A DNA stretch of 64,000 nucleotides. Source: Arthrobacter sp. SLBN-122. Lineage in GTDB: Bacteria; Actinomycetota; Actinomycetes; Actinomycetales; Micrococcaceae. Shown here in pieces: positions 1 to 64,000 of the stretch (positions are counted from its first letter, which is position 1; each line of letters starts with the position of its first letter). The position numbers and the translations under genes were made by a program. Where the stretch lies: assembly GCF_006715165.1 (NCBI RefSeq), contig NZ_VFMS01000001.1, positions 248,001-312,000 on the forward strand, read 5' to 3'. The notes below the pieces were generated by a model. That model saw only the letters and a program-made list of their open reading frames with translations. It did not search any database and was not told the origin of the DNA.

Positions 1-691
1 GGATGAACGGCAGCTGGATCACAGTCTTCGAGGCACCCACCAGACGCATGATCCCGGTCTCGCGCCGCCGGCTGAACGCCGAGAGCCTGATGGTGGTGGC
101 AATCAGCAGGATGGCGCAGACGATCATGACACCCGCGATGCCGACCGCCACCAGGGAGGCCCCGTTCATCACCGAGAAGAGGCGTTCGAGCAGCTGCCGC
201 TGGTCGATCACCGTTTCCACGCCCGGCTGCGAGGAGAACGTCTCGCTGATGATCTGGTACTTCTCCGGGTCCTTCATGTTGATCCGGAACGATGCAGGCA
301 GCTGGTCCGGCGTCACGGAATCGACGATCGGCGAGTTTGAGAACTGGTCCTTGAAGTGCTTGTAGGCCTCATCCTTGGACTCGAACTGGAAGTCGTTGAT
401 GTACTGCGCTACTGCCGGAGATTCAAGGAGGGCGTTCAGGCCCTGTTGTTGTTCAGGGGTGACCGGCCCGGAAGCGCAGCCGGGCGCCGTCGAACCTTCA
501 CTGCACAGGAAGATGGCCACCTGGACCTTGTCGTACCAGTAGCCCTTCATCTGGTTGATCTGCATCTGCAGCATCCCGGCCGCACCCACGAAGGTGAGGG
601 ACACGAAGGTCACCAGGATGACCGAGACCACCATGGAAAGGTTGCGGCGCAGGCCGCTGCCGATCTCCGAAAGGATGAATGCCAGCCTCAC
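1..691 (-). CDS. ftsX: Cell-division ABC transporter permease FtsX (3' end outside window)
   Basis: FtsX is the membrane partner of FtsE and controls peptidoglycan hydrolases at the septum. Translating the minus strand from the GTG at 691 gives [20 protein letters not shown], followed by a hydrophobic segment, then a long extracellular region (about residues 45-155) and a second membrane segment rich in A, I and V before the window edge. This is the FtsX plan: one TM, an extracellular loop, then further TMs. The GTG overlaps the ftsE stop as GTGA (688-691), so the two genes are translationally coupled. The last TM segments lie outside the window. The family assignment rests on topology plus the ftsE neighbour. 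Confidence 0.9.
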
Positions 692-1476
692 CGCTGGGCC
701 TCGCCTTCAGCGCCGTTGCCCGGCAGACCGCCGTCGGGCCCTTCCCTGCCGCTGGCGTCCTTCAGCCGCCTGGACTGGCCGACGACGGGGATCATCGACG
801 TGTACAAGGCCTTGGCTTCGTCGCGGATCACCACGCCGTTCCTGAGTTCGACCACCCGTTTGCGCATCTCGTTGACGATGTCGTCGTCGTGCGTGGCCAT
901 CACCACGGTGGTTCCGTTCTGGTTGATCTTGTCCAGCACGCCCATGATGCCCATGGACGTTGTGGGGTCCAGGTTTCCGGTGGGTTCGTCCGCGAGGAGG
1001 ATCCCGGGCCGGTTGACCACGGCACGGGCGATCGCCACGCGCTGCTGCTCGCCGCCGGAGAGCTCGTGCGGCATGCGGTGTTCCTTGCCTTCCAGGCCCA
1101 CGGTCTTGAGGACTTCCGGGACCGTGTCGCGGATGACGCTCCGGCTCTTGCCGATCACCTGCATGGCGAAGGCTACGTTGGCGAACACATTTTTCTGCGG
1201 CAGGAGGCGGAAGTCCTGGAAGACGACGCCGATCCCCCGGCGAAGGCGCGGAACCCGCCAGCTGGAGATCTTGGCGACGTTCTGGCCGGCGACGTAGACA
1301 GCGCCGGACGTGGCGCGGTCTTCCTTCAGCACAAGGCGGAGGAAGGTGGACTTTCCGGAGCCGGACGCGCCCACGAGGAAGGCGAATTCGCCGCGGTCAA
1401 TCTCAAGGTTGATGGAGTCCAGTGCCGGGCGGGCTTTCTGGTCGTAAACCTTGGTGACATTTTCGAATCGGATCAT
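688..1476 (-). CDS. ftsE: Cell-division ATP-binding protein FtsE
   Basis: ATPase subunit of the FtsEX complex, which couples ATP hydrolysis in the cytoplasm to septal cell-wall hydrolase activation. From the chosen ATG ([11 protein letters not shown]) the protein has about 262 residues. It has Walker [10 protein letters not shown] at 36-44, the ABC signature LSGGEQQ at 139-145 and Walker B LLADEP at 160-165. The open frame extends 22 codons further upstream (to 1542), but the family begins at MIRFENV. The C-terminal tail beyond about residue 225 (Gly/Glu-rich, ending GEAQR) is longer than in E. coli FtsE, as often seen in actinobacteria. It overlaps ftsX by 4 bp. Confidence 0.95.
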
Positions 1477-1640
1477 GGCCCTAAGTACCCTGCAGGGCAT
1501 GGCTGATTCATGTGATGCAGCCCAGTTCTGCAGCCGGTGCACGGGTTTTCGTTTGGGGAAAGTAGGGCCCCGGCCCCTCGACTATACGCAGGATGCCCGG
1601 TGGTTGGGCCTGCTTTCAGGGGCGTGTCGCCGGATCAGCC

Positions 1641-1659
1641 GCGGCCCGGCCGGGGCCGC
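1641..1659 (-). terminator. GC-rich hairpin just after prfB
   Basis: A perfect 7-bp stem (GCGGCCC/GGGCCGC) with a 5-nt loop starts 4 nt after the prfB stop. There is no U-run on the prfB side, so this is an L-shaped hairpin of the kind proposed for actinobacteria. On the plus strand it is followed by a short T-run. Confidence 0.4.
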
Positions 1660-1662
1660 AGC

Positions 1663-2778
1663 CTATTTTTCAGCGTTGCGGTTGTCAGTGCGCCAGCGGA
1701 TGCCCGCGTCAATGAAGTCGTCGATTTCGCCGTCGAACACTGCCGACGTATTGCCCACTTCGTGTTCCGTACGCAGGTCCTTGACCATCTGGTACGGGTT
1801 CAGGACGTAGGACCGCATCTGGTCACCCCACGACGCTTTGACATCGCCGGCCAGTGCCTTCTTCTCCGCGTCTTCCTGTTCCTTCTTGAGCAGCAGGAGC
1901 CGGGACTGCAGGACACGCATGGCGGCGGCGCGGTTCTGCAGCTGCGACTTTTCGTTCTGCATGGACACCACGGTGCCGGTGGGAATGTGGGTAAGGCGGA
2001 CTGCGGAGTCGGTGGTGTTGACCGACTGGCCACCGGGGCCGGATGAGCGGAATACGTCCACCCTGATCTCGTTGTCCGGGATTTCGATTGAGTCGGTTTG
2101 CTCGATCAGCGGGATGACTTCCACGGCCGCGAAGGATGTTTGGCGGCGTCCCTGGTTGTCGAAGGGGCTGATCCGGACCAGGCGGTGCGTTCCGGCTTCG
2201 ACGCTGAGGGTGCCGAAGGCATAAGGCGCCTTCACCTCAAAGGTGGCCGATTTCAGCCCGGCTTCCTCAGCGTAAGAGGTGTCCATGACGGTGGTCGGGT
2301 ACCCGTGGCGCTCAGCCCAGCGGAGGTACATGCGCATGAGCATCTCGGCGAAGTCTGCGGCATCCACTCCGCCTGCGCCTGCCCGGATGGAGACCACTGC
2401 TTCGCGTTCGTCGTATTCGCCGGACAGCAGCGTGACGACTTCCAGGTCCTTGAGCGCCTTCTTGATGGACTCGAGTTCAGCCGCGGCCTCCCCCATGGAG
2501 GCGGCGTCGTCCTCGTCCTGCCCAAGCTCCACCAGGACTTCGAGGTCGTCAATCCTGGATGCCAGGTTAGTGAGGCGCTCGAGTTCGGATTGGCGGTGGG
2601 AAAGCCGGGACGTGATTTTCTGCGCGGCCGCGGGATCATCCCAAAGATCCGGCTCCCCTGCCCGCTCGCTGAGTTCGGCGATGTCTTCCTTGAGTGTCTC
2701 CACGTCGCTGACGCGTTCAATGGACTCGTAGGTGGCGCGAAGCGCGCGGATTTCAGCGGAAAAATCAATATTGGCCAT
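1663..2778 (-). CDS. prfB: Peptide chain release factor 2
   Basis: RF2 recognises UGA and UAA stop codons on the ribosome and triggers peptide release. The 371-residue protein has the RF2 codon-recognition tripeptide SPF at 204-206 and the universal GGQ at 249-251, within [17 protein letters not shown]. The N-terminal part is the usual charged helical domain. The frame is continuous, so the programmed +1 frameshift that autoregulates prfB in many other bacteria is absent. It lies upstream of ftsEX on the same strand, an order common in actinobacteria. Confidence 0.97.
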
Positions 2779-2855
2779 GGTGGTTTAAGCCTACGCTATC
2801 GCCGGATACAGCCAGGCGTGCTGGCCCGGCGTCCTGTTTGGCACAGCAGAGTCAC

Positions 2856-3302
2856 TTATCGGGTGAGGCGCGAGCGCGCAGTGGACGCCGCCTCGATACG
2901 GATACCGTCCGGAACGAGGAAGTTCACCACAGGCGGGTGAACGGCTGCCGTGAGGACCACGACGGCGGTGGAACCGTCCGGTGTACCCGTTGCCCCAGTG
3001 ACGGCAAGACCGGAGAAACGCTGTGAGGCGGGACTTCTTGCGATGAAGTCGGCAGCGACATTGCGGACGCGGGCGGGACTAAGGACAGCCGAGGGGCTTC
3101 CGCCCTGGGACGTGACTTCACCCAGGGTGTAGCTGTCGGCCGCCGCCAGCGAGGCGCCGTCCGCCAGCGACAATAGACGCTTGTGCTCCAGGTAAACGGC
3201 AGATATTCCAATGACGACTGTCGCCACCAAGAGCGCCAGGACGATGTAGCCGAGGATCATGACCATCACCTGGCCGCTCTCATCCGGTTCACCGCGATTC
3301 AC
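2856..3302 (-). CDS. TadG/TadE-like Flp pilus assembly protein
   Basis: A small membrane-anchored pilus protein of 148 residues. After a short charged N-terminus (DESGQVMVM) comes one hydrophobic helix (about 13-38) and then LEHKRLLSLADGASLAAADS. This is the pattern of TadE/G-like proteins whose N-terminal helix resembles type IV pilins. It begins with GTG overlapping the upstream gene's stop (GTGA, 3299-3302), so it is translationally coupled. It is the last gene of the tad operon. The exact role, as minor pilin or scaffold, is not determined by sequence. Confidence 0.7.
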   Translation of the reverse strand: MNRGEPDESGQVMVMILGYIVLALLVATVVIGISAVYLEHKRLLSLADGASLAAADSYTLGEVTSQGGSPSAVLSPARVRNVAADFIARSPASQRFSGLAVTGATGTPDGSTAVVVLTAAVHPPVVNFLVPDGIRIEAASTARSRLTR

Positions 3303-3706
3303 CGGTACCTCCCCACCAGTTGAGTGGAGGACGCCTCAACCTCCGTGGCGGACAATCCATCCGCAAACGGTATGAACGGCAGCGGCACGTTCAGCCTGAC
3401 AGTCACCGTTACCGTCGTTCCGGCGGCCTGGCAGTCTGCCGGGTTGCAGCTGGTGGTCATGCTGGCCCTTTCTGCAGGGTGCCCGAAGTCGGAGAGGGCA
3501 AGGGCCACGGCCTGCTCCGCAGCTGCCTGGGCGGTGGGGGCATCGGGCTGTGCTTCATAGACCTTGGCAGCCTGGTCGGCGGCACCCACCACGGCGAAGG
3601 AACCGCCTTGGATTTGGCCGACAGTGATGACGAAGTACACCAGCGGAACCATCAGCAGGAGTGCAAGGAACGTGAATTCGACGACTGCACTTCCATCCTC
3701 ATGCAT
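3299..3706 (-). CDS. TadE/TadF-like minor pilin
   Basis: The TadE-type core begins MHEDGSAVVEFTFLALLLM: a short basic/acidic head, then GSAVVEF and a long hydrophobic helix, as in TadE/F pseudopilins processed by a prepilin peptidase. The open frame reaches upstream to 3922, but those 72 extra residues are Pro/Arg/His-rich and do not resemble the family, so the ATG at 3706 is preferred. The true start could lie between the two. A Cys pair (CNPADC) in the C-terminal half could form a disulfide outside the membrane. It overlaps the next gene by 4 bp. Confidence 0.7.
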   Translation of the reverse strand: MHEDGSAVVEFTFLALLLMVPLVYFVITVGQIQGGSFAVVGAADQAAKVYEAQPDAPTAQAAAEQAVALALSDFGHPAERASMTTSCNPADCQAAGTTVTVTVRLNVPLPFIPFADGLSATEVEASSTQLVGRYR

Positions 3707-3902
3707 CAGCCCATGGTGCTCATGGTCGGGGCCCTGCTGCAGGTGCTCCCGATGCGCATGGCCGGGGCACTTGAACCTGTCACCCACACGTGTGGCCCCG
3801 GAACCCTCCCTGCAGAATGCTTCTGCCAGACGTGTGCGGAACGGAAAGGCATTGGAATCGGGCCGTGCATGGGAGCGGGGCAATGGGCGGGCGCTGGACG
3901 GA

Positions 3903-4316
3903 TCAGGGCTGAACAGCCGCATGCCCTTTCACCTCCAGCATGTCCCGTGGGCCAATGAACCCGATAACCGGCATAGGAGACCGGACGGTTACTTCCAAAG
4001 TGCGCATGCCTTGGACCGTTATTTCCTGCGTGCTGACCTGTTCTGCGAACCCCTCATTCAGGGCCATGCCGATGAGGCTGCGGGTCCGTTCCCGGGCATC
4101 GGAGGCATTACGGTCAGCGAGTGTCCCGTACCGTGCACCAGAGGCCGCAGCATCGATGAGTGTGTTCCGTACGTGCAGAACCAGGGTCAGCTGGATGATC
4201 GCAAGGAAGAACATGGTCAGCAGCCCGCCAACCAGTACAAAGTCCACCACGGCTGAACCCCGCTCCCCCGGCCGGGACAGCTTGGGCTGCACCGGCCCGT
4301 GAGGGGACGCCACCAT
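3903..4316 (-). CDS. TadE-like pilus assembly protein
   Basis: A 137-residue protein with the TadE signature ERGSAVVDFVLVGGLL followed by a hydrophobic helix (about 22-48) and ARYGTLADRNASDARERTRSL, then a predicted extracellular beta-rich tail. TadE-like proteins are minor pilins of the Flp/Tad pilus. The gene follows the small pilin-like ORF by 3 bp and precedes another TadE/F-like gene, so it belongs to the same operon. Confidence 0.8.
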   Translation of the reverse strand: MVASPHGPVQPKLSRPGERGSAVVDFVLVGGLLTMFFLAIIQLTLVLHVRNTLIDAAASGARYGTLADRNASDARERTRSLIGMALNEGFAEQVSTQEITVQGMRTLEVTVRSPMPVIGFIGPRDMLEVKGHAAVQP

Positions 4317-4319
4317 GGT

Positions 4320-4607
4320 TCAGTTCCCCACCTTGTCCATGGCCTGGTTGAACATGGTCTCCAAGGCGGGGCCCGCGAGCGCCAGCAGGGCTGCAACCAG
4401 GACGGCGGACATCAGGGTTATCATCACCCATCCCGGCACGTCACCGCGCTCGGCATTATCATTTGCGCTTGCCCGAAGCGGCTGGAAGCCTTCATTGACA
4501 TGCCAGCCTGCACGCCGACTCGCCCTGGCCGCGCGGGGCACCTTTAGCTGCAGTGTGGCCGTAAGGCCAAGAAGCAGCAGCAGACAGCGGGTTCCCATGT
4601 TTTGCAT
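4320..4607 (-). CDS. Small Flp-pilin-like membrane protein
   Basis: A 95-residue protein. Its C-terminal half, ERGDVPGWVMITLMSAV followed by more hydrophobic residues and FNQAMDKV, has the layout of a mature Flp pilin: a short head and one long hydrophobic helix. The N-terminal half has its own hydrophobic run (CLLLLLGL), unusual for a prepilin leader, so the real start may lie further in. Its place between tadC and tadE is where the major pilin gene usually sits. It is the best candidate for the pilin subunit, by position and composition only. Confidence 0.55.
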   Translation of the reverse strand: MQNMGTRCLLLLLGLTATLQLKVPRAARASRRAGWHVNEGFQPLRASANDNAERGDVPGWVMITLMSAVLVAALLALAGPALETMFNQAMDKVGN

Positions 4608-4680
4608 CTTGCGTCCTATTCCTGGTTCCTAGAGTGGCTTTTAGTAATCGAACAGAGCCGGGCTTCGGGCTTTTCTCCCA

Positions 4681-5622
4681 TCAGAAGCCCAGGTTGATGG
4701 CCGCGAGGCCGGGGAAGACAGCAAACACAACGGTCAGGGGAAGCACTCCGAAAACCAGCGGCACCATCATCGCGATTTCCTTTTTCCCTGCAGCTTCCAT
4801 GAGGTCCCGTTTGGCCGAATCGCGGACGTCCTGCGCCTGCGCGCGAAGCACTTCCGCAAGAGGTGTCCCTCTTTCCACCGCAACGATGACGCCGTCAACG
4901 AATCTGACCAGCGGCGCAAGGTCAGTCCGCGCAGAGAACTCCTGCAACGCCAGGACCAGGGGTTTACCGGCCCTTGTCTCTGCGAGGATCTTCGAAAATT
5001 CCTTGGACAGCTCACCGTTGGCACTCCTGCAGACACGATCCAACGCGCCTGTTGCGCTCTCCCCTGCGCCGACGGCCAAAGCCATCAGTTCGGCAAGGCT
5101 GGGGAATTCTGCCATCATCCGTTCTTCCCGCCGGCGGACCTGGGCGCCCAGCCAGTAGTCCCGCAGCACAAAACCTGCCGCAGCACTGCCGATGATCACT
5201 GCGGCAGCCAGCAGCGGGCTGAACCTGCCCGCTGCTGCTCCAAGGAGGATAAAGGCCGACGAAACGACAAAACCGGCTGCCGCCCACAGCAACTGTTCTG
5301 CGCGGAAGTCGATGGGCGACTTGTTGATCCCTGCCTGGGCCAGCCGCCGCGCGGTTGCCCCGGGCGAAGGGTTGAGTTTCCCCAAGGCCGAGAGCCAGTC
5401 CCGGAAGACCGGGCGGAGAATCCGCTCGAGCGGGCCGAACGGCGTCAGGTTCTGCTCGTCTGCTCGGAGGAGCCGCGACTCCAGGTTCTGCGACTTCAGT
5501 TGCGGCTCAATCCGTTCCGACAGGCTTATGGGGCGCATTGGAGGAGACCGGAAGATCACGAGCCAAAGACCGAAGCCAAGACCCATCCCGCAGATAACTG
5601 CTCCCGGGGAAACAATCATCAT
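4681..5622 (-). CDS. tadC: Tad pilus inner-membrane platform protein TadC
   Basis: TadC pairs with TadB as the GspF-like membrane platform of the Tad/Flp pilus, acted on by the CpaF ATPase. The chosen start (MMIVSPGAVICG) overlaps the tadB stop as ATGA. The open frame continues upstream to 5784 only in the shadow of tadB. About 313 residues: an N-terminal TM, two central TMs (about 115-160), and a T2SSF domain including FPSLAELMALAVGAGES and GTPLAEVLRAQAQDVRDS. It ends in a hydrophobic hairpin (VPLVFGVLPLTVVFAVFPGL). All these features fit the family. Confidence 0.9.
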   Translation of the reverse strand: MMIVSPGAVICGMGLGFGLWLVIFRSPPMRPISLSERIEPQLKSQNLESRLLRADEQNLTPFGPLERILRPVFRDWLSALGKLNPSPGATARRLAQAGINKSPIDFRAEQLLWAAAGFVVSSAFILLGAAAGRFSPLLAAAVIIGSAAAGFVLRDYWLGAQVRRREERMMAEFPSLAELMALAVGAGESATGALDRVCRSANGELSKEFSKILAETRAGKPLVLALQEFSARTDLAPLVRFVDGVIVAVERGTPLAEVLRAQAQDVRDSAKRDLMEAAGKKEIAMMVPLVFGVLPLTVVFAVFPGLAAINLGF

Positions 5623-6476
5623 CGGAGGACCCTTTCGTCCTGGGGCAAAGCCCCGATCTTCAACATGACCGTGTAACAAACCAGCGAGACCACCAGGCCG
5701 CCGAGCAGGACTGCGGCGCCCATGGGCGTGTTGTAGGCCTGGATTGCCTCCGGTCTGGTCGCAAGCAGAATCATGACGATCCATGGCGCTGCAACTGCAA
5801 GCCGGGCGGCATTGATGGTCCAGGACTGCCTTGCCTCCAGCTCACTGCGGGTCCGGGCGTTTTCCCGAAGGAATTCCGCCAGGGTACCCAGGAGCTTCCC
5901 CAGGTCTGAGCCGCCCACCTCACGGGTGAGCCGGAGCGCTTCGATAATACGGTCGGCTACTGGGTCGGCAAGACGCTGTTTCAGCTTGTTCAGAGAGCCA
6001 TCGAACTGGCCGCCTGCGCGGTAATCGGCGCCGAACTCGCGAAAGGTGGGCCGCAGTTCCTCAGGCCCCTTATCTCCAAGCTGGATGAGGGCCTCAGGTA
6101 GGGGCAGGCCCGCCCGGATCGCAGAGCGCAGATGATCCACGACGTCAGGCCAAAGTTGGCGCAGCATCGCGGTCCTCTTTTTGGCACGCCACCGGAGGAT
6201 GGTGACCGGCAGCCACGCGCCGAAAAGCCCGAAACAGCCGGCAATGGGCAAGGAGCGACTGAGAGCGAAGAAGACCAGCGCCACGAATACCCCCAGCCCC
6301 AGACAAGTCCCTGCCAGGCCGCTCGCCGAGACTTTGTCTACCCCGGCAGCCGCAAGCAGGTCGGCCAGGCGCCCGGGCTTGCGCTTCCGGTTCCTACGGT
6401 CCGGCGTTTCCCAACAGGACCACCAGATGAGGAAGAGGCCTACCCCTCCTGCTGCTCCCACCAATGCGGAAATCAT
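5619..6476 (-). CDS. tadB: Tad pilus inner-membrane platform protein TadB
   Basis: A GspF-like platform protein of the Tad pilus. The preferred ATG (MISALVGAAGGVGLF) overlaps the cpaF stop as ATGA (6473-6476). The longer open frame running up to 7010 crosses the mobile-element junction and is an artefact. 285 residues: an N-terminal TM, a TM pair around 50-85, and the T2SSF domain with LWPDVVDHLRSAIRAGLPLP and ALRLTREVGGSDLGKLLG. It ends in two C-terminal TMs. Coupling to cpaF means its translation probably suffers from the cpaF disruption. Confidence 0.9.
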   Translation of the reverse strand: MISALVGAAGGVGLFLIWWSCWETPDRRNRKRKPGRLADLLAAAGVDKVSASGLAGTCLGLGVFVALVFFALSRSLPIAGCFGLFGAWLPVTILRWRAKKRTAMLRQLWPDVVDHLRSAIRAGLPLPEALIQLGDKGPEELRPTFREFGADYRAGGQFDGSLNKLKQRLADPVADRIIEALRLTREVGGSDLGKLLGTLAEFLRENARTRSELEARQSWTINAARLAVAAPWIVMILLATRPEAIQAYNTPMGAAVLLGGLVVSLVCYTVMLKIGALPQDERVLR

Positions 6477-6799
6477 CGCGGATCCAGAAGTGCGGCGACG
6501 TCGTACCCTGCCCGTGAGAACTTCTCCGCGGCCGGCATGGCATTGGCCCGGGGCTGCAGCACACCGTTCTCCAGGGCAAAGACCAACGACGACTCGATGA
6601 TGCCGTTTTCCACACGGCGGCCCAATGACAGGATTTGAGTTACTTGGCGCCGACCGTCGGCGTGTCTGCTGCAATGCACCACGAGGTCTATGCAGGATGC
6701 AACCGTGGGGACCACGAAGGCGCTTGAGATGTTGTCCCCCGCCAGCAGCGGCAGCGTGCAGATCTTGGTCACCGCGTCGTGGGCCGAGTTGGCGTGGAC
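6473..6799 (-). pseudogene. cpaF: 3' fragment of cpaF/tadA, separated by the mobile element
   Basis: The minus strand from 6799 reads VHANSAHDAVTKICTLPLL and on to the end of a CpaF/TadA ATPase C-domain. It continues exactly where the 5' part at 36.2 kb breaks off (GMCTVHA). In the codon frame of VHANSA, the element side has TAA one codon upstream, so there is no read-through from the element. The only in-frame starts are internal (the GTG at 6772). The fragment lacks Walker A, Walker B and most of the ATPase core, so it cannot act alone. Its stop still overlaps tadB. Confidence 0.9.
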
Positions 6800-6821
6800 C
6801 AGTTACAGCAAAACCATGACG
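6791..6821. other. attL: left attachment junction
   Basis: Host cpaF sequence (GAGTT before 6791) runs into the core GGCGTGGAC and then the element arm CCAGTTACAGCAAA. The arm extends to 6821 as a 23-bp inverted match (2 mismatches) of 36207-36229. This is a typical attL for a large serine integrase: half attB, half attP. Confidence 0.85.
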
Positions 6822-6893
6822 AAAAAACCGCGTGTCTAGACGACGGAATTCTGAATTCAAACGAGAAGAACATATTCGATTGGGTGGATTCAG

Positions 6894-7073
6894 ATGCAAC
6901 TTAGCAACGCCGACATGGCATTTATTATGCAGACGCGGAAGGCATGCGGTCTTCGCCGCAAAATGACCGAGGATGAACTGCGCGCCTTCGGCACCGCATT
7001 TGCGGGGCAAGGTTTCGCGGTAATTTCCGATGGCGAAGCAGCGGCATCTAAGGCAACTTCAGAGGCGGCGTGA
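6894..7073 (+). CDS. Small hypothetical protein (59 aa)
   Basis: A short open frame starting ATG after GGGTGG about 8 nt upstream. It encodes MQLSNADMAFIMQTRKACGL, then RRKMTEDELRAFGTAFAGQG and a short Ala/Ser-rich tail. The composition is protein-like (amphipathic, charged) and it is the first gene inside the left end of the element. I recognise no family; a small regulator or directionality factor is possible only by position. Confidence 0.4.
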   Translation: MQLSNADMAFIMQTRKACGLRRKMTEDELRAFGTAFAGQGFAVISDGEAAASKATSEAA

Positions 7074-7357
7074 ATCAACGGCCACGAGATTTGAAGAGTG
7101 CGATATTTTTTCCTTCCCACTCTCCTGCGCTGCGATGCGTAAAAGCGCGCGATTACACAGATTCAACTTTACTGAACAACAACAACGCCGTGTGCACAGC
7201 AAGGCTGAAATGAATTTCCTCAGAAAAAGTGCATGAAATTATGATCTATAGTTTTGGTATCAGCTTACAAAACAGGAATGCGAAGCGACAAGATATTGCT
7301 TTCTGAAGACTGCATTTCGGGACACAATTCCAGAACACTTAGATTGGAGCTATCCAT

Positions 7358-7904
7358 ATGGGCCGCTCATCGGCCTGCTGTCACGGGGCTAACAAGAGAA
7401 GGTTGCTTGATAGGCGCTGCACAGAGTGCGTTGCAGATCGAAACAAGACGTACTACATGAAGAATAGGGAGGCAATTCTCGCTAAAGCACAGAAGCAACG
7501 AGATTACGTTGCGGCACTTATAGCCGCAGACAAAAAAGGCTGACCCGCAGTCGCTACCAACGAACTGCAAGCCAGCCTTAAAGCGATCCGGCGCTACCCA
7601 CGCTAAACGGATCAAACAAATACAAATTCCAGAACGTCTCACCGCATCAGAAAGGCGCCTTTGTTATGAGCAAGTTTATCCAAATCTTGATCACCCTGTC
7701 CATTCTTCCGGGAGGTTTTACCCTACTACACGGCGAGGCGAACGACTGGTTCGTCGCGAGGAGTACTCCTCAAAATTCTCCACGGCGCATCTCTCCCGTT
7801 GGTTTCGCGAAGCGCATGACTTATGGCTCGCCCACAGCCGACGAAACGACAACGCAATCGAAACGTTCTCCACGGTGACGGACTGGGATAAATGCGTCAG
7901 GTAG
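7358..7904 (+). pseudogene. Frameshifted zinc-finger-like element protein
   Basis: The first part starts at ATG 7358 (GGAG about 9 nt upstream). It encodes a Cys-rich head (CC and RCTEC) followed by NKTYYMKNREAILAKAQKQR, reminiscent of small phage Cys/His proteins with a YY..NRE motif. It stops at 7541-7543 just after an A6 tract (7532-7537). One frame over, the sequence stays open from 7524 to the TAG at 7902-7904 and reads like a natural protein (KRIKQIQIPERLTASERRL, HLSRWFREAHDLWLAHSRRN, TVTDWDKCVR). That second part has no ATG, GTG or TTG start. Removing one A would give a single protein of about 181 aa. It could be a mutation, a sequencing error or recoding. Confidence 0.5.
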
Positions 7905-8210
7905 GCCAGCAAGCCCTCTGCGACCGGGTTACGTAACCCACCTCATTTGGCCGCAGGGTCTTCGCAGCTTTCTACGGTGACTCACCGGCGGGTAAGCAAC
8001 TCGATTGCATTTTGCCACATGCAGTTTCAGGACGTGGCGCGGCGGAAGTCACCCACTCGATCCACCCCTTCTCATGGTCCCTCAGGGCGCTCCACTCGCC
8101 CGTGACACCAATCCCCCCGCTCCACCTCTGGGAGGCCTGTAGAACGTCTCTCAGCGTTCGCGCGGCCCTTCTCACAAGCACTTCTTCTATGCCTAGAAAG
8201 GCAACTAAGT
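7905..8210. other. Intergenic stretch without a recognised gene
   Basis: Apart from the palindrome at 7926-7939, nothing firm is seen. A plus-strand frame is open from 7937 to 8227 (ending KATKYDFPE) with an internal ATG at 8189 that overlaps the next gene. The upstream part has no convincing start or family. GAAAGG at 8196-8201 is the ribosome-binding site of the next gene. Confidence 0.3.
7926..7939. promoter_or_regulatory. 14-bp perfect palindrome
   Basis: GGGTTACGTAACCC is a perfect dyad just after the broken gene and about 270 bp upstream of the 213-aa gene. It could be a binding site for a dimeric regulator. No T-run follows, so it is not a clear terminator. Confidence 0.3.
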
Positions 8211-8852
8211 ATGATTTCCCAGAATGATCTCACGGGAGGCTTGAGCCTCCCAGCATTTGGTCTAAATGAAGCACTAAGAAAATGGGTCACAGTCGAAGGT
8301 TCAGACGGTTTTGTACCCGCTTACAAGATCACTTCCATGGATGACGTAACGTCACTAATTATCGAGTTGGTCGATAGCGAAATCTGGACAGCGATTACTC
8401 ACAACGGTAAGCACTACGGCTACCAGATCACCAACGAATCAACTGCTGATCCATCAGACGATCACTTAGTCGCGTCTGATGATGAACCCGAGATTCGTGT
8501 CAGTGACCTTGCTCAAAGCCTCGTAGAAGACGAACTTGCCCACGACGATGAAGATCAGCCAAAAGAACCAAGGCGAGCATCACGTCGTGGCACACCGGAG
8601 CGATGCCAGCAGTTCCGGAAAGAGATAACCGATGAGGATATCGAAGAAGGGTTCACCCAGTTCCGGAATATCTTCTATGGCACCAAGGACAGCGGGCGTA
8701 ACTACGACGCCTTCAAACGAGCAGTAAAAGACGTTCGATCCATCGAGAAAATTCTCAACGCCGCCCACGCCTACACCGGCTTCGAATCCGCCCATCGCTT
8801 CCTCGCGGATGAGCTGTACCTAGACACCGAAGTATTCCGCCGCGAACTCTAA
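8211..8852 (+). CDS. Hypothetical acidic protein (213 aa)
   Basis: Start ATG with GAAAGG 9 nt upstream; the next gene uses the same ribosome-binding sequence, suggesting one operon. The N-terminal half (MISQNDLTGGLSLPAFGLNE) looks globular. A very acidic linker follows (about 85-120), then a helical C-terminal region (ITDEDIEEGFTQFRNIFYGT, FKRAVKDVRSIEKILNAAHA). I recognise no family. Its position directly before the Rep-like gene suggests a partner in element replication or its control, but that is inference. Confidence 0.6.
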   Translation: MISQNDLTGGLSLPAFGLNEALRKWVTVEGSDGFVPAYKITSMDDVTSLIIELVDSEIWTAITHNGKHYGYQITNESTADPSDDHLVASDDEPEIRVSDLAQSLVEDELAHDDEDQPKEPRRASRRGTPERCQQFRKEITDEDIEEGFTQFRNIFYGTKDSGRNYDAFKRAVKDVRSIEKILNAAHAYTGFESAHRFLADELYLDTEVFRREL

Positions 8853-8887
8853 TTCGCTCCGCTTTATATGCTTGAAAGGCCATCCTC

Positions 8888-9901
8888 GTGCCAACGATAC
8901 TTCAGTCCACGCGGACTAAAGCCTCTGATATACAAAAACGTCTCGACAAATGCCAGCGCACTGAAGGAATTCTGATGCTGCATGGTGATCGGGGAGTCCA
9001 GTCTTACTACCCAAACCCGGTTGCCGGTTCCACTGGTAAACCAAAGTCTACTCACGCTGCTGGCACTCGTTCCGCTGCGCAGCGCGTCGGCTGCAACCAA
9101 GGATGGAATTTTCGTACTCTCACCTCGGCAAAGACAGCTATGACCATGTTTGACCTGTCCCCGATCACTGACCGTGTTGATAACAACGAGGACGTACACA
9201 TCTCCTTCCTTGTTCTCAGCTATGCGAAAGGTGTGGTGACCGACCCCGAGTCAGTGCACGACAATATCGCCAAGTTTCAGCGGAAGATTCGTCAGACAGT
9301 GGGAACTGAGGCAGCCTACGTCTGGGACATAGAAGCGAAGCGCTCAGGTCAAGCACATGTCAACTTCCTAGCGGCCCTGACTGCCAACGAGGCGTACCAG
9401 CTCAGGCTCTGGTGGGCAAAGAATGCATCAGGATTCTCCGGTAAGTACAAGCTGAAGGACGCAGCGTTCCTAAGCGTTCCCACATCCTTTGAAGAGCGCA
9501 CGATCTCTTCGAGGATGCTGGCGCAGCGAGCACTGGGGTACTTTGTCCTCATCGGTTCTAGCCAGAAGGCGATCAAGAAGCGGCACCAGTACAAGTTCGA
9601 TGGTGCGTGGCTGACGAACTCTGGCGCGATGTGGGGACGCTCCGCCAACATCGGCAGGGCGGAGACAGTCCAGTTCGAAATTACGAACCTGAAGCAGCGC
9701 AGGGCCATCGATCGCTATGTCTCTCGCCAGCTTTGTATCAAGCAGAAGATAGTGCAGTGGGTTAGCGTTGATGGTGAGTTGTCGGACGAGTTCGATGTGT
9801 CTCCCTTCTCTCCTGACCGGATTGCTGGCAGTAAGTATGGCGTCACGATCACTCCGCAGATGCGAGTGGACATCGAGTACATCATCAAGGCGCTTGGCTG
9901 A
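8888..9901 (+). CDS. Divergent HUH / rolling-circle Rep-like protein
   Basis: A 337-residue protein starting at GTG with GAAAGG 9 nt upstream. Three stretches match the order of rolling-circle initiators. First, a hydrophobic strand HISFLVLSYAKG (104-115, motif 1). Second, EAKRSGQAHVNFLAAL (149-164, motif 2), where the usual His-hydrophobic-His is His157-Val-Asn159. Third, ALGYFVLIGSSQK (215-227) with Tyr218 as possible catalytic tyrosine, followed by MWGRS (248-252), like the WG block after motif 3 in such Reps. The second metal-binding His is missing, so it is either a divergent nickase or an inactive relative. The role, initiating element replication, is inferred. Inverted repeats lie just downstream. 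Confidence 0.45.
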   Translation: MPTILQSTRTKASDIQKRLDKCQRTEGILMLHGDRGVQSYYPNPVAGSTGKPKSTHAAGTRSAAQRVGCNQGWNFRTLTSAKTAMTMFDLSPITDRVDNNEDVHISFLVLSYAKGVVTDPESVHDNIAKFQRKIRQTVGTEAAYVWDIEAKRSGQAHVNFLAALTANEAYQLRLWWAKNASGFSGKYKLKDAAFLSVPTSFEERTISSRMLAQRALGYFVLIGSSQKAIKKRHQYKFDGAWLTNSGAMWGRSANIGRAETVQFEITNLKQRRAIDRYVSRQLCIKQKIVQWVSVDGELSDEFDVSPFSPDRIAGSKYGVTITPQMRVDIEYIIKALG

Positions 9902-10056
9902 ATCCCCGCAACAGTTCGTTTCGGTTCTCTGCCGTTGATCATCCCGGTCTCGGCAGGGAATCGCTCTTCAATCACATATGAACGGCTGCTGACATTGAAG
10001 TCCTATCCATGTTGAGTTGCATGTTTCGAGAAGGACGCATGATCACCACGGTGGGC

Positions 10057-10083
10057 AGGGAAGCTTTCCCTACAGAGCTGTAG
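10057..10083. repeat. Two adjoining small hairpins downstream of the Rep-like gene
   Basis: AGGGAA-GCT-TTCCCT (10057-10071) is followed at once, sharing two bases, by CTACAG-AG-CTGTAG (10070-10083). Back-to-back hairpins behind a Rep-like gene could be part of a replication origin or a terminator. There is no U-run. Confidence 0.3.
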
Positions 10084-10392
10084 GCTCGCAGGACGAACCG
10101 TCGTTAGGCCGATGAGGCTGCACGAAGTGCCTTTAGTCGAAGCAGCAAAGGTTGTCAGGCACGCCGAACTTGTTCTTCATCTGGTGGTTCATCATCTCGA
10201 TACAAAACGGTTGCGTCTCTCCCCACAGGACTTCGCTGAGTTCCAAACATTGGCTTAGTTTGAGGACAGGGCTTTCCCAGCTATTCCTTAGAATCGTTTC
10301 GGCGGATTGACGTGGCAGCAGTCAAAGGAAATGGCAACCGGATTGGCGCGGCGATGCGGGCAATCGAACGAACATTTAGGAGTGGTGTTCCC

Positions 10393-10452
10393 ACCAATTG
10401 GTTTGAACACTCCCCTTCGCCAAACCCCCCTATAACCCCCTATATGGGGGGT
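10393..10452. repeat. Palindrome plus C-run/G-run dyad in an 0.8-kb gene-free stretch
   Basis: ACCAATTGGT (10393-10402) is a perfect palindrome. ACCCCCC (10424-10430) pairs with GGGGGGT (10446-10452) around a loop holding a second CCCCCTATA copy. The whole stretch 9902-10688 has no convincing gene; minus-strand frames at 10473-10788 have weak starts and no family. It could contain an origin or operator, but only the repeats themselves are seen. Confidence 0.35.
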
Positions 10453-10688
10453 AACGCCGATGTATCTCCCGCCTAGGTAGTATGAATAGGTTTTAGCTGG
10501 CGCACATAAAGTACGTTTGCCATGACCGAGAGCTTTTTATCGGTAACGAAGAGAGAGTTGCGTAGTGAAGAAGTCCGGTTGTACGAGTCGATGCCTGTCC
10601 AAGCCGCGACTGTCTTTCCTACGCTGATGCTTCCTCGGTCGGTGGAGCGGGCCGCTGCGCGGGGCAACGAGGCGACGGGCGGGCGTGG

Positions 10689-11021
10689 CTAGAGAACCCC
10701 GTCCAGCAACACTTTCGGTACACCGTTGGCCCGTGCGCTTTCGAGTAACTGGTAGCGACCCACCATGGCAGTGTGCAACTTCACGCACGCCTCCTCGGAG
10801 TCCGTCGCGTATTCCTGCATACCGACTTTCCGGTCGCCGATCACGGTCGTGGTGAACAAGGGTTCGTTGTTACGGTGCGCGATTGGCCGGAGACGAGAGC
10901 GGACGAGGACGTGACCACCATCGAAGTCGATTACGTCGCGAACGAGTTCGACCTTTCCTTGCTGCACCATTCTAGAGGCTTCAATCACGCTGATTTCATG
11001 TCCCTTATGATCACGTATCAC
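10689..11021 (-). CDS. Hypothetical protein (110 aa), second of a coupled pair
   Basis: Starts with GTG, whose G is also the last base of the upstream gene's TAG, so the two are translationally coupled. The protein is small and mixed alpha/beta by appearance (ISVIEASRMVQQGKVELVRD, ESARANGVPKVLLDGVL). The C-terminal DGVL echoes EGVL of the upstream protein, suggesting distant paralogues. I recognise no family. Coupled small pairs in mobile elements are sometimes toxin-antitoxin systems; nothing here proves that. Confidence 0.55.
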   Translation of the reverse strand: MIRDHKGHEISVIEASRMVQQGKVELVRDVIDFDGGHVLVRSRLRPIAHRNNEPLFTTTVIGDRKVGMQEYATDSEEACVKLHTAMVGRYQLLESARANGVPKVLLDGVL

Positions 11022-11305
11022 TAAAGCACTCCTTCAATGAGCGACGGATGTATGTGGTCCTTAGCTGCGATTAGTCTGCGCCGGATTTCGACAACGGTGT
11101 ACTCGTGTCCCAACTGCGTGGACCTGCTACTCCCGTAAACATCGTATGGAACTTTCGGATCGATTCCCTCCACGCCAACAACATAGGTCTTGAGAACCGC
11201 GTGCATCCCGACCAGTTCATGGTCCTCGACCTTCTCCATTGTTATGATGGTGACACTCGCGTTTATCCTCGACTTCTCGATGATTCGGCTGGCGGTCATG
11301 TGCAA
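11021..11305 (-). CDS. Hypothetical protein (94 aa), first of a coupled pair
   Basis: Encodes MHMTASRIIEKSRINASVTI, followed by a Val-rich strand region and RRRLIAAKDHIHPSLIEGVL. Short beta strands in the middle and a helical C-terminus are suggested by composition. It overlaps the next gene by 1 nt (TAG/GTG). No family recognised; function unknown. Confidence 0.5.
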   Translation of the reverse strand: MHMTASRIIEKSRINASVTIITMEKVEDHELVGMHAVLKTYVVGVEGIDPKVPYDVYGSSRSTQLGHEYTVVEIRRRLIAAKDHIHPSLIEGVL

Positions 11306-11489
11306 ACTCTAGCGGAATCGCATCCGCAGTGACAGAACGTTTTGTATTTAGTCCCGTCGGAGTTTGCGACTGTTGAAGGGCCATCATCATTACGTAGCAA
11401 CAACGGTGACAATGTTCCGGGCCATAACATTGATCCTCGGCCAGCAATTCCTACTAGGGTCACTATGCAGCTCTCGTTCATTCAAGAAT

Positions 11490-12200
11490 TCATATTCGCT
11501 TGCAACGCAATTTCTGATAACTGACAAAACCGCCGAAGACAAGTGCGCCGAGGCCCGCAAGGATAACGATGGGCACTGCATCGAATCCATCGTTATCAGC
11601 AACGGACGTGGTACCCGCCTTGATTACCGCATCACTCTTCGGTGTGAACGGCGGTGACGGCGTGGCACTAATGCTCGGGTTGCTGCTGGTCGCCTCACCG
11701 CTCCTCTGAGCTTCAACGGCCACTACACCGACTGCCAGTTCCTCCGCAGGGATTATGGACAGACTTACTTCCCCGTCGTCGGGAAGTGGGTTTTGAATAG
11801 CTGGCGCCGGGGCCTGTACCGGGGCAACGACATTCGGAGCGTAAGCACCCGGAGCTGGCACAGGAGCCAGAGCCGCATGGGGCTGCTCAGCAGGAGCTGC
11901 CGGAGCGAGAACGTTCACAGGTGCCGGAGCTGGTGCTGGCGGAACATAATCGGGCACTAGCGGGATGTATGGGACGTCCGGGGTATCGCAGCCTTGGACG
12001 GGATGCGGCACGGTGCAAGTGGGACCCGATGGCGGCGTCGGAGCTGATGGAGCAGGCGGAGCGACACTCGATGCTCCCCCACCGACATAACCGGGAGGCA
12101 TCAGCGCTGGATCGTCAGCGGCTATCGCGGGTGATGCCATCACAACGCTGCCGAGCAAGACGCTCAAGACTAGTCCTGTCGATGCACCCATTCGCTTCAT
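11490..12200 (-). CDS. Secreted Pro/Ala-rich protein with C-terminal membrane anchor
   Basis: 236 residues. There is a Sec signal peptide (MKRMGASTGLVLSVLLGSVV, with cleavage likely after SPAIA). A long low-complexity region rich in Pro, Ala and Val (about 30-150) follows. The C-terminus is one TM helix (VPIVILAGLGALVFGGFVSY) followed by a short basic tail QKLRCKRI. This is the layout of an anchored cell-surface protein; there is no LPXTG before the helix. Four Cys near CTVHPVQGC-like spacing could pair. Its job on the element (surface exclusion, adhesin) is unknown. Confidence 0.65.
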   Translation of the reverse strand: MKRMGASTGLVLSVLLGSVVMASPAIAADDPALMPPGYVGGGASSVAPPAPSAPTPPSGPTCTVPHPVQGCDTPDVPYIPLVPDYVPPAPAPAPVNVLAPAAPAEQPHAALAPVPAPGAYAPNVVAPVQAPAPAIQNPLPDDGEVSLSIIPAEELAVGVVAVEAQRSGEATSSNPSISATPSPPFTPKSDAVIKAGTTSVADNDGFDAVPIVILAGLGALVFGGFVSYQKLRCKRI

Positions 12201-12322
12201 TTCCGAGACCCCGTTAATCAGAATGATTGATTGAAGGCATACTATTCAACAATGTTGTCAATTAAAAGGGTCAGGAGGAAGCAGGATGCTGCTCAGGATT
12301 AGCGAAAACCAGCAGCGATCGA

Positions 12323-12775
12323 CTAGCTGCGTTGTTTTGCCTTGGGTAAAGGGGAAACTCGATTGCCCTTGCCCAGTCGAAGCTCGCGCCGCATGGCATC
12401 GATCATGGCAAGAAAGGTATAGTCGCGTTTCTCCATGAGCGACTCCCATTGATCGACATGGATACCAGCGACGCTGGCTTCCTTTGCAAACTCGCCTACC
12501 TTGGATGCCAGTCCATATACCTCGTCGCTGCCCAGAAGTAAGACTTCATCTAGAACCACTGAACGGCGAGCTTCAATCTCCCCAGAAGAATCGGGCCCAT
12601 TCGTGTTCTTGTCGTCTTCGGCGCTGAGCAGATGAGTGATCTTGTTGTAGACCTTCATTTTTTCGTTTCGGAGCCATTGCCTGTGCTCGTTGCGACTGCC
12701 CCATATTGTACCTAGATATCCAGCCGTGATCGCCACGACGCCGGTCACTAGAGCCGCCCAAAGTCCATCTTCCAT
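12323..12775 (-). CDS. Small membrane protein with cytoplasmic helical domain
   Basis: The preferred ATG gives MEDGLWAALVTGVVAITAGY, a single TM at the very N-terminus, followed by a charged helical region (WLRNEKMKVYNKITHLLSAE) and VLDEVLLLGSDEVYGLASKV. The open frame extends 34 codons upstream to a GTG at 12877, but those residues are Cys-rich and unlike the rest. No strong ribosome-binding site separates the two starts. Single-TM plus helical proteins of this kind are common and poorly characterised; no function assigned. Confidence 0.55.
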   Translation of the reverse strand: MEDGLWAALVTGVVAITAGYLGTIWGSRNEHRQWLRNEKMKVYNKITHLLSAEDDKNTNGPDSSGEIEARRSVVLDEVLLLGSDEVYGLASKVGEFAKEASVAGIHVDQWESLMEKRDYTFLAMIDAMRRELRLGKGNRVSPLPKAKQRS

Positions 12776-13021
12776 GAGGTAAGAACTTACCCGACACGGT
12801 CCATAGATGTTCAACGGCATGCAGCACCGGTGCTCTCCGGCGCCAAGATGTTGCACCCACCGCACATTTTCACTCACGACAAAGGTATTTTACTCTCGAC
12901 TTGTCGTCGCAATGTTGAGATCGAGGTAGCCCCAACACGAGCCTGACTCCCCATTTCAGTTCATGCCTTCATCGTCACTTGTATGGCATGTCCGCCGACT
13001 CCTAGTCGTGGGATAAAAAAC

Positions 13022-14224
13022 TCAACCCGTCCTTCCGAGGTGGTGTTCTGTAGTTCCCAATATCTTGAGCATCCGCCCAACCAGTGACTCCACGGTCGCT
13101 TCCGGCGTCATTTTCAACGCTTCAGTACTGACCGTCACCACACGGGAGTGGACGTCGCTATGCATAGTTCGCGGAGGCTCGAAACTACTCCAGTTATTCA
13201 CCATGATGTGCGAGCGGAGCCCCTTGACGCCGTTGATCCTGAGTCCTAAGGTCCACAAAGACCGGTAACCATAGCGTTCGCTGAGACCGCTGACCCAATA
13301 GGCGAGTCGCTGCGCGTATGCCACCGCTAGCCCATCACAGACGATTGACTCTTCCGGGTTCCACTTTTCTGTACCGCGTCCGACCAATATTCGAAGACCC
13401 CCCGATTCTAACAACTGCACGTCGAGGATCGACTTCTCACTGAAGTCAGAAGGCTTAGGTGTCAGGCCAGCCTTCTCGGCATCGGCATTTAGGATCGAGA
13501 CACCGAGATCACGATGTTTGATCCTAGTCGCGTATTGGGGAGTGGGATAGAAACTGACTAGATTTGCTTTGCATCTGTTGTGCCCGGAAGCCACAAAGTT
13601 GACTAGCGCATATTCGTCATCCAAAAACTGATCTACCAGAGTGCTGTTCACCGGCATTAAGGGTTCGGCGACCAGATAAATATGCCCGTGTTCCCTCTCG
13701 GTGGACGACACATAGTCACTCATCTCGGCGTCGTCCAAGAGCTTCATGGCTAGGTCGGCTTGCTCTTGACGGCGTTGATGGTAGCGCAGAACTTCGGCAT
13801 CCGACAACGCGTGCTTCGACGCGTCGCCCCGCCCGAAATATTTGTTACCGGTCATATGTGGGGCAACTGGCGACGGCTGGACCGTAACCACTACGAACCC
13901 TCCCCCACCTTCAACTTCTATGATTCTGGTCGTGACTGGCAGAGGTGGTTCAATCGCATTACGGGCTATGCCGTCGATCCGTTCAAGCATCCCCTCGACT
14001 GGGATCGGCTTTGGGACGAGTCGCTTCGAACCATTGCCATCTTTCGCTTCAGCGATGCCGATGATGAACATCCCACCATCAATCGCAAAACTAGCTAACG
14101 TCTGAGCAATTTGCTCGTTTCGCGCCTGTTCCTTCACTTCTATGTAGTGGGATTCAGAGATCGCTCCGCTCCTAATCCCGTCTACAATGTCTGCCTCAGT
14201 GGATGGTTGCCAAAAGTTTGCCAT
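13022..14224 (-). CDS. AlbA_2 / Schlafen-type nucleic-acid-binding domain protein
   Basis: 400 residues. The N-terminal region SHYIEVKEQARNEQIAQTLA-SFAIDGGMFIIGIAEAKDG (about 25-63) has the AlbA_2 (Schlafen AlbA-like) pattern ExK...(A/S)FA..GG..IIGI. A Gly-rich strand (VEGGGGFVVVTVQPSPVAPH) and YFGRGDASKHALSDAEV complete this domain by about 150. The rest (about 160-400) is unrecognised. AlbA_2 domains bind nucleic acid and occur in regulators and in defence or stress effectors. Placement next to an EVE-HNH nuclease and SIR2 protein suggests defence; this is inference. Confidence 0.65.
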   Translation of the reverse strand: MANFWQPSTEADIVDGIRSGAISESHYIEVKEQARNEQIAQTLASFAIDGGMFIIGIAEAKDGNGSKRLVPKPIPVEGMLERIDGIARNAIEPPLPVTTRIIEVEGGGGFVVVTVQPSPVAPHMTGNKYFGRGDASKHALSDAEVLRYHQRRQEQADLAMKLLDDAEMSDYVSSTEREHGHIYLVAEPLMPVNSTLVDQFLDDEYALVNFVASGHNRCKANLVSFYPTPQYATRIKHRDLGVSILNADAEKAGLTPKPSDFSEKSILDVQLLESGGLRILVGRGTEKWNPEESIVCDGLAVAYAQRLAYWVSGLSERYGYRSLWTLGLRINGVKGLRSHIMVNNWSSFEPPRTMHSDVHSRVVTVSTEALKMTPEATVESLVGRMLKILGTTEHHLGRTG

Positions 14225-14281
14225 GATGCCTTCAGATGATGAACTTCAAATAGTTTGGTGCCGAATGCTGACCTGAATCTT

Positions 14282-15202
14282 TTAAACCGAGGCTCCTACA
14301 AACTCCGAGTTCAGTAACCGATGACTCTCGAAGTAGGCACTGGTTCGAGGCGAAAAAGCCTCACATGCACGACCTATCACTGCTTCGACAGCCAAAGTTA
14401 GATCGTGGGTTCCCTCACGCCACCCGCTTTGGATGGCGCCGTTTGCATCGACAATAATGAAATGTTTCTCGAAGAGAGCGTCACAGCCCAGCGTGCAAGC
14501 TGCCATAACAACGTAGGGATCGTTGCGTTCGACCGTGTCGCAATGCTTGCGGGGCTTGATATGAGCAGTCGTCAGCAACTGGACCGGCAGCTGTCTCCCG
14601 CAGATCGAACATGTAGAAAACGTCTTGTCTTTGAACAAGAAGTCGCGCAGGGTTGACTGCTCGCGGCGGGCGTTTACGACCACTCGACGATTAGTCTCAT
14701 CGAAGTAGGCAGTTGCTTTCTGGTCCTCAGGTTGTTCTTCTTCATCATCAACTGCATCAGGAATAAGGTCCAAACGATCGCTGAGCCACACCCCCACTTC
14801 TGACGGCAACGAAAAGAGGTATCCCTGATTGACATCGCCGTTCTTGTCAAAGGCCGAGCCGTAGGTTTTCGCTTCAACGCGAAGGCTAGTAGGAATTTCA
14901 GTGAGAGGTAGAGGCTTCTCAAGCATCGAGTAGATAACTTGGATGGAGCGCCCATCATTTTGCCAAACGTCCCCACCCTTGTATGGGATCGCAGTCGGCA
15001 GTGAGCCGCGCGACACGTACCCGACGGACTTAATATGCTGCCCGGCGTAGTGAAAGATGACATCGCCTACAGCAACGTCATCTAGTGCGTCCCAATGACG
15101 TTGCCTATAGCCCTTTTCCGTTCGAAGCGGAGCCCAGAGGATACCCAGCGGGCGATCGTGGTCAAAAGAGTTGTTCTGATTGACCCACCAAAAAGTTGTC
15201 AT
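14282..15202 (-). CDS. EVE-domain HNH endonuclease (modification-dependent restriction candidate)
   Basis: 306 residues. The N-terminus MTTFWWVNQNNSFDHD...GILWAPL and the run VAVGDVIFHYAGQHIKSVGY (about 44-61) match EVE/PUA-like modified-base readers. The C-terminal half has an HNH nuclease: C198-x2-C201, TTAHIKPRKH (211-220) and a C-terminal block TLGCDALFEKHFIIVD (237-252). EVE/PUA-like domains fused to HNH nucleases are known type IV restriction enzymes that cut DNA carrying modified bases. Here the fusion supports the same role; which modification is read cannot be told from sequence. Confidence 0.75.
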   Translation of the reverse strand: MTTFWWVNQNNSFDHDRPLGILWAPLRTEKGYRQRHWDALDDVAVGDVIFHYAGQHIKSVGYVSRGSLPTAIPYKGGDVWQNDGRSIQVIYSMLEKPLPLTEIPTSLRVEAKTYGSAFDKNGDVNQGYLFSLPSEVGVWLSDRLDLIPDAVDDEEEQPEDQKATAYFDETNRRVVVNARREQSTLRDFLFKDKTFSTCSICGRQLPVQLLTTAHIKPRKHCDTVERNDPYVVMAACTLGCDALFEKHFIIVDANGAIQSGWREGTHDLTLAVEAVIGRACEAFSPRTSAYFESHRLLNSEFVGASV

Positions 15203-15330
15203 TTGAATCCCCCACTACGCTCGTTATCCCGACAAGAGCGAGCCTAGTGGACGATGCACCACAGCAAATGCCACTCGCCTCGTGGCATGTTAGGCGACCA
15301 TCACGGTTCCTGCACATTTCACAGCTATGG

Positions 15331-18300
15331 CTACAAAGCGGCAGAGCCTTCGGCTGTCGGGTCCAGCCAGCCTATTGCTCCAGCGACACCTAGTCGAACA
15401 AGTTCATTTACCACTGACAACGCCTCTGCCCGCGCTCCGGAGCGCCCCAGATGCCTAACAATGGGCTCCAATCCTTGGCCAAGCCAAGCCCCTACAGCAC
15501 AACCCTGCAACACCCTCGTCAGAACTTTTCCGCATTCTGCCGGGTACTGGGTAACAGGAAGTTTGTTGTAGTCGAAGTTAATTCGGCTTCCCTCGTCTGG
15601 TGCCCTTGGTATAGGACTGCTGAGTAGGACTGCGAGCGCCTCTGGAAGGGAAGTCTCCGTAAGAAAAAGCCATTGGAGGAGCGCGTTCACCTCAATGCCG
15701 TCGAGTCCTATCGGCGTGTTTCTCGCTCTGCGCGCCCAGTAAGTAAGCAGCCGCCTCCATGCCTCAGGGCTGGGTCCCGTATCGCCATACCGCCGAGATA
15801 CAGAATCGATCCAGAGTTCCCGCTCCTCGACGGTCGCCGCCAAAGTGAACGCATCCACCCATGTGGGGTCGTTGTCCGGCAGAAGACCCGAAGAAAACAA
15901 GAACGAATGATGGTCCACAAACGCAGGCATCGCCTCCGGGATATATCGGCTGACCCATGAATAGCCAGATCGAACCGACTCGCTTAACTTCTCCACGGTG
16001 TGACTGGACCACGAGGAGCCGTTCAAGAACCCGGACCAAGTGGCCGCCGCCACCTCAGGGCTCAGAGTCCAGTCGAACAGCGGCAAGAGCTTGTTGTCGG
16101 CCCAGTCTTCATACTCAGAAAAAAACCAACCCGTGCTACCAGCCAGAATTGTAACTGTGTGGAGGTCTCGCTCGTTCCCGATCATAGACTCGATCACCCC
16201 TCGAATCTCACCAGCGAGTACTGGCGTTTCGGGCGCGATACGGGCCAGAACCCCCATGCCCTGAAGGTAATGGAGGGCAAGTCGTCCTCGTGCAGATGAC
16301 CTTGCGCTGCTGTAAGCGTCGGGCTCCTGATCTCCCTCGGGCTCGCTGGCAGCCCCGACTGACTGCCAGAGTTTGTAAAGCGCTGCTAGAACCGGCTTTA
16401 CATCATCGACCTTTTGCGGAGCTTTGTCTGACCATGCTTTGGAAATCAGCGACTCTAAGGAGTAAAGATAACGAGTCCTAGAGGGGTGGTTCGCGAGAAC
16501 CTCCAGAAGCCCTGCCATGTCACCCGGCGCCGCGCATTTTTCGAGGGCCGGAAGGAGTATGTCCCATAGCTCTTCAGACCACAAGTTGCTTTCGCCTAGG
16601 CCTCGAAGCAGTTTCTCGATCCTCGGAGCCGAGGACGCCGCTTCTGCAAGCTCTTGTAACCACTCCTGTGGAAACTCCTCGTTGAAGCCTCGGACTTCTT
16701 GGATGATTGACTCGGCACTTTCCTTGGATAACCGACCGGAGACAGGTGCTTTTTCAGCTTTTTCTCCGGTTCCGAACTCAAAAAAGAATGACTCAAAGTC
16801 AGGATTTTCCCTTGGTTCGAATGCCGGGTTCTCTTCTTGAATACGCTCCAAGGCTTTTCGCGTAGCCTCGTCCGACGCGTCCAACTTACTCAGCCAAACA
16901 AGGAGGTTGTACCGTTCATAGTCGCTTGGCACGTCCGGGGCAACAGCGTGCGACTGGGAAGCAATCTTTAACAACGCCTCTTTCGTCGATTTTGACGCCT
17001 TCGGATAGAAGGCGGCCAGCAGACGGAAGACCTCGTGCTTGACTCGGTGATCGAACAGAAGTTTATGATCCAGTACCAGCCGTACAGCGGTGTCCACCTG
17101 CATGGAATGGAAATGGTGCAGCGCATCGAGGGCCAGCCTCTGAACCACGGTGGACGAGCTTTGCAGCATCCACCGCAGCACCGGTAGGAATTCCTGCTGC
17201 CAAAGCTCTGCCTGTCCTCTGACCGACTCGCGAGCAACATCAATGAGTAGCTGACATCGGTCGCCGTACTGGTCCTGATTATGAGGTTCTATGGCTGCTC
17301 GGCCAGTTGAAATAGGGTCTAAGGGCCGTCCGCTGAAGTGCCGCGAAGCTCCACTGGAGCTAGTAAGAAGGCCTATGCATATCATCATCATTGCGCTTGA
17401 CTCAGAGGACGACAGCGGCAACAACCGCTGCCAAGCGACCTTTGCATGGTGGCGGTCACCATTGACGTCAAAATCAATCCGAACGTCATAGTCCTCGCTC
17501 AGGGACCACATGCTTTTCTCAAAGGCAGGCGTTGGGGTCACTGCCCACTCAAGGAGGCGCATGGCGCCTTCCCTATCGCTTGAGGCAGCTTGTAAGAGCA
17601 GCAGAGATAGTTCGAGACGTCTAGAGCGTGAGGCGCCTTGGAGCAGCACGGACAAGTATGGACCCGCCACATGCGGTTGAGGATATTCGGTGATGAGAGT
17701 CCGCCAGATGGCGGACCATAATGCGTCCGCAACCCCACCACCGTGTTGATGAATAACCCGAAAGAGCAACAAAGGATCGGAACCCTCCACAGACCTCCCA
17801 CACCACTCCGCCCATGCATAGGCTTCATCGGTTCCGCGCTCGACTGATTTTTTCCACAAATCGTCAAGATCACCGCGCTCCGCGCACCAGCGCAACCAGA
17901 CACTGGGGTCTGCTACCGCGAGGAAGTGTTGCAGAGTCTCCACACGCATAAAAGCCGACGAGAGGTACGATTCGTCCAGTGCTGATAGCGAGGGACCCTG
18001 CTCTACGATGCGGCTGATCTTTTCAAGGCGCCCGATGTGAGTCGTGCTGACGCTGTTCTTCCACGCATCCAATGCTTCGGGTAGAGCTGCAAATCTACGC
18101 TCGATAGGGAAGGGTATAGGTGTAACTCCCAGCCCTTCCCACTTATCCAACTCGCTTGTAGGAACAAAGGCGAAATGCTCGATTCCTGCGGGCGGGAGAG
18201 ACCTAGTCAGGTAGCGCATGACTGTGTCCGTCCCACTGTAGCCAACGAACAAAACAGTGTAAGTGCTGAACATACTCGTCAAGAAGCGGGTCGCCCATCC

Positions 18301-18843
18301 GCCGGTGACATAAGCTTCGCCGAAGTCCCTGTCCGTCAAAACTACAGAGTCGTTGTCAGCTAGGGGAAACTTTCCATGTAGATACACCAGACCCGAGAAC
18401 GAATGTCCGAGGGGCACCGCAGGGCCTACAAACTCCCGGTTCCTCAACCTTGCCCGTTTAGCAGCCCGGCTCAAATAGGGATCAAAATTGGTTGTGACCA
18501 CACGGAGGCTCGCGGTTGCGGATAATTCGATAATCAAGTTATGCAATCGATTTCCCCGCCTCCCGTGCGGAGCTAGAAGTTCTTCCGCCATACGGTGAAC
18601 GTTGCCCCCTGAGTAATCCTCCACCCTCCCCAAAAAAGCATCGATCTTGGAAGGGTCGTCCAAAACATGCGGATAACCCGCGTTTGCAGCAAGAGCACGG
18701 GCTAAAGCTTCGAAGCCGGGGAGCCTTGTGGGTGCTGGTATCGAAATACCGGCACCGGCGAAGACAACAAGACGGTCATCATTCAGCGCGTCTAGCAGGC
18801 GACGAGGGACCGCGACTTCGTTGGTGAGCCATTCGCTAACCAT
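15331..18843 (-). CDS. Large SIR2-domain protein, probable antiphage NADase
   Basis: 1170 residues. The N-terminal SIR2 domain has VVFAGAGISIPAP (26-38, NAD-binding GAG), VVTTNFDPYL (115-124), YLHGK (154-158, likely catalytic His156) and FVGYSGTD (199-206). The remaining roughly 900 residues look like an alpha-helical array with no recognised motif. In bacterial defence, SIR2 domains on large helical proteins (DSR1/DSR2, Thoeris ThsA, SIR2-HerA) deplete NAD+ on phage sensing. Size and layout resemble the DSR class, but homology to DSR1/2 is not shown here. A DUF4020-type C-terminus is possible. It lies 54 bp downstream of hsdR. Confidence 0.75.
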   Translation of the reverse strand: MVSEWLTNEVAVPRRLLDALNDDRLVVFAGAGISIPAPTRLPGFEALARALAANAGYPHVLDDPSKIDAFLGRVEDYSGGNVHRMAEELLAPHGRRGNRLHNLIIELSATASLRVVTTNFDPYLSRAAKRARLRNREFVGPAVPLGHSFSGLVYLHGKFPLADNDSVVLTDRDFGEAYVTGGWATRFLTSMFSTYTVLFVGYSGTDTVMRYLTRSLPPAGIEHFAFVPTSELDKWEGLGVTPIPFPIERRFAALPEALDAWKNSVSTTHIGRLEKISRIVEQGPSLSALDESYLSSAFMRVETLQHFLAVADPSVWLRWCAERGDLDDLWKKSVERGTDEAYAWAEWCGRSVEGSDPLLLFRVIHQHGGGVADALWSAIWRTLITEYPQPHVAGPYLSVLLQGASRSRRLELSLLLLQAASSDREGAMRLLEWAVTPTPAFEKSMWSLSEDYDVRIDFDVNGDRHHAKVAWQRLLPLSSSESSAMMMICIGLLTSSSGASRHFSGRPLDPISTGRAAIEPHNQDQYGDRCQLLIDVARESVRGQAELWQQEFLPVLRWMLQSSSTVVQRLALDALHHFHSMQVDTAVRLVLDHKLLFDHRVKHEVFRLLAAFYPKASKSTKEALLKIASQSHAVAPDVPSDYERYNLLVWLSKLDASDEATRKALERIQEENPAFEPRENPDFESFFFEFGTGEKAEKAPVSGRLSKESAESIIQEVRGFNEEFPQEWLQELAEAASSAPRIEKLLRGLGESNLWSEELWDILLPALEKCAAPGDMAGLLEVLANHPSRTRYLYSLESLISKAWSDKAPQKVDDVKPVLAALYKLWQSVGAASEPEGDQEPDAYSSARSSARGRLALHYLQGMGVLARIAPETPVLAGEIRGVIESMIGNERDLHTVTILAGSTGWFFSEYEDWADNKLLPLFDWTLSPEVAAATWSGFLNGSSWSSHTVEKLSESVRSGYSWVSRYIPEAMPAFVDHHSFLFSSGLLPDNDPTWVDAFTLAATVEERELWIDSVSRRYGDTGPSPEAWRRLLTYWARRARNTPIGLDGIEVNALLQWLFLTETSLPEALAVLLSSPIPRAPDEGSRINFDYNKLPVTQYPAECGKVLTRVLQGCAVGAWLGQGLEPIVRHLGRSGARAEALSVVNELVRLGVAGAIGWLDPTAEGSAAL

Positions 18844-18897
18844 CGAAACTCGTAGTCTTCCTAGTCGTCAAAGGCCGTGATGGGCCCTTGCCGGAAA

Positions 18898-21800
18898 TCA
18901 CGCCGCCTCCTCACGCAGCTTTTCGAAGAGACCCATCTTCTTGAGGAGTTCAACCATCTCGCCCACCTTGTCAGAAGACAGCACCCAGCCGATGCCCCTT
19001 GCATGCTGCTCACCAGCTTCGATAACGGAGTCCTCTACCGTGGTCCGGATTTTGGGTGACGAGTAAAAGTCGGCCTTCCCATTGGCTACTGCTTGCCCTC
19101 TTAGGGTGTGATTCTCCAGTGCCTTGTTCAGAACGCTTTCTGCCACTGAAAGTTGATCTGCGTCAGAAAGGCCCGAGCCCTCAAAGAACTTGTTCATCTG
19201 CTCGATGATCTCTGCCCAGCGCGCTTTCTTCGCCTCGTGGGCTGTGGCGCTACCAGCAGCGGTCATTGGGTCTAGCGCCACTGACTCCTCAGCCGACAGC
19301 TTCAGGTCGGCCTTGGCCTGTTTGTGGAGCTTGTAGTGGGTCATCACAACCTCAGACAGGTCCAGCTTTTCCCGGTCCTGATTCTCCGAGCTGATGATGC
19401 GGGCCAGCAGTTTGTAGAAGATGGACCGCTTTTCCAGATCGGTGTCCTGATAGTCGATGATCTGGGACAGGAAATCATAGGCGCGGATGAAACTGCCGAG
19501 GTCCTTGCGGAAGATGTCTAGAGCGTCCATACCTGCTGTGTCATTAGCATCGCGAGCCTGCTGGTACCGGACTTTAAACCGGGAACGTGCTGGTTCGACA
19601 GTGGCCCTTAGCAGTTCGTGGCTGACCTTGCCGACCCATGCCGCAGCCGTTTGCTCAACTTCGCTTTCCTCGTAGATGCCAGTCTTGTCCAGCTTCGCCT
19701 GAAGATCATGCACAATGTCCGGGTCAGTGACACCGGACATTTCGGCTTCCTTGTGGTACTGCTGGAAGGCGGCGAGTATCTCGTCAGGGTCGTTCACGAA
19801 GTCAATGACAAAGGTCTGGTCCTTGCCAGCGGTAACTCGGTTGAGCCGGGAAAGCGTTTGGACGGCGGTGATGCCAGAGAGCTTCTTATCAACGTACATG
19901 GCGACGAGCAGCGGCTGATCAAACCCTGTCTGGAACTTATTGGCAACCAGCATTATCTGGTATTCATCCGTGTTGAACGCCTTCGGTATCTCACGCCCGT
20001 TGAGCTTCGGGTTCATGTTAATTTCGTTCAGCTTCTCAACGGAAACCTCACTATCCACCACATCACCTGAGAAAGCGACAAGGGTTGCGAGGTCAGTGTA
20101 GCCCCTGTCGGCAATGTACTTGTCGATGGCCACCTTGTAGCGCACGGCTTCCTTACGGGAGCCGGTGACGACCATAGCCTTAGCGCGACCGGCAAGGTGA
20201 TGCCTGACGTTGGAGCGGAAGTGCTCCACGATGACAGCAACCTTCTGGCTGATGTTGTGCGGGTGTAACTTCACCCACCGCATCAATTCCTTTACGGCCT
20301 CAGATTTCTCAATAATCGTCTGGTCGGAGTCGTAGTCAACGCCGTTGTGCGCGAGCTTGAACGCCATCTTGTACGGCGTGTAGTTTTTCAAAACATCGAG
20401 GATGAAGCCTTCCTCAATTGCCTGCTGCATGGAGTACAGATGGAAGGGTGCCGGGAGGCCCGCCGCGTTTTTCCGCCCGAACAGTTCCAGCGTCTTGGCT
20501 TTGGGGGTTGCAGTGAACGCGAAGAACGACAGGTTCCTACTCTCCGCGCGCTTATTCATCTCCTCCAGCAGTAGGTCCTCCGTGGTAAGACTCATCTCAT
20601 CGACCTCGGTAGCGTCTTCACCCTCAGCTAGAGGTGCCTCGTTCCCGGAGGTCAGCACCTTCTTCAGGTTCTTGGCGGCGTCACCCGACTGAGAGCTGTG
20701 TGCCTCGTCCGCGATGATTGCGAACGACTTACCTTTCAGCCCCTTGTTCTGCTCGATGGCGTCCAAGGCAAACGGGAAGGTCTGAAGCGTGACACCTATA
20801 ATCTGGATGCCACCAAGTAACGCGGCGGTGAGCGCTTTGGACTTGGAGCCGCCGGAGCCTGACGTGATGGCCTTGAATACCCCGTCAGTCTTGTTGAGCT
20901 GCTGGACTGCCTCCTGCAACTGTCCGTCCAGCACCTTCCGGTCGCTGATGACAATTACGGCATCGAAGATCTTCATTCCGTTGGCGTCATGAAGAGAGTT
21001 GAGGCGATGGGCAGTCCAAGCAATGCTGTTGGTCTTACCCGAACCAGCCGAGTGCTGGATGAGGTAACGGTGACCCCGCCCTTCGACGGCAGCAGTATCC
21101 GCGAGAAGATTGACCGCCTCCCATTGGTGAAAGCGCGGGAACAGGAGAGACTTGAAGACGGTCTTTTCGCCCGTGATGGGGTCAACCTTCTTCTCAACAT
21201 GCAGGTGCATAAATTTGCCGAGGATAGTCAGCCAAGAGTCCCGCTGGAGCACTCGCTCCCAAACATATGCGGTCTGGGAGCCGTCCGGGTTGGAGGGGTT
21301 GCCCTTGTGTCCGTCGTTACCCATGTTGAACGGCAGGAAGCGTGTTTTCTCCCCCTGCAAGTGGGTTGTCATGAAGCATTCCGCGTTGGACACGGCGAAG
21401 TGCACCAACGCGCGGTGACCGAACGAGAACAGCGGCTCAGACTTGCGCGTGGTCGGATCGACAGGAAGTCGGTTGGTCTTGTATTGATCCATGGCGTCTT
21501 GCACTGTCTGGGTGAAGTCGGTTTTCAGCTCCATGGTGGCAACCGGCAGCCCGTTGACGAAGAAAACGAGATCAATGCTGTTCCCGTTACTAGAGGAGTA
21601 ATACACCTGTCGCATGACCCGGAGACGCATCTTGGCGTAGTCCGCCACAGTCTTCGGGTTTTTGGCATCGTTGGGCTTGAACTGCGACATTCGGAACTTT
21701 GCAGGTGTCGCCTTGAAGCCGCCCCGCAGCACAGACAGAGTGCCGCCTCCGTTTTCCAGCGGGGTATCCAGCACCTTCACCAACCGCGACAGCAACCGTG

Positions 21801-22014
21801 CAAACGATTTTCTCTGAATCTCAGCGGAATCGTCGGGTCTAACAAACTTCTCAAACTCGTCAGGCTGGGTATCAGTAAGCCAGCCACGCACGTCCTCGGG
21901 GAACAGCGCAAGCTCTTTATCGTAGCCGACGCCGTTCTCTGAGTAGAGCCAACCGTGAGCATGCAGATACTCAGCAATCCCCCTCTCGAACTCAATCTCG
22001 TTGTACAGCGCCAT
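18898..22014 (-). CDS. hsdR: Type I restriction enzyme R subunit
   Basis: 1038 residues. The motor and nuclease subunit of a type I R-M complex (R2M2S). The PD-(D/E)xK nuclease motif is visible as SIDLVFFVNG (Asp148) and MELK (Glu162, Lys164). The helicase has Walker A HSAGSGKT (321-328) and the DEAH box ADEAHSS (435-441), with FAFTATPK further on. It starts 2 bp after the hsdS stop, so M, S and R form one operon. All catalytic motifs are present and the enzyme appears intact. Confidence 0.95.
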   Translation of the reverse strand: MALYNEIEFERGIAEYLHAHGWLYSENGVGYDKELALFPEDVRGWLTDTQPDEFEKFVRPDDSAEIQRKSFARLLSRLVKVLDTPLENGGGTLSVLRGGFKATPAKFRMSQFKPNDAKNPKTVADYAKMRLRVMRQVYYSSSNGNSIDLVFFVNGLPVATMELKTDFTQTVQDAMDQYKTNRLPVDPTTRKSEPLFSFGHRALVHFAVSNAECFMTTHLQGEKTRFLPFNMGNDGHKGNPSNPDGSQTAYVWERVLQRDSWLTILGKFMHLHVEKKVDPITGEKTVFKSLLFPRFHQWEAVNLLADTAAVEGRGHRYLIQHSAGSGKTNSIAWTAHRLNSLHDANGMKIFDAVIVISDRKVLDGQLQEAVQQLNKTDGVFKAITSGSGGSKSKALTAALLGGIQIIGVTLQTFPFALDAIEQNKGLKGKSFAIIADEAHSSQSGDAAKNLKKVLTSGNEAPLAEGEDATEVDEMSLTTEDLLLEEMNKRAESRNLSFFAFTATPKAKTLELFGRKNAAGLPAPFHLYSMQQAIEEGFILDVLKNYTPYKMAFKLAHNGVDYDSDQTIIEKSEAVKELMRWVKLHPHNISQKVAVIVEHFRSNVRHHLAGRAKAMVVTGSRKEAVRYKVAIDKYIADRGYTDLATLVAFSGDVVDSEVSVEKLNEINMNPKLNGREIPKAFNTDEYQIMLVANKFQTGFDQPLLVAMYVDKKLSGITAVQTLSRLNRVTAGKDQTFVIDFVNDPDEILAAFQQYHKEAEMSGVTDPDIVHDLQAKLDKTGIYEESEVEQTAAAWVGKVSHELLRATVEPARSRFKVRYQQARDANDTAGMDALDIFRKDLGSFIRAYDFLSQIIDYQDTDLEKRSIFYKLLARIISSENQDREKLDLSEVVMTHYKLHKQAKADLKLSAEESVALDPMTAAGSATAHEAKKARWAEIIEQMNKFFEGSGLSDADQLSVAESVLNKALENHTLRGQAVANGKADFYSSPKIRTTVEDSVIEAGEQHARGIGWVLSSDKVGEMVELLKKMGLFEKLREEAA

Positions 22015-22016
22015 TC

Positions 22017-23351
22017 TTATGCAGCCCCAACCTCAGCAGTAATGTGACTCCGAACATCGACCTTGCCGGTCACGACGTCAAAAATAAGGGCAGCGCGGCG
22101 CTCTTTGGATAGGTCGATTGCTTCCTTGGCATCAGCAATCGCAGCGTCGATCTCCCCTGTCTCGTAGTTGAGATAGTCAACAATCGCCTGCTGCTCTCGG
22201 GGAGGTGGGATTGGCACCCTGAGGTTCAGCAACTTCTCTGCTGTGAGGTGAGCGATTGTAGAAACATTGCAGAGCACGCCAAGGACGTTCGAGTCCCTGA
22301 GTGAGCGGAGCACATATTGCAGAAAGGAAGTGAGAGAGGTTCCCTTGCTCCGCACCCTATTGACGGTCTTCTGGAAACTCCATCCATCCATGTCGTGAAG
22401 CACGAGGTAACTGGTTCCGATTTTTCCGCCTTCGACAACAAGGAGGTCACCTGATCTTATAGAGAGGTTCTCGGCTTGATCCGGAGTAAATGGCATGGAG
22501 TTCACAACGGACAAGTCCAACCCAGCGTCCTGTATATTCGCGGCGCGAATGTAGGGCAGAACCTCGGCGTCAGGATGCACCTCCTGTCCGGCGTCAAGCA
22601 TCTTTCCTAGCACGACATCGTAGTATCGGGCGATGCGAGATACATGCCAAGATGCAGGAACCTTGCCCAGCCACTCCACGTGGCTATCTTGCATTGGGAC
22701 GTCTGGGTCAAGTCCCTTGGTAATAGCCTTCGTGATCGTTGCGGCCCGTCGCTCATTTAGCAATTCGATGAGTTCGTTCTGATCTTCGATGAAGGTGTCA
22801 ATCTCCGCAGTTTCGGCGTCGAGGAATGTCGCCATTGCTTTTTGCTCGTCCACTGAAGGAAGAGCAATACGGGCCTGTCCAATGAGACTTTGATTCAGTA
22901 ATTTTGCTCCGTAGATGTTCTCAATGGCGTTCTCACCGATAAAGAGAGGAAAGGCATAGTACGCGTACTGAAGCATTATGTTTTTGGTCTCCAAAAACGT
23001 AGCGATTGCCTCGTTGGTGTACATGTCACGGCCCGCAAAAGACACCTGCCCGACGGACAGCTTGAAGCTGAAAAGCAGGCTGCCCTTTGGAGTCATCGTA
23101 ATTCGCGATGTTGCAACAGCATCATCGCTGATGCGCTTGGAAGTATCAGATAAGACCCGAGGACCGAGGTCCGATATATTTGCCCACAAGTTGTTTCCCT
23201 CAAAGGAGCTTGCCTCGCCCGTGGGCGGCGTCCATCCCACCGTCAACTTTGAAATACGGCTGATCTTGTTCAGATGCCAGTGCTTTGGGATTCGCGGAAG
23301 CCACTCGATACCACTGGCCTTATACTCCGAGTGGGGTTGAAGTTTACTCAT
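22017..23351 (-). CDS. hsdS: Type I restriction enzyme specificity subunit
   Basis: 444 residues with the two-target-recognition-domain layout: SGIEWLPRIPKHWHLNKISR at the start of TRD1 and HVEWLGKVPASWHVSRIARY at the start of TRD2. Each TRD is followed by a conserved helix (QKAMATFLDAETAEIDTFIE and QQAIVDYLNYETGEIDAAIA). These spacer helices set the distance between the two half-sites. The target sequence cannot be predicted. It overlaps hsdM by 4 bp (23348-23351). Confidence 0.95.
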   Translation of the reverse strand: MSKLQPHSEYKASGIEWLPRIPKHWHLNKISRISKLTVGWTPPTGEASSFEGNNLWANISDLGPRVLSDTSKRISDDAVATSRITMTPKGSLLFSFKLSVGQVSFAGRDMYTNEAIATFLETKNIMLQYAYYAFPLFIGENAIENIYGAKLLNQSLIGQARIALPSVDEQKAMATFLDAETAEIDTFIEDQNELIELLNERRAATITKAITKGLDPDVPMQDSHVEWLGKVPASWHVSRIARYYDVVLGKMLDAGQEVHPDAEVLPYIRAANIQDAGLDLSVVNSMPFTPDQAENLSIRSGDLLVVEGGKIGTSYLVLHDMDGWSFQKTVNRVRSKGTSLTSFLQYVLRSLRDSNVLGVLCNVSTIAHLTAEKLLNLRVPIPPPREQQAIVDYLNYETGEIDAAIADAKEAIDLSKERRAALIFDVVTGKVDVRSHITAEVGAA

Positions 23352-25309
23352 GCCTTCACCGCTTCTAGGCGTGCCCGGATGCGTCCGAGCACGGCGTCAA
23401 GGTCATCGTCGATGGCTTCCAGAGAGCGCGGTTCCTGATACTTGTAGAAGTGGCGCGTGAACGGGATTTCATAGCCAACCTTCGTCTTCGAAGCATCAAT
23501 CCACGCATCGGGCGCAAATGGCAGAACCTCTCGCTCGAAGTACGCCTGAACGTCCTCCGTAAGTGGCACATTTTCCGTGTCCCGCAATTCGGGATCAGCT
23601 TCCGGCGCGCCCTTAGCATTAATTACAATGCCGCCTGATTCGTCACGGGCCGCAAGCCCGGTCACGAGCGCCTTGAGCTGCGGCGAACTGAGCCTCGAAC
23701 CAGCTTTCTTGAGTGCCGACTGGATGTCAGCCAAGAAGTCTTCGCGACTTACCCAAACCTGTTCGGGGTTCAATTTCGCCAGAGCTTCACGAATTGCGTC
23801 TGCTTCTCCTTCAGTCACTTTCGCCAAAACCTTGGACTCGAGAGCGGAGGCTACGCGATCCTCGGTGACGGCAAAGTTGGTCCGGAGGGGTCGCTCAATC
23901 GTGATCGTCTGGTAGCCAAAGTCGGCAATTCTTAGTACCTTGCTGTAGTCGGAATTGGTGTCGCAAGTGCCGTAGAGCTTAACGATGCGCTCAATATGTT
24001 TCTCTCCTAGTTCCTTGCGCTTGTCACCAAGACTTTTACGCATCTTCTGGAAGAACTGGTCACCAGAGGCGTCAATGAGCTGGACGGTTCCCTTGCGCTC
24101 CTCGGACTTTCGGTTGGACAAAACCCAGACATAGGTGGAAATGCCCGTGTTGTAGAACATGTCTGTGGGAAGAGCGATGATCGCTTCCAACAAATCGTTT
24201 TCCAAGACGTACCTACGAATCTCTGATTCGCCCGAACCAGCACCGCCTGTGAAAAGCGGTGAACCGTTCAAAACTATGGCAGCACGACCACCACCGTCTC
24301 GTACGGGGCGCATCTTCTTGATCAAGTGCATGAGGAACAAGAGCGAGCCGTCGGAGACTCGTGGGAGTCCCGGTCCGAAGCGCCCCTCGTAGCCCTCCTC
24401 CTTGTGTTCTTTTTCCACGGCTGTCTTGATTTTCTTCCAAGCGACTCCGAAAGGTGGATTGGAGAGACAGTAGTTGAAGGTCTTGCCAGCGTGTCCGTCA
24501 TCAGTCAGCGTATTGCCGAGGACGATTGCTCCCACGTCCTGCCCCTTGATCACCATGTCTGCCTTGCAGATGGCATACGACTCCGGGTTAAGTTCTTGAC
24601 CGGCGAGGGTTAGCGTGGCATCGGGGTTCATCTTTCGGATGTGCTCGTCCGCAACAGACAACATTCCGCCGGTCCCTGCGGTCGGATCGTAAATGGACCG
24701 GACAATATTCGGCTTGTCGAGGTCGCTATCGTCTGGCGCGAAAAGGATATCCACCATAAGCCGGATAACTTCACGAGGCGTGTAGTGATCCCCTGCTCCG
24801 TCATTAGTAGATTCGGCGAACTTCCTAATCAGTTCTTCGAAGATCAGTCCCATAGCAGTGTTCGTGACAACGCGGGGATGAAGGTCGATGGCGGCGAACT
24901 CCTGTGCGATCAGGAATAAGAGGCCGTGACCGTCTAGTTCTTCAATACGCTCTTCAAACTTGTACTTCTCGAAAATATCGCGGACGTTGTCTGAGAACTT
25001 GCTCACGTAGTCCAAGAGATTCGCTCGAATGTTGTCAGCGTCCCCCGTCAGCTTCTGAAAGTCGTACTTGGACGTGTTGTAGAAAGCGTGCTTGGACTTC
25101 CGGGGCAGCAACACCGTCAGTGGGATGCCGACGTCCTTGGACTTCTCGTACTCCGCCAGCACCTCGTCCTTCGTCTCTGCCAGTACTGCATCGAGACGGC
25201 GCAGGATGGTGAACGGAAGGACGATGGACCCGTACTGGTGTGGGCGGTAAGAACCGCGCAGTAGGTCAGCAATGCTCCAGATGAAGTTGGCGTAGTTCTG
25301 GTCGGACAA
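23348..25309 (-). CDS. hsdM: Type I restriction system DNA methyltransferase
   Basis: 653 residues; N6-adenine methyltransferase subunit that protects host DNA and is part of the restriction complex. It has the N-terminal HsdM helical domain, AdoMet motif I YDPTAGTGGML (207-217) and catalytic motif IV NPPF (284-287). The C-terminus has a long extension (to 653 aa) with RHFYKYQEPRSLEAIDDDLD. The start is TTG at 25309, preceded closely by GGGGGA. It is the first gene of the hsdM-hsdS-hsdR operon. Confidence 0.95.
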   Translation of the reverse strand: MSDQNYANFIWSIADLLRGSYRPHQYGSIVLPFTILRRLDAVLAETKDEVLAEYEKSKDVGIPLTVLLPRKSKHAFYNTSKYDFQKLTGDADNIRANLLDYVSKFSDNVRDIFEKYKFEERIEELDGHGLLFLIAQEFAAIDLHPRVVTNTAMGLIFEELIRKFAESTNDGAGDHYTPREVIRLMVDILFAPDDSDLDKPNIVRSIYDPTAGTGGMLSVADEHIRKMNPDATLTLAGQELNPESYAICKADMVIKGQDVGAIVLGNTLTDDGHAGKTFNYCLSNPPFGVAWKKIKTAVEKEHKEEGYEGRFGPGLPRVSDGSLLFLMHLIKKMRPVRDGGGRAAIVLNGSPLFTGGAGSGESEIRRYVLENDLLEAIIALPTDMFYNTGISTYVWVLSNRKSEERKGTVQLIDASGDQFFQKMRKSLGDKRKELGEKHIERIVKLYGTCDTNSDYSKVLRIADFGYQTITIERPLRTNFAVTEDRVASALESKVLAKVTEGEADAIREALAKLNPEQVWVSREDFLADIQSALKKAGSRLSSPQLKALVTGLAARDESGGIVINAKGAPEADPELRDTENVPLTEDVQAYFEREVLPFAPDAWIDASKTKVGYEIPFTRHFYKYQEPRSLEAIDDDLDAVLGRIRARLEAVKA

Positions 25310-25417
25310 GGGGTCCCCCGGCGAGTTTGGTTGAGCAGGTAGTGGATGTCATGTTATCCCGGCCCAACGCCTGCTATTTCATGGCTGGCAGCAAAGAGGT
25401 GTGATACGAAAGGCGCA

Positions 25418-26641
25418 TTAGGGACGGCTAGAAGACTGGGAGCTTTCCCGATGGTAGGCGACGTGGTCCATGCTGATCCCGTGCCTTGGATTCCGCTTCA
25501 GCGCTCCGATCGGGTGCCCCAGATCGTAGACGCGCCAGTCCTCGCTGATCGTCAAGGCATGCCCGTCAAACTTCTTATGGCAGTTCGGGCATAAGCATAG
25601 GATGTTGCCCGGCACATCTGGACCGTTATGGGGGGCTCCGAGGGGTCTGATATGGGCCGCTTCCGAGTAGGTTCCAACTGACGTGCGCAGCTGAGTACCG
25701 CAGACTTGGCAGACGTCGGAGTAGAGCTTCTTGACCTCCTCCGCGATCTTATAGTCGCGAACAATCCTGTTGGTCGTGATCCCGCGCCGCTCCGGCTCCT
25801 CGGCGCCTCCTGTCAGGCTGGCAAGGGAAGAAAGGAGTCCAGCCTCGGTTTGGCCGATCAGAGATCTAAGTTGATAGACGAGGACTTTGAATCCGTCCCG
25901 GAGTGCCCAATCCCAATGGACGACTACGTAGAGTCCGGCGTAGATGTAGCTGTTGTCTTGTCGGTTTCTCGTCAACACAGATTTCTTGACGAGAACCCTC
26001 ACTGGACGTTCCAACTCGTAGTTGCGCACCAGTCCGAGGTTGCCCCTGACGAGCTGTTGGTCTGCAATATGGCGCCGTGTGTTTGCGTCCTGCCCACCGA
26101 AACCGGTGTACGTGATCAGGTCTCCATCAAAGGCGTCGTCCGTGTACCCGTCGGAAAGGCAAATTGCATCAACTCCTTCGGCGCCGCCGGAAATGCCAGC
26201 CTGTGTCTGCCGATGAACACCAGCTAGGAATGCCGCCCGGCGATTCACAAACTCCCACGGAGCAGGGTAACCCGGTAAGTCCCCATACGTGATGCCGGTT
26301 GACCTGCTCGGTTCCCCGACCTGTGCTGTCATAACTGCACCCCTTGAAAAGGCTCGGCCACTCTCCGTGATTCGCCACGTATCACGGGGCGAGTCCTCGA
26401 TCCAGCCCCTTGAGCGCAAGTAGGACTTGGTCGCAGCTAGTCGTATCACCCAATTTGGGCGCGGACGCACCTTATCCTGCTCGCTCAGCGGCACGCGGAG
26501 GTCAGTTCCATTAAGTTTGGAACCGTATTGTTTTTCAATGGCAGAGACCAGCTGTCCTGTATGGAGTTCCCCGTTGTCTTGCTGAGACAGGACATCAAGA
26601 ATCCGAGGTGCGTGAGTCGCACTATTAGTTCGTTGCACCAT
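25418..26641 (-). CDS. SRA-HNH endonuclease (modified-cytosine restriction candidate)
   Basis: About 407 residues from the ATG at 26641, preceded by GAAGGAAG. Residues about 10-105 look like a winged-helix Mrr-N-like domain (ATKSYLRSRGWIEDSPRDTW, RITESGRAFSRG). The middle (about 115-265) is an SRA/YDG-type reader: GDLPGYPAPWEFVNRRAAFL, GVDAICLSDGYTDDAFDGD, ITYTGFGGQD and YAGLYVVVHWDW. The C-terminus is an HNH nuclease with C312-x2-C315, EAAHIRPLG (His331), NILCLCPNCHKKFD. SRA-HNH fusions such as ScoMcrA cut methylated DNA. Here it sits just upstream of hsdM, making it complementary to the type I system. Confidence 0.8.
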   Translation of the reverse strand: MVQRTNSATHAPRILDVLSQQDNGELHTGQLVSAIEKQYGSKLNGTDLRVPLSEQDKVRPRPNWVIRLAATKSYLRSRGWIEDSPRDTWRITESGRAFSRGAVMTAQVGEPSRSTGITYGDLPGYPAPWEFVNRRAAFLAGVHRQTQAGISGGAEGVDAICLSDGYTDDAFDGDLITYTGFGGQDANTRRHIADQQLVRGNLGLVRNYELERPVRVLVKKSVLTRNRQDNSYIYAGLYVVVHWDWALRDGFKVLVYQLRSLIGQTEAGLLSSLASLTGGAEEPERRGITTNRIVRDYKIAEEVKKLYSDVCQVCGTQLRTSVGTYSEAAHIRPLGAPHNGPDVPGNILCLCPNCHKKFDGHALTISEDWRVYDLGHPIGALKRNPRHGISMDHVAYHRESSQSSSRP

Positions 26642-26690
26642 CAAGTCTTCCTTCGTTATTTAGCCGTTCTGCAACAGTTGACATCGTCCG

Positions 26691-29066
26691 CTAAGCATCT
26701 AGGCGAGCGGGCGCCCCTTCAACGTCAGCGGGGAGAAGCCAAAAGAAACCTAAAACAGTGAAGGCAGCAATAGCGAAAGCGAGCATGTCCTGCACGGCTG
26801 TATGTGTACTGAGAGCGCGAACTCGTCGGTCACGATCATCCCGGCCACGAACATGCCACCTGTAGTCCTTTATTCGCATTGGAAGGGCCATCATTCGATT
26901 TAGATGAGAGGCATCTTCTCTGAAATGGGCGGGCACGGCCAAACCCATGCCTGCGATCGTCCGACCCACATGGCCATTGTTGACACCCGTTATCCATACC
27001 AAAACCCCGACGTAAAGGGCAATGAAGCCGACCAGTATCTGAGCCACTATGGCGGGTCCATAGAGCAAGTTCTTCTGGGACGGAATATGGGCATAGATAG
27101 TCAGCGGCAACCATGCCATGAGCAGCCACATGGGCAGCAGCATTAGCGAGTCCTGAACGGCTCCCTTCCGGCGATCTCCCCATGTCCAGTTCTTTGGTTC
27201 GGAACTGCCATGGATGCTTACGGTCGCACCGACAGTAAGTGCAAAAACAACCAAGTATGCCCCCGCAAAGCCAAGTAGAGACTGCGGCACCTGCACGGGC
27301 GCATCCGGTCGGCCAATCGCTACCGTTAGGGACCAATAAACGGCGGCGAAGATGCTAGCAACAACTGACACCAAATCTAATTTCGATCCTAATGTTGGCC
27401 GCACGAGCCCCATCCTGAGCCCGTTACTGAGGATGCACTCTCCGGCGAAAAGAGCTAGAAGGAAGCTTTGGATTGCGGCCCATAAGTCGAAGTAAGCACT
27501 GTCCAGCACTTGCACGAGGATCGGTACGACGAGAGCCAAACAACAGGCGAGGCTAATGGATACAGTGGCTTTGGTTCTCCATCCGTCTAAGGCGTTCCTT
27601 CGGGCGCCCCTATCCGAAATAAGGAGTAGGACGATGCCGCCTAGAGTGGTGACGATGGCCCCGAGCACAACCCCCACCGACCAAGGCAGACCTGCTGATC
27701 CGTTATTCCATCCGAGTGTGTAAGACGTGAGAAGTGCGAGTGCAACAATGGAGCACAGCGCACCCACCCCGGTCACGGCCAAGCGCCAGTAGATTCGCAC
27801 GATTTCCGGCTTCTGCATAATTGTGGGGCTAGAACCGTTGCCAAGGTATTCCGGGCTGGATTCGATGACGGTGAGCTTTTGCAACTCCGTTTTTCCCACT
27901 TTGATCGCTGGGCCCGCCAGAATGGCTCCCAGTATTGCAAAAACCAGACCGGTTGCAGTTTCAGACAGGTCTGGGCTGCCCGACAACGCGGTGGCCCCGG
28001 ATGTGGCCACGAGAAATACTGCCGAGGTAACTATCCATGGGTAGTCCTCTCTGAAGGACCAGACACCGCGACGCAGCCTGCGGACGACCAATAGCCACCA
28101 TACTGCGCCCACCACCGCGCTGAGGAGAAACAGGAGAGAGACCGGCTGATCAATGCTGGAATGAGTCGCAACAACAGCGGGAGAGACGTAAAGGGACGCG
28201 CCCGCAACTAATTCCAGAGTGGAAATTCCAGCGACACTCGTCGCTGTGCCTGTGGCGTCGGGAAATCGCTGAGGCGAGAGACCAACTGCGAGCCCAAAAG
28301 CAGCCGCCGCAATCACGAATAGGAGGGTAACGAGGCTGGCACTCCAGAAGAGAGTCACTGTAAGGAGGGCAACGGCGACAGGAACGGCAACCGCTAGGGA
28401 CAGGCACGTGCTCAAGAAATGCCGCCAGCCTACAGCCCACATAATCGACGAGCCCAGCACCAATAGCGAAGCACAGAGAGACACGAGCGAGGCCTGCCCA
28501 GCTTGTGTCAGTCCTACTGCACCGCTGTCTATTCCCGCGACAAAGCAGTACGCGATGAACGCCCCCCATGCAATGGCGACGGCTCCGGAGGTTAGTACAG
28601 TCCTACCTTTAGCGACCGTAGATGGGTTTGAAAAGGCGTTTCGCAACCTTTGAACAAAATCTGCCCAAAGCCATGCGAGCAGCCCGGCGGCGCCGATGAG
28701 AAAACCCGCGTGATACCACCCCGCTGCGTTCAGTTGATGAGCACGCGGCATCGTCCAGTTAGGCTGTACGGAAGCGTCAGTCATCCAGACAACAACAACC
28801 ACCACTCCCGAGGAAACCCCGACAAATCCTGCGGACCCTCGAAGTAAATACCCGTCAGGCCTAGGAAGCTTCGAACTTGCCCATGCAAGGGCACCAGCGA
28901 ACAAGGGTAGGAATAGCCCATCTCCCCAAGTCGCGCTGCGGTAATCGAAAAGCCCCGGAAGACTGCTGGGATGCGACCCGGAAAACCACCACACCGATAG
29001 AGCCCCAAACCCGGATAGACACACTGCCAAAGCAAGAATTGACGATGCCCACAGCGATCGGTTCAT
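26691..29066 (-). CDS. Large polytopic membrane protein of unknown function (791 aa)
   Basis: 791 residues with on the order of 18 hydrophobic segments spread over the whole length, and few loops longer than 40 residues. There is a cytoplasmic-looking stretch near the C-terminus (LNRMMALPMRIKDYRWHVRG, RDDRDRRVRALS). No ATPase, transporter signature or enzyme motif was recognised. It ends 46 bp from the SRA-HNH start on the same strand and could be cotranscribed with the restriction block. Giant membrane proteins of unknown type inside defence islands may be effectors or ligand channels; here this is speculation. Confidence 0.7.
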   Translation of the reverse strand: MNRSLWASSILALAVCLSGFGALSVWWFSGSHPSSLPGLFDYRSATWGDGLFLPLFAGALAWASSKLPRPDGYLLRGSAGFVGVSSGVVVVVVWMTDASVQPNWTMPRAHQLNAAGWYHAGFLIGAAGLLAWLWADFVQRLRNAFSNPSTVAKGRTVLTSGAVAIAWGAFIAYCFVAGIDSGAVGLTQAGQASLVSLCASLLVLGSSIMWAVGWRHFLSTCLSLAVAVPVAVALLTVTLFWSASLVTLLFVIAAAAFGLAVGLSPQRFPDATGTATSVAGISTLELVAGASLYVSPAVVATHSSIDQPVSLLFLLSAVVGAVWWLLVVRRLRRGVWSFREDYPWIVTSAVFLVATSGATALSGSPDLSETATGLVFAILGAILAGPAIKVGKTELQKLTVIESSPEYLGNGSSPTIMQKPEIVRIYWRLAVTGVGALCSIVALALLTSYTLGWNNGSAGLPWSVGVVLGAIVTTLGGIVLLLISDRGARRNALDGWRTKATVSISLACCLALVVPILVQVLDSAYFDLWAAIQSFLLALFAGECILSNGLRMGLVRPTLGSKLDLVSVVASIFAAVYWSLTVAIGRPDAPVQVPQSLLGFAGAYLVVFALTVGATVSIHGSSEPKNWTWGDRRKGAVQDSLMLLPMWLLMAWLPLTIYAHIPSQKNLLYGPAIVAQILVGFIALYVGVLVWITGVNNGHVGRTIAGMGLAVPAHFREDASHLNRMMALPMRIKDYRWHVRGRDDRDRRVRALSTHTAVQDMLAFAIAAFTVLGFFWLLPADVEGAPARLDA

Positions 29067-29402
29067 CGCAGTCCCCCTGCTAGCTCAGCGCAACGATTAC
29101 TGCCCAAGTATCACTCAGGGACTGTCTCCTGCAAGGAAGGCGCGAGTGCAATAGCGGTCTTCGAGTGCGTAGGTCTATCCCTCTTTCCGGTGCTGCGTGG
29201 AGAGCCTCCGCAGGGCTGGTAAGAGCAGCGATTCCCCTGACTGCTCCTTCGATAATGCACAAAGGGGCTATGGCTATTCGTTTCGCCGCTGGATTCGCAC
29301 CCACGCCAAGTACTTCGCTCCCGATGACACACCGGGACGGGACGAGGTCTAGGCGATAAGCTGTTCCCTATCCGAATTGAAAAGCCGGATGTTTCCAAAA
29401 AG
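29067..29402. other. Intergenic stretch, no gene seen
   Basis: About 340 bp between the 791-aa gene and the terminator at 29403. Short frames on both strands lack credible starts. It probably holds the promoter of the minus-strand 791-aa gene. Confidence 0.4.
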
Positions 29403-29441
29403 AAGACCCCCGCTCTCCCTCTCGGGCTGGGTGGGGGTCTT
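29403..29441. terminator. Strong intrinsic terminator
   Basis: AAGACCCCC (29403-29411) pairs perfectly with GGGGGTCTT (29433-29441). T-rich DNA follows on the plus side, and an A-run precedes it (a T-run on the minus side), so it can act in both directions. It lies 8 bp after the stop of the minus-strand 158-aa gene. Confidence 0.8.
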
Positions 29442-29448
29442 TTGGGTT

Positions 29449-29925
29449 TTAAGCGGGATTATGCTCTTGAAGCGTTGTCTCTTGCACCCGGTGGACAGGC
29501 TTCCCCTCCGTGCGATCTTCCCAGCGGATAGTCGCCAATCGCGGGAGCTGCGGGCCTACCGCCTGCTGAAGACCCGGCTTGACGCGCGCATGGAACTCAT
29601 ATTTTTCGAGAGGACGCACTTTTTCGACGTGCAATTCTTGACCTGCCATGAATTCAGGAAGAGCCACGTCCAGCTCATGGGCATCACGAGTCCCGGCGTT
29701 GAAGATAAGATAGCGGTCCGTACCGTTGCTGACTATCTCCCAGCGATAACCCATGGCCCTTTCGAGAGTGAGAGCGCGCTGCTCCGCCTTCTCTGCCGCT
29801 GTCGCAGATTTCTCGGCGGCTGTCGCCGAGGTTTCCGCTGCGTGCGCCTGACGCTTGTTGTACCAAAGGGCAATGACCGAAATGATCGCCGCGCCGAGCG
29901 CCATCCAAAAAGCTAAAAAGTCCAT
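29449..29925 (-). CDS. Single-TM protein with coiled coil (158 aa)
   Basis: Starts MDFLAFWMALGAAIISVIALWYN, a signal-anchor helix. It is followed by an Ala/Glu coiled-coil repeat (ATAAEKSATAAEKAEQRALT) and a beta-rich C-terminal domain (YLIFNAGTRDAHELDVALPE). Such small anchored coiled-coil proteins are widespread in actinobacteria and unassigned. A terminator directly follows. Confidence 0.6.
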   Translation of the reverse strand: MDFLAFWMALGAAIISVIALWYNKRQAHAAETSATAAEKSATAAEKAEQRALTLERAMGYRWEIVSNGTDRYLIFNAGTRDAHELDVALPEFMAGQELHVEKVRPLEKYEFHARVKPGLQQAVGPQLPRLATIRWEDRTEGKPVHRVQETTLQEHNPA

Positions 29926-30097
29926 CAGGAAATCTTATATTCCGCGACTTCACTACCGGCAATTCGCTCTTTTTCTTCAGCTGCTCTCCCGCTGCCGCTC
30001 CCCCATTTGAAGATGTGCGCCTGATCCTATCCGGCAGTTATGACTTCCCGTCCTGATATACGTACACATCCCGACAGCGCTCAACAATGGCGCGACT

Positions 30098-30253
30098 CTA
30101 GTCCTCCTCGATTACCCCTCGCTTGGCTCGCATGATGCCGACGAAGCGCCGCAGGTGAGTCCATCCTTCCCGTTCTTCCCCCGCTGCGCGGTCACGGATC
30201 ATCTTCAGCGCCGGTTCTGGCTTTAGGATGACCGACGATGCGTCCAAGAGCAT
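30098..30253 (-). CDS. Small hypothetical protein (51 aa)
   Basis: ATG at 30253 to TAG at 30098. The product ends REGWTHLRRFVGIMRAKRGV-IEED and has a protein-like charge pattern (MLLDASSVILKPEPALKMIR at the N-terminus). It begins 17 bp after the stop of the coupled 65-aa gene, so it may be the third member of that minus-strand operon. No clear ribosome-binding site; no family recognised. Confidence 0.4.
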   Translation of the reverse strand: MLLDASSVILKPEPALKMIRDRAAGEEREGWTHLRRFVGIMRAKRGVIEED

Positions 30254-30270
30254 GGGGTGAGTCGGTGTGC

Positions 30271-30468
30271 TCAGCGAGCTATGACAGTTTTTCGTCGGTC
30301 ACACCGGGAGATCAAAGCAAGTGTCACCTTGTGGTGAAGACGGGGGACCATGAGGACATCGAGCACTTCTGCCGTGATGTTGGTTCGCGTAGCAGCAGTG
30401 ACCTGATCCTGCCATCGTTCCGACCGGGCCAACTCCATCAGTTCGGCTTCCGTGTAGCTACCGATCAT
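30271..30468 (-). CDS. Small protein, coupled to upstream gene (65 aa)
   Basis: The ATG at 30468 overlaps the stop of the upstream gene as ATGA, which fixes this start against a longer open frame reaching 30519. The protein MIGSYTEAELMELARSERWQ continues with AATRTNITAEVLDVLMVPRL, reminiscent of a variant leucine-rich/HEAT-like repeat (LA...W...VTAATRTN.T.EVL). No function can be assigned. Confidence 0.5.
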   Translation of the reverse strand: MIGSYTEAELMELARSERWQDQVTAATRTNITAEVLDVLMVPRLHHKVTLALISRCDRRKTVIAR

Positions 30469-31115
30469 GAGTAGTGGCGCGTTGCTTCGTGACTCTTCAT
30501 CTGAATCTCTTCCATCCATTCCGGGTCAGTACTTGAGATGACGCGAGAGATGTGCATGACTCCATCCGGGTCCCTCCTCATATCAACGCCGACGACATCC
30601 TCGCTAGCAATGGTCCTGCACAAGGAAATGAGCGTGCTGGCTTCGAGGAAATAGCAGTGCTTGCCCCTTTCGTTCTCCGACGAGAGGAAGTACCCGTTGA
30701 ATAGGTATTCACCTTCGACCTCTACACCGTCATCCCCCACGTAGGGTTCGTCGATCTCTTTGCAGCTATGGACGAGTACGAAACTGTGCACGATCACATT
30801 GCATAGCTTGGCAAGGGTGATCTGGGCCTTGATGGGATTTGCGAGGTCGTAAATGACATCGATCTCGTGGCGGTTGTAAACGTCAGGTAGTGGTCCGATG
30901 CGCTGGTGCCGCGCGATTGGAATCTGTTTTGCGGCGAGCCTATCCGAGAGTTTGCGAGCTTCGAGGAGTCTTCGTATTGCGTAGCCCGCCATCATAAGGT
31001 CTTTCTCGACGCGGAAGCTTGACCGTTCCGTCCAATGAGTCTGGCGGGTCTTCCGTTCCAGCCGTCTGGCTATGCGCCAGAGTTCGTACCGCCATGGAAC
31101 AGAGTCGGAAATCAT
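30465..31115 (-). CDS. Hypothetical protein (about 216 aa)
   Basis: The preferred ATG gives MISDSVPWRYELWRIARRLE; the open frame extends 30 codons further to a GTG at 31205. The protein has a basic helical N-terminus, then NRHEIDVIYDLANPIKAQIT, LAKLCNVIVHSFVLVHSCKE, YLFNGYFLSSENERGKHCYF and a C-terminal acidic/basic region. It looks globular and soluble. No family recognised. The stop overlaps the next gene by 4 bp, so it heads a small minus-strand operon divergent from the resolvase. Confidence 0.55.
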   Translation of the reverse strand: MISDSVPWRYELWRIARRLERKTRQTHWTERSSFRVEKDLMMAGYAIRRLLEARKLSDRLAAKQIPIARHQRIGPLPDVYNRHEIDVIYDLANPIKAQITLAKLCNVIVHSFVLVHSCKEIDEPYVGDDGVEVEGEYLFNGYFLSSENERGKHCYFLEASTLISLCRTIASEDVVGVDMRRDPDGVMHISRVISSTDPEWMEEIQMKSHEATRHYS

Positions 31116-31225
31116 TCGGCCATAGTATCCGGAGCCGGGTGTCCGCAAACGATCCTTCTCGGACACACTCGACACCAACGCAGTTCGTATTGCAAACAGT
31201 GTCACAAAAGCCGTCTCAGAATCAT

Positions 31226-31242
31226 TGTCAACTTTGTAGACA
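31226..31242. promoter_or_regulatory. Dyad between divergent resolvase and hypothetical gene
   Basis: TGTCAACTTTGTAGACA is an imperfect palindrome of form TGTCnAC-nnn-GTnGACA, 30 bp upstream of the resolvase start. It could be a resolvase subsite or an operator. Confidence 0.35.
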
Positions 31243-31271
31243 CCATTTACGAGTTATGAAACACTCTGGTC

Positions 31272-31844
31272 ATGGGACTTCTCGGTTACGCTCGCGTCAG
31301 CACCTTTGAACAGAACTTGGACCTCCAGCTCGACGCATTGAAAGAAGCTGGCTGCGTCAAGATTTACTCCGACAAGGGCATCTCGGGAGCCAAGGCAGAG
31401 CGCCCCGGTCTCGATGAGATGCTGCGGAACCTACGTCCCGGCGACACCATTGTTGTCTGGAAGCTTGACCGTATCGCCCGAAACACTTTGAACCTGCTCA
31501 CACTTGTCGAGAAGCTGGACGCAGAGGGCTGCGCGTTTCGGTCGCTGACGGATGGCATCTCGACAGATGGTCCAATGGGCCGGGCGTTCCTGACGATAGC
31601 GTCAGCGTTCTCTACCCTAGAACGAGACCAGAATATCGCGCGCACTTCGGCGGGGCTAGCAGCAGCCCGCGCAAGGGGTCGCGTGGGTGGCAGGAAGCCG
31701 TCACTCACCGTAGGGCAGGCACAGCAGGTCAAGGCGCTCTACGAGGCAAAGATGTCCGTCACGTCGATTGCCGCGACGATGGGCGTTTCACGACAGACCA
31801 TCTACCGCTACCTCGAATTACAGAACGAATCGGTTTCGATCTAG
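31272..31844 (+). CDS. Small serine recombinase (resolvase/invertase type)
   Basis: 190 residues. It begins MGLLGYARVSTFEQNLDLQL with the catalytic Ser10, then IYSDKGISGAKAERPGLDEM, KLDRIARNTLNLL and MGRAFLTIASAFSTLERD. The C-terminus is a Hin-like helix-turn-helix (VTSIAATMGVSRQTIYRYLE). All landmarks of a Tn3/Gin-family resolvase-invertase are present. It is convergent with the large serine recombinase, the two stops being 14 bp apart. It may resolve dimers, invert a segment or assist excision; which one is unknown. Confidence 0.9.
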   Translation: MGLLGYARVSTFEQNLDLQLDALKEAGCVKIYSDKGISGAKAERPGLDEMLRNLRPGDTIVVWKLDRIARNTLNLLTLVEKLDAEGCAFRSLTDGISTDGPMGRAFLTIASAFSTLERDQNIARTSAGLAAARARGRVGGRKPSLTVGQAQQVKALYEAKMSVTSIAATMGVSRQTIYRYLELQNESVSI

Positions 31845-31857
31845 CTCTCGGGTAGGC

Positions 31858-33558
31858 CTAGTTCTTTACCAGCGACAGCCGAGCAGTGCCGGGTTTTCTC
31901 AGTTCCTCCTTCTCTAGGTTCACCCATTCGATCCATTTGATGCGCTTCGCGTTCAGGGTATTGCTGTGCCCGGTCTTTTGGCTCGGGCCGGGGTACGGCT
32001 GACTCTTGCCGATGATGATCGCTTCGATACCCAGCCTGATGCGCTCGTGCTGCTGACTCTTAGATAGGGTCTTCCAAAATTCCGCTACGTCCATTAGCTG
32101 CGCATTGGTTGTTGCATGGTCCCGGAGTGCAGCGATTTCCTCAGTGATAACACCCACTCTGACGTCGATGTCTGAGCGGTTCCGTTTCAATTCCTCTGCT
32201 GACATTTCCCTATCAGCACGCATGATCAGCATGCTGTCGAGCCTTGCGGCAAGCTTTGCCCTCTCATTCTCGAGCTGAATTATGGTGGAGTCGTTGTTAG
32301 CATTGTTTGCATTCTTGCCAATTCGACCGTCCATCATCTCGTACTCGACCCACCCGAGGTAGAGTTTGATGATTTCCTTTTCAAGGGTCAAAGCACCAAC
32401 TCGCATGTTGCCGCATGACGGTGCCTTCCTCCACTTCACGGCATTTGTCCGCGAGCAGCGGTAGGACGCGTACCGCTTCCGTTGCTTCTTGGCGTCCCAT
32501 CCCTCGCCGTCGTAAGCCATGACTCCACCGCAGTTGGCGCATATGACAAGGCCGCCTAAAAGGCTTTTGCTTGGGCGCTTACCCCGTTTAGCGTTCACCA
32601 GTTTTCTTCGCAGGTCTTCCCAATCCGGGATGGTGACCAGAGCATCCCATCGCGCCTCATGCATGGTCACTTTGTCTTCAAGAAAGTTCGGTGTCGTAAG
32701 TATCTGATAGGTGGACAACGATCCACGGTCAGCCTGCGTTATATGCATGCGTCGCCCGGTGATGCTCGGGCCGATCAAACCATTCCTGAACGAAGTATGT
32801 TCGAGCTGATTCATACCTGTTTCAGCTCTGAATTGGAGCAGGGCTTCAGTGAATGTCTTGCCCCCGAGAATGTTCGCAACGGCTCGCTGGAGAGCGGGAC
32901 CAGTTACGGGGTGGGGTACGAGTTTTGATTTTTCTACAAGGACTTTTTCGTCATCTTCGATAGCATCAACAACATTGACGAGCACCTCCTGACCATCTGC
33001 TGGTACCGACTTATAGCCGAGCGGCACTCTGCCGCCATTCCACAGACCAGATTTAGCTTGGGTGCGCTTCTTGAGGATCAATCGCTCTGATTTGGCGTCG
33101 GACTCCTTCTGAGCCACCGCAACGAGAATCGACGCGGTCATGATCCCATCGGAAGTGGACAGGTCAAGCCGCGAGCCCTGTACGGAGTAGAGTGTCAGCT
33201 TTTGGTTGCTTATCAATTGGGTGAGCTGAACGAGTTCAGAGGTTCGACGGTACAGCCGGTCGGTATTCCAACAGACAATCGCGTCTACTTCAGCCTTCTT
33301 CACTAAAGCAAGCAAGCGCTGGTAAGCAGGACGTTCCCGCTTTGTGTACTTGGACGCACTGATGGAGTTATCGAAGAAGGCTCCGTGGGTATTGAAGCCG
33401 ACAGTCTGTACTTCCCCCGTGTCAGGTACGAGCACGACCTGACTGTCGTTCGCCATCATGCGCTGGACGACTCCGAAGCACTCGTTGATCTGAGCTGCCA
33501 CGTTGACGGCTTTCCCCGAACGGTCGTCGCTGATTCGGGCGTAGATGGCAACTCGCAT
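31858..33558 (-). CDS. Large serine integrase
   Basis: 566 residues. N-terminal resolvase domain with MRVAIYARISDDRSG (Ser10), RPAYQRLLALVKKAEVDAIV and WNTDRLYRR. A recombinase domain follows (KSGLWNGGRVPLGYKS at 169-184), then a zinc ribbon with C340-x2-C343, Cys368 and Cys382. A coiled coil comes next (IIQLENERAKLAARLDSMLI) with a C-terminal tail. This is the full layout of phage and ICE large serine integrases, which join attP and attB without host factors. It is the natural candidate for the enzyme that inserted this element into cpaF; the att arms found at the ends have the expected symmetry. Confidence 0.93.
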   Translation of the reverse strand: MRVAIYARISDDRSGKAVNVAAQINECFGVVQRMMANDSQVVLVPDTGEVQTVGFNTHGAFFDNSISASKYTKRERPAYQRLLALVKKAEVDAIVCWNTDRLYRRTSELVQLTQLISNQKLTLYSVQGSRLDLSTSDGIMTASILVAVAQKESDAKSERLILKKRTQAKSGLWNGGRVPLGYKSVPADGQEVLVNVVDAIEDDEKVLVEKSKLVPHPVTGPALQRAVANILGGKTFTEALLQFRAETGMNQLEHTSFRNGLIGPSITGRRMHITQADRGSLSTYQILTTPNFLEDKVTMHEARWDALVTIPDWEDLRRKLVNAKRGKRPSKSLLGGLVICANCGGVMAYDGEGWDAKKQRKRYASYRCSRTNAVKWRKAPSCGNMRVGALTLEKEIIKLYLGWVEYEMMDGRIGKNANNANNDSTIIQLENERAKLAARLDSMLIMRADREMSAEELKRNRSDIDVRVGVITEEIAALRDHATTNAQLMDVAEFWKTLSKSQQHERIRLGIEAIIIGKSQPYPGPSQKTGHSNTLNAKRIKWIEWVNLEKEELRKPGTARLSLVKN

Positions 33559-33797
33559 GGGCCGATTCTATCCACGGCTTGCCCCTACCACTGGGAGGTT
33601 GAAAGCGGTGAACCCGCTTTTGCTGAAACTGCGTGAGTGGTCCTACCAATCAGAAGCAGCAAATCGTTGAATAGATCGGAGCAGCTATCTCAAGGCGCCA
33701 AATGAACGTTCGCATATGCGAGCTAGTCGGCGGATTTGGTTATTGGACAAGGGAACCGGCTCGGTTGCGAGTCTAGGTCTAGAGGTGCCCGCCTGAT

Positions 33798-36002
33798 CTA
33801 TCCCGCAAGGCGCCTAACGGCGTCTTGGAAAACTTCCAGTCGCAATTCATCAGCTTCACCTCGGTACGCCATAGCAAGTGCAGCAGCTTCGAAAACGCCT
33901 TCATCTGGAGTTAGCCACTTGTCTGCGGACACGACGACCGTTGTCTCAAAGTAGTGAACTAGAGCCTCACCTAGGCTGGTCACCGACGCGATGCTGCCGA
34001 GGGCTGGATCGAGGGTGGGCGTTGTAGCGGCGTTACGGTCAACGAGGAAAGACCACCTTTTTCTTCGCTTCGGTTCCAAGTCCTTCCTCACACGTTTGTG
34101 CCCTTCAAGACTGCTAGTGCGGGTCGTATGAAGCCCCAAACTGCGTGCCCTTTCCCTAAGCGCGCAAAGAGCAGCCCGGTCTTCCGCCGAAGTCTTTGCC
34201 GTAGCCGCCGCCCGCAGCCTACCTTCAATAATGGCCAGAATATCCTCGGCGACGACAGTCCTGACAAAAACGTCGATCGATGATGCTTTGCGATCCCGAT
34301 GAATTTCCACGCATCTCCTCGCGACACGCAAAAGATCGCGAGGCAGACCTCCCGACCATGCATGACAAAACGCGCCCACTATCGGGGGGAACCCCTCCGC
34401 GCGTGCGGAAAGTACATTAAGTGATTCCGCCAATGTAAGCGGCGGAACTCTAACAATCGTGTCGAATGATGAATCAAATGCATCCCTCGACGGCAAACCA
34501 CGCTGCTCGAAAGTGTGTAGAGCGTCGGTCGAAACTGAAACCACGAAGTGAACGCCGTCAATGTGGAACAGGTCTTTCAGATCGTTCACCGTATCGATCA
34601 GGTCCTCTGTGAGACTGATCTTGTCCAACTCATCTATGGCAACCACTATTGGGGTGGGATATTCGTCTCGGGCGTACTTGGCGAGCAACGCCCGCAGGTC
34701 GTTCATAATATCGGCATGGGATAGGGCTCGGTCCTTCAGGGTTATGGAGTCTTCGTCTTCCAGCCCCAAGAGTCCACCCATCAGCTTGAAAGCATTCTTG
34801 CTCTTAGAGTTCGACTCCGAGTCGAACTGCATACGCCTAATCGCCGTCCGGGCGACGTCAGGGGCAAGCTTAGGAGCAGGAGCTAGCGCGACGTGAGTCA
34901 GCCGACGAAACGGATTGCGGAAGATTCTCCATGACTTTTCGGAGACACTGGCGAGCAATGGTCTCGCGGCGCTGACTGCGGTAAGCCCGACTAATAGAGC
35001 TGATCCAATTGCAACGACGCCTAGAATGCTTGCCGCCCCCATCCCTTCACCCAGTGAAGGTTTGTAGGGGAGTAAATCCCATAATATGAGGCTCAAGCCA
35101 GCGAATCCGACCAGAAGTGCGACAGTGATCCGAACGCCAAAAACACGAAGTCGTTGCTGCGCAGGACTCCGAGTGGTACTGCTGCTTTCGACTTGACTTA
35201 GTACGTCCTCAGCGACCTTCCGGTGGAGCCGACGTACGAAGTCGATGGGTTCGTACCTGACCGGCGCGGTCATCGGCACCACCCGCAAGCTAGTTTTCGG
35301 GTCGCTATCCAAGCCTCGCATCAAAGTTGATTTGCCGCTACCGCGAGGTCCGGCAATTCCGATCGCCGAAGAGGCGTGACCTGCTATGAAATCCCGCAAG
35401 AAACGGCCCGAAGCAGAAGGAACCACGACTGAGGTTCCGAGTTCGACGAGGCGCGGCGCGTCAGTTGGGAAAGCTAGTTTGCCTTCGGGACCGAGCACCT
35501 CATTTAAAGTCCGAGAAAAGGCTTCCTGAACGAGTGTTCGGGCTTTATCTACCAGTTCCTCGGTTGCGATTTGTACAGCGAGAGTCGCGTTGAGCTGTTT
35601 AAGCTTCGCTCTTATCCTAGCTAGTCCAAGCACATTTATTAGCGCTATAAGCAAGCCTAGTGTCGCGAACGCTGGGACGATCCCCAACACAGGATACGAA
35701 CGAGAAACCTCGTCTAGGCCATATTGTATGTTGGCGCCAAGGCTAAAAACAATGATTCCAACAGATGCACAAACCCCCACAAGCGCCACCCAGCGAAGTC
35801 TGGATGGCCTACGCCGCAGCACTGCGATAGCAGTCTCCTCCGCTGCGATGAAAGATGCAATCTCCGGCTTTAGTTGTTCAAGGATTTCAGGGAACGTCTC
35901 CTGAATGCGGCGGTCCAACGACCCCCGAAATTCCACGTAGGGAAGATAGTCATCCGAGTCGGCAATCTCAGTGTAGAGGTCGAGAAGATTAGAAGCTTTC
36001 AT
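33798..36002 (-). CDS. KAP-like P-loop NTPase with membrane segments
   Basis: The frame begins with GTG at 36044, but GGGAGG about 9 nt upstream of the ATG at 36002 favours MKASNLLDLYTEIADSDDYL (734 aa). Counted from the GTG, Walker A is GPRGSGKST (232-240) and Walker B is VVAIDELDKI (467-476). Two pairs of TM helices (about 85-141 and 303-360) flank and interrupt the P-loop domain, as in KAP NTPases such as PifA and Kidins220 relatives. KAP NTPases occur in plasmid-borne phage exclusion. It is the last gene before the right end of the element. Confidence 0.75.
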   Translation of the reverse strand: MKASNLLDLYTEIADSDDYLPYVEFRGSLDRRIQETFPEILEQLKPEIASFIAAEETAIAVLRRRPSRLRWVALVGVCASVGIIVFSLGANIQYGLDEVSRSYPVLGIVPAFATLGLLIALINVLGLARIRAKLKQLNATLAVQIATEELVDKARTLVQEAFSRTLNEVLGPEGKLAFPTDAPRLVELGTSVVVPSASGRFLRDFIAGHASSAIGIAGPRGSGKSTLMRGLDSDPKTSLRVVPMTAPVRYEPIDFVRRLHRKVAEDVLSQVESSSTTRSPAQQRLRVFGVRITVALLVGFAGLSLILWDLLPYKPSLGEGMGAASILGVVAIGSALLVGLTAVSAARPLLASVSEKSWRIFRNPFRRLTHVALAPAPKLAPDVARTAIRRMQFDSESNSKSKNAFKLMGGLLGLEDEDSITLKDRALSHADIMNDLRALLAKYARDEYPTPIVVAIDELDKISLTEDLIDTVNDLKDLFHIDGVHFVVSVSTDALHTFEQRGLPSRDAFDSSFDTIVRVPPLTLAESLNVLSARAEGFPPIVGAFCHAWSGGLPRDLLRVARRCVEIHRDRKASSIDVFVRTVVAEDILAIIEGRLRAAATAKTSAEDRAALCALRERARSLGLHTTRTSSLEGHKRVRKDLEPKRRKRWSFLVDRNAATTPTLDPALGSIASVTSLGEALVHYFETTVVVSADKWLTPDEGVFEAAALAMAYRGEADELRLEVFQDAVRRLAG

Positions 36003-36128
36003 GCCATCGACGGCCTCCCATGCCTCCGTCGCACCCATTGCCACTCCCTCGTCTTCAAACGATCAGTGTTCGTGGTTCTGAACCCACGACCGAAACACTA
36101 CATCTGCGCCCCAGAAGCGGGACGTGGG

Positions 36129-37145
36129 CTAAGGATACGGCGCCAGTCGTTGCATCTCGTCGCAGACTCGCAGGTCCCCTCCGGAACCGGCAGAGAAGGA
36201 GGGGGCCGTCGTGGGTTTGCTGTAACTGGCATGGACGGTGCACATTCCAGGAAGGCCACTATTAAGTGCAATCAGCATGTCGAGGCTCTCGGCTTCCCGC
36301 ACCTCCCCCACCACGAGCCGGTCGGGGCGCATGCGCAACGCCTCTTTCACCAGCCGACGAAGTGGAATTTCGCCCTCACCTTCGAGGTTCGGCTGCCTGC
36401 ACTGCAGACCTACTACGTCACGGAGCGGAAACTGCAATTCGAAGATTTCCTCGACAGTAATGACACGCTCCCGGCTTCCGATGCTGGCCGCCAGACAGTT
36501 CAACATCGTGGTCTTGCCGGCCTGGGTGGCCCCCGACACGAGGACGTTGAGTCCGCTGGATACTGCAGCGCCCAGAAATCGCGCTGACTGCGGGGTCAGC
36601 GTTCCCAGCTCCACCAGATGTTCCAGACGACTGGCCTTCACGACGAACTTGCGAATGTTCACGGCCCAGTGGCGGCGGGTCACGTCTGGAATAACGACGT
36701 GCAGCCTGGAGCCGTCCGGCAACGCAGCATCGACAAACGGCGACGACATATCGAGCCTTCTACCGGAGCTTTTGAGCATTCGCTCCACGAGGTCACGCAC
36801 CTGCTGCTCCGTAAGACTCACCGATGTCAGCTCTGATTCGCCGTTGCGCGCCACATAGATCTCGTTGGGTGCGTTGAGCCAAATCTCCTCGATCGAGGGA
36901 TCGTCGAGGAGCGGTTGAAGTACCCCGAACCCTGCGACGGCGTCGAAAAGAAACCGGCGGGCTGCATCAAGGGGACCAAGCGGCGGGAGCGGCCCCATCA
37001 GTGCCCGTTGGTCATAGTCAGTGACCGCGGCCTCGACCAACCGCCGGACCTCGCCGGCCTGCCTGAGCGGATCCAGCCCCCGGCGGCGGATGAGCTCCCG
37101 GACTTCGTCCTCGACTATTCCCAGCGCGTCCATATGTTCCCCCAT
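36129..37145 (-). pseudogene. cpaF: 5' part of cpaF/tadA, truncated by the mobile element
   Basis: CpaF/TadA is the hexameric secretion ATPase that powers Tad/Flp pilus assembly. Residues 1-306 are native: an N-terminal helical domain, Walker A GATQAGKT (205-212), Asp box EEIFELQFP (232-240), Walker B region RMRPDRLVVGEVR (271-283) and the His box up to GMCTVHA. From residue 307 the frame enters the element and adds 32 foreign residues (SYSKPTTAPS...) before stopping at 36129. The missing C-domain is the fragment at 6473-6799. Start ATG at 37145 or the in-frame ATG at 37133. It is the first gene of the tad operon. Confidence 0.92.
36207..36236. other. attR: right attachment junction
   Basis: The element arm ending TTTGCTGTAACTGG (36216-36229) meets the core GGCATGGAC (36228-36236), which continues into host cpaF (GGTGCACATTCC). 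The arm extends to 36207 as a 23-bp inverted match, with 2 mismatches, to the left end. Confidence 0.85.
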
Positions 37146-37408
37146 ACAACTGCCGCCCCCGGCGGAGGCAGTGCGACTGGGTTACAGCCTAAGTAGAGGA
37201 CCCCGGCGCAACAAGTCATTCGATGACTCTGTGGATAACCGACGAAGAGCAGGTTTCGCTGAGAACTACAAGATTCCGCGACGAGACCACAGGACTCCCG
37301 TAGTTACTATCAGGATTAGTCGTTGCGCGTGCAACACGAAAAGGGCGTCTTACCGGGTCATGCCCGCCGTCCGTCCCCCGAGGTCACAGGCGTCGATACG
37401 CGTATTCA

Positions 37409-38968
37409 GTGCATGAGCGAGTAGCATACAAGCTCGTGACTTCACTGATCCAGGACCGGCCCTCCAGGGCGTCGACTGCCGCCTTCGGAAAGGCCCCAAG
37501 GTCGTTTCTTGCTGAATGCCGCAGGCCCATTTGGAGCAGTATTCTTCTGGGTCTACTCGGATTTCTCGTTAGTTTCCTCGGCTCCTGGATTCCCTCGCCT
37601 TGGCTCGATGAAGCTGCGACCGCTCACATTATCAAGTATTCGGTCGCCGACATGCTCCAGTTGTGGCAGCACATAGACGGCGTTTTCGCACCGTACTATC
37701 TCTTCATACATTTCTGGGTCAAGATGACCGGACTCACACCGTTTGCCTTACAACTACCTAGTCTGCTGGCAGTAGGCGTTGGTACGGCTGCCATGGCCGC
37801 CACGGGCCGGGCAGTAGCCGGGTGGAAAAGCCAACTGTCTTATGCAGCCTGCTTCGCTCTGCTGCCAAGGGTCACGGCCATGGGGATCGAAGCGCGCCCC
37901 TATGCGATGTCAGCCGCATTCACTGCGCTTGCACTGCTGGCAGTCGTGAAGCTGCACCAAGGTAAGTCAGCCAGGTACTGGGTACTGCTCGGATTCTCGA
38001 TGATCGGCGCTGTCGGAGCGCATCTCTTTGCCGCGCTGCCCATAATCGGACTCGTCCTAGTCGCCATAGTCGTGTTTCCCAGACGGTTGAAGCTATCCCT
38101 CGTTGCCACGAGTGTTGTATCAGGGATAGTTTGCCTCCCTCTCGCGATGGTTGGGGTTCACCAGCAGCAACAGGTTTCCTGGATCGCAAACGCTCCCTTC
38201 AATATTCCCAATCAAGCGCTGGTAGAGGCGTGGTTCCCCTCCCGCCTGGACCCGCGAAGCAGCCTTCTACTCGCCTCCGTCGCGGTATCCCTTTCGATTC
38301 TCGCCGCGCTGACCGTCCTTATCGCGTTGCTCGCAGGTCAACGACCATTACCCAGGGCACGCCTCGCCTTGGCTGCCGTACCACCCTTGCTCGCCGTAGG
38401 AGTTCTCTGGGCTGATTCAATTGTGGCTGAGCCAGTAGTGTTGGGCCGCTACTTCACATCGTCTACCCCGTTCTTTGCAATGCTCCTTGCCGAGTGCATC
38501 ATGCTCCTGCCGGTTTACCTCAAGCAGTTGATCGCGTTGCTACTGGCTGTCGGGTGCCTGGTCTTGATCGTCTCGCAACGCGAGCCGTACGCCAAAATGC
38601 CCGCGAATGACTATTCATTCATAGCCTCAAGCCTGCGTGATCAGGCGAAGCGCGGGGATGGGCTGCTCATCGAGCCAAGTCCCGGCGGGACTAATACCGC
38701 CCGAAGCGCAATGGACCTGTACCCTTCCGACTTTGGTGACCTCGTAGACATCGCGCAACCGCATCCGGCTCCGCTCGACTACCCGATTTCTGTTGACGTG
38801 CCGATTGTCGGCTTCTCAACAGGCACTCCCCTGCCGTCGCACATCTGGTTGGTGACGGAAGTTGGCCAAGACAGCAAGTGGGCTGCTCAGCTGACCAACG
38901 TTGGCTTCAAACCCACTTCGGCGTCGAGTGGCCCAGCGCATACGGTCACTTTGTGGACTCGAACATAG
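37409..38968 (+). CDS. GT-C family membrane glycosyltransferase
   Basis: 519 residues with about 10-11 TM helices. The first extracytoplasmic loop carries SPWLDEAAT with the acidic Asp67-Glu68 pair expected of polyprenol-phosphate-sugar dependent GT-C enzymes (PMT/ArnT-like), and IDGVFAPYYLFIHFWVKMTG follows. The C-terminal about 130 residues form a soluble domain (DLYPSDFGDLVDIAQPHPAP). Such enzymes transfer mannose or arabinose to cell-wall lipids or glycans from the outer face. The start is the GTG at 37409; a later GTG near 37436 is possible. The substrate is unknown; the neighbouring wall cluster fits. Confidence 0.7.
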   Translation: MHERVAYKLVTSLIQDRPSRASTAAFGKAPRSFLAECRRPIWSSILLGLLGFLVSFLGSWIPSPWLDEAATAHIIKYSVADMLQLWQHIDGVFAPYYLFIHFWVKMTGLTPFALQLPSLLAVGVGTAAMAATGRAVAGWKSQLSYAACFALLPRVTAMGIEARPYAMSAAFTALALLAVVKLHQGKSARYWVLLGFSMIGAVGAHLFAALPIIGLVLVAIVVFPRRLKLSLVATSVVSGIVCLPLAMVGVHQQQQVSWIANAPFNIPNQALVEAWFPSRLDPRSSLLLASVAVSLSILAALTVLIALLAGQRPLPRARLALAAVPPLLAVGVLWADSIVAEPVVLGRYFTSSTPFFAMLLAECIMLLPVYLKQLIALLLAVGCLVLIVSQREPYAKMPANDYSFIASSLRDQAKRGDGLLIEPSPGGTNTARSAMDLYPSDFGDLVDIAQPHPAPLDYPISVDVPIVGFSTGTPLPSHIWLVTEVGQDSKWAAQLTNVGFKPTSASSGPAHTVTLWTRT

Positions 38969-39112
38969 GCACACCTTTGTAGAAGTGGCGAAGAACTCCC
39001 GCTGCCGGCTGCGTCGGCGAGCTCGAGCAGCGAATTGAAGATCGGCTGCGGGAGGTTCCCCTCCGTCTCGACACCAACGTGCTTTGAACGTCACCTGTGG
39101 GGATTGAGGAAC

Positions 39113-39143
39113 CTCAAGATTTTCCTCAGTAAAGCTCAAGATT
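39113..39143 (+). promoter_or_regulatory. CTCAAGATT direct repeat, 22-bp spacing
   Basis: CTCAAGATT occurs at 39113-39121 and 39135-39143, two helical turns apart, in the 360-bp stretch upstream of the muramidase gene. It could be a binding site for a regulator. The rest of the stretch, apart from the leader hairpins below, shows nothing firm. Confidence 0.3.
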
Positions 39144-39246
39144 CCACTTGCATGACCACAGGATTCACACTGGTAACACTAGAATCACTGGTTCCCCTAG
39201 TAACACAGGTGCTATGGTGAGCGCGTTATTTATCGAAATAGCACTA

Positions 39247-39308
39247 TCAGGTGCCTTCCTGGGGGAAATCACCTGAGCAGTATCCAAAGAGGCGCTCCGG
39301 GGAGCGCC
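39247..39308 (+). promoter_or_regulatory. Two leader hairpins ahead of the muramidase gene
   Basis: TCAGGTG (39247-39253) pairs with CACCTGA (39270-39276), with an inner TTCC/GGAA pair. GGCGCTCC (39291-39298) pairs with GGAGCGCC (39301-39308). The second ends 20 nt before the ATG, near the ribosome-binding GGAG. This looks like a structured 5' leader. It does not match the c-di-AMP or c-di-GMP riboswitch cores as I know them. Confidence 0.35.
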
Positions 39309-39328
39309 CCATTGTCTCCGGAGCACAT

Positions 39329-42220
39329 ATGAAGCGGAACCCGTCTCAGTCCGTCGTGAAGTCCCTCGGGACGGCCCTGTTGGCCCTATCGTTGCTGAGT
39401 GGGCCTGGTCAAGCCGGAGCGGCCATCGCTGTGGAGCCCAGTCCCACACCCCTTCCGCCACAATCCACGTCGACGTCGTCTGAGCCAACGCCGTCCGCGA
39501 CGGAATTGACTGCAGCACCGACGCCAACTACCACTGCGTCGCCGCAACCTTCCATCGAAGCCAGTTCGCCGGCGTCGGCCCCTACTGAGTCAATGGCCCA
39601 GGCCATTGGGCCGGGTGGAGCGGAAATGGGGCAAAGGTCTAAGCGCGTAACCTCTTCTTCGACGTCGGCATCCGTCCAAAAACTCAGTGCGGAGTCACTC
39701 GCAACAGAAGGCACGTGGATGCCCTCGTTTGGCGTCCAAGGGCTTGACGTGAGCGGACACCAGACCAGTGTCGACTGGCAGCAACAGTGGAATATGGGAG
39801 CCAGATTCGCCTACGTCAAGGCTTCCGAAGGAAATTACTTCACAAACGACCTCTTTAGCTCCCAGTACCAGGGAGCCCGGAACGTGGGCATGATCCGGGG
39901 CGCGTATCACTTTGCTATCCCGAACTGGTCTTCCGGAGCAGACCAGGCACGCTATTTCGTTCAGAACGGTGGCGGCTGGTCTGGGGACGGTTACACCATG
40001 CCGCCCGTTCTCGACTTCGAGTTCAACCCCTATGAGGGCCGGACAATTAATGGCTTCTACTTTGGCAACACCTGCTACGGCATGTCCCAGGCGCAACTGA
40101 CAAGCTGGGTCCAGGACTTCGGCAACACCATGAGGTCGTTGACGGGGAGGCTGCCTGTAATTTACACGAACACCAACTGGTGGAATCAGTGCCTTGGCAA
40201 TCCCGCTGGTTTTGGTGACTATCCCTTGTGGGTTGCGGCCTACCCATACTCTGCCACTAACGATGCTGGCGCCATTCCCACTGGGAGTTGGGGAACTTAC
40301 AGCATTTGGCAATACAGCAGCACTGGGCCTTTCGCGGGTGACTCCAACGTGTGGAACGGGGACTACGCCGGGCTCAAGGCTTTCGCTGGAACCGCCATTC
40401 CGCCGGCCGCCAGCCAGGGCATAAGCGACGTCAGAGGTCGCACCCCGGAACTGGGAACCCAGACATCGGCAATAGTTTGCGGTCTGCGCGACGGCGGGTG
40501 CTACCAGAGCTACCAAAATGGTGCAGTGGTCTGGTCGCCTGCCAACGGAGCGCAGCCGAGCCCCGCGGGTCCGATCCGGACTGCCTGGCAGGCAGCCGGG
40601 TTTGAAAACGGAACACTGGGCTATCCCACGTCTGCTGTCATCTGCGGCCTGAAGAACGGCGGCTGCTTTCAGGACTTCCAGAATGGGGCGATCATTTGGA
40701 CATCAGGCACCGGTGCGCAAGTCAGCGTCAGGGGACCCATCCGAACGGCGTGGGCCAGCGCTGGGTTTGAAAACGGACCCATGGGTTATCCACTGGAAAG
40801 GCAGGTATGTGGTCTATCCAGCCAAGGTTGCTACCAGAACTTCCAGTCGGGCGCGATCTTGTGGTCGCCAGGCACTGGGGCCAAACTCAGCCTCAACGGT
40901 CTTATCCGGACAGCTTGGCAAAAGACCGGCTTTGAGGCTGGACCCTTGGGATACCCCACCAGCGACACGATCTGCGGACTTCGGGACGGCGGTTGCTTCC
41001 AAAGCTTTCAAACAGGCAGCATCGCGACCTCAACGGCCAACGGAACCCACATCGTTTGGGGCGAGATGGAGTCAGCCTGGCGCGCTTCCGGCCGGGAAGC
41101 GGGACCGCTGGGATACCCTGCAGCCGATGAAGTCTGCGGCCTAAAAAACGGGGGATGCTGGCAAATATTCGAAAAGGGGGCCACCGTCTGGTCCCCGGCC
41201 ACTGGAGCCCAATTGAGCCCCACTGGACCAATCCGCACGTTGTGGCTTCAGCAAGGGGGCGAGAGCGGTCTTATGGGATATCCCACCGGCCCTCAAACGT
41301 GCGGCCTGGTGAGCGGCGGATGCTACCAGGAATTCGAAGGCGGGGCGGTTATCTGGTCCGCTGCCACCGGTGCCCGAACCAGCCTGCCAGGACCAATCCG
41401 TACGCTCTGGGCCACAACAGGCTACGAGAACGGTTCACTCGGATACCCCACCAGTAACCAGGTCTGTGGCCTGAAAGACGGAGGCTGCTACCAGAACTAC
41501 CAAAACGGGGCCATCCTCTGGTCCCCCGGCACCGGCGCCCAACCCAGCCTTTCAGGACCAATCCGCACACTCTGGGCCACAACAGGGAACGAGAACGGTC
41601 CACTCGGATACCCCACCAGCAACCAAGTCTGCGGCCTGAAAGACGGAGGCTGCTACCAGAACTACCAAAACGGGGCCATCCTCTGGTCCCCCGGCACCGG
41701 CGCCCAACCCAGCCTTTCAGGACCAATCCGCACACTCTGGGCCACAACAGGGAACGAGAACGGTCCACTCGGATACCCCACCAGCAACCAAGTCTGCGGC
41801 CTGAAAGACGGAGGCTGCTACCAGAACTACCAAAACGGGGCCATCCTCTGGTCCCCCGCCACGGGGGCACAGCTAAGTCCCAACGGACCCATCAGATCCA
41901 AGTGGGGCTCCATGGGATATGAACTGAGCGAGTTGGGGTATCCCACAGGCGCCGTAGTATGCGGTCTACGTGACGGTGGCTGCTACCAGAATTTCCAAGG
42001 AGGAGCCATGCTGTGGTCGCAATCTACGGGAGCCCAGCCCAGCAGCGGCGCCATTCGTGTACGGTACGGCAGCCTGGGATATGAAAACAGTTTCCTGGGT
42101 TACCCCATCGCGGCGACGTCCTGCACGTTGGCAAACGGGGCTTGCTTCCAGAACTATCAGGGCGGATCCATCACCTGGAGCACGACCACCGGGACAAGCG
42201 TCAGCACCACGCGCCGGTAA
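39329..42220 (+). CDS. Secreted GH25 muramidase with about 11 LGFP repeats
   Basis: 963 residues from the ATG at 39329 (GGAG just upstream), chosen because it gives a Sec signal peptide (MKRNPSQSVVKSLGTALLAL, cleavage near AGA). The open frame reaches 39251. A Ser/Thr/Pro-rich linker (35-90) leads to a GH25 lysozyme domain (about 135-345) with the catalytic-type residues Asp140 (GLDVSGHQ) and Asp229/Glu231 (PVLDFEFN). About 11 LGFP-type modules of about 55 residues follow (GPIRTLW...LGYPTS..VCGL..GGCYQNYQNGAILWSP). LGFP modules are thought to bind the cell wall. The enzyme probably cleaves peptidoglycan glycan chains outside the cell. Confidence 0.9.
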   Translation: MKRNPSQSVVKSLGTALLALSLLSGPGQAGAAIAVEPSPTPLPPQSTSTSSEPTPSATELTAAPTPTTTASPQPSIEASSPASAPTESMAQAIGPGGAEMGQRSKRVTSSSTSASVQKLSAESLATEGTWMPSFGVQGLDVSGHQTSVDWQQQWNMGARFAYVKASEGNYFTNDLFSSQYQGARNVGMIRGAYHFAIPNWSSGADQARYFVQNGGGWSGDGYTMPPVLDFEFNPYEGRTINGFYFGNTCYGMSQAQLTSWVQDFGNTMRSLTGRLPVIYTNTNWWNQCLGNPAGFGDYPLWVAAYPYSATNDAGAIPTGSWGTYSIWQYSSTGPFAGDSNVWNGDYAGLKAFAGTAIPPAASQGISDVRGRTPELGTQTSAIVCGLRDGGCYQSYQNGAVVWSPANGAQPSPAGPIRTAWQAAGFENGTLGYPTSAVICGLKNGGCFQDFQNGAIIWTSGTGAQVSVRGPIRTAWASAGFENGPMGYPLERQVCGLSSQGCYQNFQSGAILWSPGTGAKLSLNGLIRTAWQKTGFEAGPLGYPTSDTICGLRDGGCFQSFQTGSIATSTANGTHIVWGEMESAWRASGREAGPLGYPAADEVCGLKNGGCWQIFEKGATVWSPATGAQLSPTGPIRTLWLQQGGESGLMGYPTGPQTCGLVSGGCYQEFEGGAVIWSAATGARTSLPGPIRTLWATTGYENGSLGYPTSNQVCGLKDGGCYQNYQNGAILWSPGTGAQPSLSGPIRTLWATTGNENGPLGYPTSNQVCGLKDGGCYQNYQNGAILWSPGTGAQPSLSGPIRTLWATTGNENGPLGYPTSNQVCGLKDGGCYQNYQNGAILWSPATGAQLSPNGPIRSKWGSMGYELSELGYPTGAVVCGLRDGGCYQNFQGGAMLWSQSTGAQPSSGAIRVRYGSLGYENSFLGYPIAATSCTLANGACFQNYQGGSITWSTTTGTSVSTTRR
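41390..41884 (+). repeat. Three near-identical 165-bp tandem repeats inside the muramidase gene
   Basis: Units start at 41390, 41555 and 41720, each exactly 165 bp (55 codons). Units 2 and 3 are almost base-identical until their last about 30 bp, and unit 1 differs at a few positions. The other eight LGFP units diverge strongly at DNA level. This points to recent tandem duplication and expandable repeat number. Confidence 0.85.
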
Positions 42221-42223
42221 CGG

Positions 42224-42259
42224 CAGTGGTGCCTGCTGGGGAAGCAGCAGGCACCACTG
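42224..42259. terminator. Terminator hairpin after the muramidase gene
   Basis: A perfect 15-bp stem (CAGTGGTGCCTGCTG and its complement) with a 6-nt loop starts 3 bp after the stop. No long T-run follows. Confidence 0.65.
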
Positions 42260-42282
42260 AAACGGCTGGTCCAGGCAACAGG

Positions 42283-42323
42283 CATAGAAAAAGGTTGAAG
42301 CGTCGCTTCAACCTTTTTCTATG
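42283..42323. terminator. Bidirectional terminator between convergent genes
   Basis: A 19-bp perfect stem (CATAGAAAAAGGTTGAAGC and its complement) with a GTC loop. The A-run and T-run inside the stem give U-tracts on both strands. It separates the muramidase gene from rmlA. Confidence 0.85.
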
Positions 42324-42340
42324 TTCATGTCCCGGAAACT

Positions 42341-43207
42341 CTACTTTTCAGCCAAGAGTTCCAGCAGGTACGCCCCGTAGCCGCTCTTGACCAGGGGTTC
42401 GGCCCTTTCGCGAAGCTCGTCATCGGTCAGGAACCCGAGTCGCCATGAAATTTCCTCAGGGGCACCAATCTTTAGGCCCTGCCGGTTCTCAACCGTTCGT
42501 ATAAAGTTCGAGGCGTCGTTGAGGTCATTGAACGTCCCGGTATCGAGCCACGCCGTCCCACGTGGCAGAATTTCAACCTGCAGCTTTTCGGCCTCAAGGT
42601 AGACACGATTAACGTCGGTGATTTCGAGTTCGCCCCGGGCAGAGGGTTTCAGATTCTTGGCGATATCAACGACGTCGTTGTCATAGAAGTACAGCCCAGG
42701 AACGGCGTAATGGCTCTTGGGTGCTGCGGGCTTCTCTTCCAAAGAGAGTGCCTTGCCATTGTCATCGAACTCCACCACACCGTAAGCGGACGGGTCTTTG
42801 ACCCAGTATCCGAAGACTGCTCCCCCGTCGATGGTTTTGAATCGGCGCAGCTGGGTTCCCATTCCCTGGCCGTAGAAGATGTTGTCACCCAGGACCAAAG
42901 CGACACTGTCGTCACCGATGTGGTCGGCGCCGAGGACAAACGCCTGGGCCAACCCGTCAGGAGAAGGCTGCTGCTTGTAGGTGATGGAGACGCCAAAGCG
43001 TGACCCATCCCCCAGCAACCGTTCAAACTGCTCGGCGTCGTGAGGGGTGGTGATGATAAGGATGTCCCGGATACCTGCCAAGATCAGCGTCGACAGTGGG
43101 TAGTAGATCATTGGCTTGTCGTAGACCGGTACCAATTGCTTGCTGACACCCAGCGTGATGGGATGAAGCCTGGAGCCGGTTCCGCCGGCAAGTATTATTC
43201 CGCGCAT
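42341..43207 (-). CDS. rmlA: Glucose-1-phosphate thymidylyltransferase
   Basis: RmlA makes dTDP-glucose from glucose-1-phosphate and dTTP, the first step to dTDP-L-rhamnose. 288 residues from [20 protein letters not shown] (nucleotide-binding GGTGSR at 8-13). It also has [31 protein letters not shown] and the C-terminal [17 protein letters not shown]. The ATG at 43207 is preferred over an upstream start at 43243 because family members begin MRGIILAGG. It is divergent from rmlB across 56 bp that must hold both promoters. Confidence 0.95.
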
Positions 43208-43257
43208 GTCCCCCATCTTTCCCTTCGCTAAGAGCAGCAGCAAATCCGGTAGTCTAG

Positions 43258-44262
<1,005 letters not shown>

Positions 44263-44265
44263 TCC

Positions 44266-45690
44266 ATGTCTTTGGAGTTCTCGAAAAAGCTTGCTGCCCA
44301 CCAAACCCCCATTCCCGGCGTCGTTCTCTATGACCTTCCGGTCCACGGCGACAACCGGGGATGGTTCAAGGAGAACTGGCAGCGGGAAAAGATGGTTGCT
44401 CTCGGACTGCCCGACTTCCGGCCGGTCCAAAACAACATCTCCTACAACGAAAAGGCCGGCACCACCCGCGGGATCCACGCCGAGCCGTGGGACAAGTTCA
44501 TATCGGTAGCCACGGGCCGCATCTTTGGAGCTTGGGTGGATCTTCGCGAAGGCCCCTCTTTCGGTGCTGTCTTCACGGCCGAACTTGACCCCAGCCAAGC
44601 GATATTTATTCCACGTGGAGTGGGCAACGCGTTCCAGACACTTGAGGACAACACGGCCTACACGTACCTGGTCAACGACCACTGGTCTGCTGACGCGCAG
44701 GGGCAATACACCTTCCTTAATCTGGCAGATGAGACAGCTGCAATCGAATGGCCCATTCCACTTGCAGACGCCGAACTCTCGGACAAGGACAAGGCGCACC
44801 CGCGCATGGGTGACGTCGCTCCGATGCCCGCCAGGAAGATTCTGGTGGTAGGAGCCGACGGGCAACTGGGCAAAGCGCTTCGTGCCCAGTACGACGGCGA
44901 CACGTCAGTCGAGTTCGCAAGTCGCACTGAGTTTGATCTCACCAGTGAGAACAGCTTCACGAACAGGAACTGGAAGAACTACTCCGCCATCATCAACGCT
45001 GCCGCCTATACTGCCGTCGACGCGGCAGAAACGGCAGAAGGACGCGCCTCCTCCTGGGCCATCAACGTAACGTCCGTGGCGCACTTGGCCCGTACCGCCG
45101 TCGAGCATAATCTGACCCTTGTCCAGGTCTCCTCGGACTACGTCTTTGACGGAACCAAGGACAGCCATGACGAGACCGAGCCGCTCACTCCCCTCGGCGT
45201 CTACGGGCAGACCAAGGCCGCCGGAGACGTGGTGGTCAGCGTTGTTCCCCGTCACTACATTGTCCGGACCAGTTGGGTTATTGGAGAAGGCAACAACTTC
45301 GTGCGCACCATGGCCAACCTGGCGCGTAAAGGTGTCAAACCCTCAGTTGTGAATGATCAGACGGGCCGGCTGAGTTTCACTGAAGACATTGCAGCCTTCA
45401 TTCGGCACCTGCTGAGCAGGAGCGCCCCCTACGGCACGTATAACTTCACTAATGACGGGCCTGTAAAGAGCTGGGCTGATATTGCCGCGGATGTATACGA
45501 GCTGTCCGGTGGCTCCCGGAGCGACGTCACGGGTGTAACAACCGCAGATTACTTCAGGGACAAAGAGGCAGCCCCAAGGCCGCTTTCCAGCGCCCTCAGC
45601 CTGGCGAAAGCGCGTTCAACAGGCTTCGATCCAGGGGACGCCAACGAGCGGCTGGCCGAATATCTCAAGTCGGAAAACGATAAGGCATGA
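44266..45690 (+). CDS. rmlCD: RmlC-RmlD fusion: dTDP-4-keto-rhamnose epimerase/reductase
   Basis: 474 residues joining two steps of dTDP-L-rhamnose synthesis. Residues about 1-185 are an RmlC cupin (TRGIHAEPWDKFISVATGRI, with the His of RGIH, and FIPRGVGNAFQTLED). The usual AHGF of RmlC is here GNAF, as in other such fusions. Residues about 190-474 are RmlD: ILVVGADGQLGKAL (NADPH-binding), VSSDYVFDG and YGQTKAAGD with the Tyr-x3-Lys pair. The fusion is typical for Arthrobacter-like actinobacteria. The stop overlaps the next gene's ATG (ATGA). Confidence 0.93.
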   Translation: MSLEFSKKLAAHQTPIPGVVLYDLPVHGDNRGWFKENWQREKMVALGLPDFRPVQNNISYNEKAGTTRGIHAEPWDKFISVATGRIFGAWVDLREGPSFGAVFTAELDPSQAIFIPRGVGNAFQTLEDNTAYTYLVNDHWSADAQGQYTFLNLADETAAIEWPIPLADAELSDKDKAHPRMGDVAPMPARKILVVGADGQLGKALRAQYDGDTSVEFASRTEFDLTSENSFTNRNWKNYSAIINAAAYTAVDAAETAEGRASSWAINVTSVAHLARTAVEHNLTLVQVSSDYVFDGTKDSHDETEPLTPLGVYGQTKAAGDVVVSVVPRHYIVRTSWVIGEGNNFVRTMANLARKGVKPSVVNDQTGRLSFTEDIAAFIRHLLSRSAPYGTYNFTNDGPVKSWADIAADVYELSGGSRSDVTGVTTADYFRDKEAAPRPLSSALSLAKARSTGFDPGDANERLAEYLKSENDKA

Positions 45691-46418
45691 CTTCTGGAGA
45701 GCAAGTGCACCGCACTCTTGTGATTATGCCGGCTTGGAACGAATCCGAGGCTATCGGCAACACAGTCCGTGAGGTATTTGAATTCGGTCCGGGTTGTGAC
45801 GTCCTGGTAGTGGACGACGGATCGCGGGACAACACGGCTCAGGTGGCCCGCGAGGCAGGCGCTCTGGTTGTCCAGCTCCCCTTCAACATGGGTGTCGGTG
45901 GCGCCATGAGAACCGGCTTTAAATACGCAAAAATGCACGGCTACAGCCAGGTCATCCAAGTGGATTCGGACGGCCAGCATGATCCCCGTGACATCAAAGC
46001 AGTCCTCGATGGGCTTCAGGAGGCGGACATCGTCATCGGGGCCCGCTTTGCCGACAAGGGTAACTATGCTGTCCGTGGACCACGTAAATGGGCCATGAAC
46101 GTCCTGGCGTGGACAATATCGCAAATCGCAGGAACCCGGCTCACCGACGTAACCTCAGGGTTCCGCGCCGCCAACACAAAAGCTATCCGCCAGTATGTAG
46201 ACCACTACCCTGCCGAATACCTTGGGGACACTATAGATTCCTTGGTTGTTGCCATCCGGTCCGGTTGTACCGTTCGCCAGGTTGGAGTCTCGATGCGGGA
46301 ACGCCAGGGCGGGACGCCCAGCCATGATCCGGTGAAGGCCGCGATCTACCTCGGCCGGTCAGCTTTTGCCCTCCTCTTCGCTTTAACGCGCAAGAAGAAC
46401 GAACCGTCATCCAACTAG
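45687..46418 (+). CDS. GT2 glycosyltransferase, polyprenyl-phosphate sugar synthase type
   Basis: 243 residues: VIMPAWNESEAIGNTVREVF, VVDDGSRDNT (41-50) and the metal-binding VDSDGQHDP (92-100), followed by the DPM-like DVTSGFRAANTKAI. No C-terminal TM is seen. DPM1-like GT2 enzymes make polyprenyl-phosphate sugars that feed GT-C transferases. It is coupled to rmlCD by a 4-bp overlap and followed 8 bp later by a DUF2304 gene, a frequent pairing. The sugar donor is not determined. Confidence 0.85.
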   Translation: MTSGEQVHRTLVIMPAWNESEAIGNTVREVFEFGPGCDVLVVDDGSRDNTAQVAREAGALVVQLPFNMGVGGAMRTGFKYAKMHGYSQVIQVDSDGQHDPRDIKAVLDGLQEADIVIGARFADKGNYAVRGPRKWAMNVLAWTISQIAGTRLTDVTSGFRAANTKAIRQYVDHYPAEYLGDTIDSLVVAIRSGCTVRQVGVSMRERQGGTPSHDPVKAAIYLGRSAFALLFALTRKKNEPSSN

Positions 46419-46426
46419 GAGTTCAC

Positions 46427-46837
46427 ATGGCCACCCTTGTTGGCTTCATCTTTGTGCTGGTCATTCTGCTCATCATCTTCGAGATGCTGCGGCGGCGTCA
46501 CTTGAGGGAAAAGTACGCTGTCCTTTGGATCATCATCGGTATCGGAATGCTGGTCCTCGTTGCGTTCCCACAGCTGCTTTTCTGGGCCAGTGGTGTGCTC
46601 GGCGTGCAGGTACCTTCGAACCTGCTGTTCGCGATGGCACTGCTGTTACTCGTCCTGGTCTGCCTTCATCTGTCCTTCGAGCAGTCCCAGGGCGAAGACG
46701 AGATCAGGGTCCTGGCTGAAGAAGTAGGTATTCTTCGGCTCAAGGTACAGGAACTTGAAACACGTCGGACACGCAAGCAATCTACCCCAACCAGTGAAGT
46801 ACGGAGCCCCGGAAGGCCGCCCGAAACCACTGCTTAA
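46427..46837 (+). CDS. DUF2304 family membrane protein
   Basis: 136 residues with three TM helices (about 3-20, 33-52 and 63-83) separated by LRRRHLREKYAVLWIIIGIG, typical of DUF2304, and a C-terminal coiled coil (EDEIRVLAEEVGILRLKVQE). DUF2304 proteins are regularly encoded next to DPM-like GT2 enzymes in surface polysaccharide loci, as here; a partner role is likely but not proven. Confidence 0.85.
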   Translation: MATLVGFIFVLVILLIIFEMLRRRHLREKYAVLWIIIGIGMLVLVAFPQLLFWASGVLGVQVPSNLLFAMALLLLVLVCLHLSFEQSQGEDEIRVLAEEVGILRLKVQELETRRTRKQSTPTSEVRSPGRPPETTA

Positions 46838-46841
46838 ACTA

Positions 46842-46879
46842 TTCAGGTGGCTGCCGGTCAATGCCGACAGCCACCTGAA
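46842..46879. terminator. Hairpin between convergent genes
   Basis: TTCAGGTGGCTG pairs perfectly with CAGCCACCTGAA (12-bp stem, 14-nt loop). It lies between the DUF2304 gene and the convergent GT2 gene and could stop both. Confidence 0.65.
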
Positions 46880-46892
46880 CTATTTAAGTCTG

Positions 46893-47774
46893 TTACGAAA
46901 TGACGTGCTTCAACAATCGGGGAAGGGAGTCCGTCTTTCCAACAGCGAGTGAACGCGCAACCAAAGTGGCGGCGTTGAGACGTGACGTCGTATGGAAAGC
47001 AGCCGCCCGGGCTGTCCTCTGCCAGCCGAGTTCACGGAACCGGCGCGCTTGCCCCTCGAAGAAGGCCCGTTCCTCATCGAAGCGCCTCCCATCCAGAGCC
47101 TTTACCGACGAGTCTGAGGCTGAGTGACGGCGGTACAGGAATGCCAAGGTGGGGTCAACCACCATTGACCCGTTTTCGGCAGCGATATCAAGCAGCAACG
47201 CAAGGTCCTGCACGACGTGCAGACCCTCAGTAAAGCCGATGCGGCGAATGACGTCGGTGCGCCAGGCCAAGGAGGGGAAATAGGCCCAGTCTGCCCGCAC
47301 AAGGCTGGTAGCCATCCGTTCGCCCTGCAGGAGAACCGGCTCCTTAACCGTCGGGGCATAGACCTTCTTGACGATGTCAACCAATGGCGAGCAGGCGCGG
47401 CCCTTCTCATCGATGACTTGAACCCCGGGCTGCACCACACTGGCTTGTGGGTAGGCTTCGAAAGCTTTGGAGACTACTGCCAGGTAGTTCGGAAGCATGA
47501 TGTCATCAGCGCCCATGACGACGACGATGGGAGCTTCAGCCATGTCCAGGGCCTTGCGGTAGTTGCCGTTGGCACCCAGATTCTTTTCGTTCTTCTGGTA
47601 GCTCACCCGGGGATCAGAGATGGATTCGAACCAGCGCTGGGGTTCCGGGCTTGGAAACCCGTCATCCACCACGATGAGACGCCAGTCTTCGAACTGCTGG
47701 CTCATGACGCTCTGGGCAGCGAGTTTCATCAGGTCGACGTCCCCATAGTAGGGAAGCAATACATCAATGGCCAT
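46893..47774 (-). CDS. GT2 family glycosyltransferase
   Basis: 293 residues beginning MAIDVLLPYYGDVDLMKLAA; it has VVDDGFPSPEP, GANGNYRKALDMAEAPIVVV and the metal-binding MGADD. The C-terminal helices (FRELGWQRTARAAAFHTTSR) are basic and may touch the membrane. This is a wall-glycan glycosyltransferase of unknown specificity. It is on the opposite strand from the rml operon. Confidence 0.8.
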   Translation of the reverse strand: MAIDVLLPYYGDVDLMKLAAQSVMSQQFEDWRLIVVDDGFPSPEPQRWFESISDPRVSYQKNEKNLGANGNYRKALDMAEAPIVVVMGADDIMLPNYLAVVSKAFEAYPQASVVQPGVQVIDEKGRACSPLVDIVKKVYAPTVKEPVLLQGERMATSLVRADWAYFPSLAWRTDVIRRIGFTEGLHVVQDLALLLDIAAENGSMVVDPTLAFLYRRHSASDSSVKALDGRRFDEERAFFEGQARRFRELGWQRTARAAAFHTTSRLNAATLVARSLAVGKTDSLPRLLKHVIS

Positions 47775-47862
47775 GTGCCAGGTAGGTCCTTTTCTTGTCT
47801 TCGGGCGGATATCCGCCGAGGTTAGTTCGAACGTGAGCCAGGTGGTGTCAGCTGGGCAGCGG

Positions 47863-48414
47863 CTATTTTGGGCCTTCAGTTGTGACGGTTTCTACCGGCG
47901 CGGGATCCTTCCCCGGCTCATGCCTGAAGATCCACACCTTGTATAGCCAGAAATTCCAGGACGTGGTCAGTACGGTTGCGAAAGCTTTACCAATTCCGTA
48001 GGAAATTCCCCACGCGTCGAAGGCGTTCACAATGACATCTATCGCCACGATGTTGAAAACCACAAGTGCCAAATACTTGAAGAGACTCACGTGGCTCCGG
48101 TTTCGGGCACGGAACGTAAAGGAGCGCTGAAGTGCGAAGTTGAACACCAAACTGGCGATGAAAGCAATGGGAGTGGCAATCCAGAGGTCGACTCCAAATA
48201 CTTCATGCATGAGGGCCAGCAGCGCAAGATCCACAGCGAAGGAGGCGCCCCCAACCAGGAGGAACTTAATCAAATGGCTGCGCTCGACGATAAGCACGAT
48301 CCTGGAACCGAGATTCCGTGCTCGATGCCCTAATGGTCGCGCACTCTTTGTTGTCTGCAAGCCACTCCTGGTCGTGTCTGCCCGGGCAAGTTGCAGTCGG
48401 GCTCCAGCCATCAT
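47863..48414 (-). CDS. GtrA-family membrane protein
   Basis: 183 residues with four TM helices typical of GtrA: LIKFLLVGGASFAVDLALLA, TPIAFIASLVFNFALQRSFT and the C-terminal SYGIGKAFATVLTTSWNFWL, then YKVWIFRH. GtrA-like proteins are proposed to flip polyprenyl-phosphate sugars. About 40 N-terminal residues precede the first TM, so the start could be further in. It could serve the DPM-like GT2 encoded nearby. Confidence 0.85.
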   Translation of the reverse strand: MMAGARLQLARADTTRSGLQTTKSARPLGHRARNLGSRIVLIVERSHLIKFLLVGGASFAVDLALLALMHEVFGVDLWIATPIAFIASLVFNFALQRSFTFRARNRSHVSLFKYLALVVFNIVAIDVIVNAFDAWGISYGIGKAFATVLTTSWNFWLYKVWIFRHEPGKDPAPVETVTTEGPK

Positions 48415-48788
48415 ACCGGCTCTCTGCCCATGGGCTATTACCGGAGCATGGCTGATGCTACTTGTATGGACATGCCCGTCAGCCTTGCTGGGGCAGGTGC
48501 GGGTTCTGTGAGATCATACTTGGGCGCTGCCGCTACGCGTGCGGACGTCTGAGCACGCCACAGTAGTTAAGTCGAGGTCCCTGTAAACAGGCAGTCCTTT
48601 TCATTTGCACTTTGCGGCGCTGGACAAGGAAGCCGGCAACTAAAGCAATTGACCGTTTACACAGCGGAAGACTGCGATTTATGAAGGCGCCGGATTTGTT
48701 TGCAGTTTATTCAATGGATTGTCTCCTAGTGTCCCGATCGGCTCGAGATCGGTTGGAGGGCAGCCGCTAGGCGAGAAGGAAGAGCAGA
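48415..48788. other. Divergent intergenic stretch
   Basis: About 370 bp between the GtrA gene (minus) and the 651-aa membrane gene (plus). It must hold both promoters; no convincing gene or strong repeat was seen. Confidence 0.4.
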
Positions 48789-50744
48789 GTGTCTAACCTT
48801 AAGTTGTCCGGACTTAAAGGCATCAGCGTGCATGGTTGGCACTGGATGTCGGTTTCAGACCGACTGGCTCGCATCGGTGTCATCGCCTTGTACGCATTAC
48901 TAGTCATCACGGGCGCTACGACTTCCTCTATTGGAGTGGGAGACCTCCGGCAAGATCCTTCGCAGCCGGAGGGTTACCAAGTAGGGTCAAGTTCTGCGAT
49001 CCGCTCGGACGAATTCAATGCGTTTTCCCCTATCGCCATATCGATCATGGCAACTGGCGCAGCGCCAACGACAAGCTACCTTGCTGCTCCCGCCGACGTG
49101 GTTCATAGGTACCCCTCAGGCGGCTTTTTTGAAACTTTCGTCTACTTTGATTCCACGATGCTTCGGACGGCGACAATCCTCCCGGACGAGATGGTCTTCG
49201 CTGCCCATTGGTGGCTCCCGGCCCTCGTACTCTTCCTCTTTCTTCCTAAATGGTTTGAACAGGTTGGATCGTCACGCAAAATGGGCTGGCTGGCGGCATT
49301 TCTGATAGCGCTCTCTCCGGCAGCATCTTGGTGGACGATGATGCCCATTCAGCTCATTGCCTACACGGTTGCGGGATCAAGTTTGCTCCTTTCCGCCTAC
49401 TGCGGCTTCATCTCAAAGCGTTCAATTCTGCCCCTTGTGCAGTCCGTTGTCGGCGGAATCCTCCTTGCCGGCATCCCAAGTTTTTACATCCCTTGGTCGC
49501 TGGTCCTCGGCCTGCCCGTTCTTGCCGCAAGTGCTCTCTGGATCCTCACCCGGAAGGATAGGTGGCTGCCAAAAGTAAAGGCACTCGGCTTTACCGCTGG
49601 TGTTGCACTGATTTTCGGCGTCGGCACGCTATTGGAAAACGCAAAGGGCATCAATGCGCTGCTGAACACCGTCTATCCAGGCTCGAGACGGTCAACCGGC
49701 GAAGCCCAACCATTTGGATTTCTTTTTGGCGCACCCTCTCTCAGCGAGCTAAAGGATGCAGTGCCTGTCGGCAGCAACCAAAGCGAGATGTCAACCGCAT
49801 TCACCGTGACATTCGTCTGGGCTGTGGTGGTATGGCTTGGCATTTCTGCGATAGGCAGGTGGCGCGACAATATCGTGGCAATGGTGCTTGCCGTCTCGGG
49901 TGGTCTGTGGCTTTTATGGTGCACTTTCAACTTCGGGCCCCTGGGGGCCCAGATTCCACTGCTCAACTACGTTCAGCCTGCCAGGGCAGCCCAGGTTTGC
50001 GGAATCTTAGGGGCATTGTTGGTGGGCGTGCTCTTGTCCCGCCTGCCGGACAGTCGTCGCTGGCGCCTCTCCTCAGCTTCGGCGCTAACAACTGGGCTGG
50101 TGACTGCATATGCAGGTTCCCAACTTCAACTTTCCTATCTGCCCACTATGACAAGGAAAGAAGTTCTGCTCGCCGCTGCTGGAGTCGCCGTCGTGGTCTT
50201 CATCGTCACCAGCTTCCCCAAGTCGGCCATCTCCGTGGGAATTGCAGCACTCCTGATGGCCGTTCCTGTTTATGGATCAAATCCCCTGATTTTTGGACTG
50301 GGTGACCTGCGCGCGTCAGCAACCGCGAGGTATTTCTACTCTGAAGGAAAAGTGAGTCGCCAGACGGGTTCGCTTTGGGCTACCGACCGATCTTCCGTCG
50401 ACACGTTGTTGCTTGCCAACGGCGTGCCGTCACTTACGGGAGTTCAACGATCTGGCCCGGACATGAGCAGGTGGACCACCCTTGACCCCGAACGGCGGTT
50501 TGCCAACGACTGGAACAGGGGCGGCGGCTTTATCCAGTTCTTCTGGACTCCTGGGGCACCACCGACCTTTTCGAACAACGGTACGGACAGAACAATCGTC
50601 CACATCGATCCATGCGATCTCAAAAAGTCTTTTCCTACCCTCACTCATATCGCTGCGACACAAGAACTATCCGTGTCCTGCTTAAGCTTTGAAAAAGAGT
50701 TGACCTGGTCCGGACAAAAGACCATCGTGTACAACGTTTCGTAG
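48789..50744 (+). CDS. Large membrane protein, possible GT-C-like transferase (651 aa)
   Basis: Starts at GTG with GAAGGAAG about 7 nt upstream. About 13 TM helices lie between residues 30 and 510, and a soluble C-terminal domain of about 130 residues follows. The first outside loop carries SAIRSDEFNAFSPIAISIMA with an Asp-Glu pair, the position of the catalytic acids in GT-C enzymes. The family is not recognised with certainty. Its place in a GT-rich wall locus favours a glycosyl or other wall-modifying transferase. Confidence 0.6.
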   Translation: MSNLKLSGLKGISVHGWHWMSVSDRLARIGVIALYALLVITGATTSSIGVGDLRQDPSQPEGYQVGSSSAIRSDEFNAFSPIAISIMATGAAPTTSYLAAPADVVHRYPSGGFFETFVYFDSTMLRTATILPDEMVFAAHWWLPALVLFLFLPKWFEQVGSSRKMGWLAAFLIALSPAASWWTMMPIQLIAYTVAGSSLLLSAYCGFISKRSILPLVQSVVGGILLAGIPSFYIPWSLVLGLPVLAASALWILTRKDRWLPKVKALGFTAGVALIFGVGTLLENAKGINALLNTVYPGSRRSTGEAQPFGFLFGAPSLSELKDAVPVGSNQSEMSTAFTVTFVWAVVVWLGISAIGRWRDNIVAMVLAVSGGLWLLWCTFNFGPLGAQIPLLNYVQPARAAQVCGILGALLVGVLLSRLPDSRRWRLSSASALTTGLVTAYAGSQLQLSYLPTMTRKEVLLAAAGVAVVVFIVTSFPKSAISVGIAALLMAVPVYGSNPLIFGLGDLRASATARYFYSEGKVSRQTGSLWATDRSSVDTLLLANGVPSLTGVQRSGPDMSRWTTLDPERRFANDWNRGGGFIQFFWTPGAPPTFSNNGTDRTIVHIDPCDLKKSFPTLTHIAATQELSVSCLSFEKELTWSGQKTIVYNVS

Positions 50745-50810
50745 GGCCAGTCAGAAGATCAATTTGAGCAGAACCGGTCCCGGGAAATATTGCGGGAGCG
50801 CAGAGTCACC

Positions 50811-50824
50811 GCAGTACGTACTGC
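50811..50824. promoter_or_regulatory. Perfect 14-bp palindrome between convergent genes
   Basis: GCAGTACGTACTGC is a perfect dyad, followed at once by a further GTACTG half-copy. It lies in the 181 bp between convergent genes, an unusual place for an operator; it may be part of a terminator or a protein-binding site. Confidence 0.35.
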
Positions 50825-50925
50825 GTACTGTCACTGCCGCGCACAGACGTACATAAGCGGCGAGAAGCGCACATGAACTACGATCCCTCACCACGTCGGG
50901 GGCTGCTGGCCCCAAACACTCGATG

Positions 50926-51861
50926 CTAAACGTTCGTATTCTTTAGCTCGAGGGCTGCCGCCCGCTCCGTTGGGCTCAATTCATCCAACAGAGTTCCAGG
51001 AGTTTCTTTACGTGCGGATTTGAAGATGCCTTGATATGCGCCTCGGGCTATGCTCCGAAGCCACAACTTCTTGTCCTCCGCATGCGGCCCCTGAAGCAGG
51101 GCGACACCAACATAACCCAGAACCTCAAATGCCTTTCGTTGGAGACTCATTTGAGGATCCGTCCGGATCAGCCAAAGCTTGTTTCGAAGGAAGTAGAACA
51201 GGCGCCAGCCCATGTCATTGGACCCCGACTTGCTCAGGGGATGTTTGATCCTGCTTTCCCGCACCATGACAGCCGGGGCTATACGGGACAAGCGGAGGGT
51301 GTATTCGGTGTCGTCTACCCAGATAAAGAAGTCCCTTTGCGGCAGGTGGGTTTGGCGGGCAATCTCAAGATTCACTAAGACCCCCACGAAAGTTGCCGCA
51401 TCGATTGCGATTGCGCCCTTGAGGTTCGCGCTGACCTGACGGCTGATGTCGTTGCTGAATACAGGCGGGTTCCCAGTGTTGATGGTGTTCCCACCCAACG
51501 TGACCATGGAGGCCAAAAAGGAGTAGGGCTCAGACGAGGTTCCCGCAAGCTTCATCAGAGGCGCCAACGCGTCCAGCTCCGGTTCGGCGTCATCGTCCAT
51601 TAGCCAGGCGTACTCATGTCCGTGTGCAATCGCCAACTCAACTCCCCACGCAAAGCCACCTGCTCCACCTATGTTGGAGCCTGTGTTGAACAGCTTCACC
51701 TGCGGAAACGATTCCTTCACCAGTTCAGGAGCGCCATCAGTGGAGGAGTTGTCGATCACAATGATTTCGTCGAGGGGTCGCGTCTGACCTTCAAGGGCAA
51801 CAAGACATTTCTCGAGGAGGTCTTTCCTGTTGTACGAGACGACCACAGCGGCAACGGTCAT
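50926..51861 (-). CDS. GT2 glycosyltransferase (galactofuranosyl/rhamnosyl type)
   Basis: 311 residues: VAAVVVSYNRKDLLEKCLVA, VIDNSSTDGAPELV, GGAGGFAWGVELA, then the DDD metal motif WLMDDDAEP and FIWVDDTEYTLRLSR. The latter resembles the WDDxEY block of galactofuranosyltransferases such as GlfT1/GlfT2. It probably adds a Galf or rhamnose residue to the lipid-linked wall glycan. Its sugar and acceptor are unknown. Confidence 0.8.
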   Translation of the reverse strand: MTVAAVVVSYNRKDLLEKCLVALEGQTRPLDEIIVIDNSSTDGAPELVKESFPQVKLFNTGSNIGGAGGFAWGVELAIAHGHEYAWLMDDDAEPELDALAPLMKLAGTSSEPYSFLASMVTLGGNTINTGNPPVFSNDISRQVSANLKGAIAIDAATFVGVLVNLEIARQTHLPQRDFFIWVDDTEYTLRLSRIAPAVMVRESRIKHPLSKSGSNDMGWRLFYFLRNKLWLIRTDPQMSLQRKAFEVLGYVGVALLQGPHAEDKKLWLRSIARGAYQGIFKSARKETPGTLLDELSPTERAAALELKNTNV

Positions 51862-52195
51862 TGGGATTCCTGTCGAAAGGTGTAGATGAACCCATCAACC
51901 ATAGCCCATCCGATCCAGTCCACTGCGGACGCGGATTCGCGGACTTCTTACGCTTCTGATGGCGGAATAGGAGCCGAGCAGGCAAGGAGGGCTGCCTTGA
52001 AGGTAGCGAAGATGGCCTGGACGAGCAGGAACCGCCAAACGCGCTTCAACATATAGAAGGATGGACCGCAGCCGATTACATCCGGGGTGCTCCGGGCAAC
52101 GAGCCCTTCAGGAATCCGGGTAAACTCTTAGGAACCTCTCATATTCCTATCGCATGATTCACTGTGTTCTTGAGTTGAAGAAGGGCTTCCGACTA

Positions 52196-52954
52196 ATGCA
52201 CGACAATGTCCGGGTCAGCGTCTGCATGGCCGCCTACAACGGTTCTGAATTTATCGGGGAGCAGATCCAGTCCATACTGACGGAGCTTGGGCCGAATGAC
52301 GAACTGCTCATAGTCGACGACGAGTCTTCGGACGATACAGTAGCCCTGGTGAATGCCCTCGATGACCCCCGTATTAACCTTCATCGAAACAAGCGAAATC
52401 TTGGCTATGTACGGACTTTCGAAAAAGCGATAACTCTAAGCAGCGGCAGATACATTTTCTTGTCGGATCAGGACGACATTTGGATTCCCGGTAGGCTGGA
52501 CAAAATGCTAACGGCCTTGGAAGAAGATCTTATGGTCGTTTCCAACTGCAGGCATTTTGGCGGCAAGTCCGGGCGATTCCATGACATCAGGCTCCGCAGC
52601 ACGGACTCCCGGAAACACCTGCGGAATCTTTTTGGGATCATTATTGGATACAGACTGCACTGGGGCTGCGCCATGGCCTTCAAGTCCGAACTGAAGGAGC
52701 TGGCGCTGCCCTTTCCTTCCCATATGTCGGAATCCCACGATCAGTGGTTAGCCATGTGCGGAAATATTGCGGGAAGCATCGCGTACCTTGAGGATGAGAC
52801 GATACTCCACAGGCTGCACGATGAGAACCTGACCCCCAGAAAAATGCGCGGGATCGGGAAAATTGTCCGCGCCCGCGCCATGTTCCTTGCCAATCTTGTT
52901 ACGCTGGCGATTCGAAGCATGCGCCGTGCAACGGCCAAAACCGTCAACGGTTGA
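52196..52954 (+). CDS. GT2 family glycosyltransferase
   Basis: About 252 residues from MHDNVRVSVCMAAYNGSEFI; the open frame extends 14 codons upstream. It has VDDESSDDTVALVN, FLSDQDDIWIPGRLDKML (the DQDDIW metal motif) and DQWLAMCGNIAGSI. DQDDIW is typical of rhamnosyl/O-antigen type GT2 enzymes. GAAGAAGGG upstream supports the ATG at 52196. The following gene is on the same strand 46 bp on. Confidence 0.85.
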   Translation: MHDNVRVSVCMAAYNGSEFIGEQIQSILTELGPNDELLIVDDESSDDTVALVNALDDPRINLHRNKRNLGYVRTFEKAITLSSGRYIFLSDQDDIWIPGRLDKMLTALEEDLMVVSNCRHFGGKSGRFHDIRLRSTDSRKHLRNLFGIIIGYRLHWGCAMAFKSELKELALPFPSHMSESHDQWLAMCGNIAGSIAYLEDETILHRLHDENLTPRKMRGIGKIVRARAMFLANLVTLAIRSMRRATAKTVNG

Positions 52955-53000
52955 ATTTTGCTGCGAGGTAAGGCCGGCACATATCGCGAAACGGATACCC

Positions 53001-53927
53001 ATGTCTGAAGATGCATTCGAGCCCACAGTCGCCGCCATCGTCACCAGCTTCAATCCCTCCGTCGACTTAATTTCTCATGTCAGCGATTTGAGAAAACTCG
53101 TCACGCACATATTAGTCGTTGACGACGGATCCAGTCAGGATGCGTCACCCATTCTTCGCACCCTGGAGGAGGATGGCGTTGACGTTGTCCTTCTGCCCCA
53201 GAATTCCGGGATTGCCAATGCATTGAACGAGGGCATAAGGCGGGCGCGCACCCTGTGGGGTCCCGACTGGATCCTCACCATGGACCAGGATTCCGCTCTC
53301 GGGAACAACTACGTGCAAAACGCACTTCGAAGTTTCCAAAACGCGACGGAGAAAGGGATGCGCGTCGGACTGGTTTCCCCGGAGTCGCACAACGCCAAGC
53401 CCGTGAAAGTCCTCAATGGAAGCCAAGATGTAATCCAGGCCTTCGACCCGATGCAGTCAGGCTGTCTTATTCCAGTAGCGGTCCTGGACGAGGTCGGGCT
53501 TTTCGATGAGAGCCTGTTTATAGACTGCGTAGATACTGACTTCAATCTCCGGATCCGGGCTGCAGGTTACTCAACTCCGGTCGGTTCCGGCTGCAATATA
53601 GAGCATTCGCTCGGAGAAACCCGACCTATGACGATAATGGGACGCCCAGTGCGGGTTGGCGGCCGGAGTCTGCAGATTATCCATCACTCTCCGGTTCGCG
53701 TGTATTACATAACCCGCAACATCTGGATTATAGTTCGGCGCTACTTCTCAAATGACCGGGCGTGGATGGTGCGACGACTTTGGATGGAAGTTGAGAGCAA
53801 CATTGTGCGATTGGCGTTTGGGCCACATCGCACCAAATTCGTGCGCGCTTGGGTGACTGGCATACGTGATGCCGTCGCCGCGGACTTGGGCCGAATCCGA
53901 CCACAAGATGCGGCAAGGCTGACATAG
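53001..53927 (+). CDS. GT2 family rhamnosyltransferase-like protein
   Basis: 308 residues from MSEDAFEPTVAAIVTSFNPS, preferred over a start inside the previous gene at 52863. It has VVDDGSSQDASPIL, NSGIANALNEGIRRA, ILTMDQDSALG (metal motif DQDS) and FIDCVDTDFNLRIRAAGYST. It closes with HHSPVRVYYITRNIWIIVRR. This matches the RfbF/WsaF-like rhamnosyltransferase subgroup and the protein at 54994-55899, which shares the same blocks. Confidence 0.85.
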   Translation: MSEDAFEPTVAAIVTSFNPSVDLISHVSDLRKLVTHILVVDDGSSQDASPILRTLEEDGVDVVLLPQNSGIANALNEGIRRARTLWGPDWILTMDQDSALGNNYVQNALRSFQNATEKGMRVGLVSPESHNAKPVKVLNGSQDVIQAFDPMQSGCLIPVAVLDEVGLFDESLFIDCVDTDFNLRIRAAGYSTPVGSGCNIEHSLGETRPMTIMGRPVRVGGRSLQIIHHSPVRVYYITRNIWIIVRRYFSNDRAWMVRRLWMEVESNIVRLAFGPHRTKFVRAWVTGIRDAVAADLGRIRPQDAARLT

Positions 53928-53933
53928 AAACTG

Positions 53934-53969
53934 GGGATGCGCCGCTGGAAACATTCCGGGCTGCATCCC
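53934..53969. terminator. Hairpin between convergent GT genes
   Basis: GGGATGC (53934-53940) pairs with GCATCCC (53963-53969), spanning the 41 bp between two convergent genes. Confidence 0.35.
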
Positions 53970-54952
53970 TATCGACGCCGTAACGACGTCAACACGGCGC
54001 CTGCAGCAAATGTTGCGGCAGAAGGTAACGAAACGTGCTTGCTTGCTACCGCAGACCATAGGAGCGCCAGTTTTTTAGCCCAATATTTTCCCGGCGCCAC
54101 TACTTCCAGGAGTGGCTGCAAGGCCGGGCTGAGGTGCGGAGACCTTTCTTGAAGCTCCAGAACCATGCAACGCGACCAGCCATACTTCATGTTCATCATC
54201 ACCCGCAAAAGCGCGGAAGAATTGGCTCCCCCTTCGTATCTGCGACCCATGTTCCTAAGGTTGTCCATGGAACGACCAAGAATGAATGTTCGGTCGGGTT
54301 CACCGAGTACATTTCCCCCGTGCTGCACATAGTCTTGGACTATGTTGTCAACAACGTATGCTCCATCCGCAACTGCCGCACACAGCCCGATCCAATGGTC
54401 ATGGTTCTCGGAAGGATTGCTCAAGCGTGGAAACGGCAGAATCGTGCTTAGCAAATCCCTCCGGAAGACGGAAAGCCCCCCGGTTATCTGGTTGTCAAGT
54501 AAAAGATGCGTCGGAGGTACATTTTGCCGATTAGTGGATTCTGCCAAGACAGTGCCCGTCTCCGTGACAACCCGCGCCTGACCAGTAGCCAAAGAATATT
54601 GTTTCAGGTAAGGAAGCAAGGTCTCGAGCTTATCGGGATACCAGTAGTCGTCCTGATCCGATAAGGCAACCCAGTTAGCGTCCGCGGGCACGTGCTCCAG
54701 AACCCGTTCGAAATTCCCATAAAATCCCAGCCGCTCGCCAAATCCAATTACTTTGAACCTGGTATCACCCTTTAATGTTTTTTCGACGAAAGCTGTAATC
54801 TCATCATGACCACCGTCAGCTGAAATCAAACAGGAGAAATCATGGTGCGACTGGTCCCGGATCGATTGCAGTTGACGACGGAACAGTGTCCAGTCAGGTC
54901 TATACGCCGCCAAGGCGATGACACCGAAGCCACTCTGAACGGAATCATTCAC
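53969..54952 (-). CDS. GT2 family glycosyltransferase
   Basis: 327 residues: VIALAAYRPDWTLFRRQLQS, ISADGGHDEITAFVEK and ALSDQDDYWYPDKLETLLPY, with the DQDDYW metal motif. A helical C-terminus follows (YGWSRCMVLELQERSPHLSP). It is related in outline to the GT2 at 52196. Role: adds a sugar in the wall polysaccharide; specificity unknown. 41 bp separate it from the upstream GT2 gene at 54994 on the same strand. Confidence 0.85.
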   Translation of the reverse strand: MNDSVQSGFGVIALAAYRPDWTLFRRQLQSIRDQSHHDFSCLISADGGHDEITAFVEKTLKGDTRFKVIGFGERLGFYGNFERVLEHVPADANWVALSDQDDYWYPDKLETLLPYLKQYSLATGQARVVTETGTVLAESTNRQNVPPTHLLLDNQITGGLSVFRRDLLSTILPFPRLSNPSENHDHWIGLCAAVADGAYVVDNIVQDYVQHGGNVLGEPDRTFILGRSMDNLRNMGRRYEGGANSSALLRVMMNMKYGWSRCMVLELQERSPHLSPALQPLLEVVAPGKYWAKKLALLWSAVASKHVSLPSAATFAAGAVLTSLRRR

Positions 54953-54993
54953 TTCTAGTTCCCTTCAACAACAACGAATCCAAACGCGCCGCG

Positions 54994-55899
54994 CTAGTTC
55001 AGTTTCTGCCGGTCAGTGTTTTTGATAATACCACTTCGAAACAGCGAGGCATCCCGAAGACCGATAAATATGGCGCGAGCTACTTTAGTCTTGTTATTAG
55101 TTAACAAAATCCTTCGAGCTTGATTGATCAACTCGTAGTAGCCCTTACGGACGACCCAAGCCGGATCGACCAAGAAATAACGGAAGAAAAGTATCAGGTT
55201 GTTCCGGGTGATGTAGTAGACACGAACAGGTGAATGGTACGTAAATTCCCTTTTCTTTCCCCAGAAACTAATCGTGCTCTGTTGTCCCAGGGAGTGCGAC
55301 ATATTGCACCCGATGCCACAAAGAACTGCAAGACCAGCTTTCCGCACCCGTAACGTGAAATCTGAGTCCACTGCATCGATAAAGAGCCGCTCGTCCAAGC
55401 CCCCGACCAAGTCAAAGGTTGAGTGTGGAATTAACATGCCCGATTGCCAAGGATCAAAGGGTTGTTCAAGCCCTTGTAAAGTTCCGTTGCCGAGGACCGG
55501 GATATTGTTGTATGTTGCAGCAGTCACGAACCCGATGGGCACTTTCATCTCACGTGCCAGTCTGATCGTTTTCATCGCGTTGCTGACGTAGTCGGGGTCT
55601 GGTATGGAGTCTTGGTCGAGGGTCAGATAATATTCCGGTCCGGCCAATTCTGCGCTTCTGGCGACACCGATATTGAGCGTCTTGGCTATTCCAGAGTTTT
55701 CAGGCGAGTGGATCACCTCTGCTCCAAGGGACCGCAAGTTATCAAAGACCGGCATCGACGAATCATCCGATTGGTCATCCACGACGACAACCAGACTTAC
55801 CTGATTACTAACCGCCGTAAATACATCAATGATTTTTTCATCAGGGTTGAATGCCGCTATGACGGCGGCCACACCCCCGTTCCCCTCTCCCTGGGCCAT
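54994..55899 (-). CDS. GT2 family rhamnosyltransferase-like protein
   Basis: 301 residues with VAAVIAAFNPDEKIIDVFTA, VVVVDDQSDDSSMPVFDNLR, YYLTLDQDSIPDPDYV (metal motif DQDS), RLFIDAVDSDFTLRVRKAGL and HSPVRVYYITRNNLILFFRY. The same block order as in the protein at 53001-53927 marks them as paralogues of the rhamnosyltransferase type. With three rml genes in the locus, dTDP-rhamnose is a plausible donor. Confidence 0.85.
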   Translation of the reverse strand: MAQGEGNGGVAAVIAAFNPDEKIIDVFTAVSNQVSLVVVVDDQSDDSSMPVFDNLRSLGAEVIHSPENSGIAKTLNIGVARSAELAGPEYYLTLDQDSIPDPDYVSNAMKTIRLAREMKVPIGFVTAATYNNIPVLGNGTLQGLEQPFDPWQSGMLIPHSTFDLVGGLDERLFIDAVDSDFTLRVRKAGLAVLCGIGCNMSHSLGQQSTISFWGKKREFTYHSPVRVYYITRNNLILFFRYFLVDPAWVVRKGYYELINQARRILLTNNKTKVARAIFIGLRDASLFRSGIIKNTDRQKLN

Positions 55900-56204
55900 G
55901 CAAAGTTCCTCAATTCATTCTGTAGATGTTGGTCTTGCAGCGCTCCATGCCGGCAGCCGTCAAGATTCGAGAAAGTAGCTAAAATTATTCTAGATTGGGC
56001 AGCATAAGTCACCGCATCCATGCCCTATGACGATAGCCTGAGTGCTGCAGCGCCCTCGTCCAAAGGCCCCCACAGTGTTCGGGCAGACTTACCGTTGCGG
56101 GCCGATTGAGAGCAGCGGCCACCGGCCGCAGCCGCTTGAGGCCGGCTTTCACGGAGGCTTTTCAGCACAACGCCGGGTCCCGGACTCAACCCGGCCGGTT
56201 GTTA

Positions 56205-56224
56205 GCTGGTTCTAATGAACCAGC
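56205..56224. repeat. Hairpin in a 670-bp gene-free stretch
   Basis: GCTGGTTC-TAAT-GAACCAGC is a perfect 8-bp stem with a 4-nt loop. The stretch 55900-56569 holds no credible gene on either strand; it separates the minus-strand GT2 genes from the plus-strand flippase. Confidence 0.4.
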
Positions 56225-56569
56225 ACCTGGGGTGCCCCATAATCTGGGCCGTGCGGTGGATTCTGTAGAGCCATTATGGAACGCCACTTGAAGGGTAATG
56301 AGGGGTCGGTGTGGGCGTTTCCATTGTCCTAAGCGCAGTGCAGCGCTGCCTTCATGGCCGGACCCGGTCGCTGCCGAACCATTTCGTTGCTGGAGCACGT
56401 CTCCTGCGCCTACTTCGGCGGGGGACGCGTGGCTCCCCGTACGGGACGCCCTTGCCGGGTGTGAGGTCAGGTGTTACGGGAAAGCTGCCCAGGCAATCCG
56501 GGGGTCTCGTTCGAGGTGAACTAGGATGGAAGACTTGGCCCTGTTCAAACCCGAGGAACGCGAGAACCC

Positions 56570-57811
56570 TTGTTAGCGAAACCGATCATGGCCTCTTTGG
56601 CACGTCTTGCCAGCTTTGCCCTCACCGTCGGTGTCGGAACCATCGTTGGGCTGATTTCGATTCCCGTTATTACCGGGGTCGCTGGAGCACAGCTTTGGGC
56701 AGTCCAGGCAATGGCGCAGTCCGTGGCAATCATGTTCGGCATCCTCGTGGCTTTCGGCTGGGGTACCACCGGTCCGTCTATGGTTGCCTCGGCTGATGAG
56801 GCCCTCCGGCCCCAGCTCTTCCTTGATTCGCTGGTTAGCCGAGGTTACTTATTTCTGATCGCGGCACCGGCTATGGCCGCCGTCATGATCGTTCTGCAAC
56901 CCCAACATGTCCTCCTCGTTGTGCTGGCCTCGATCGCGTACCTAGTGCCATTCCTGGGCGGCAATTGGTACTTTATAGGAGAAGCCAAGCCGAAGAGGCT
57001 GTTCATTTTCGACGCTCTCCCGCAGCTTACTGGAACACTAATCGGCCTCGCGGTCCTGGCGCTGACCCGCGATATCGTGTGGTTGGTAGCAACGCAGCTG
57101 CTCTTCAATATGCTGGCTCTGACTCTGACTTGCCGGGTCATAATTCAATCGTCGGAGACTCATGTTGTGCCGAACTTCAGTTCGCGCCAAGCTTTTGCAC
57201 GGCTAGCCCATCAGCGGCACGGCGTCGTGACGGCGGCCACCGGAAGTTTATATGTCAACTTACCATTAGTTGCCATCAATCTGTTCTTGCCCGCGCAGCT
57301 GGGGATTTATCTGATGGCCGACAGAATTTTTCGCTATGGCGTTTTGGCACTGTCCCCGCTACTTCAGTTCATTCAAGGATGGATTCCAGAAGGAGGCTCG
57401 GAAAATCTTAGACATCGGCTGGTGCGTAGTGCCCAGATTGCCCCGATGTTTGGATTTATCGGTGGAATGGGCATTTTTCTACTCGGTCCGGTCGCCAGCG
57501 AGATTTTGTCCAACGGATTGGTTATTTTTCCCGGGACGCTGAGCGGCGCTGTGGGTCTGATGTTTTTCGCCGTAGCAGTTTCCCAAATCCTGGGTTTAGC
57601 CTGCCTGGTATCCGTGGGACAGGGAAAGATCCTGGTTCAATCGACCGTTCTGGGGGCCGTCTGTGGCGCGCCCGCCATAATTCTCGCGGCCCTGTTCACA
57701 GACATCACAGGAGTGGCTTGGGCAGTTGCCGTTTCCGAGATCCTCGTTGCGGCATACCAAGGCAGAGCTTTACGGCGGTATTTTGCCAAGGACCAGGCCT
57801 CCCGCACCTGA
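56570..57811 (+). CDS. Polysaccharide flippase of the MOP superfamily (Wzx-like)
   Basis: 413 residues and about 12 TM helices. The start is TTG at 56570 with GAGGAA about 11 nt upstream; an ATG at 56588 is possible. The N-terminal VGTIVGLISIPVITGVAGAQ and the pattern of paired helices fit the MVF/Wzx-type lipid-linked oligosaccharide flippases. It may move an undecaprenyl-linked unit across the membrane, in parallel to the Wzm/Wzt exporter encoded downstream. Family assignment is by topology and composition, without a diagnostic motif. Confidence 0.8.
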   Translation: MLAKPIMASLARLASFALTVGVGTIVGLISIPVITGVAGAQLWAVQAMAQSVAIMFGILVAFGWGTTGPSMVASADEALRPQLFLDSLVSRGYLFLIAAPAMAAVMIVLQPQHVLLVVLASIAYLVPFLGGNWYFIGEAKPKRLFIFDALPQLTGTLIGLAVLALTRDIVWLVATQLLFNMLALTLTCRVIIQSSETHVVPNFSSRQAFARLAHQRHGVVTAATGSLYVNLPLVAINLFLPAQLGIYLMADRIFRYGVLALSPLLQFIQGWIPEGGSENLRHRLVRSAQIAPMFGFIGGMGIFLLGPVASEILSNGLVIFPGTLSGAVGLMFFAVAVSQILGLACLVSVGQGKILVQSTVLGAVCGAPAIILAALFTDITGVAWAVAVSEILVAAYQGRALRRYFAKDQASRT

Positions 57812-57852
57812 AAAGCTACGCACTTGGTCCAGGAGCCATGACGGCTCGAATC

Positions 57853-57893
57853 AGGAGCATTTCGGGCTCGACGTGCCGGCCGTGCTCCTTTTT
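57853..57893 (+). terminator. Intrinsic terminator after the flippase gene
   Basis: AGGAGCA (57853-57859) pairs with TGCTCCT (57883-57889), followed by a T5 run (57889-57893). It lies 42 bp after the flippase stop. Confidence 0.8.
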
Positions 57894-58025
57894 AAGAGAT
57901 TGGCCGGTTGTTGCAGCCATGGGCCAGGTGGCAGGGACCCGGGCGGTAGTCATCTATCCTCGAAGGCGGGACGGAGCTCTCCACCGGAGCCCACGCCTTA
58001 CCGGACGTGAATGCGAGGGGCCAGT

Positions 58026-60041
58026 TTACTTGGCAGGACACAAGTCAAGCTTGTAGAGCTTCGCTTCACCCTGCGAGTCTTCGAGCTTGGCCATGCCGGC
58101 AGCTATCAGGGCGTCCAGTCCTTTATAGCCGCTGTCCCTTCCATGGACCTCACGGTGCCCGAAGTCGAGAATGTAATCAACCTTCAGGCTTTCAACTGTG
58201 GGGCATACAGCAGGATCGTCCTTGGCAGGGGGAGGACCGTTGAGAAGAGGACCTACGCCCTGGGGAACAGCACTAAGAATGTGAAGTTGGACGAGCTTCC
58301 GGTCAGCAAAGGCATACGCGAGGGAACTTCCGTTCCACGGATTCCCCACCAGCACAGCGTCCTCGGGAACCTCGCCGGGCAGTCGCTCTATCAGTGCCAT
58401 CTCATCAGTAGATATCAGCGGCGAGTTCTCGGACAACCGGTAAGACCCAGCCATCGACGCTTCGGCTTGGTTGACATTCCCACGCTGGGTGGCCACAGTC
58501 AAAGCCAAAACCAGTACGGTGGCCGCGGCAGCAACCAGCATTGCCGGCTGCAGTGTCCGCCCCGGCTTTGCCACCTCAGCATGTTGGAGGAAGCGGCCCC
58601 TCACCAAACCCGGCGCCCTTTGCACAATGGTGCACAACTGATTCCACACCGCGACGGCGCCCCTGCAGGCAAGCGGGATGGTCACCATAGGCAGGAGAGC
58701 AGCCAGACGGGGAGGATCGTTGTACCAGATTCCGGTGAGAAAAAGCCGGAAGTCGTCGGCCGGGAAAGAACTAACCACGACAAAAAGAAATCCTGCGACC
58801 GCAAATGTCCCCAATAGCCATAGTTGCCTTGCCGACCGGATAGTCACGTAAATCCCAAGGAGCGTCAGCAGCATGACGCCCCATGCAACGGGACGGCCGA
58901 TAGCTGAGCTGGAAATCACCTCACCTATGGCCTGGCCCGTCGACTCTACTGGCGGCCAAAAGGCAGTTTCGGCAGGGGGACGCACCACATCCCATAAAAC
59001 CCGGATCAATACGATGGCAGCAACGAATGCAATGGAGGACACCGTCGGAACTACGATGCGCGCCCGGCCCTTGCTGTATCTAAGCGTATTCACCAAAGCA
59101 CGGGCATAAGCGTAGAGGGTTGGGGGCAACATGAGGGCCAGCCAAGCCATGGCTGCGCTGGGGTGTGCAAGGGCCATACCGGGAAAAACAGCAAGCAGGA
59201 GAAGCAAGCTCAGAAGCCTGGAGTGGCTGGACGCCGCGGACAGACCAAGCGCGTCCAGGCCCAGGGCAAACACCATGGGCAGGAGAGCAAGCGCAAGAAA
59301 ATTCGGATAGAGAACCCCGAAGTCCAGCAGGGAAATGGGAAAAGCGCCGAAAGCTGCTGACAGAATTCCAGCCGCCACACTGACCGCTGGACGGCGTCCC
59401 CAAATAGCTTGAGAGAGATAAATGCACCCGACAGGCCACACAAGGGCAGCCACCACAATGTTGATGACGTTGACGGAGGAGGTTATCTCCCCTCCCCCAA
59501 TCTTGACGAGTAAGGAAACCAGATCATGCCAGGCAGCAGGATAGGCACTACCGCCTGTCATATTGCTCACAGTGAGGGATGAACCGGAACCGGTGTCGAG
59601 AATGTACCGTATGGCGTTCAAATGGAAGACGTTGTCGAAGGTCTGCGAGAACGATTCCGGAGAGCCGATAGCACGCACCAACCGGCGACCTACCAGCACG
59701 GCTGCGATGGCCGTTGCCGCTACAGATGCCACTATCCAGTGGCGCGGCCTCTCGTCCAACTTTGCATCAGCCGTGCCGTCCTTCTTCTTGAGCAAGGTGG
59801 AGGCCGCAAAGGCTGTCGCGCACACCCCAATGGTTGCCGCAGCCGCCGGCAGCAGCGACCAAGCTACTCCAACTAAGGGCGCTGCGATGGCAGCCACAGC
59901 AATTATCGAGATGCTTACCGCGGGAGCAGCGGCCACGGTTCTGGTTACACCCAACCTTGCCGCCGTGCCAACGGCGGCACCGGGAAGAAATAGCAGAGCC
60001 ACCGCGAGGACGAACTGCGGTAATGCATCAAACCAAGACAA
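58026..60041 (-). CDS. Large polytopic membrane protein, DUF6541-like (671 aa)
   Basis: Starts at TTG with GGAGG about 7 nt upstream. About 14 TM helices cover residues 10-560 and a soluble C-terminal domain of about 110 residues follows (MALIERLPGEVPEDAVLVGN, VDYILDFGHREVHGRDSGYK). The first large outside loop has SQTFDNVFHLNAIRYILDTG and GGSAYPAAWHDLVSLL. This layout fits the actinobacterial DUF6541 family, often found in wall-polysaccharide loci and possibly related to GT-C enzymes. The family name is from memory; function is unproven. It ends 215 bp from the convergent flippase gene. Confidence 0.7.
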   Translation of the reverse strand: MSWFDALPQFVLAVALLFLPGAAVGTAARLGVTRTVAAAPAVSISIIAVAAIAAPLVGVAWSLLPAAAATIGVCATAFAASTLLKKKDGTADAKLDERPRHWIVASVAATAIAAVLVGRRLVRAIGSPESFSQTFDNVFHLNAIRYILDTGSGSSLTVSNMTGGSAYPAAWHDLVSLLVKIGGGEITSSVNVINIVVAALVWPVGCIYLSQAIWGRRPAVSVAAGILSAAFGAFPISLLDFGVLYPNFLALALLPMVFALGLDALGLSAASSHSRLLSLLLLLAVFPGMALAHPSAAMAWLALMLPPTLYAYARALVNTLRYSKGRARIVVPTVSSIAFVAAIVLIRVLWDVVRPPAETAFWPPVESTGQAIGEVISSSAIGRPVAWGVMLLTLLGIYVTIRSARQLWLLGTFAVAGFLFVVVSSFPADDFRLFLTGIWYNDPPRLAALLPMVTIPLACRGAVAVWNQLCTIVQRAPGLVRGRFLQHAEVAKPGRTLQPAMLVAAAATVLVLALTVATQRGNVNQAEASMAGSYRLSENSPLISTDEMALIERLPGEVPEDAVLVGNPWNGSSLAYAFADRKLVQLHILSAVPQGVGPLLNGPPPAKDDPAVCPTVESLKVDYILDFGHREVHGRDSGYKGLDALIAAGMAKLEDSQGEAKLYKLDLCPAK

Positions 60042-60086
60042 AAAGTCCTCCGTACGGCTACTGGACCGCGGGTACGTCGTGCGGGC

Positions 60087-60134
60087 CGCGGCTGCCTGTT
60101 GAACATCACGGACGGCCCCAGGCAGGCAGCCGCG
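60087..60134. terminator. Long hairpin downstream of wzt
   Basis: CGCGGCTGCCTG (60087-60098) pairs perfectly with CAGGCAGCCGCG (60123-60134), within the 110 bp between wzt and the membrane gene. It may end the glf-glfT2-wzm-wzt transcript. Confidence 0.55.
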
Positions 60135-60151
60135 ACGGTAGGTTAGTTAAG

Positions 60152-60877
60152 TCAATTACGCAACAGCCCGACAGCCTCGTGTATAGGGCCGTCGTAAATC
60201 AGTTCTCCATGCTTGAGAAGGACACCCCTTCGGCAGATCCTCGACACAAGATCCAAGTCGTGGCTTACCACAACCAGGGTCTTGCCGTCCGCTGCCAGTT
60301 CCTGGATCTTGTCGATACATTTGCGCTGGAAAGGCTCGTCTCCGACAGCGAGGATCTCATCGATGAGGAACACTTCCGGGTCTGTGTGCACAGCAACTGA
60401 GAAGGCGAGCCGCAGATACATGCCGGAGGAGTAAAACTTGACCTCTGTATCTATGAACTGGCCGATCTCCGAAAACTCGACGATGTCGTCAAATCGATCC
60501 TTGATCTGCTGTTCGGTCATACCAAGGATGGCACCGTTGAGGAACACGTTGTCCCGCCCCGAGAGGTCGGGGTGGAAGCCGGCCCCAACTTCTATCAGCC
60601 CGGCGACCCTGCCCCTCGTCTTTACCGTCCCAGTGTCAGGAAGCATGACGCCGGAGATGTGCTTGAGCAAAGTGGACTTTCCTGAACCGTTGAGGCCCAG
60701 GAGCGCGACCGTCTCCCCGGCCTCGACATTAAGGGAGACGTTTTTCAGGGCGTGGAACTTTTCGGAGAGGTCCCCCTTGCGTCCTTTCACGAGCCAAACG
60801 ACGGCTTCTTTGATCGATCGTGTATGGCGGAGGACAAACTGCTTGCTGATGTCAGAAACTTCAATTGCGTTGTCCAC
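60152..60877 (-). CDS. wzt: Polysaccharide ABC exporter ATP-binding protein (Wzt type)
   Basis: 241 residues starting at GTG directly after the wzm stop. Walker A GLNGSGKST (61-69), signature YSSGMYLRLAF (149-159) and Walker B VFLIDEIL (169-176), plus VAGLIEVGAGFHPDLSGRDN typical of the Wzt/TagH/RfbE group. It lacks the C-terminal carbohydrate-binding domain of E. coli Wzt, as does the mycobacterial galactan exporter Rv3781. It powers export of the lipid-linked polysaccharide together with Wzm. Confidence 0.93.
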   Translation of the reverse strand: MDNAIEVSDISKQFVLRHTRSIKEAVVWLVKGRKGDLSEKFHALKNVSLNVEAGETVALLGLNGSGKSTLLKHISGVMLPDTGTVKTRGRVAGLIEVGAGFHPDLSGRDNVFLNGAILGMTEQQIKDRFDDIVEFSEIGQFIDTEVKFYSSGMYLRLAFSVAVHTDPEVFLIDEILAVGDEPFQRKCIDKIQELAADGKTLVVVSHDLDLVSRICRRGVLLKHGELIYDGPIHEAVGLLRN

Positions 60878-61755
60878 TTAGAGCTCCTGCGCGAATCGGC
60901 CCTCAAGGCGCCGAAAGGTAAATTGACCCAGGATGAGGATCGCCAGGGCAACGCCCAACCCCACAAGCAGCCAAAGACTGAAGAGATTTGGGGGCATGGC
61001 AACGGACCCGTCCGTCGTCGGAAACCAGAACGCGTAGTGGAACAGTTCCACACCGATCGTGATCGGGTTCGCCTGATAGACGGCAAACCATCCAGCTCCG
61101 AGCTTCTGCTGCACCATGGACCATGCATACATCACGGGAGAAGCCCAGGTTGCAACCATCAGGAGCATGTCCACCAGGTTCTCGGAGTCGCGGAAGTAGA
61201 CGTTGGCAGCTCCGAACAAAAGACCTAGTCCCGTGGCAAGGAGGGCGACGATGGCAAAGCCGGCCACAGCCGCGAGCAGCTGAAAGATGTTGGGATGCCA
61301 GCCGGCGAAAAGGCACCCAATGACCAGCACCACCAGTTGTGGGAAGAAATGCACCGCGGACACCCAGACGGAGGCCACGGGAAAGAGCTCGCGCGGAAGA
61401 TAGATCTTCTTAATGAGGTTTCCGTTGTTGACGATGGACCTGGCCGCATTTCCCAGCGCTTCAGAGAAAAAGTTGATCAGTACGATGCCCGAGAACAGGT
61501 AGACAGCGTAGTTGGCCAATCCCTCCGGGTTCCGTGCGCTTCGTTCCAAGCCGAGAAAAACTCCGAGGGCAACGTAAAAGACGATGAACTGCACCCCCGG
61601 CTTCACGTACGACCAGAGCAGGCCCAATATGGAACCCCGGTAACGCACCTTGAGTTCTTTCCGAACCAGCAGCTTAAGCAGGAACCCCGACTGCCTGATG
61701 TCCCGCAGGCCACCTCCGAGTCCGGGAGTGGTCAACTCGCCTGATGCGATTGCGC

Positions 61756-61759
<4 letters not shown>
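60878..61759 (-). CDS. wzm: Polysaccharide ABC exporter permease (Wzm type)
   Basis: 293 residues with six TM helices and the ABC-2 type layout: LLKLLVRKELKVRYRGSILG at the N-terminus (the amphipathic gate helix region), LGLLWSYVKPGVQFIVFYVA and NNGNLIKKIYLPRELFPVAS. Homologues move O-antigen, teichoic acid or mycobacterial galactan. It starts at GTG overlapping the glfT2 stop (GTGA, 61756-61759). Next to GlfT2 and Glf it most likely exports a galactofuranan. Confidence 0.93.

Positions 61760-64000
<2,241 letters not shown>

Follow-up and report, generated by a model that had tools for sequence, protein, structure and literature searches.

An element with a predicted serine integrase and predicted defence genes splits the Tad pilus ATPase gene cpaF of Arthrobacter, a gene that many other mobile elements also interrupt

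Introduction

Site-specific disruption of competence genes by mobile elements has been described in other phyla, where, in the accessible text of PMC4774983, comK, comYC, comFA and comM are disrupted, two insertion sites being reported for comFA. According to models in the same text, an element evades chromosomal curing if it prevents transformation. Large serine recombinase (LSR) targets are enriched in DNA competence genes according to the accessible part of PMC10083194; its main text does not mention pilus, ATPase or Arthrobacter, and its supplements may list such sites. In Micrococcus luteus, transformation requires all the genes of the two tad clusters apart from tadB, as far as the accessible text of PMC4322843 goes. 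Micrococcus luteus and Arthrobacter both belong to the Micrococcaceae. Our literature search returned nothing on point concerning natural transformation of Arthrobacter, and no study of cpaF, tadA or tadC as a target of LSR elements, supplements and most subscription journals lying outside its reach.

Here we analyse a 64,000-nucleotide stretch of the genome of Arthrobacter sp. SLBN-122 (contig NZ_VFMS01000001.1, positions 248,001 to 312,000), referred to below as the window, in which cpaF is interrupted by a mobile element, and compare the locus with those of its relatives.

Results

Interruption of cpaF in the window

An element of 29,437 bp, measured between the central dinucleotides of its ends, interrupts cpaF (tadA), the gene of the Tad pilus ATPase, on the minus strand. 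The gene parts, the attachment sites and the remainder of the operon are as follows.

36229 to 37145, minus strand: 5' part of cpaF/tadA, about 309 native residues (Pfam T2SSE, 3.2e-35)
6473 to 6800, minus strand: 3' part of cpaF/tadA, resuming at VHANSAHDAVTK, with the stop at 6473
36207 to 36240, no strand: attachment site where the element meets the 5' part of cpaF, with P arm and central CA/TG at 36232-36233 (inverted-repeat arm, junction table)
6785 to 6821, no strand: attachment site where the element meets the 3' part of cpaF, with P' arm and central CA/TG at 6795-6796 (inverted-repeat arm, junction table)
5622 to 6476, minus strand: tadB, next gene of the operon (ORF; Pfam T2SSF)
4684 to 5784, minus strand: tadC, longest ORF (Pfam T2SSF); target of the S7 elements of relatives, close to the gene's end
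2859 to 4607, minus strand: rest of the tad operon, a pilin-like ORF of 95 aa with no Pfam match followed by TadE/G genes (ORFs; Pfam TadE, Tad)
3906 to 4316, minus strand: TadE (Pfam TadE/Tad)
3302 to 3922, minus strand: TadE/G-like, weak (Pfam)
2859 to 3302, minus strand: TadE/G-like (Pfam)

The operon thus runs in the order cpaF(tadA), tadB, tadC, pilin-like ORF, tadE and TadE/G-like genes. Comparison with the intact cpaF of genome G008 reveals that the 5' part (36229-37145) corresponds to positions 1-917 with 83% DNA identity and the 3' part (6478-6800) to positions 909-1231 with 88% identity, so that the two overlap by 9 bp on the intact gene. At the protein level (tblastn), both parts align to a single 410-residue G008 protein, the 5' part over residues 1-310 and the 3' part over 304-410. 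The ORF at 36129-37145 (338 aa) comprises about 309 native CpaF residues before it runs into the element; the interruption lies within the coding sequence, at a position that we take to be the His box of the ATPase. The original prediction that cpaF is split by an element of some 29.4 kb is borne out, both parts matching one contiguous G008 gene, and the boundary, core and size that it proposed were right: the shared CA and the inverted arms give 29,437 bp. An assembly artefact was considered and ruled out: the host genome is a single contig of 4.47 Mb, and the element in G074 uses the same site.

Besides cpaF, the host encodes three further T2SSE ATPases, in view of which some pilus function might survive the split. 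Its comEC is an open frame of 718 aa. The 80 cpaF records closest to that of the window come from Arthrobacter, Pseudarthrobacter and Paenarthrobacter, with Sinomonas lower.

Attachment sites and integrase

The element is bounded by inverted arms at 6799-6821 and 36207-36229, which are 23 nt long, 91% complementary and 29,385 bp apart. Brought together in the orientation of the gene, the element ends form an imperfect palindrome around CA (TG on the plus strand), and the host flanks at both junctions have GTCCA(C/T)GC in common. A common central CA flanked by dyad P arms is likewise found in G074. A dyad disposed around a central dinucleotide is the usual layout of a serine-integrase attachment site, and anatomically the insertion looks like a site-specific integration into cpaF.

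The candidate integrase is encoded within the element.

31858 to 33558, minus strand: large serine recombinase, predicted integrase, 566 aa (Pfam Resolvase, 2.1e-18, and Zn_ribbon_recom; S5 integrase clade)

The protein has the catalytic domain PF00239, a long C-terminal part and the zinc ribbon PF13408; PF07508 was not detected in it, the profile search giving 0 matches in the host genome. A transposon with terminal inverted repeats is ruled out for this element, since the arms can be explained as the two sides of one attP dyad and the element encodes an LSR. A Tn554-like origin, ruled out here as well, is proposed below for two other genomes. Against annotated phage records, the S5-type LSR gave 576 matches, all below 60% identity and the best eight at 23-27%; against IMG/VR, it gave 14 loci at 23-32% identity. 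No plasmid match was found for 24 of the element's 29 kb.

Cargo of the element

The larger genes of the element are listed from the 5' junction of cpaF towards the 3' junction.

33798 to 36044, minus strand: P-loop NTPase of the KAP type, 748 aa, flanked by the integrase gene and the 5' junction (Pfam KAP_NTPase, 5.1e-6)
31272 to 31844, plus strand: small serine resolvase/invertase, 190 aa (Pfam Resolvase and HTH_7; phrog_125 DNA invertase)
30465 to 31205, minus strand: 246-aa protein with no assigned function (blastp: 77% to the G074 element, 48% to the G070 element)
26691 to 29066, minus strand: 791-aa protein, membrane-like by eye (83% identity over the full length in the G070 element; no Pfam family)
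25418 to 26644, minus strand: SRA-HNH protein of the modified-DNA nuclease type (Pfam SAD_SRA, 4.1e-29, and HNH_2; 75% identity across 66% of the protein in the G070 element)
23348 to 25309, minus strand: HsdM, type I restriction-modification methylase (Pfam N6_Mtase, HsdM_N; PADLOC MTase_I)
22017 to 23351, minus strand: HsdS, type I specificity subunit (Pfam Methylase_S; PADLOC Specificity_I)
18898 to 22014, minus strand: HsdR, type I restriction subunit (Pfam HSDR_N, SWI2_SNF2; PADLOC REase_I)
15331 to 18843, minus strand: SIR2-domain protein, 1170 aa, with a Dsr1-like N terminus (Pfam SIR2_2; PADLOC Dsr1, 9e-42; NCBIfam Dsr1 far below cut-off)
14282 to 15202, minus strand: HNH endonuclease-like protein (PADLOC HNH, 4.4e-6; no Pfam family)
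13022 to 14224, minus strand: Schlafen AlbA_2-domain protein (Pfam SLFN_AlbA_2; no PADLOC family)
8888 to 9901, plus strand: possible replication protein, weak (Pfam REP_ORF2-G2P, 7.6e-4, below cut-off; no PHROG)
8211 to 8852, plus strand: possible replication-initiation protein, weak (phrog_2447, 1.4e-4)

Comparison of the 18 larger ORFs with Pfam and of five ORFs with PHROGs revealed no capsid, portal, terminase or tail genes, and the same 18 gave no Pfam match to a relaxase or type IV secretion. On its predicted gene content, we read the element as a putative mobile defence island.

Insertions in cpaF across the genus

The genus was taken in the GTDB sense of Arthrobacter, and 205 genomes including the host were searched of the 206 listed, G227 being left out. 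With the intact 1,231-bp cpaF of G008 as the DNA query, the gene was matched in 203 of the 205 (69/70, 69/70 and 65/65). It is unsplit in 180 of these 203, a count that includes G133, in which cpaF is visible only to a contig edge and which was kept out of the split count. In the remaining 23, it is split at about eight positions. The comparison with relatives envisaged in the original prediction thus came out in its favour, most relatives having an unsplit gene and the window's halves aligning to one intact copy.

S1, near cpaF position 277: G011, G017, G036, G095
S2a, near cpaF position 405: G070
S2b, near cpaF position 429: G013, G191
S3, near cpaF position 619: G168
S4, near cpaF position 888: G023, G138, G140, G164, G168, G181, G216
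S5, near cpaF position 909: G000 (the host), G074 and the draft G139
Single case, near cpaF position 939: G225
S6, near cpaF position 985: G006, G023, G059, G065, G080, G155

Short junction cores are shared within each site group. The pieces of cpaF lie on different contigs in five of the 23 split genomes (G013, G070, G140, G191 and G225), and the draft G139 was counted as split on a 3' piece only, starting at 930, with a partial LSR on a separate contig. Two elements occupy cpaF in each of G023 and G168, with a sliver of the gene left between them; a stretch of cpaF is missing from G181, and G170 has an intact cpaF and an extra sliver.

Twenty of the 23 split genomes have an LSR ORF within the insert. 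It lies less than 200 bp from the break in 18 of them and deeper in the host (2.7 kb) and in G216 (3.2 kb). In G191, two PF00589 tyrosine recombinase ORFs adjoin the cpaF break, and G013 has a partial ORF that by eye resembles the recombinase of G191; we take these to be Tn554-like. The idea that the integrase is always co-oriented with cpaF and adjoins its 5' part was tried and rejected: it is true for most site groups and fails in S3, in three S7 elements and in G286, G241 and G317.

Integrase clades and kinds of element

In a tree of 54 LSRs, the S1, S4 and S6 integrases each form one clade (support 98-100), as do those of S7 (support 100), the site in tadC described below. The window's LSR clusters with those of G074 and G139 and with one metagenome protein (support 100); it is 33-36% identical to the G074 integrase, which uses the same cpaF site. 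When 12 site labels, background included, were placed on the tree, 16 changes were required, against a mean of 37 for shuffled labels, and none of 200 shuffles was as low. The tree was then extended by nine LSRs from genera elsewhere in the family: that of G286 fell with S1, that of G359 with S3, those of G343, G250 and G283 with S4, and those of G319 and G328 with G225; G241 was unplaced by site, and G317 lies within the S4 clade and breaks the gene elsewhere, an exception to the rule. The trees are quick ones with some long branches, above all those of G070 and S3. As judged from these predicted proteins, integrase clade predicts insertion site with one exception. The choice of site therefore looks inherited within an integrase lineage, the lineages converging on one gene.

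The element of G070 has cargo 75-83% identical to parts of that in the window, but its integrase shows only 27% identity and it occupies another site in cpaF. Like cargo combined with an unlike integrase and site argues that what is kept is the gene and not one ancestral sequence. Among the other elements, that of G074 is prophage-like, with terminase, portal, major head and tape measure genes (PHROGs), and those of G080 (S6), G036 (S1) and G028 (S7), of about 9-10 kb, each encode an LSR together with proteins for the major head and for replication initiation. On this gene content, the latter three look like capsid-encoding phage satellites.

These results bear on the expectation that the element may enter many Tad-bearing relatives. 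It holds narrowly, in that G074 and the draft G139 carry members of its integrase clade, but no others were found among the 206 genomes of the genus. What that proposal missed is the main point: many other integrases target the same gene elsewhere, and it is the gene that is favoured, not one His-box sequence.

tadC, LSR enrichment and the paralog controls

Ten genomes (G004, G028, G100, G131, G144, G150, G155, G166, G185 and G211) have tadC broken by an LSR element. The S7 break falls at one position near the end of the gene, between MMVPLV and FGV in the protein, and tadC resumes 9-12 kb further on. G155 has an S6 element in cpaF as well, and in all, cpaF or tadC is broken in 32 genomes. Two further candidates, G130 and G172, similar by distance, have an intact tadC and are uncounted.

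A profile search with PF07508 gave 135 matches in the 206 genomes, of which ten shorter than 200 nt were dropped. Of the 125 retained, 29 lie in cpaF (19) or tadC (10), where about 0.06 would be expected on a chance estimate that ignores the shared ancestry of the elements; the window's own LSR, in which the domain was not detected, is absent from this count. An LSR clade also sits at a third tad locus, so this operon is not the sole target.

Paralogous ATPase genes served as controls. A paralogous tadA (host locus L003, 1,301 bp) was matched in 198 of 206 genomes, and none was split among the best 150 matches (149 genomes), each of at least about 1,140 bases; this control is weak, since matches were ranked by score and split copies would be missing first. 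In 37 genomes of the genus, a tadA2-type paralog running to the end of the query with an open frame of at least 486 aa was found in 35, most genomes having two paralogs and one intact copy being sufficient, while cpaF was split in seven of the 37. For genomes with the respective gene, this amounts to 7/36 for cpaF against 0/35 for the paralog (Fisher p 0.006).

Spread beyond the genus

Elsewhere in the family, cpaF is partial in 15 of 141 genomes, some copies having stops that may mean decay; the count leaves out G255 (contig edge) and G364 (contiguous, frameshifted). Nine of the 15 loci were examined, and all nine have an LSR at a junction. A few genomes of the family gave no match to a close cpaF ortholog or have a gene that looks decayed. 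The search of the order covered 139 genomes, some 129 of which lie outside the family. Of the latter, eight have a partial cpaF; a part of each of these loci was examined, and an LSR lies beside the break in six, with none in the stretch examined in the other two.

Discussion

The same order of tad genes occurs in a Micrococcus-like genus with high-GC genomes of 2.3-2.7 Mb, likened to Micrococcus by these traits only. From gene order and similarity, we infer that the window's cpaF may be the ortholog of the tad-1 ATPase gene of M. luteus. Put together, the findings are most simply read as cpaF being a competence gene in this host, with a benefit to the elements from its disruption. Under the mechanism we propose, the 566-aa integrase would have inserted the element into cpaF; the truncated ATPase, cut in its His box, would be inactive and the pilus lost. 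If the Tad pilus is the DNA-uptake pilus, as in M. luteus, its loss would abolish transformation, and the element would not be cured by incoming DNA. Selection on elements to block such curing could then maintain the pattern. That a defence-carrying serine-integrase element sits in cpaF, a gene cut by other elements probably because pilus loss blocks transformation and curing, is a reading we consider evenly poised between right and wrong. More tentatively, and with the balance somewhat against it, the Tad locus may be an arena of conflict between transformation and mobile elements throughout the order, in which at least seven serine lineages and one tyrosine type would each have evolved their own cpaF target and prophages, capsid-carrying satellites and defence islands would switch off DNA uptake on arrival.

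The pattern could also arise if cpaF were simply a safe harbour, conserved in DNA and dispensable, its sites always present and the damage cheap, with no benefit from breaking the pilus. Conserved dispensable genes are good landing sites even without selection for disruption, and the insertions do fall in conserved coding motifs, in split genomes across many genera; the few family genomes with a decayed-looking gene or no matched ortholog fit as well. However, the tadA2-type paralog stays unsplit in 35 of the 37 genomes of the control in which cpaF is split in seven, and the convergence on one gene of recombinases from two families, with no fewer than seven lineages among the LSRs, together with the insertions in tadC, favours a pathway over one convenient sequence as the target. 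We consider this explanation rather unlikely. Exclusion of phages seems improbable to us. Pili are phage receptors in other bacteria, and were the Tad pilus such a receptor, breaking it would shield host and element from pilus-dependent phages, in keeping with the type I restriction-modification set, the SRA-HNH and SIR2 proteins and the other predicted defence proteins of the element; yet three of the 9-10-kb elements look like phage satellites, for which a block to all phages would be of little benefit.

Regulated excision from comK is known in Listeria, and an element that excised from cpaF under some condition would restore the gene in the same manner. The attachment sites and integrase gene of the window's element look intact, and the halves of cpaF match one continuous frame. 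Against such a reversible switch, no directionality factor was identified in the element, and the presence of two elements in one cpaF (G023 and G168) and the missing stretch in G181 point to lasting loss; we regard it as very improbable.

Were the block to transformation and curing the true cause, a pilus gene usually linked to adhesion would mark DNA uptake in the relatives of Arthrobacter, and the count of broken copies would document in nature the strength of selection on elements to block transformation. The many separate cases, with close intact and split strains, make the chromosomal-curing hypothesis testable outside the usual model bacteria. The match between clade and site yields paired integrases and target sites inside one gene.

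Comparison with known systems

In its gene families and in the order tadA, tadB, tadC, pilin-like gene, tadE/F and tadG, the operon resembles tad-1 and tad-2 of M. luteus as they appear in the accessible text of PMC4322843. Function has been shown there in M. luteus only, whereas the proposed orthology here is drawn from gene order and similarity. By inspection, no tadZ-like gene was noticed beside the window's operon. The tyrosine recombinases adjoining the G191 break, together with the similar partial ORF of G013, suggest Tn554-like transposons; these cases use another cpaF position and are separate from the window's element.

The LSRs with a common target gene in the accessible part of PMC10083194 are alike in that a number of distantly related LSRs have come to use the same conserved gene. 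The example given there, a prolyl isomerase, has a single conserved site, whereas in cpaF each lineage has its own. The elements that disrupt competence genes (PMC4774983, in its accessible text) offer a further parallel, with repeated site-specific insertion in coding sequences for DNA uptake and with different integrases using separate sites in one gene, as reported for the two in comFA. The present case differs in that the target is the Tad ATPase of Actinobacteria, with about eight sites in cpaF and many integrase lineages, and in that the role in transformation is inferred.

Multiple insertions in the cpaF operon and an additional cpaF sliver

Two elements were found within a single gene or operon in genomes G023 (locus L051), G168 (L067–L068) and G155 (L064 and L168), the last having one element in the Tad ATPase gene cpaF and another near the end of tadC. 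In G181 (L069), the stretch of cpaF from S4 to S6, the break positions near 888 and 985 of the intact 1,231-bp gene, is absent. An additional sliver of cpaF on contig C38 of G170 (33418–34037; L078, L171) ends exactly at the S1 (near 277) and S4 positions, and this genome also possesses an intact cpaF.

Related elements and other landing sites

The cargo of the G070 element (L055, L056) is 75–83% identical to parts of 25418–31205 of the window, but the two elements differ in integrase and in cpaF site, apparently reflecting an integrase swap on a common backbone. The defence island of the window also encodes a protein without a match in Pfam, NCBIfam or PHROGs:

11490–12200, proline-rich protein that, as judged by eye, begins with a signal-like segment and ends in a membrane anchor

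A separate clade of large serine recombinases (LSRs) is situated at or just past the tadC of a third tad locus, distinct from the cpaF operon (L030 in G189, L032 in G006 and L036 in G086); a second Tad locus therefore also serves as a landing site. A 466-residue LSR family adjoins a gene resembling prmC/hemK by eye (L037 in G223 and L041 in G034), apparently another such site.

Comparison with known elements

The elements of G191 (L072) and G013 (L058), which share one cpaF position, are presumably Tn554-like; the former carries tyrosine recombinases, and the latter has a partial open reading frame that resembles them by eye. In each of the 9–10-kb elements at L048, L052 and L080, the LSR is accompanied by a major head protein and a replication-initiation protein, with no other structural matches among the few open reading frames scanned; these elements are possibly capsid-encoding satellites of actinobacterial phages.
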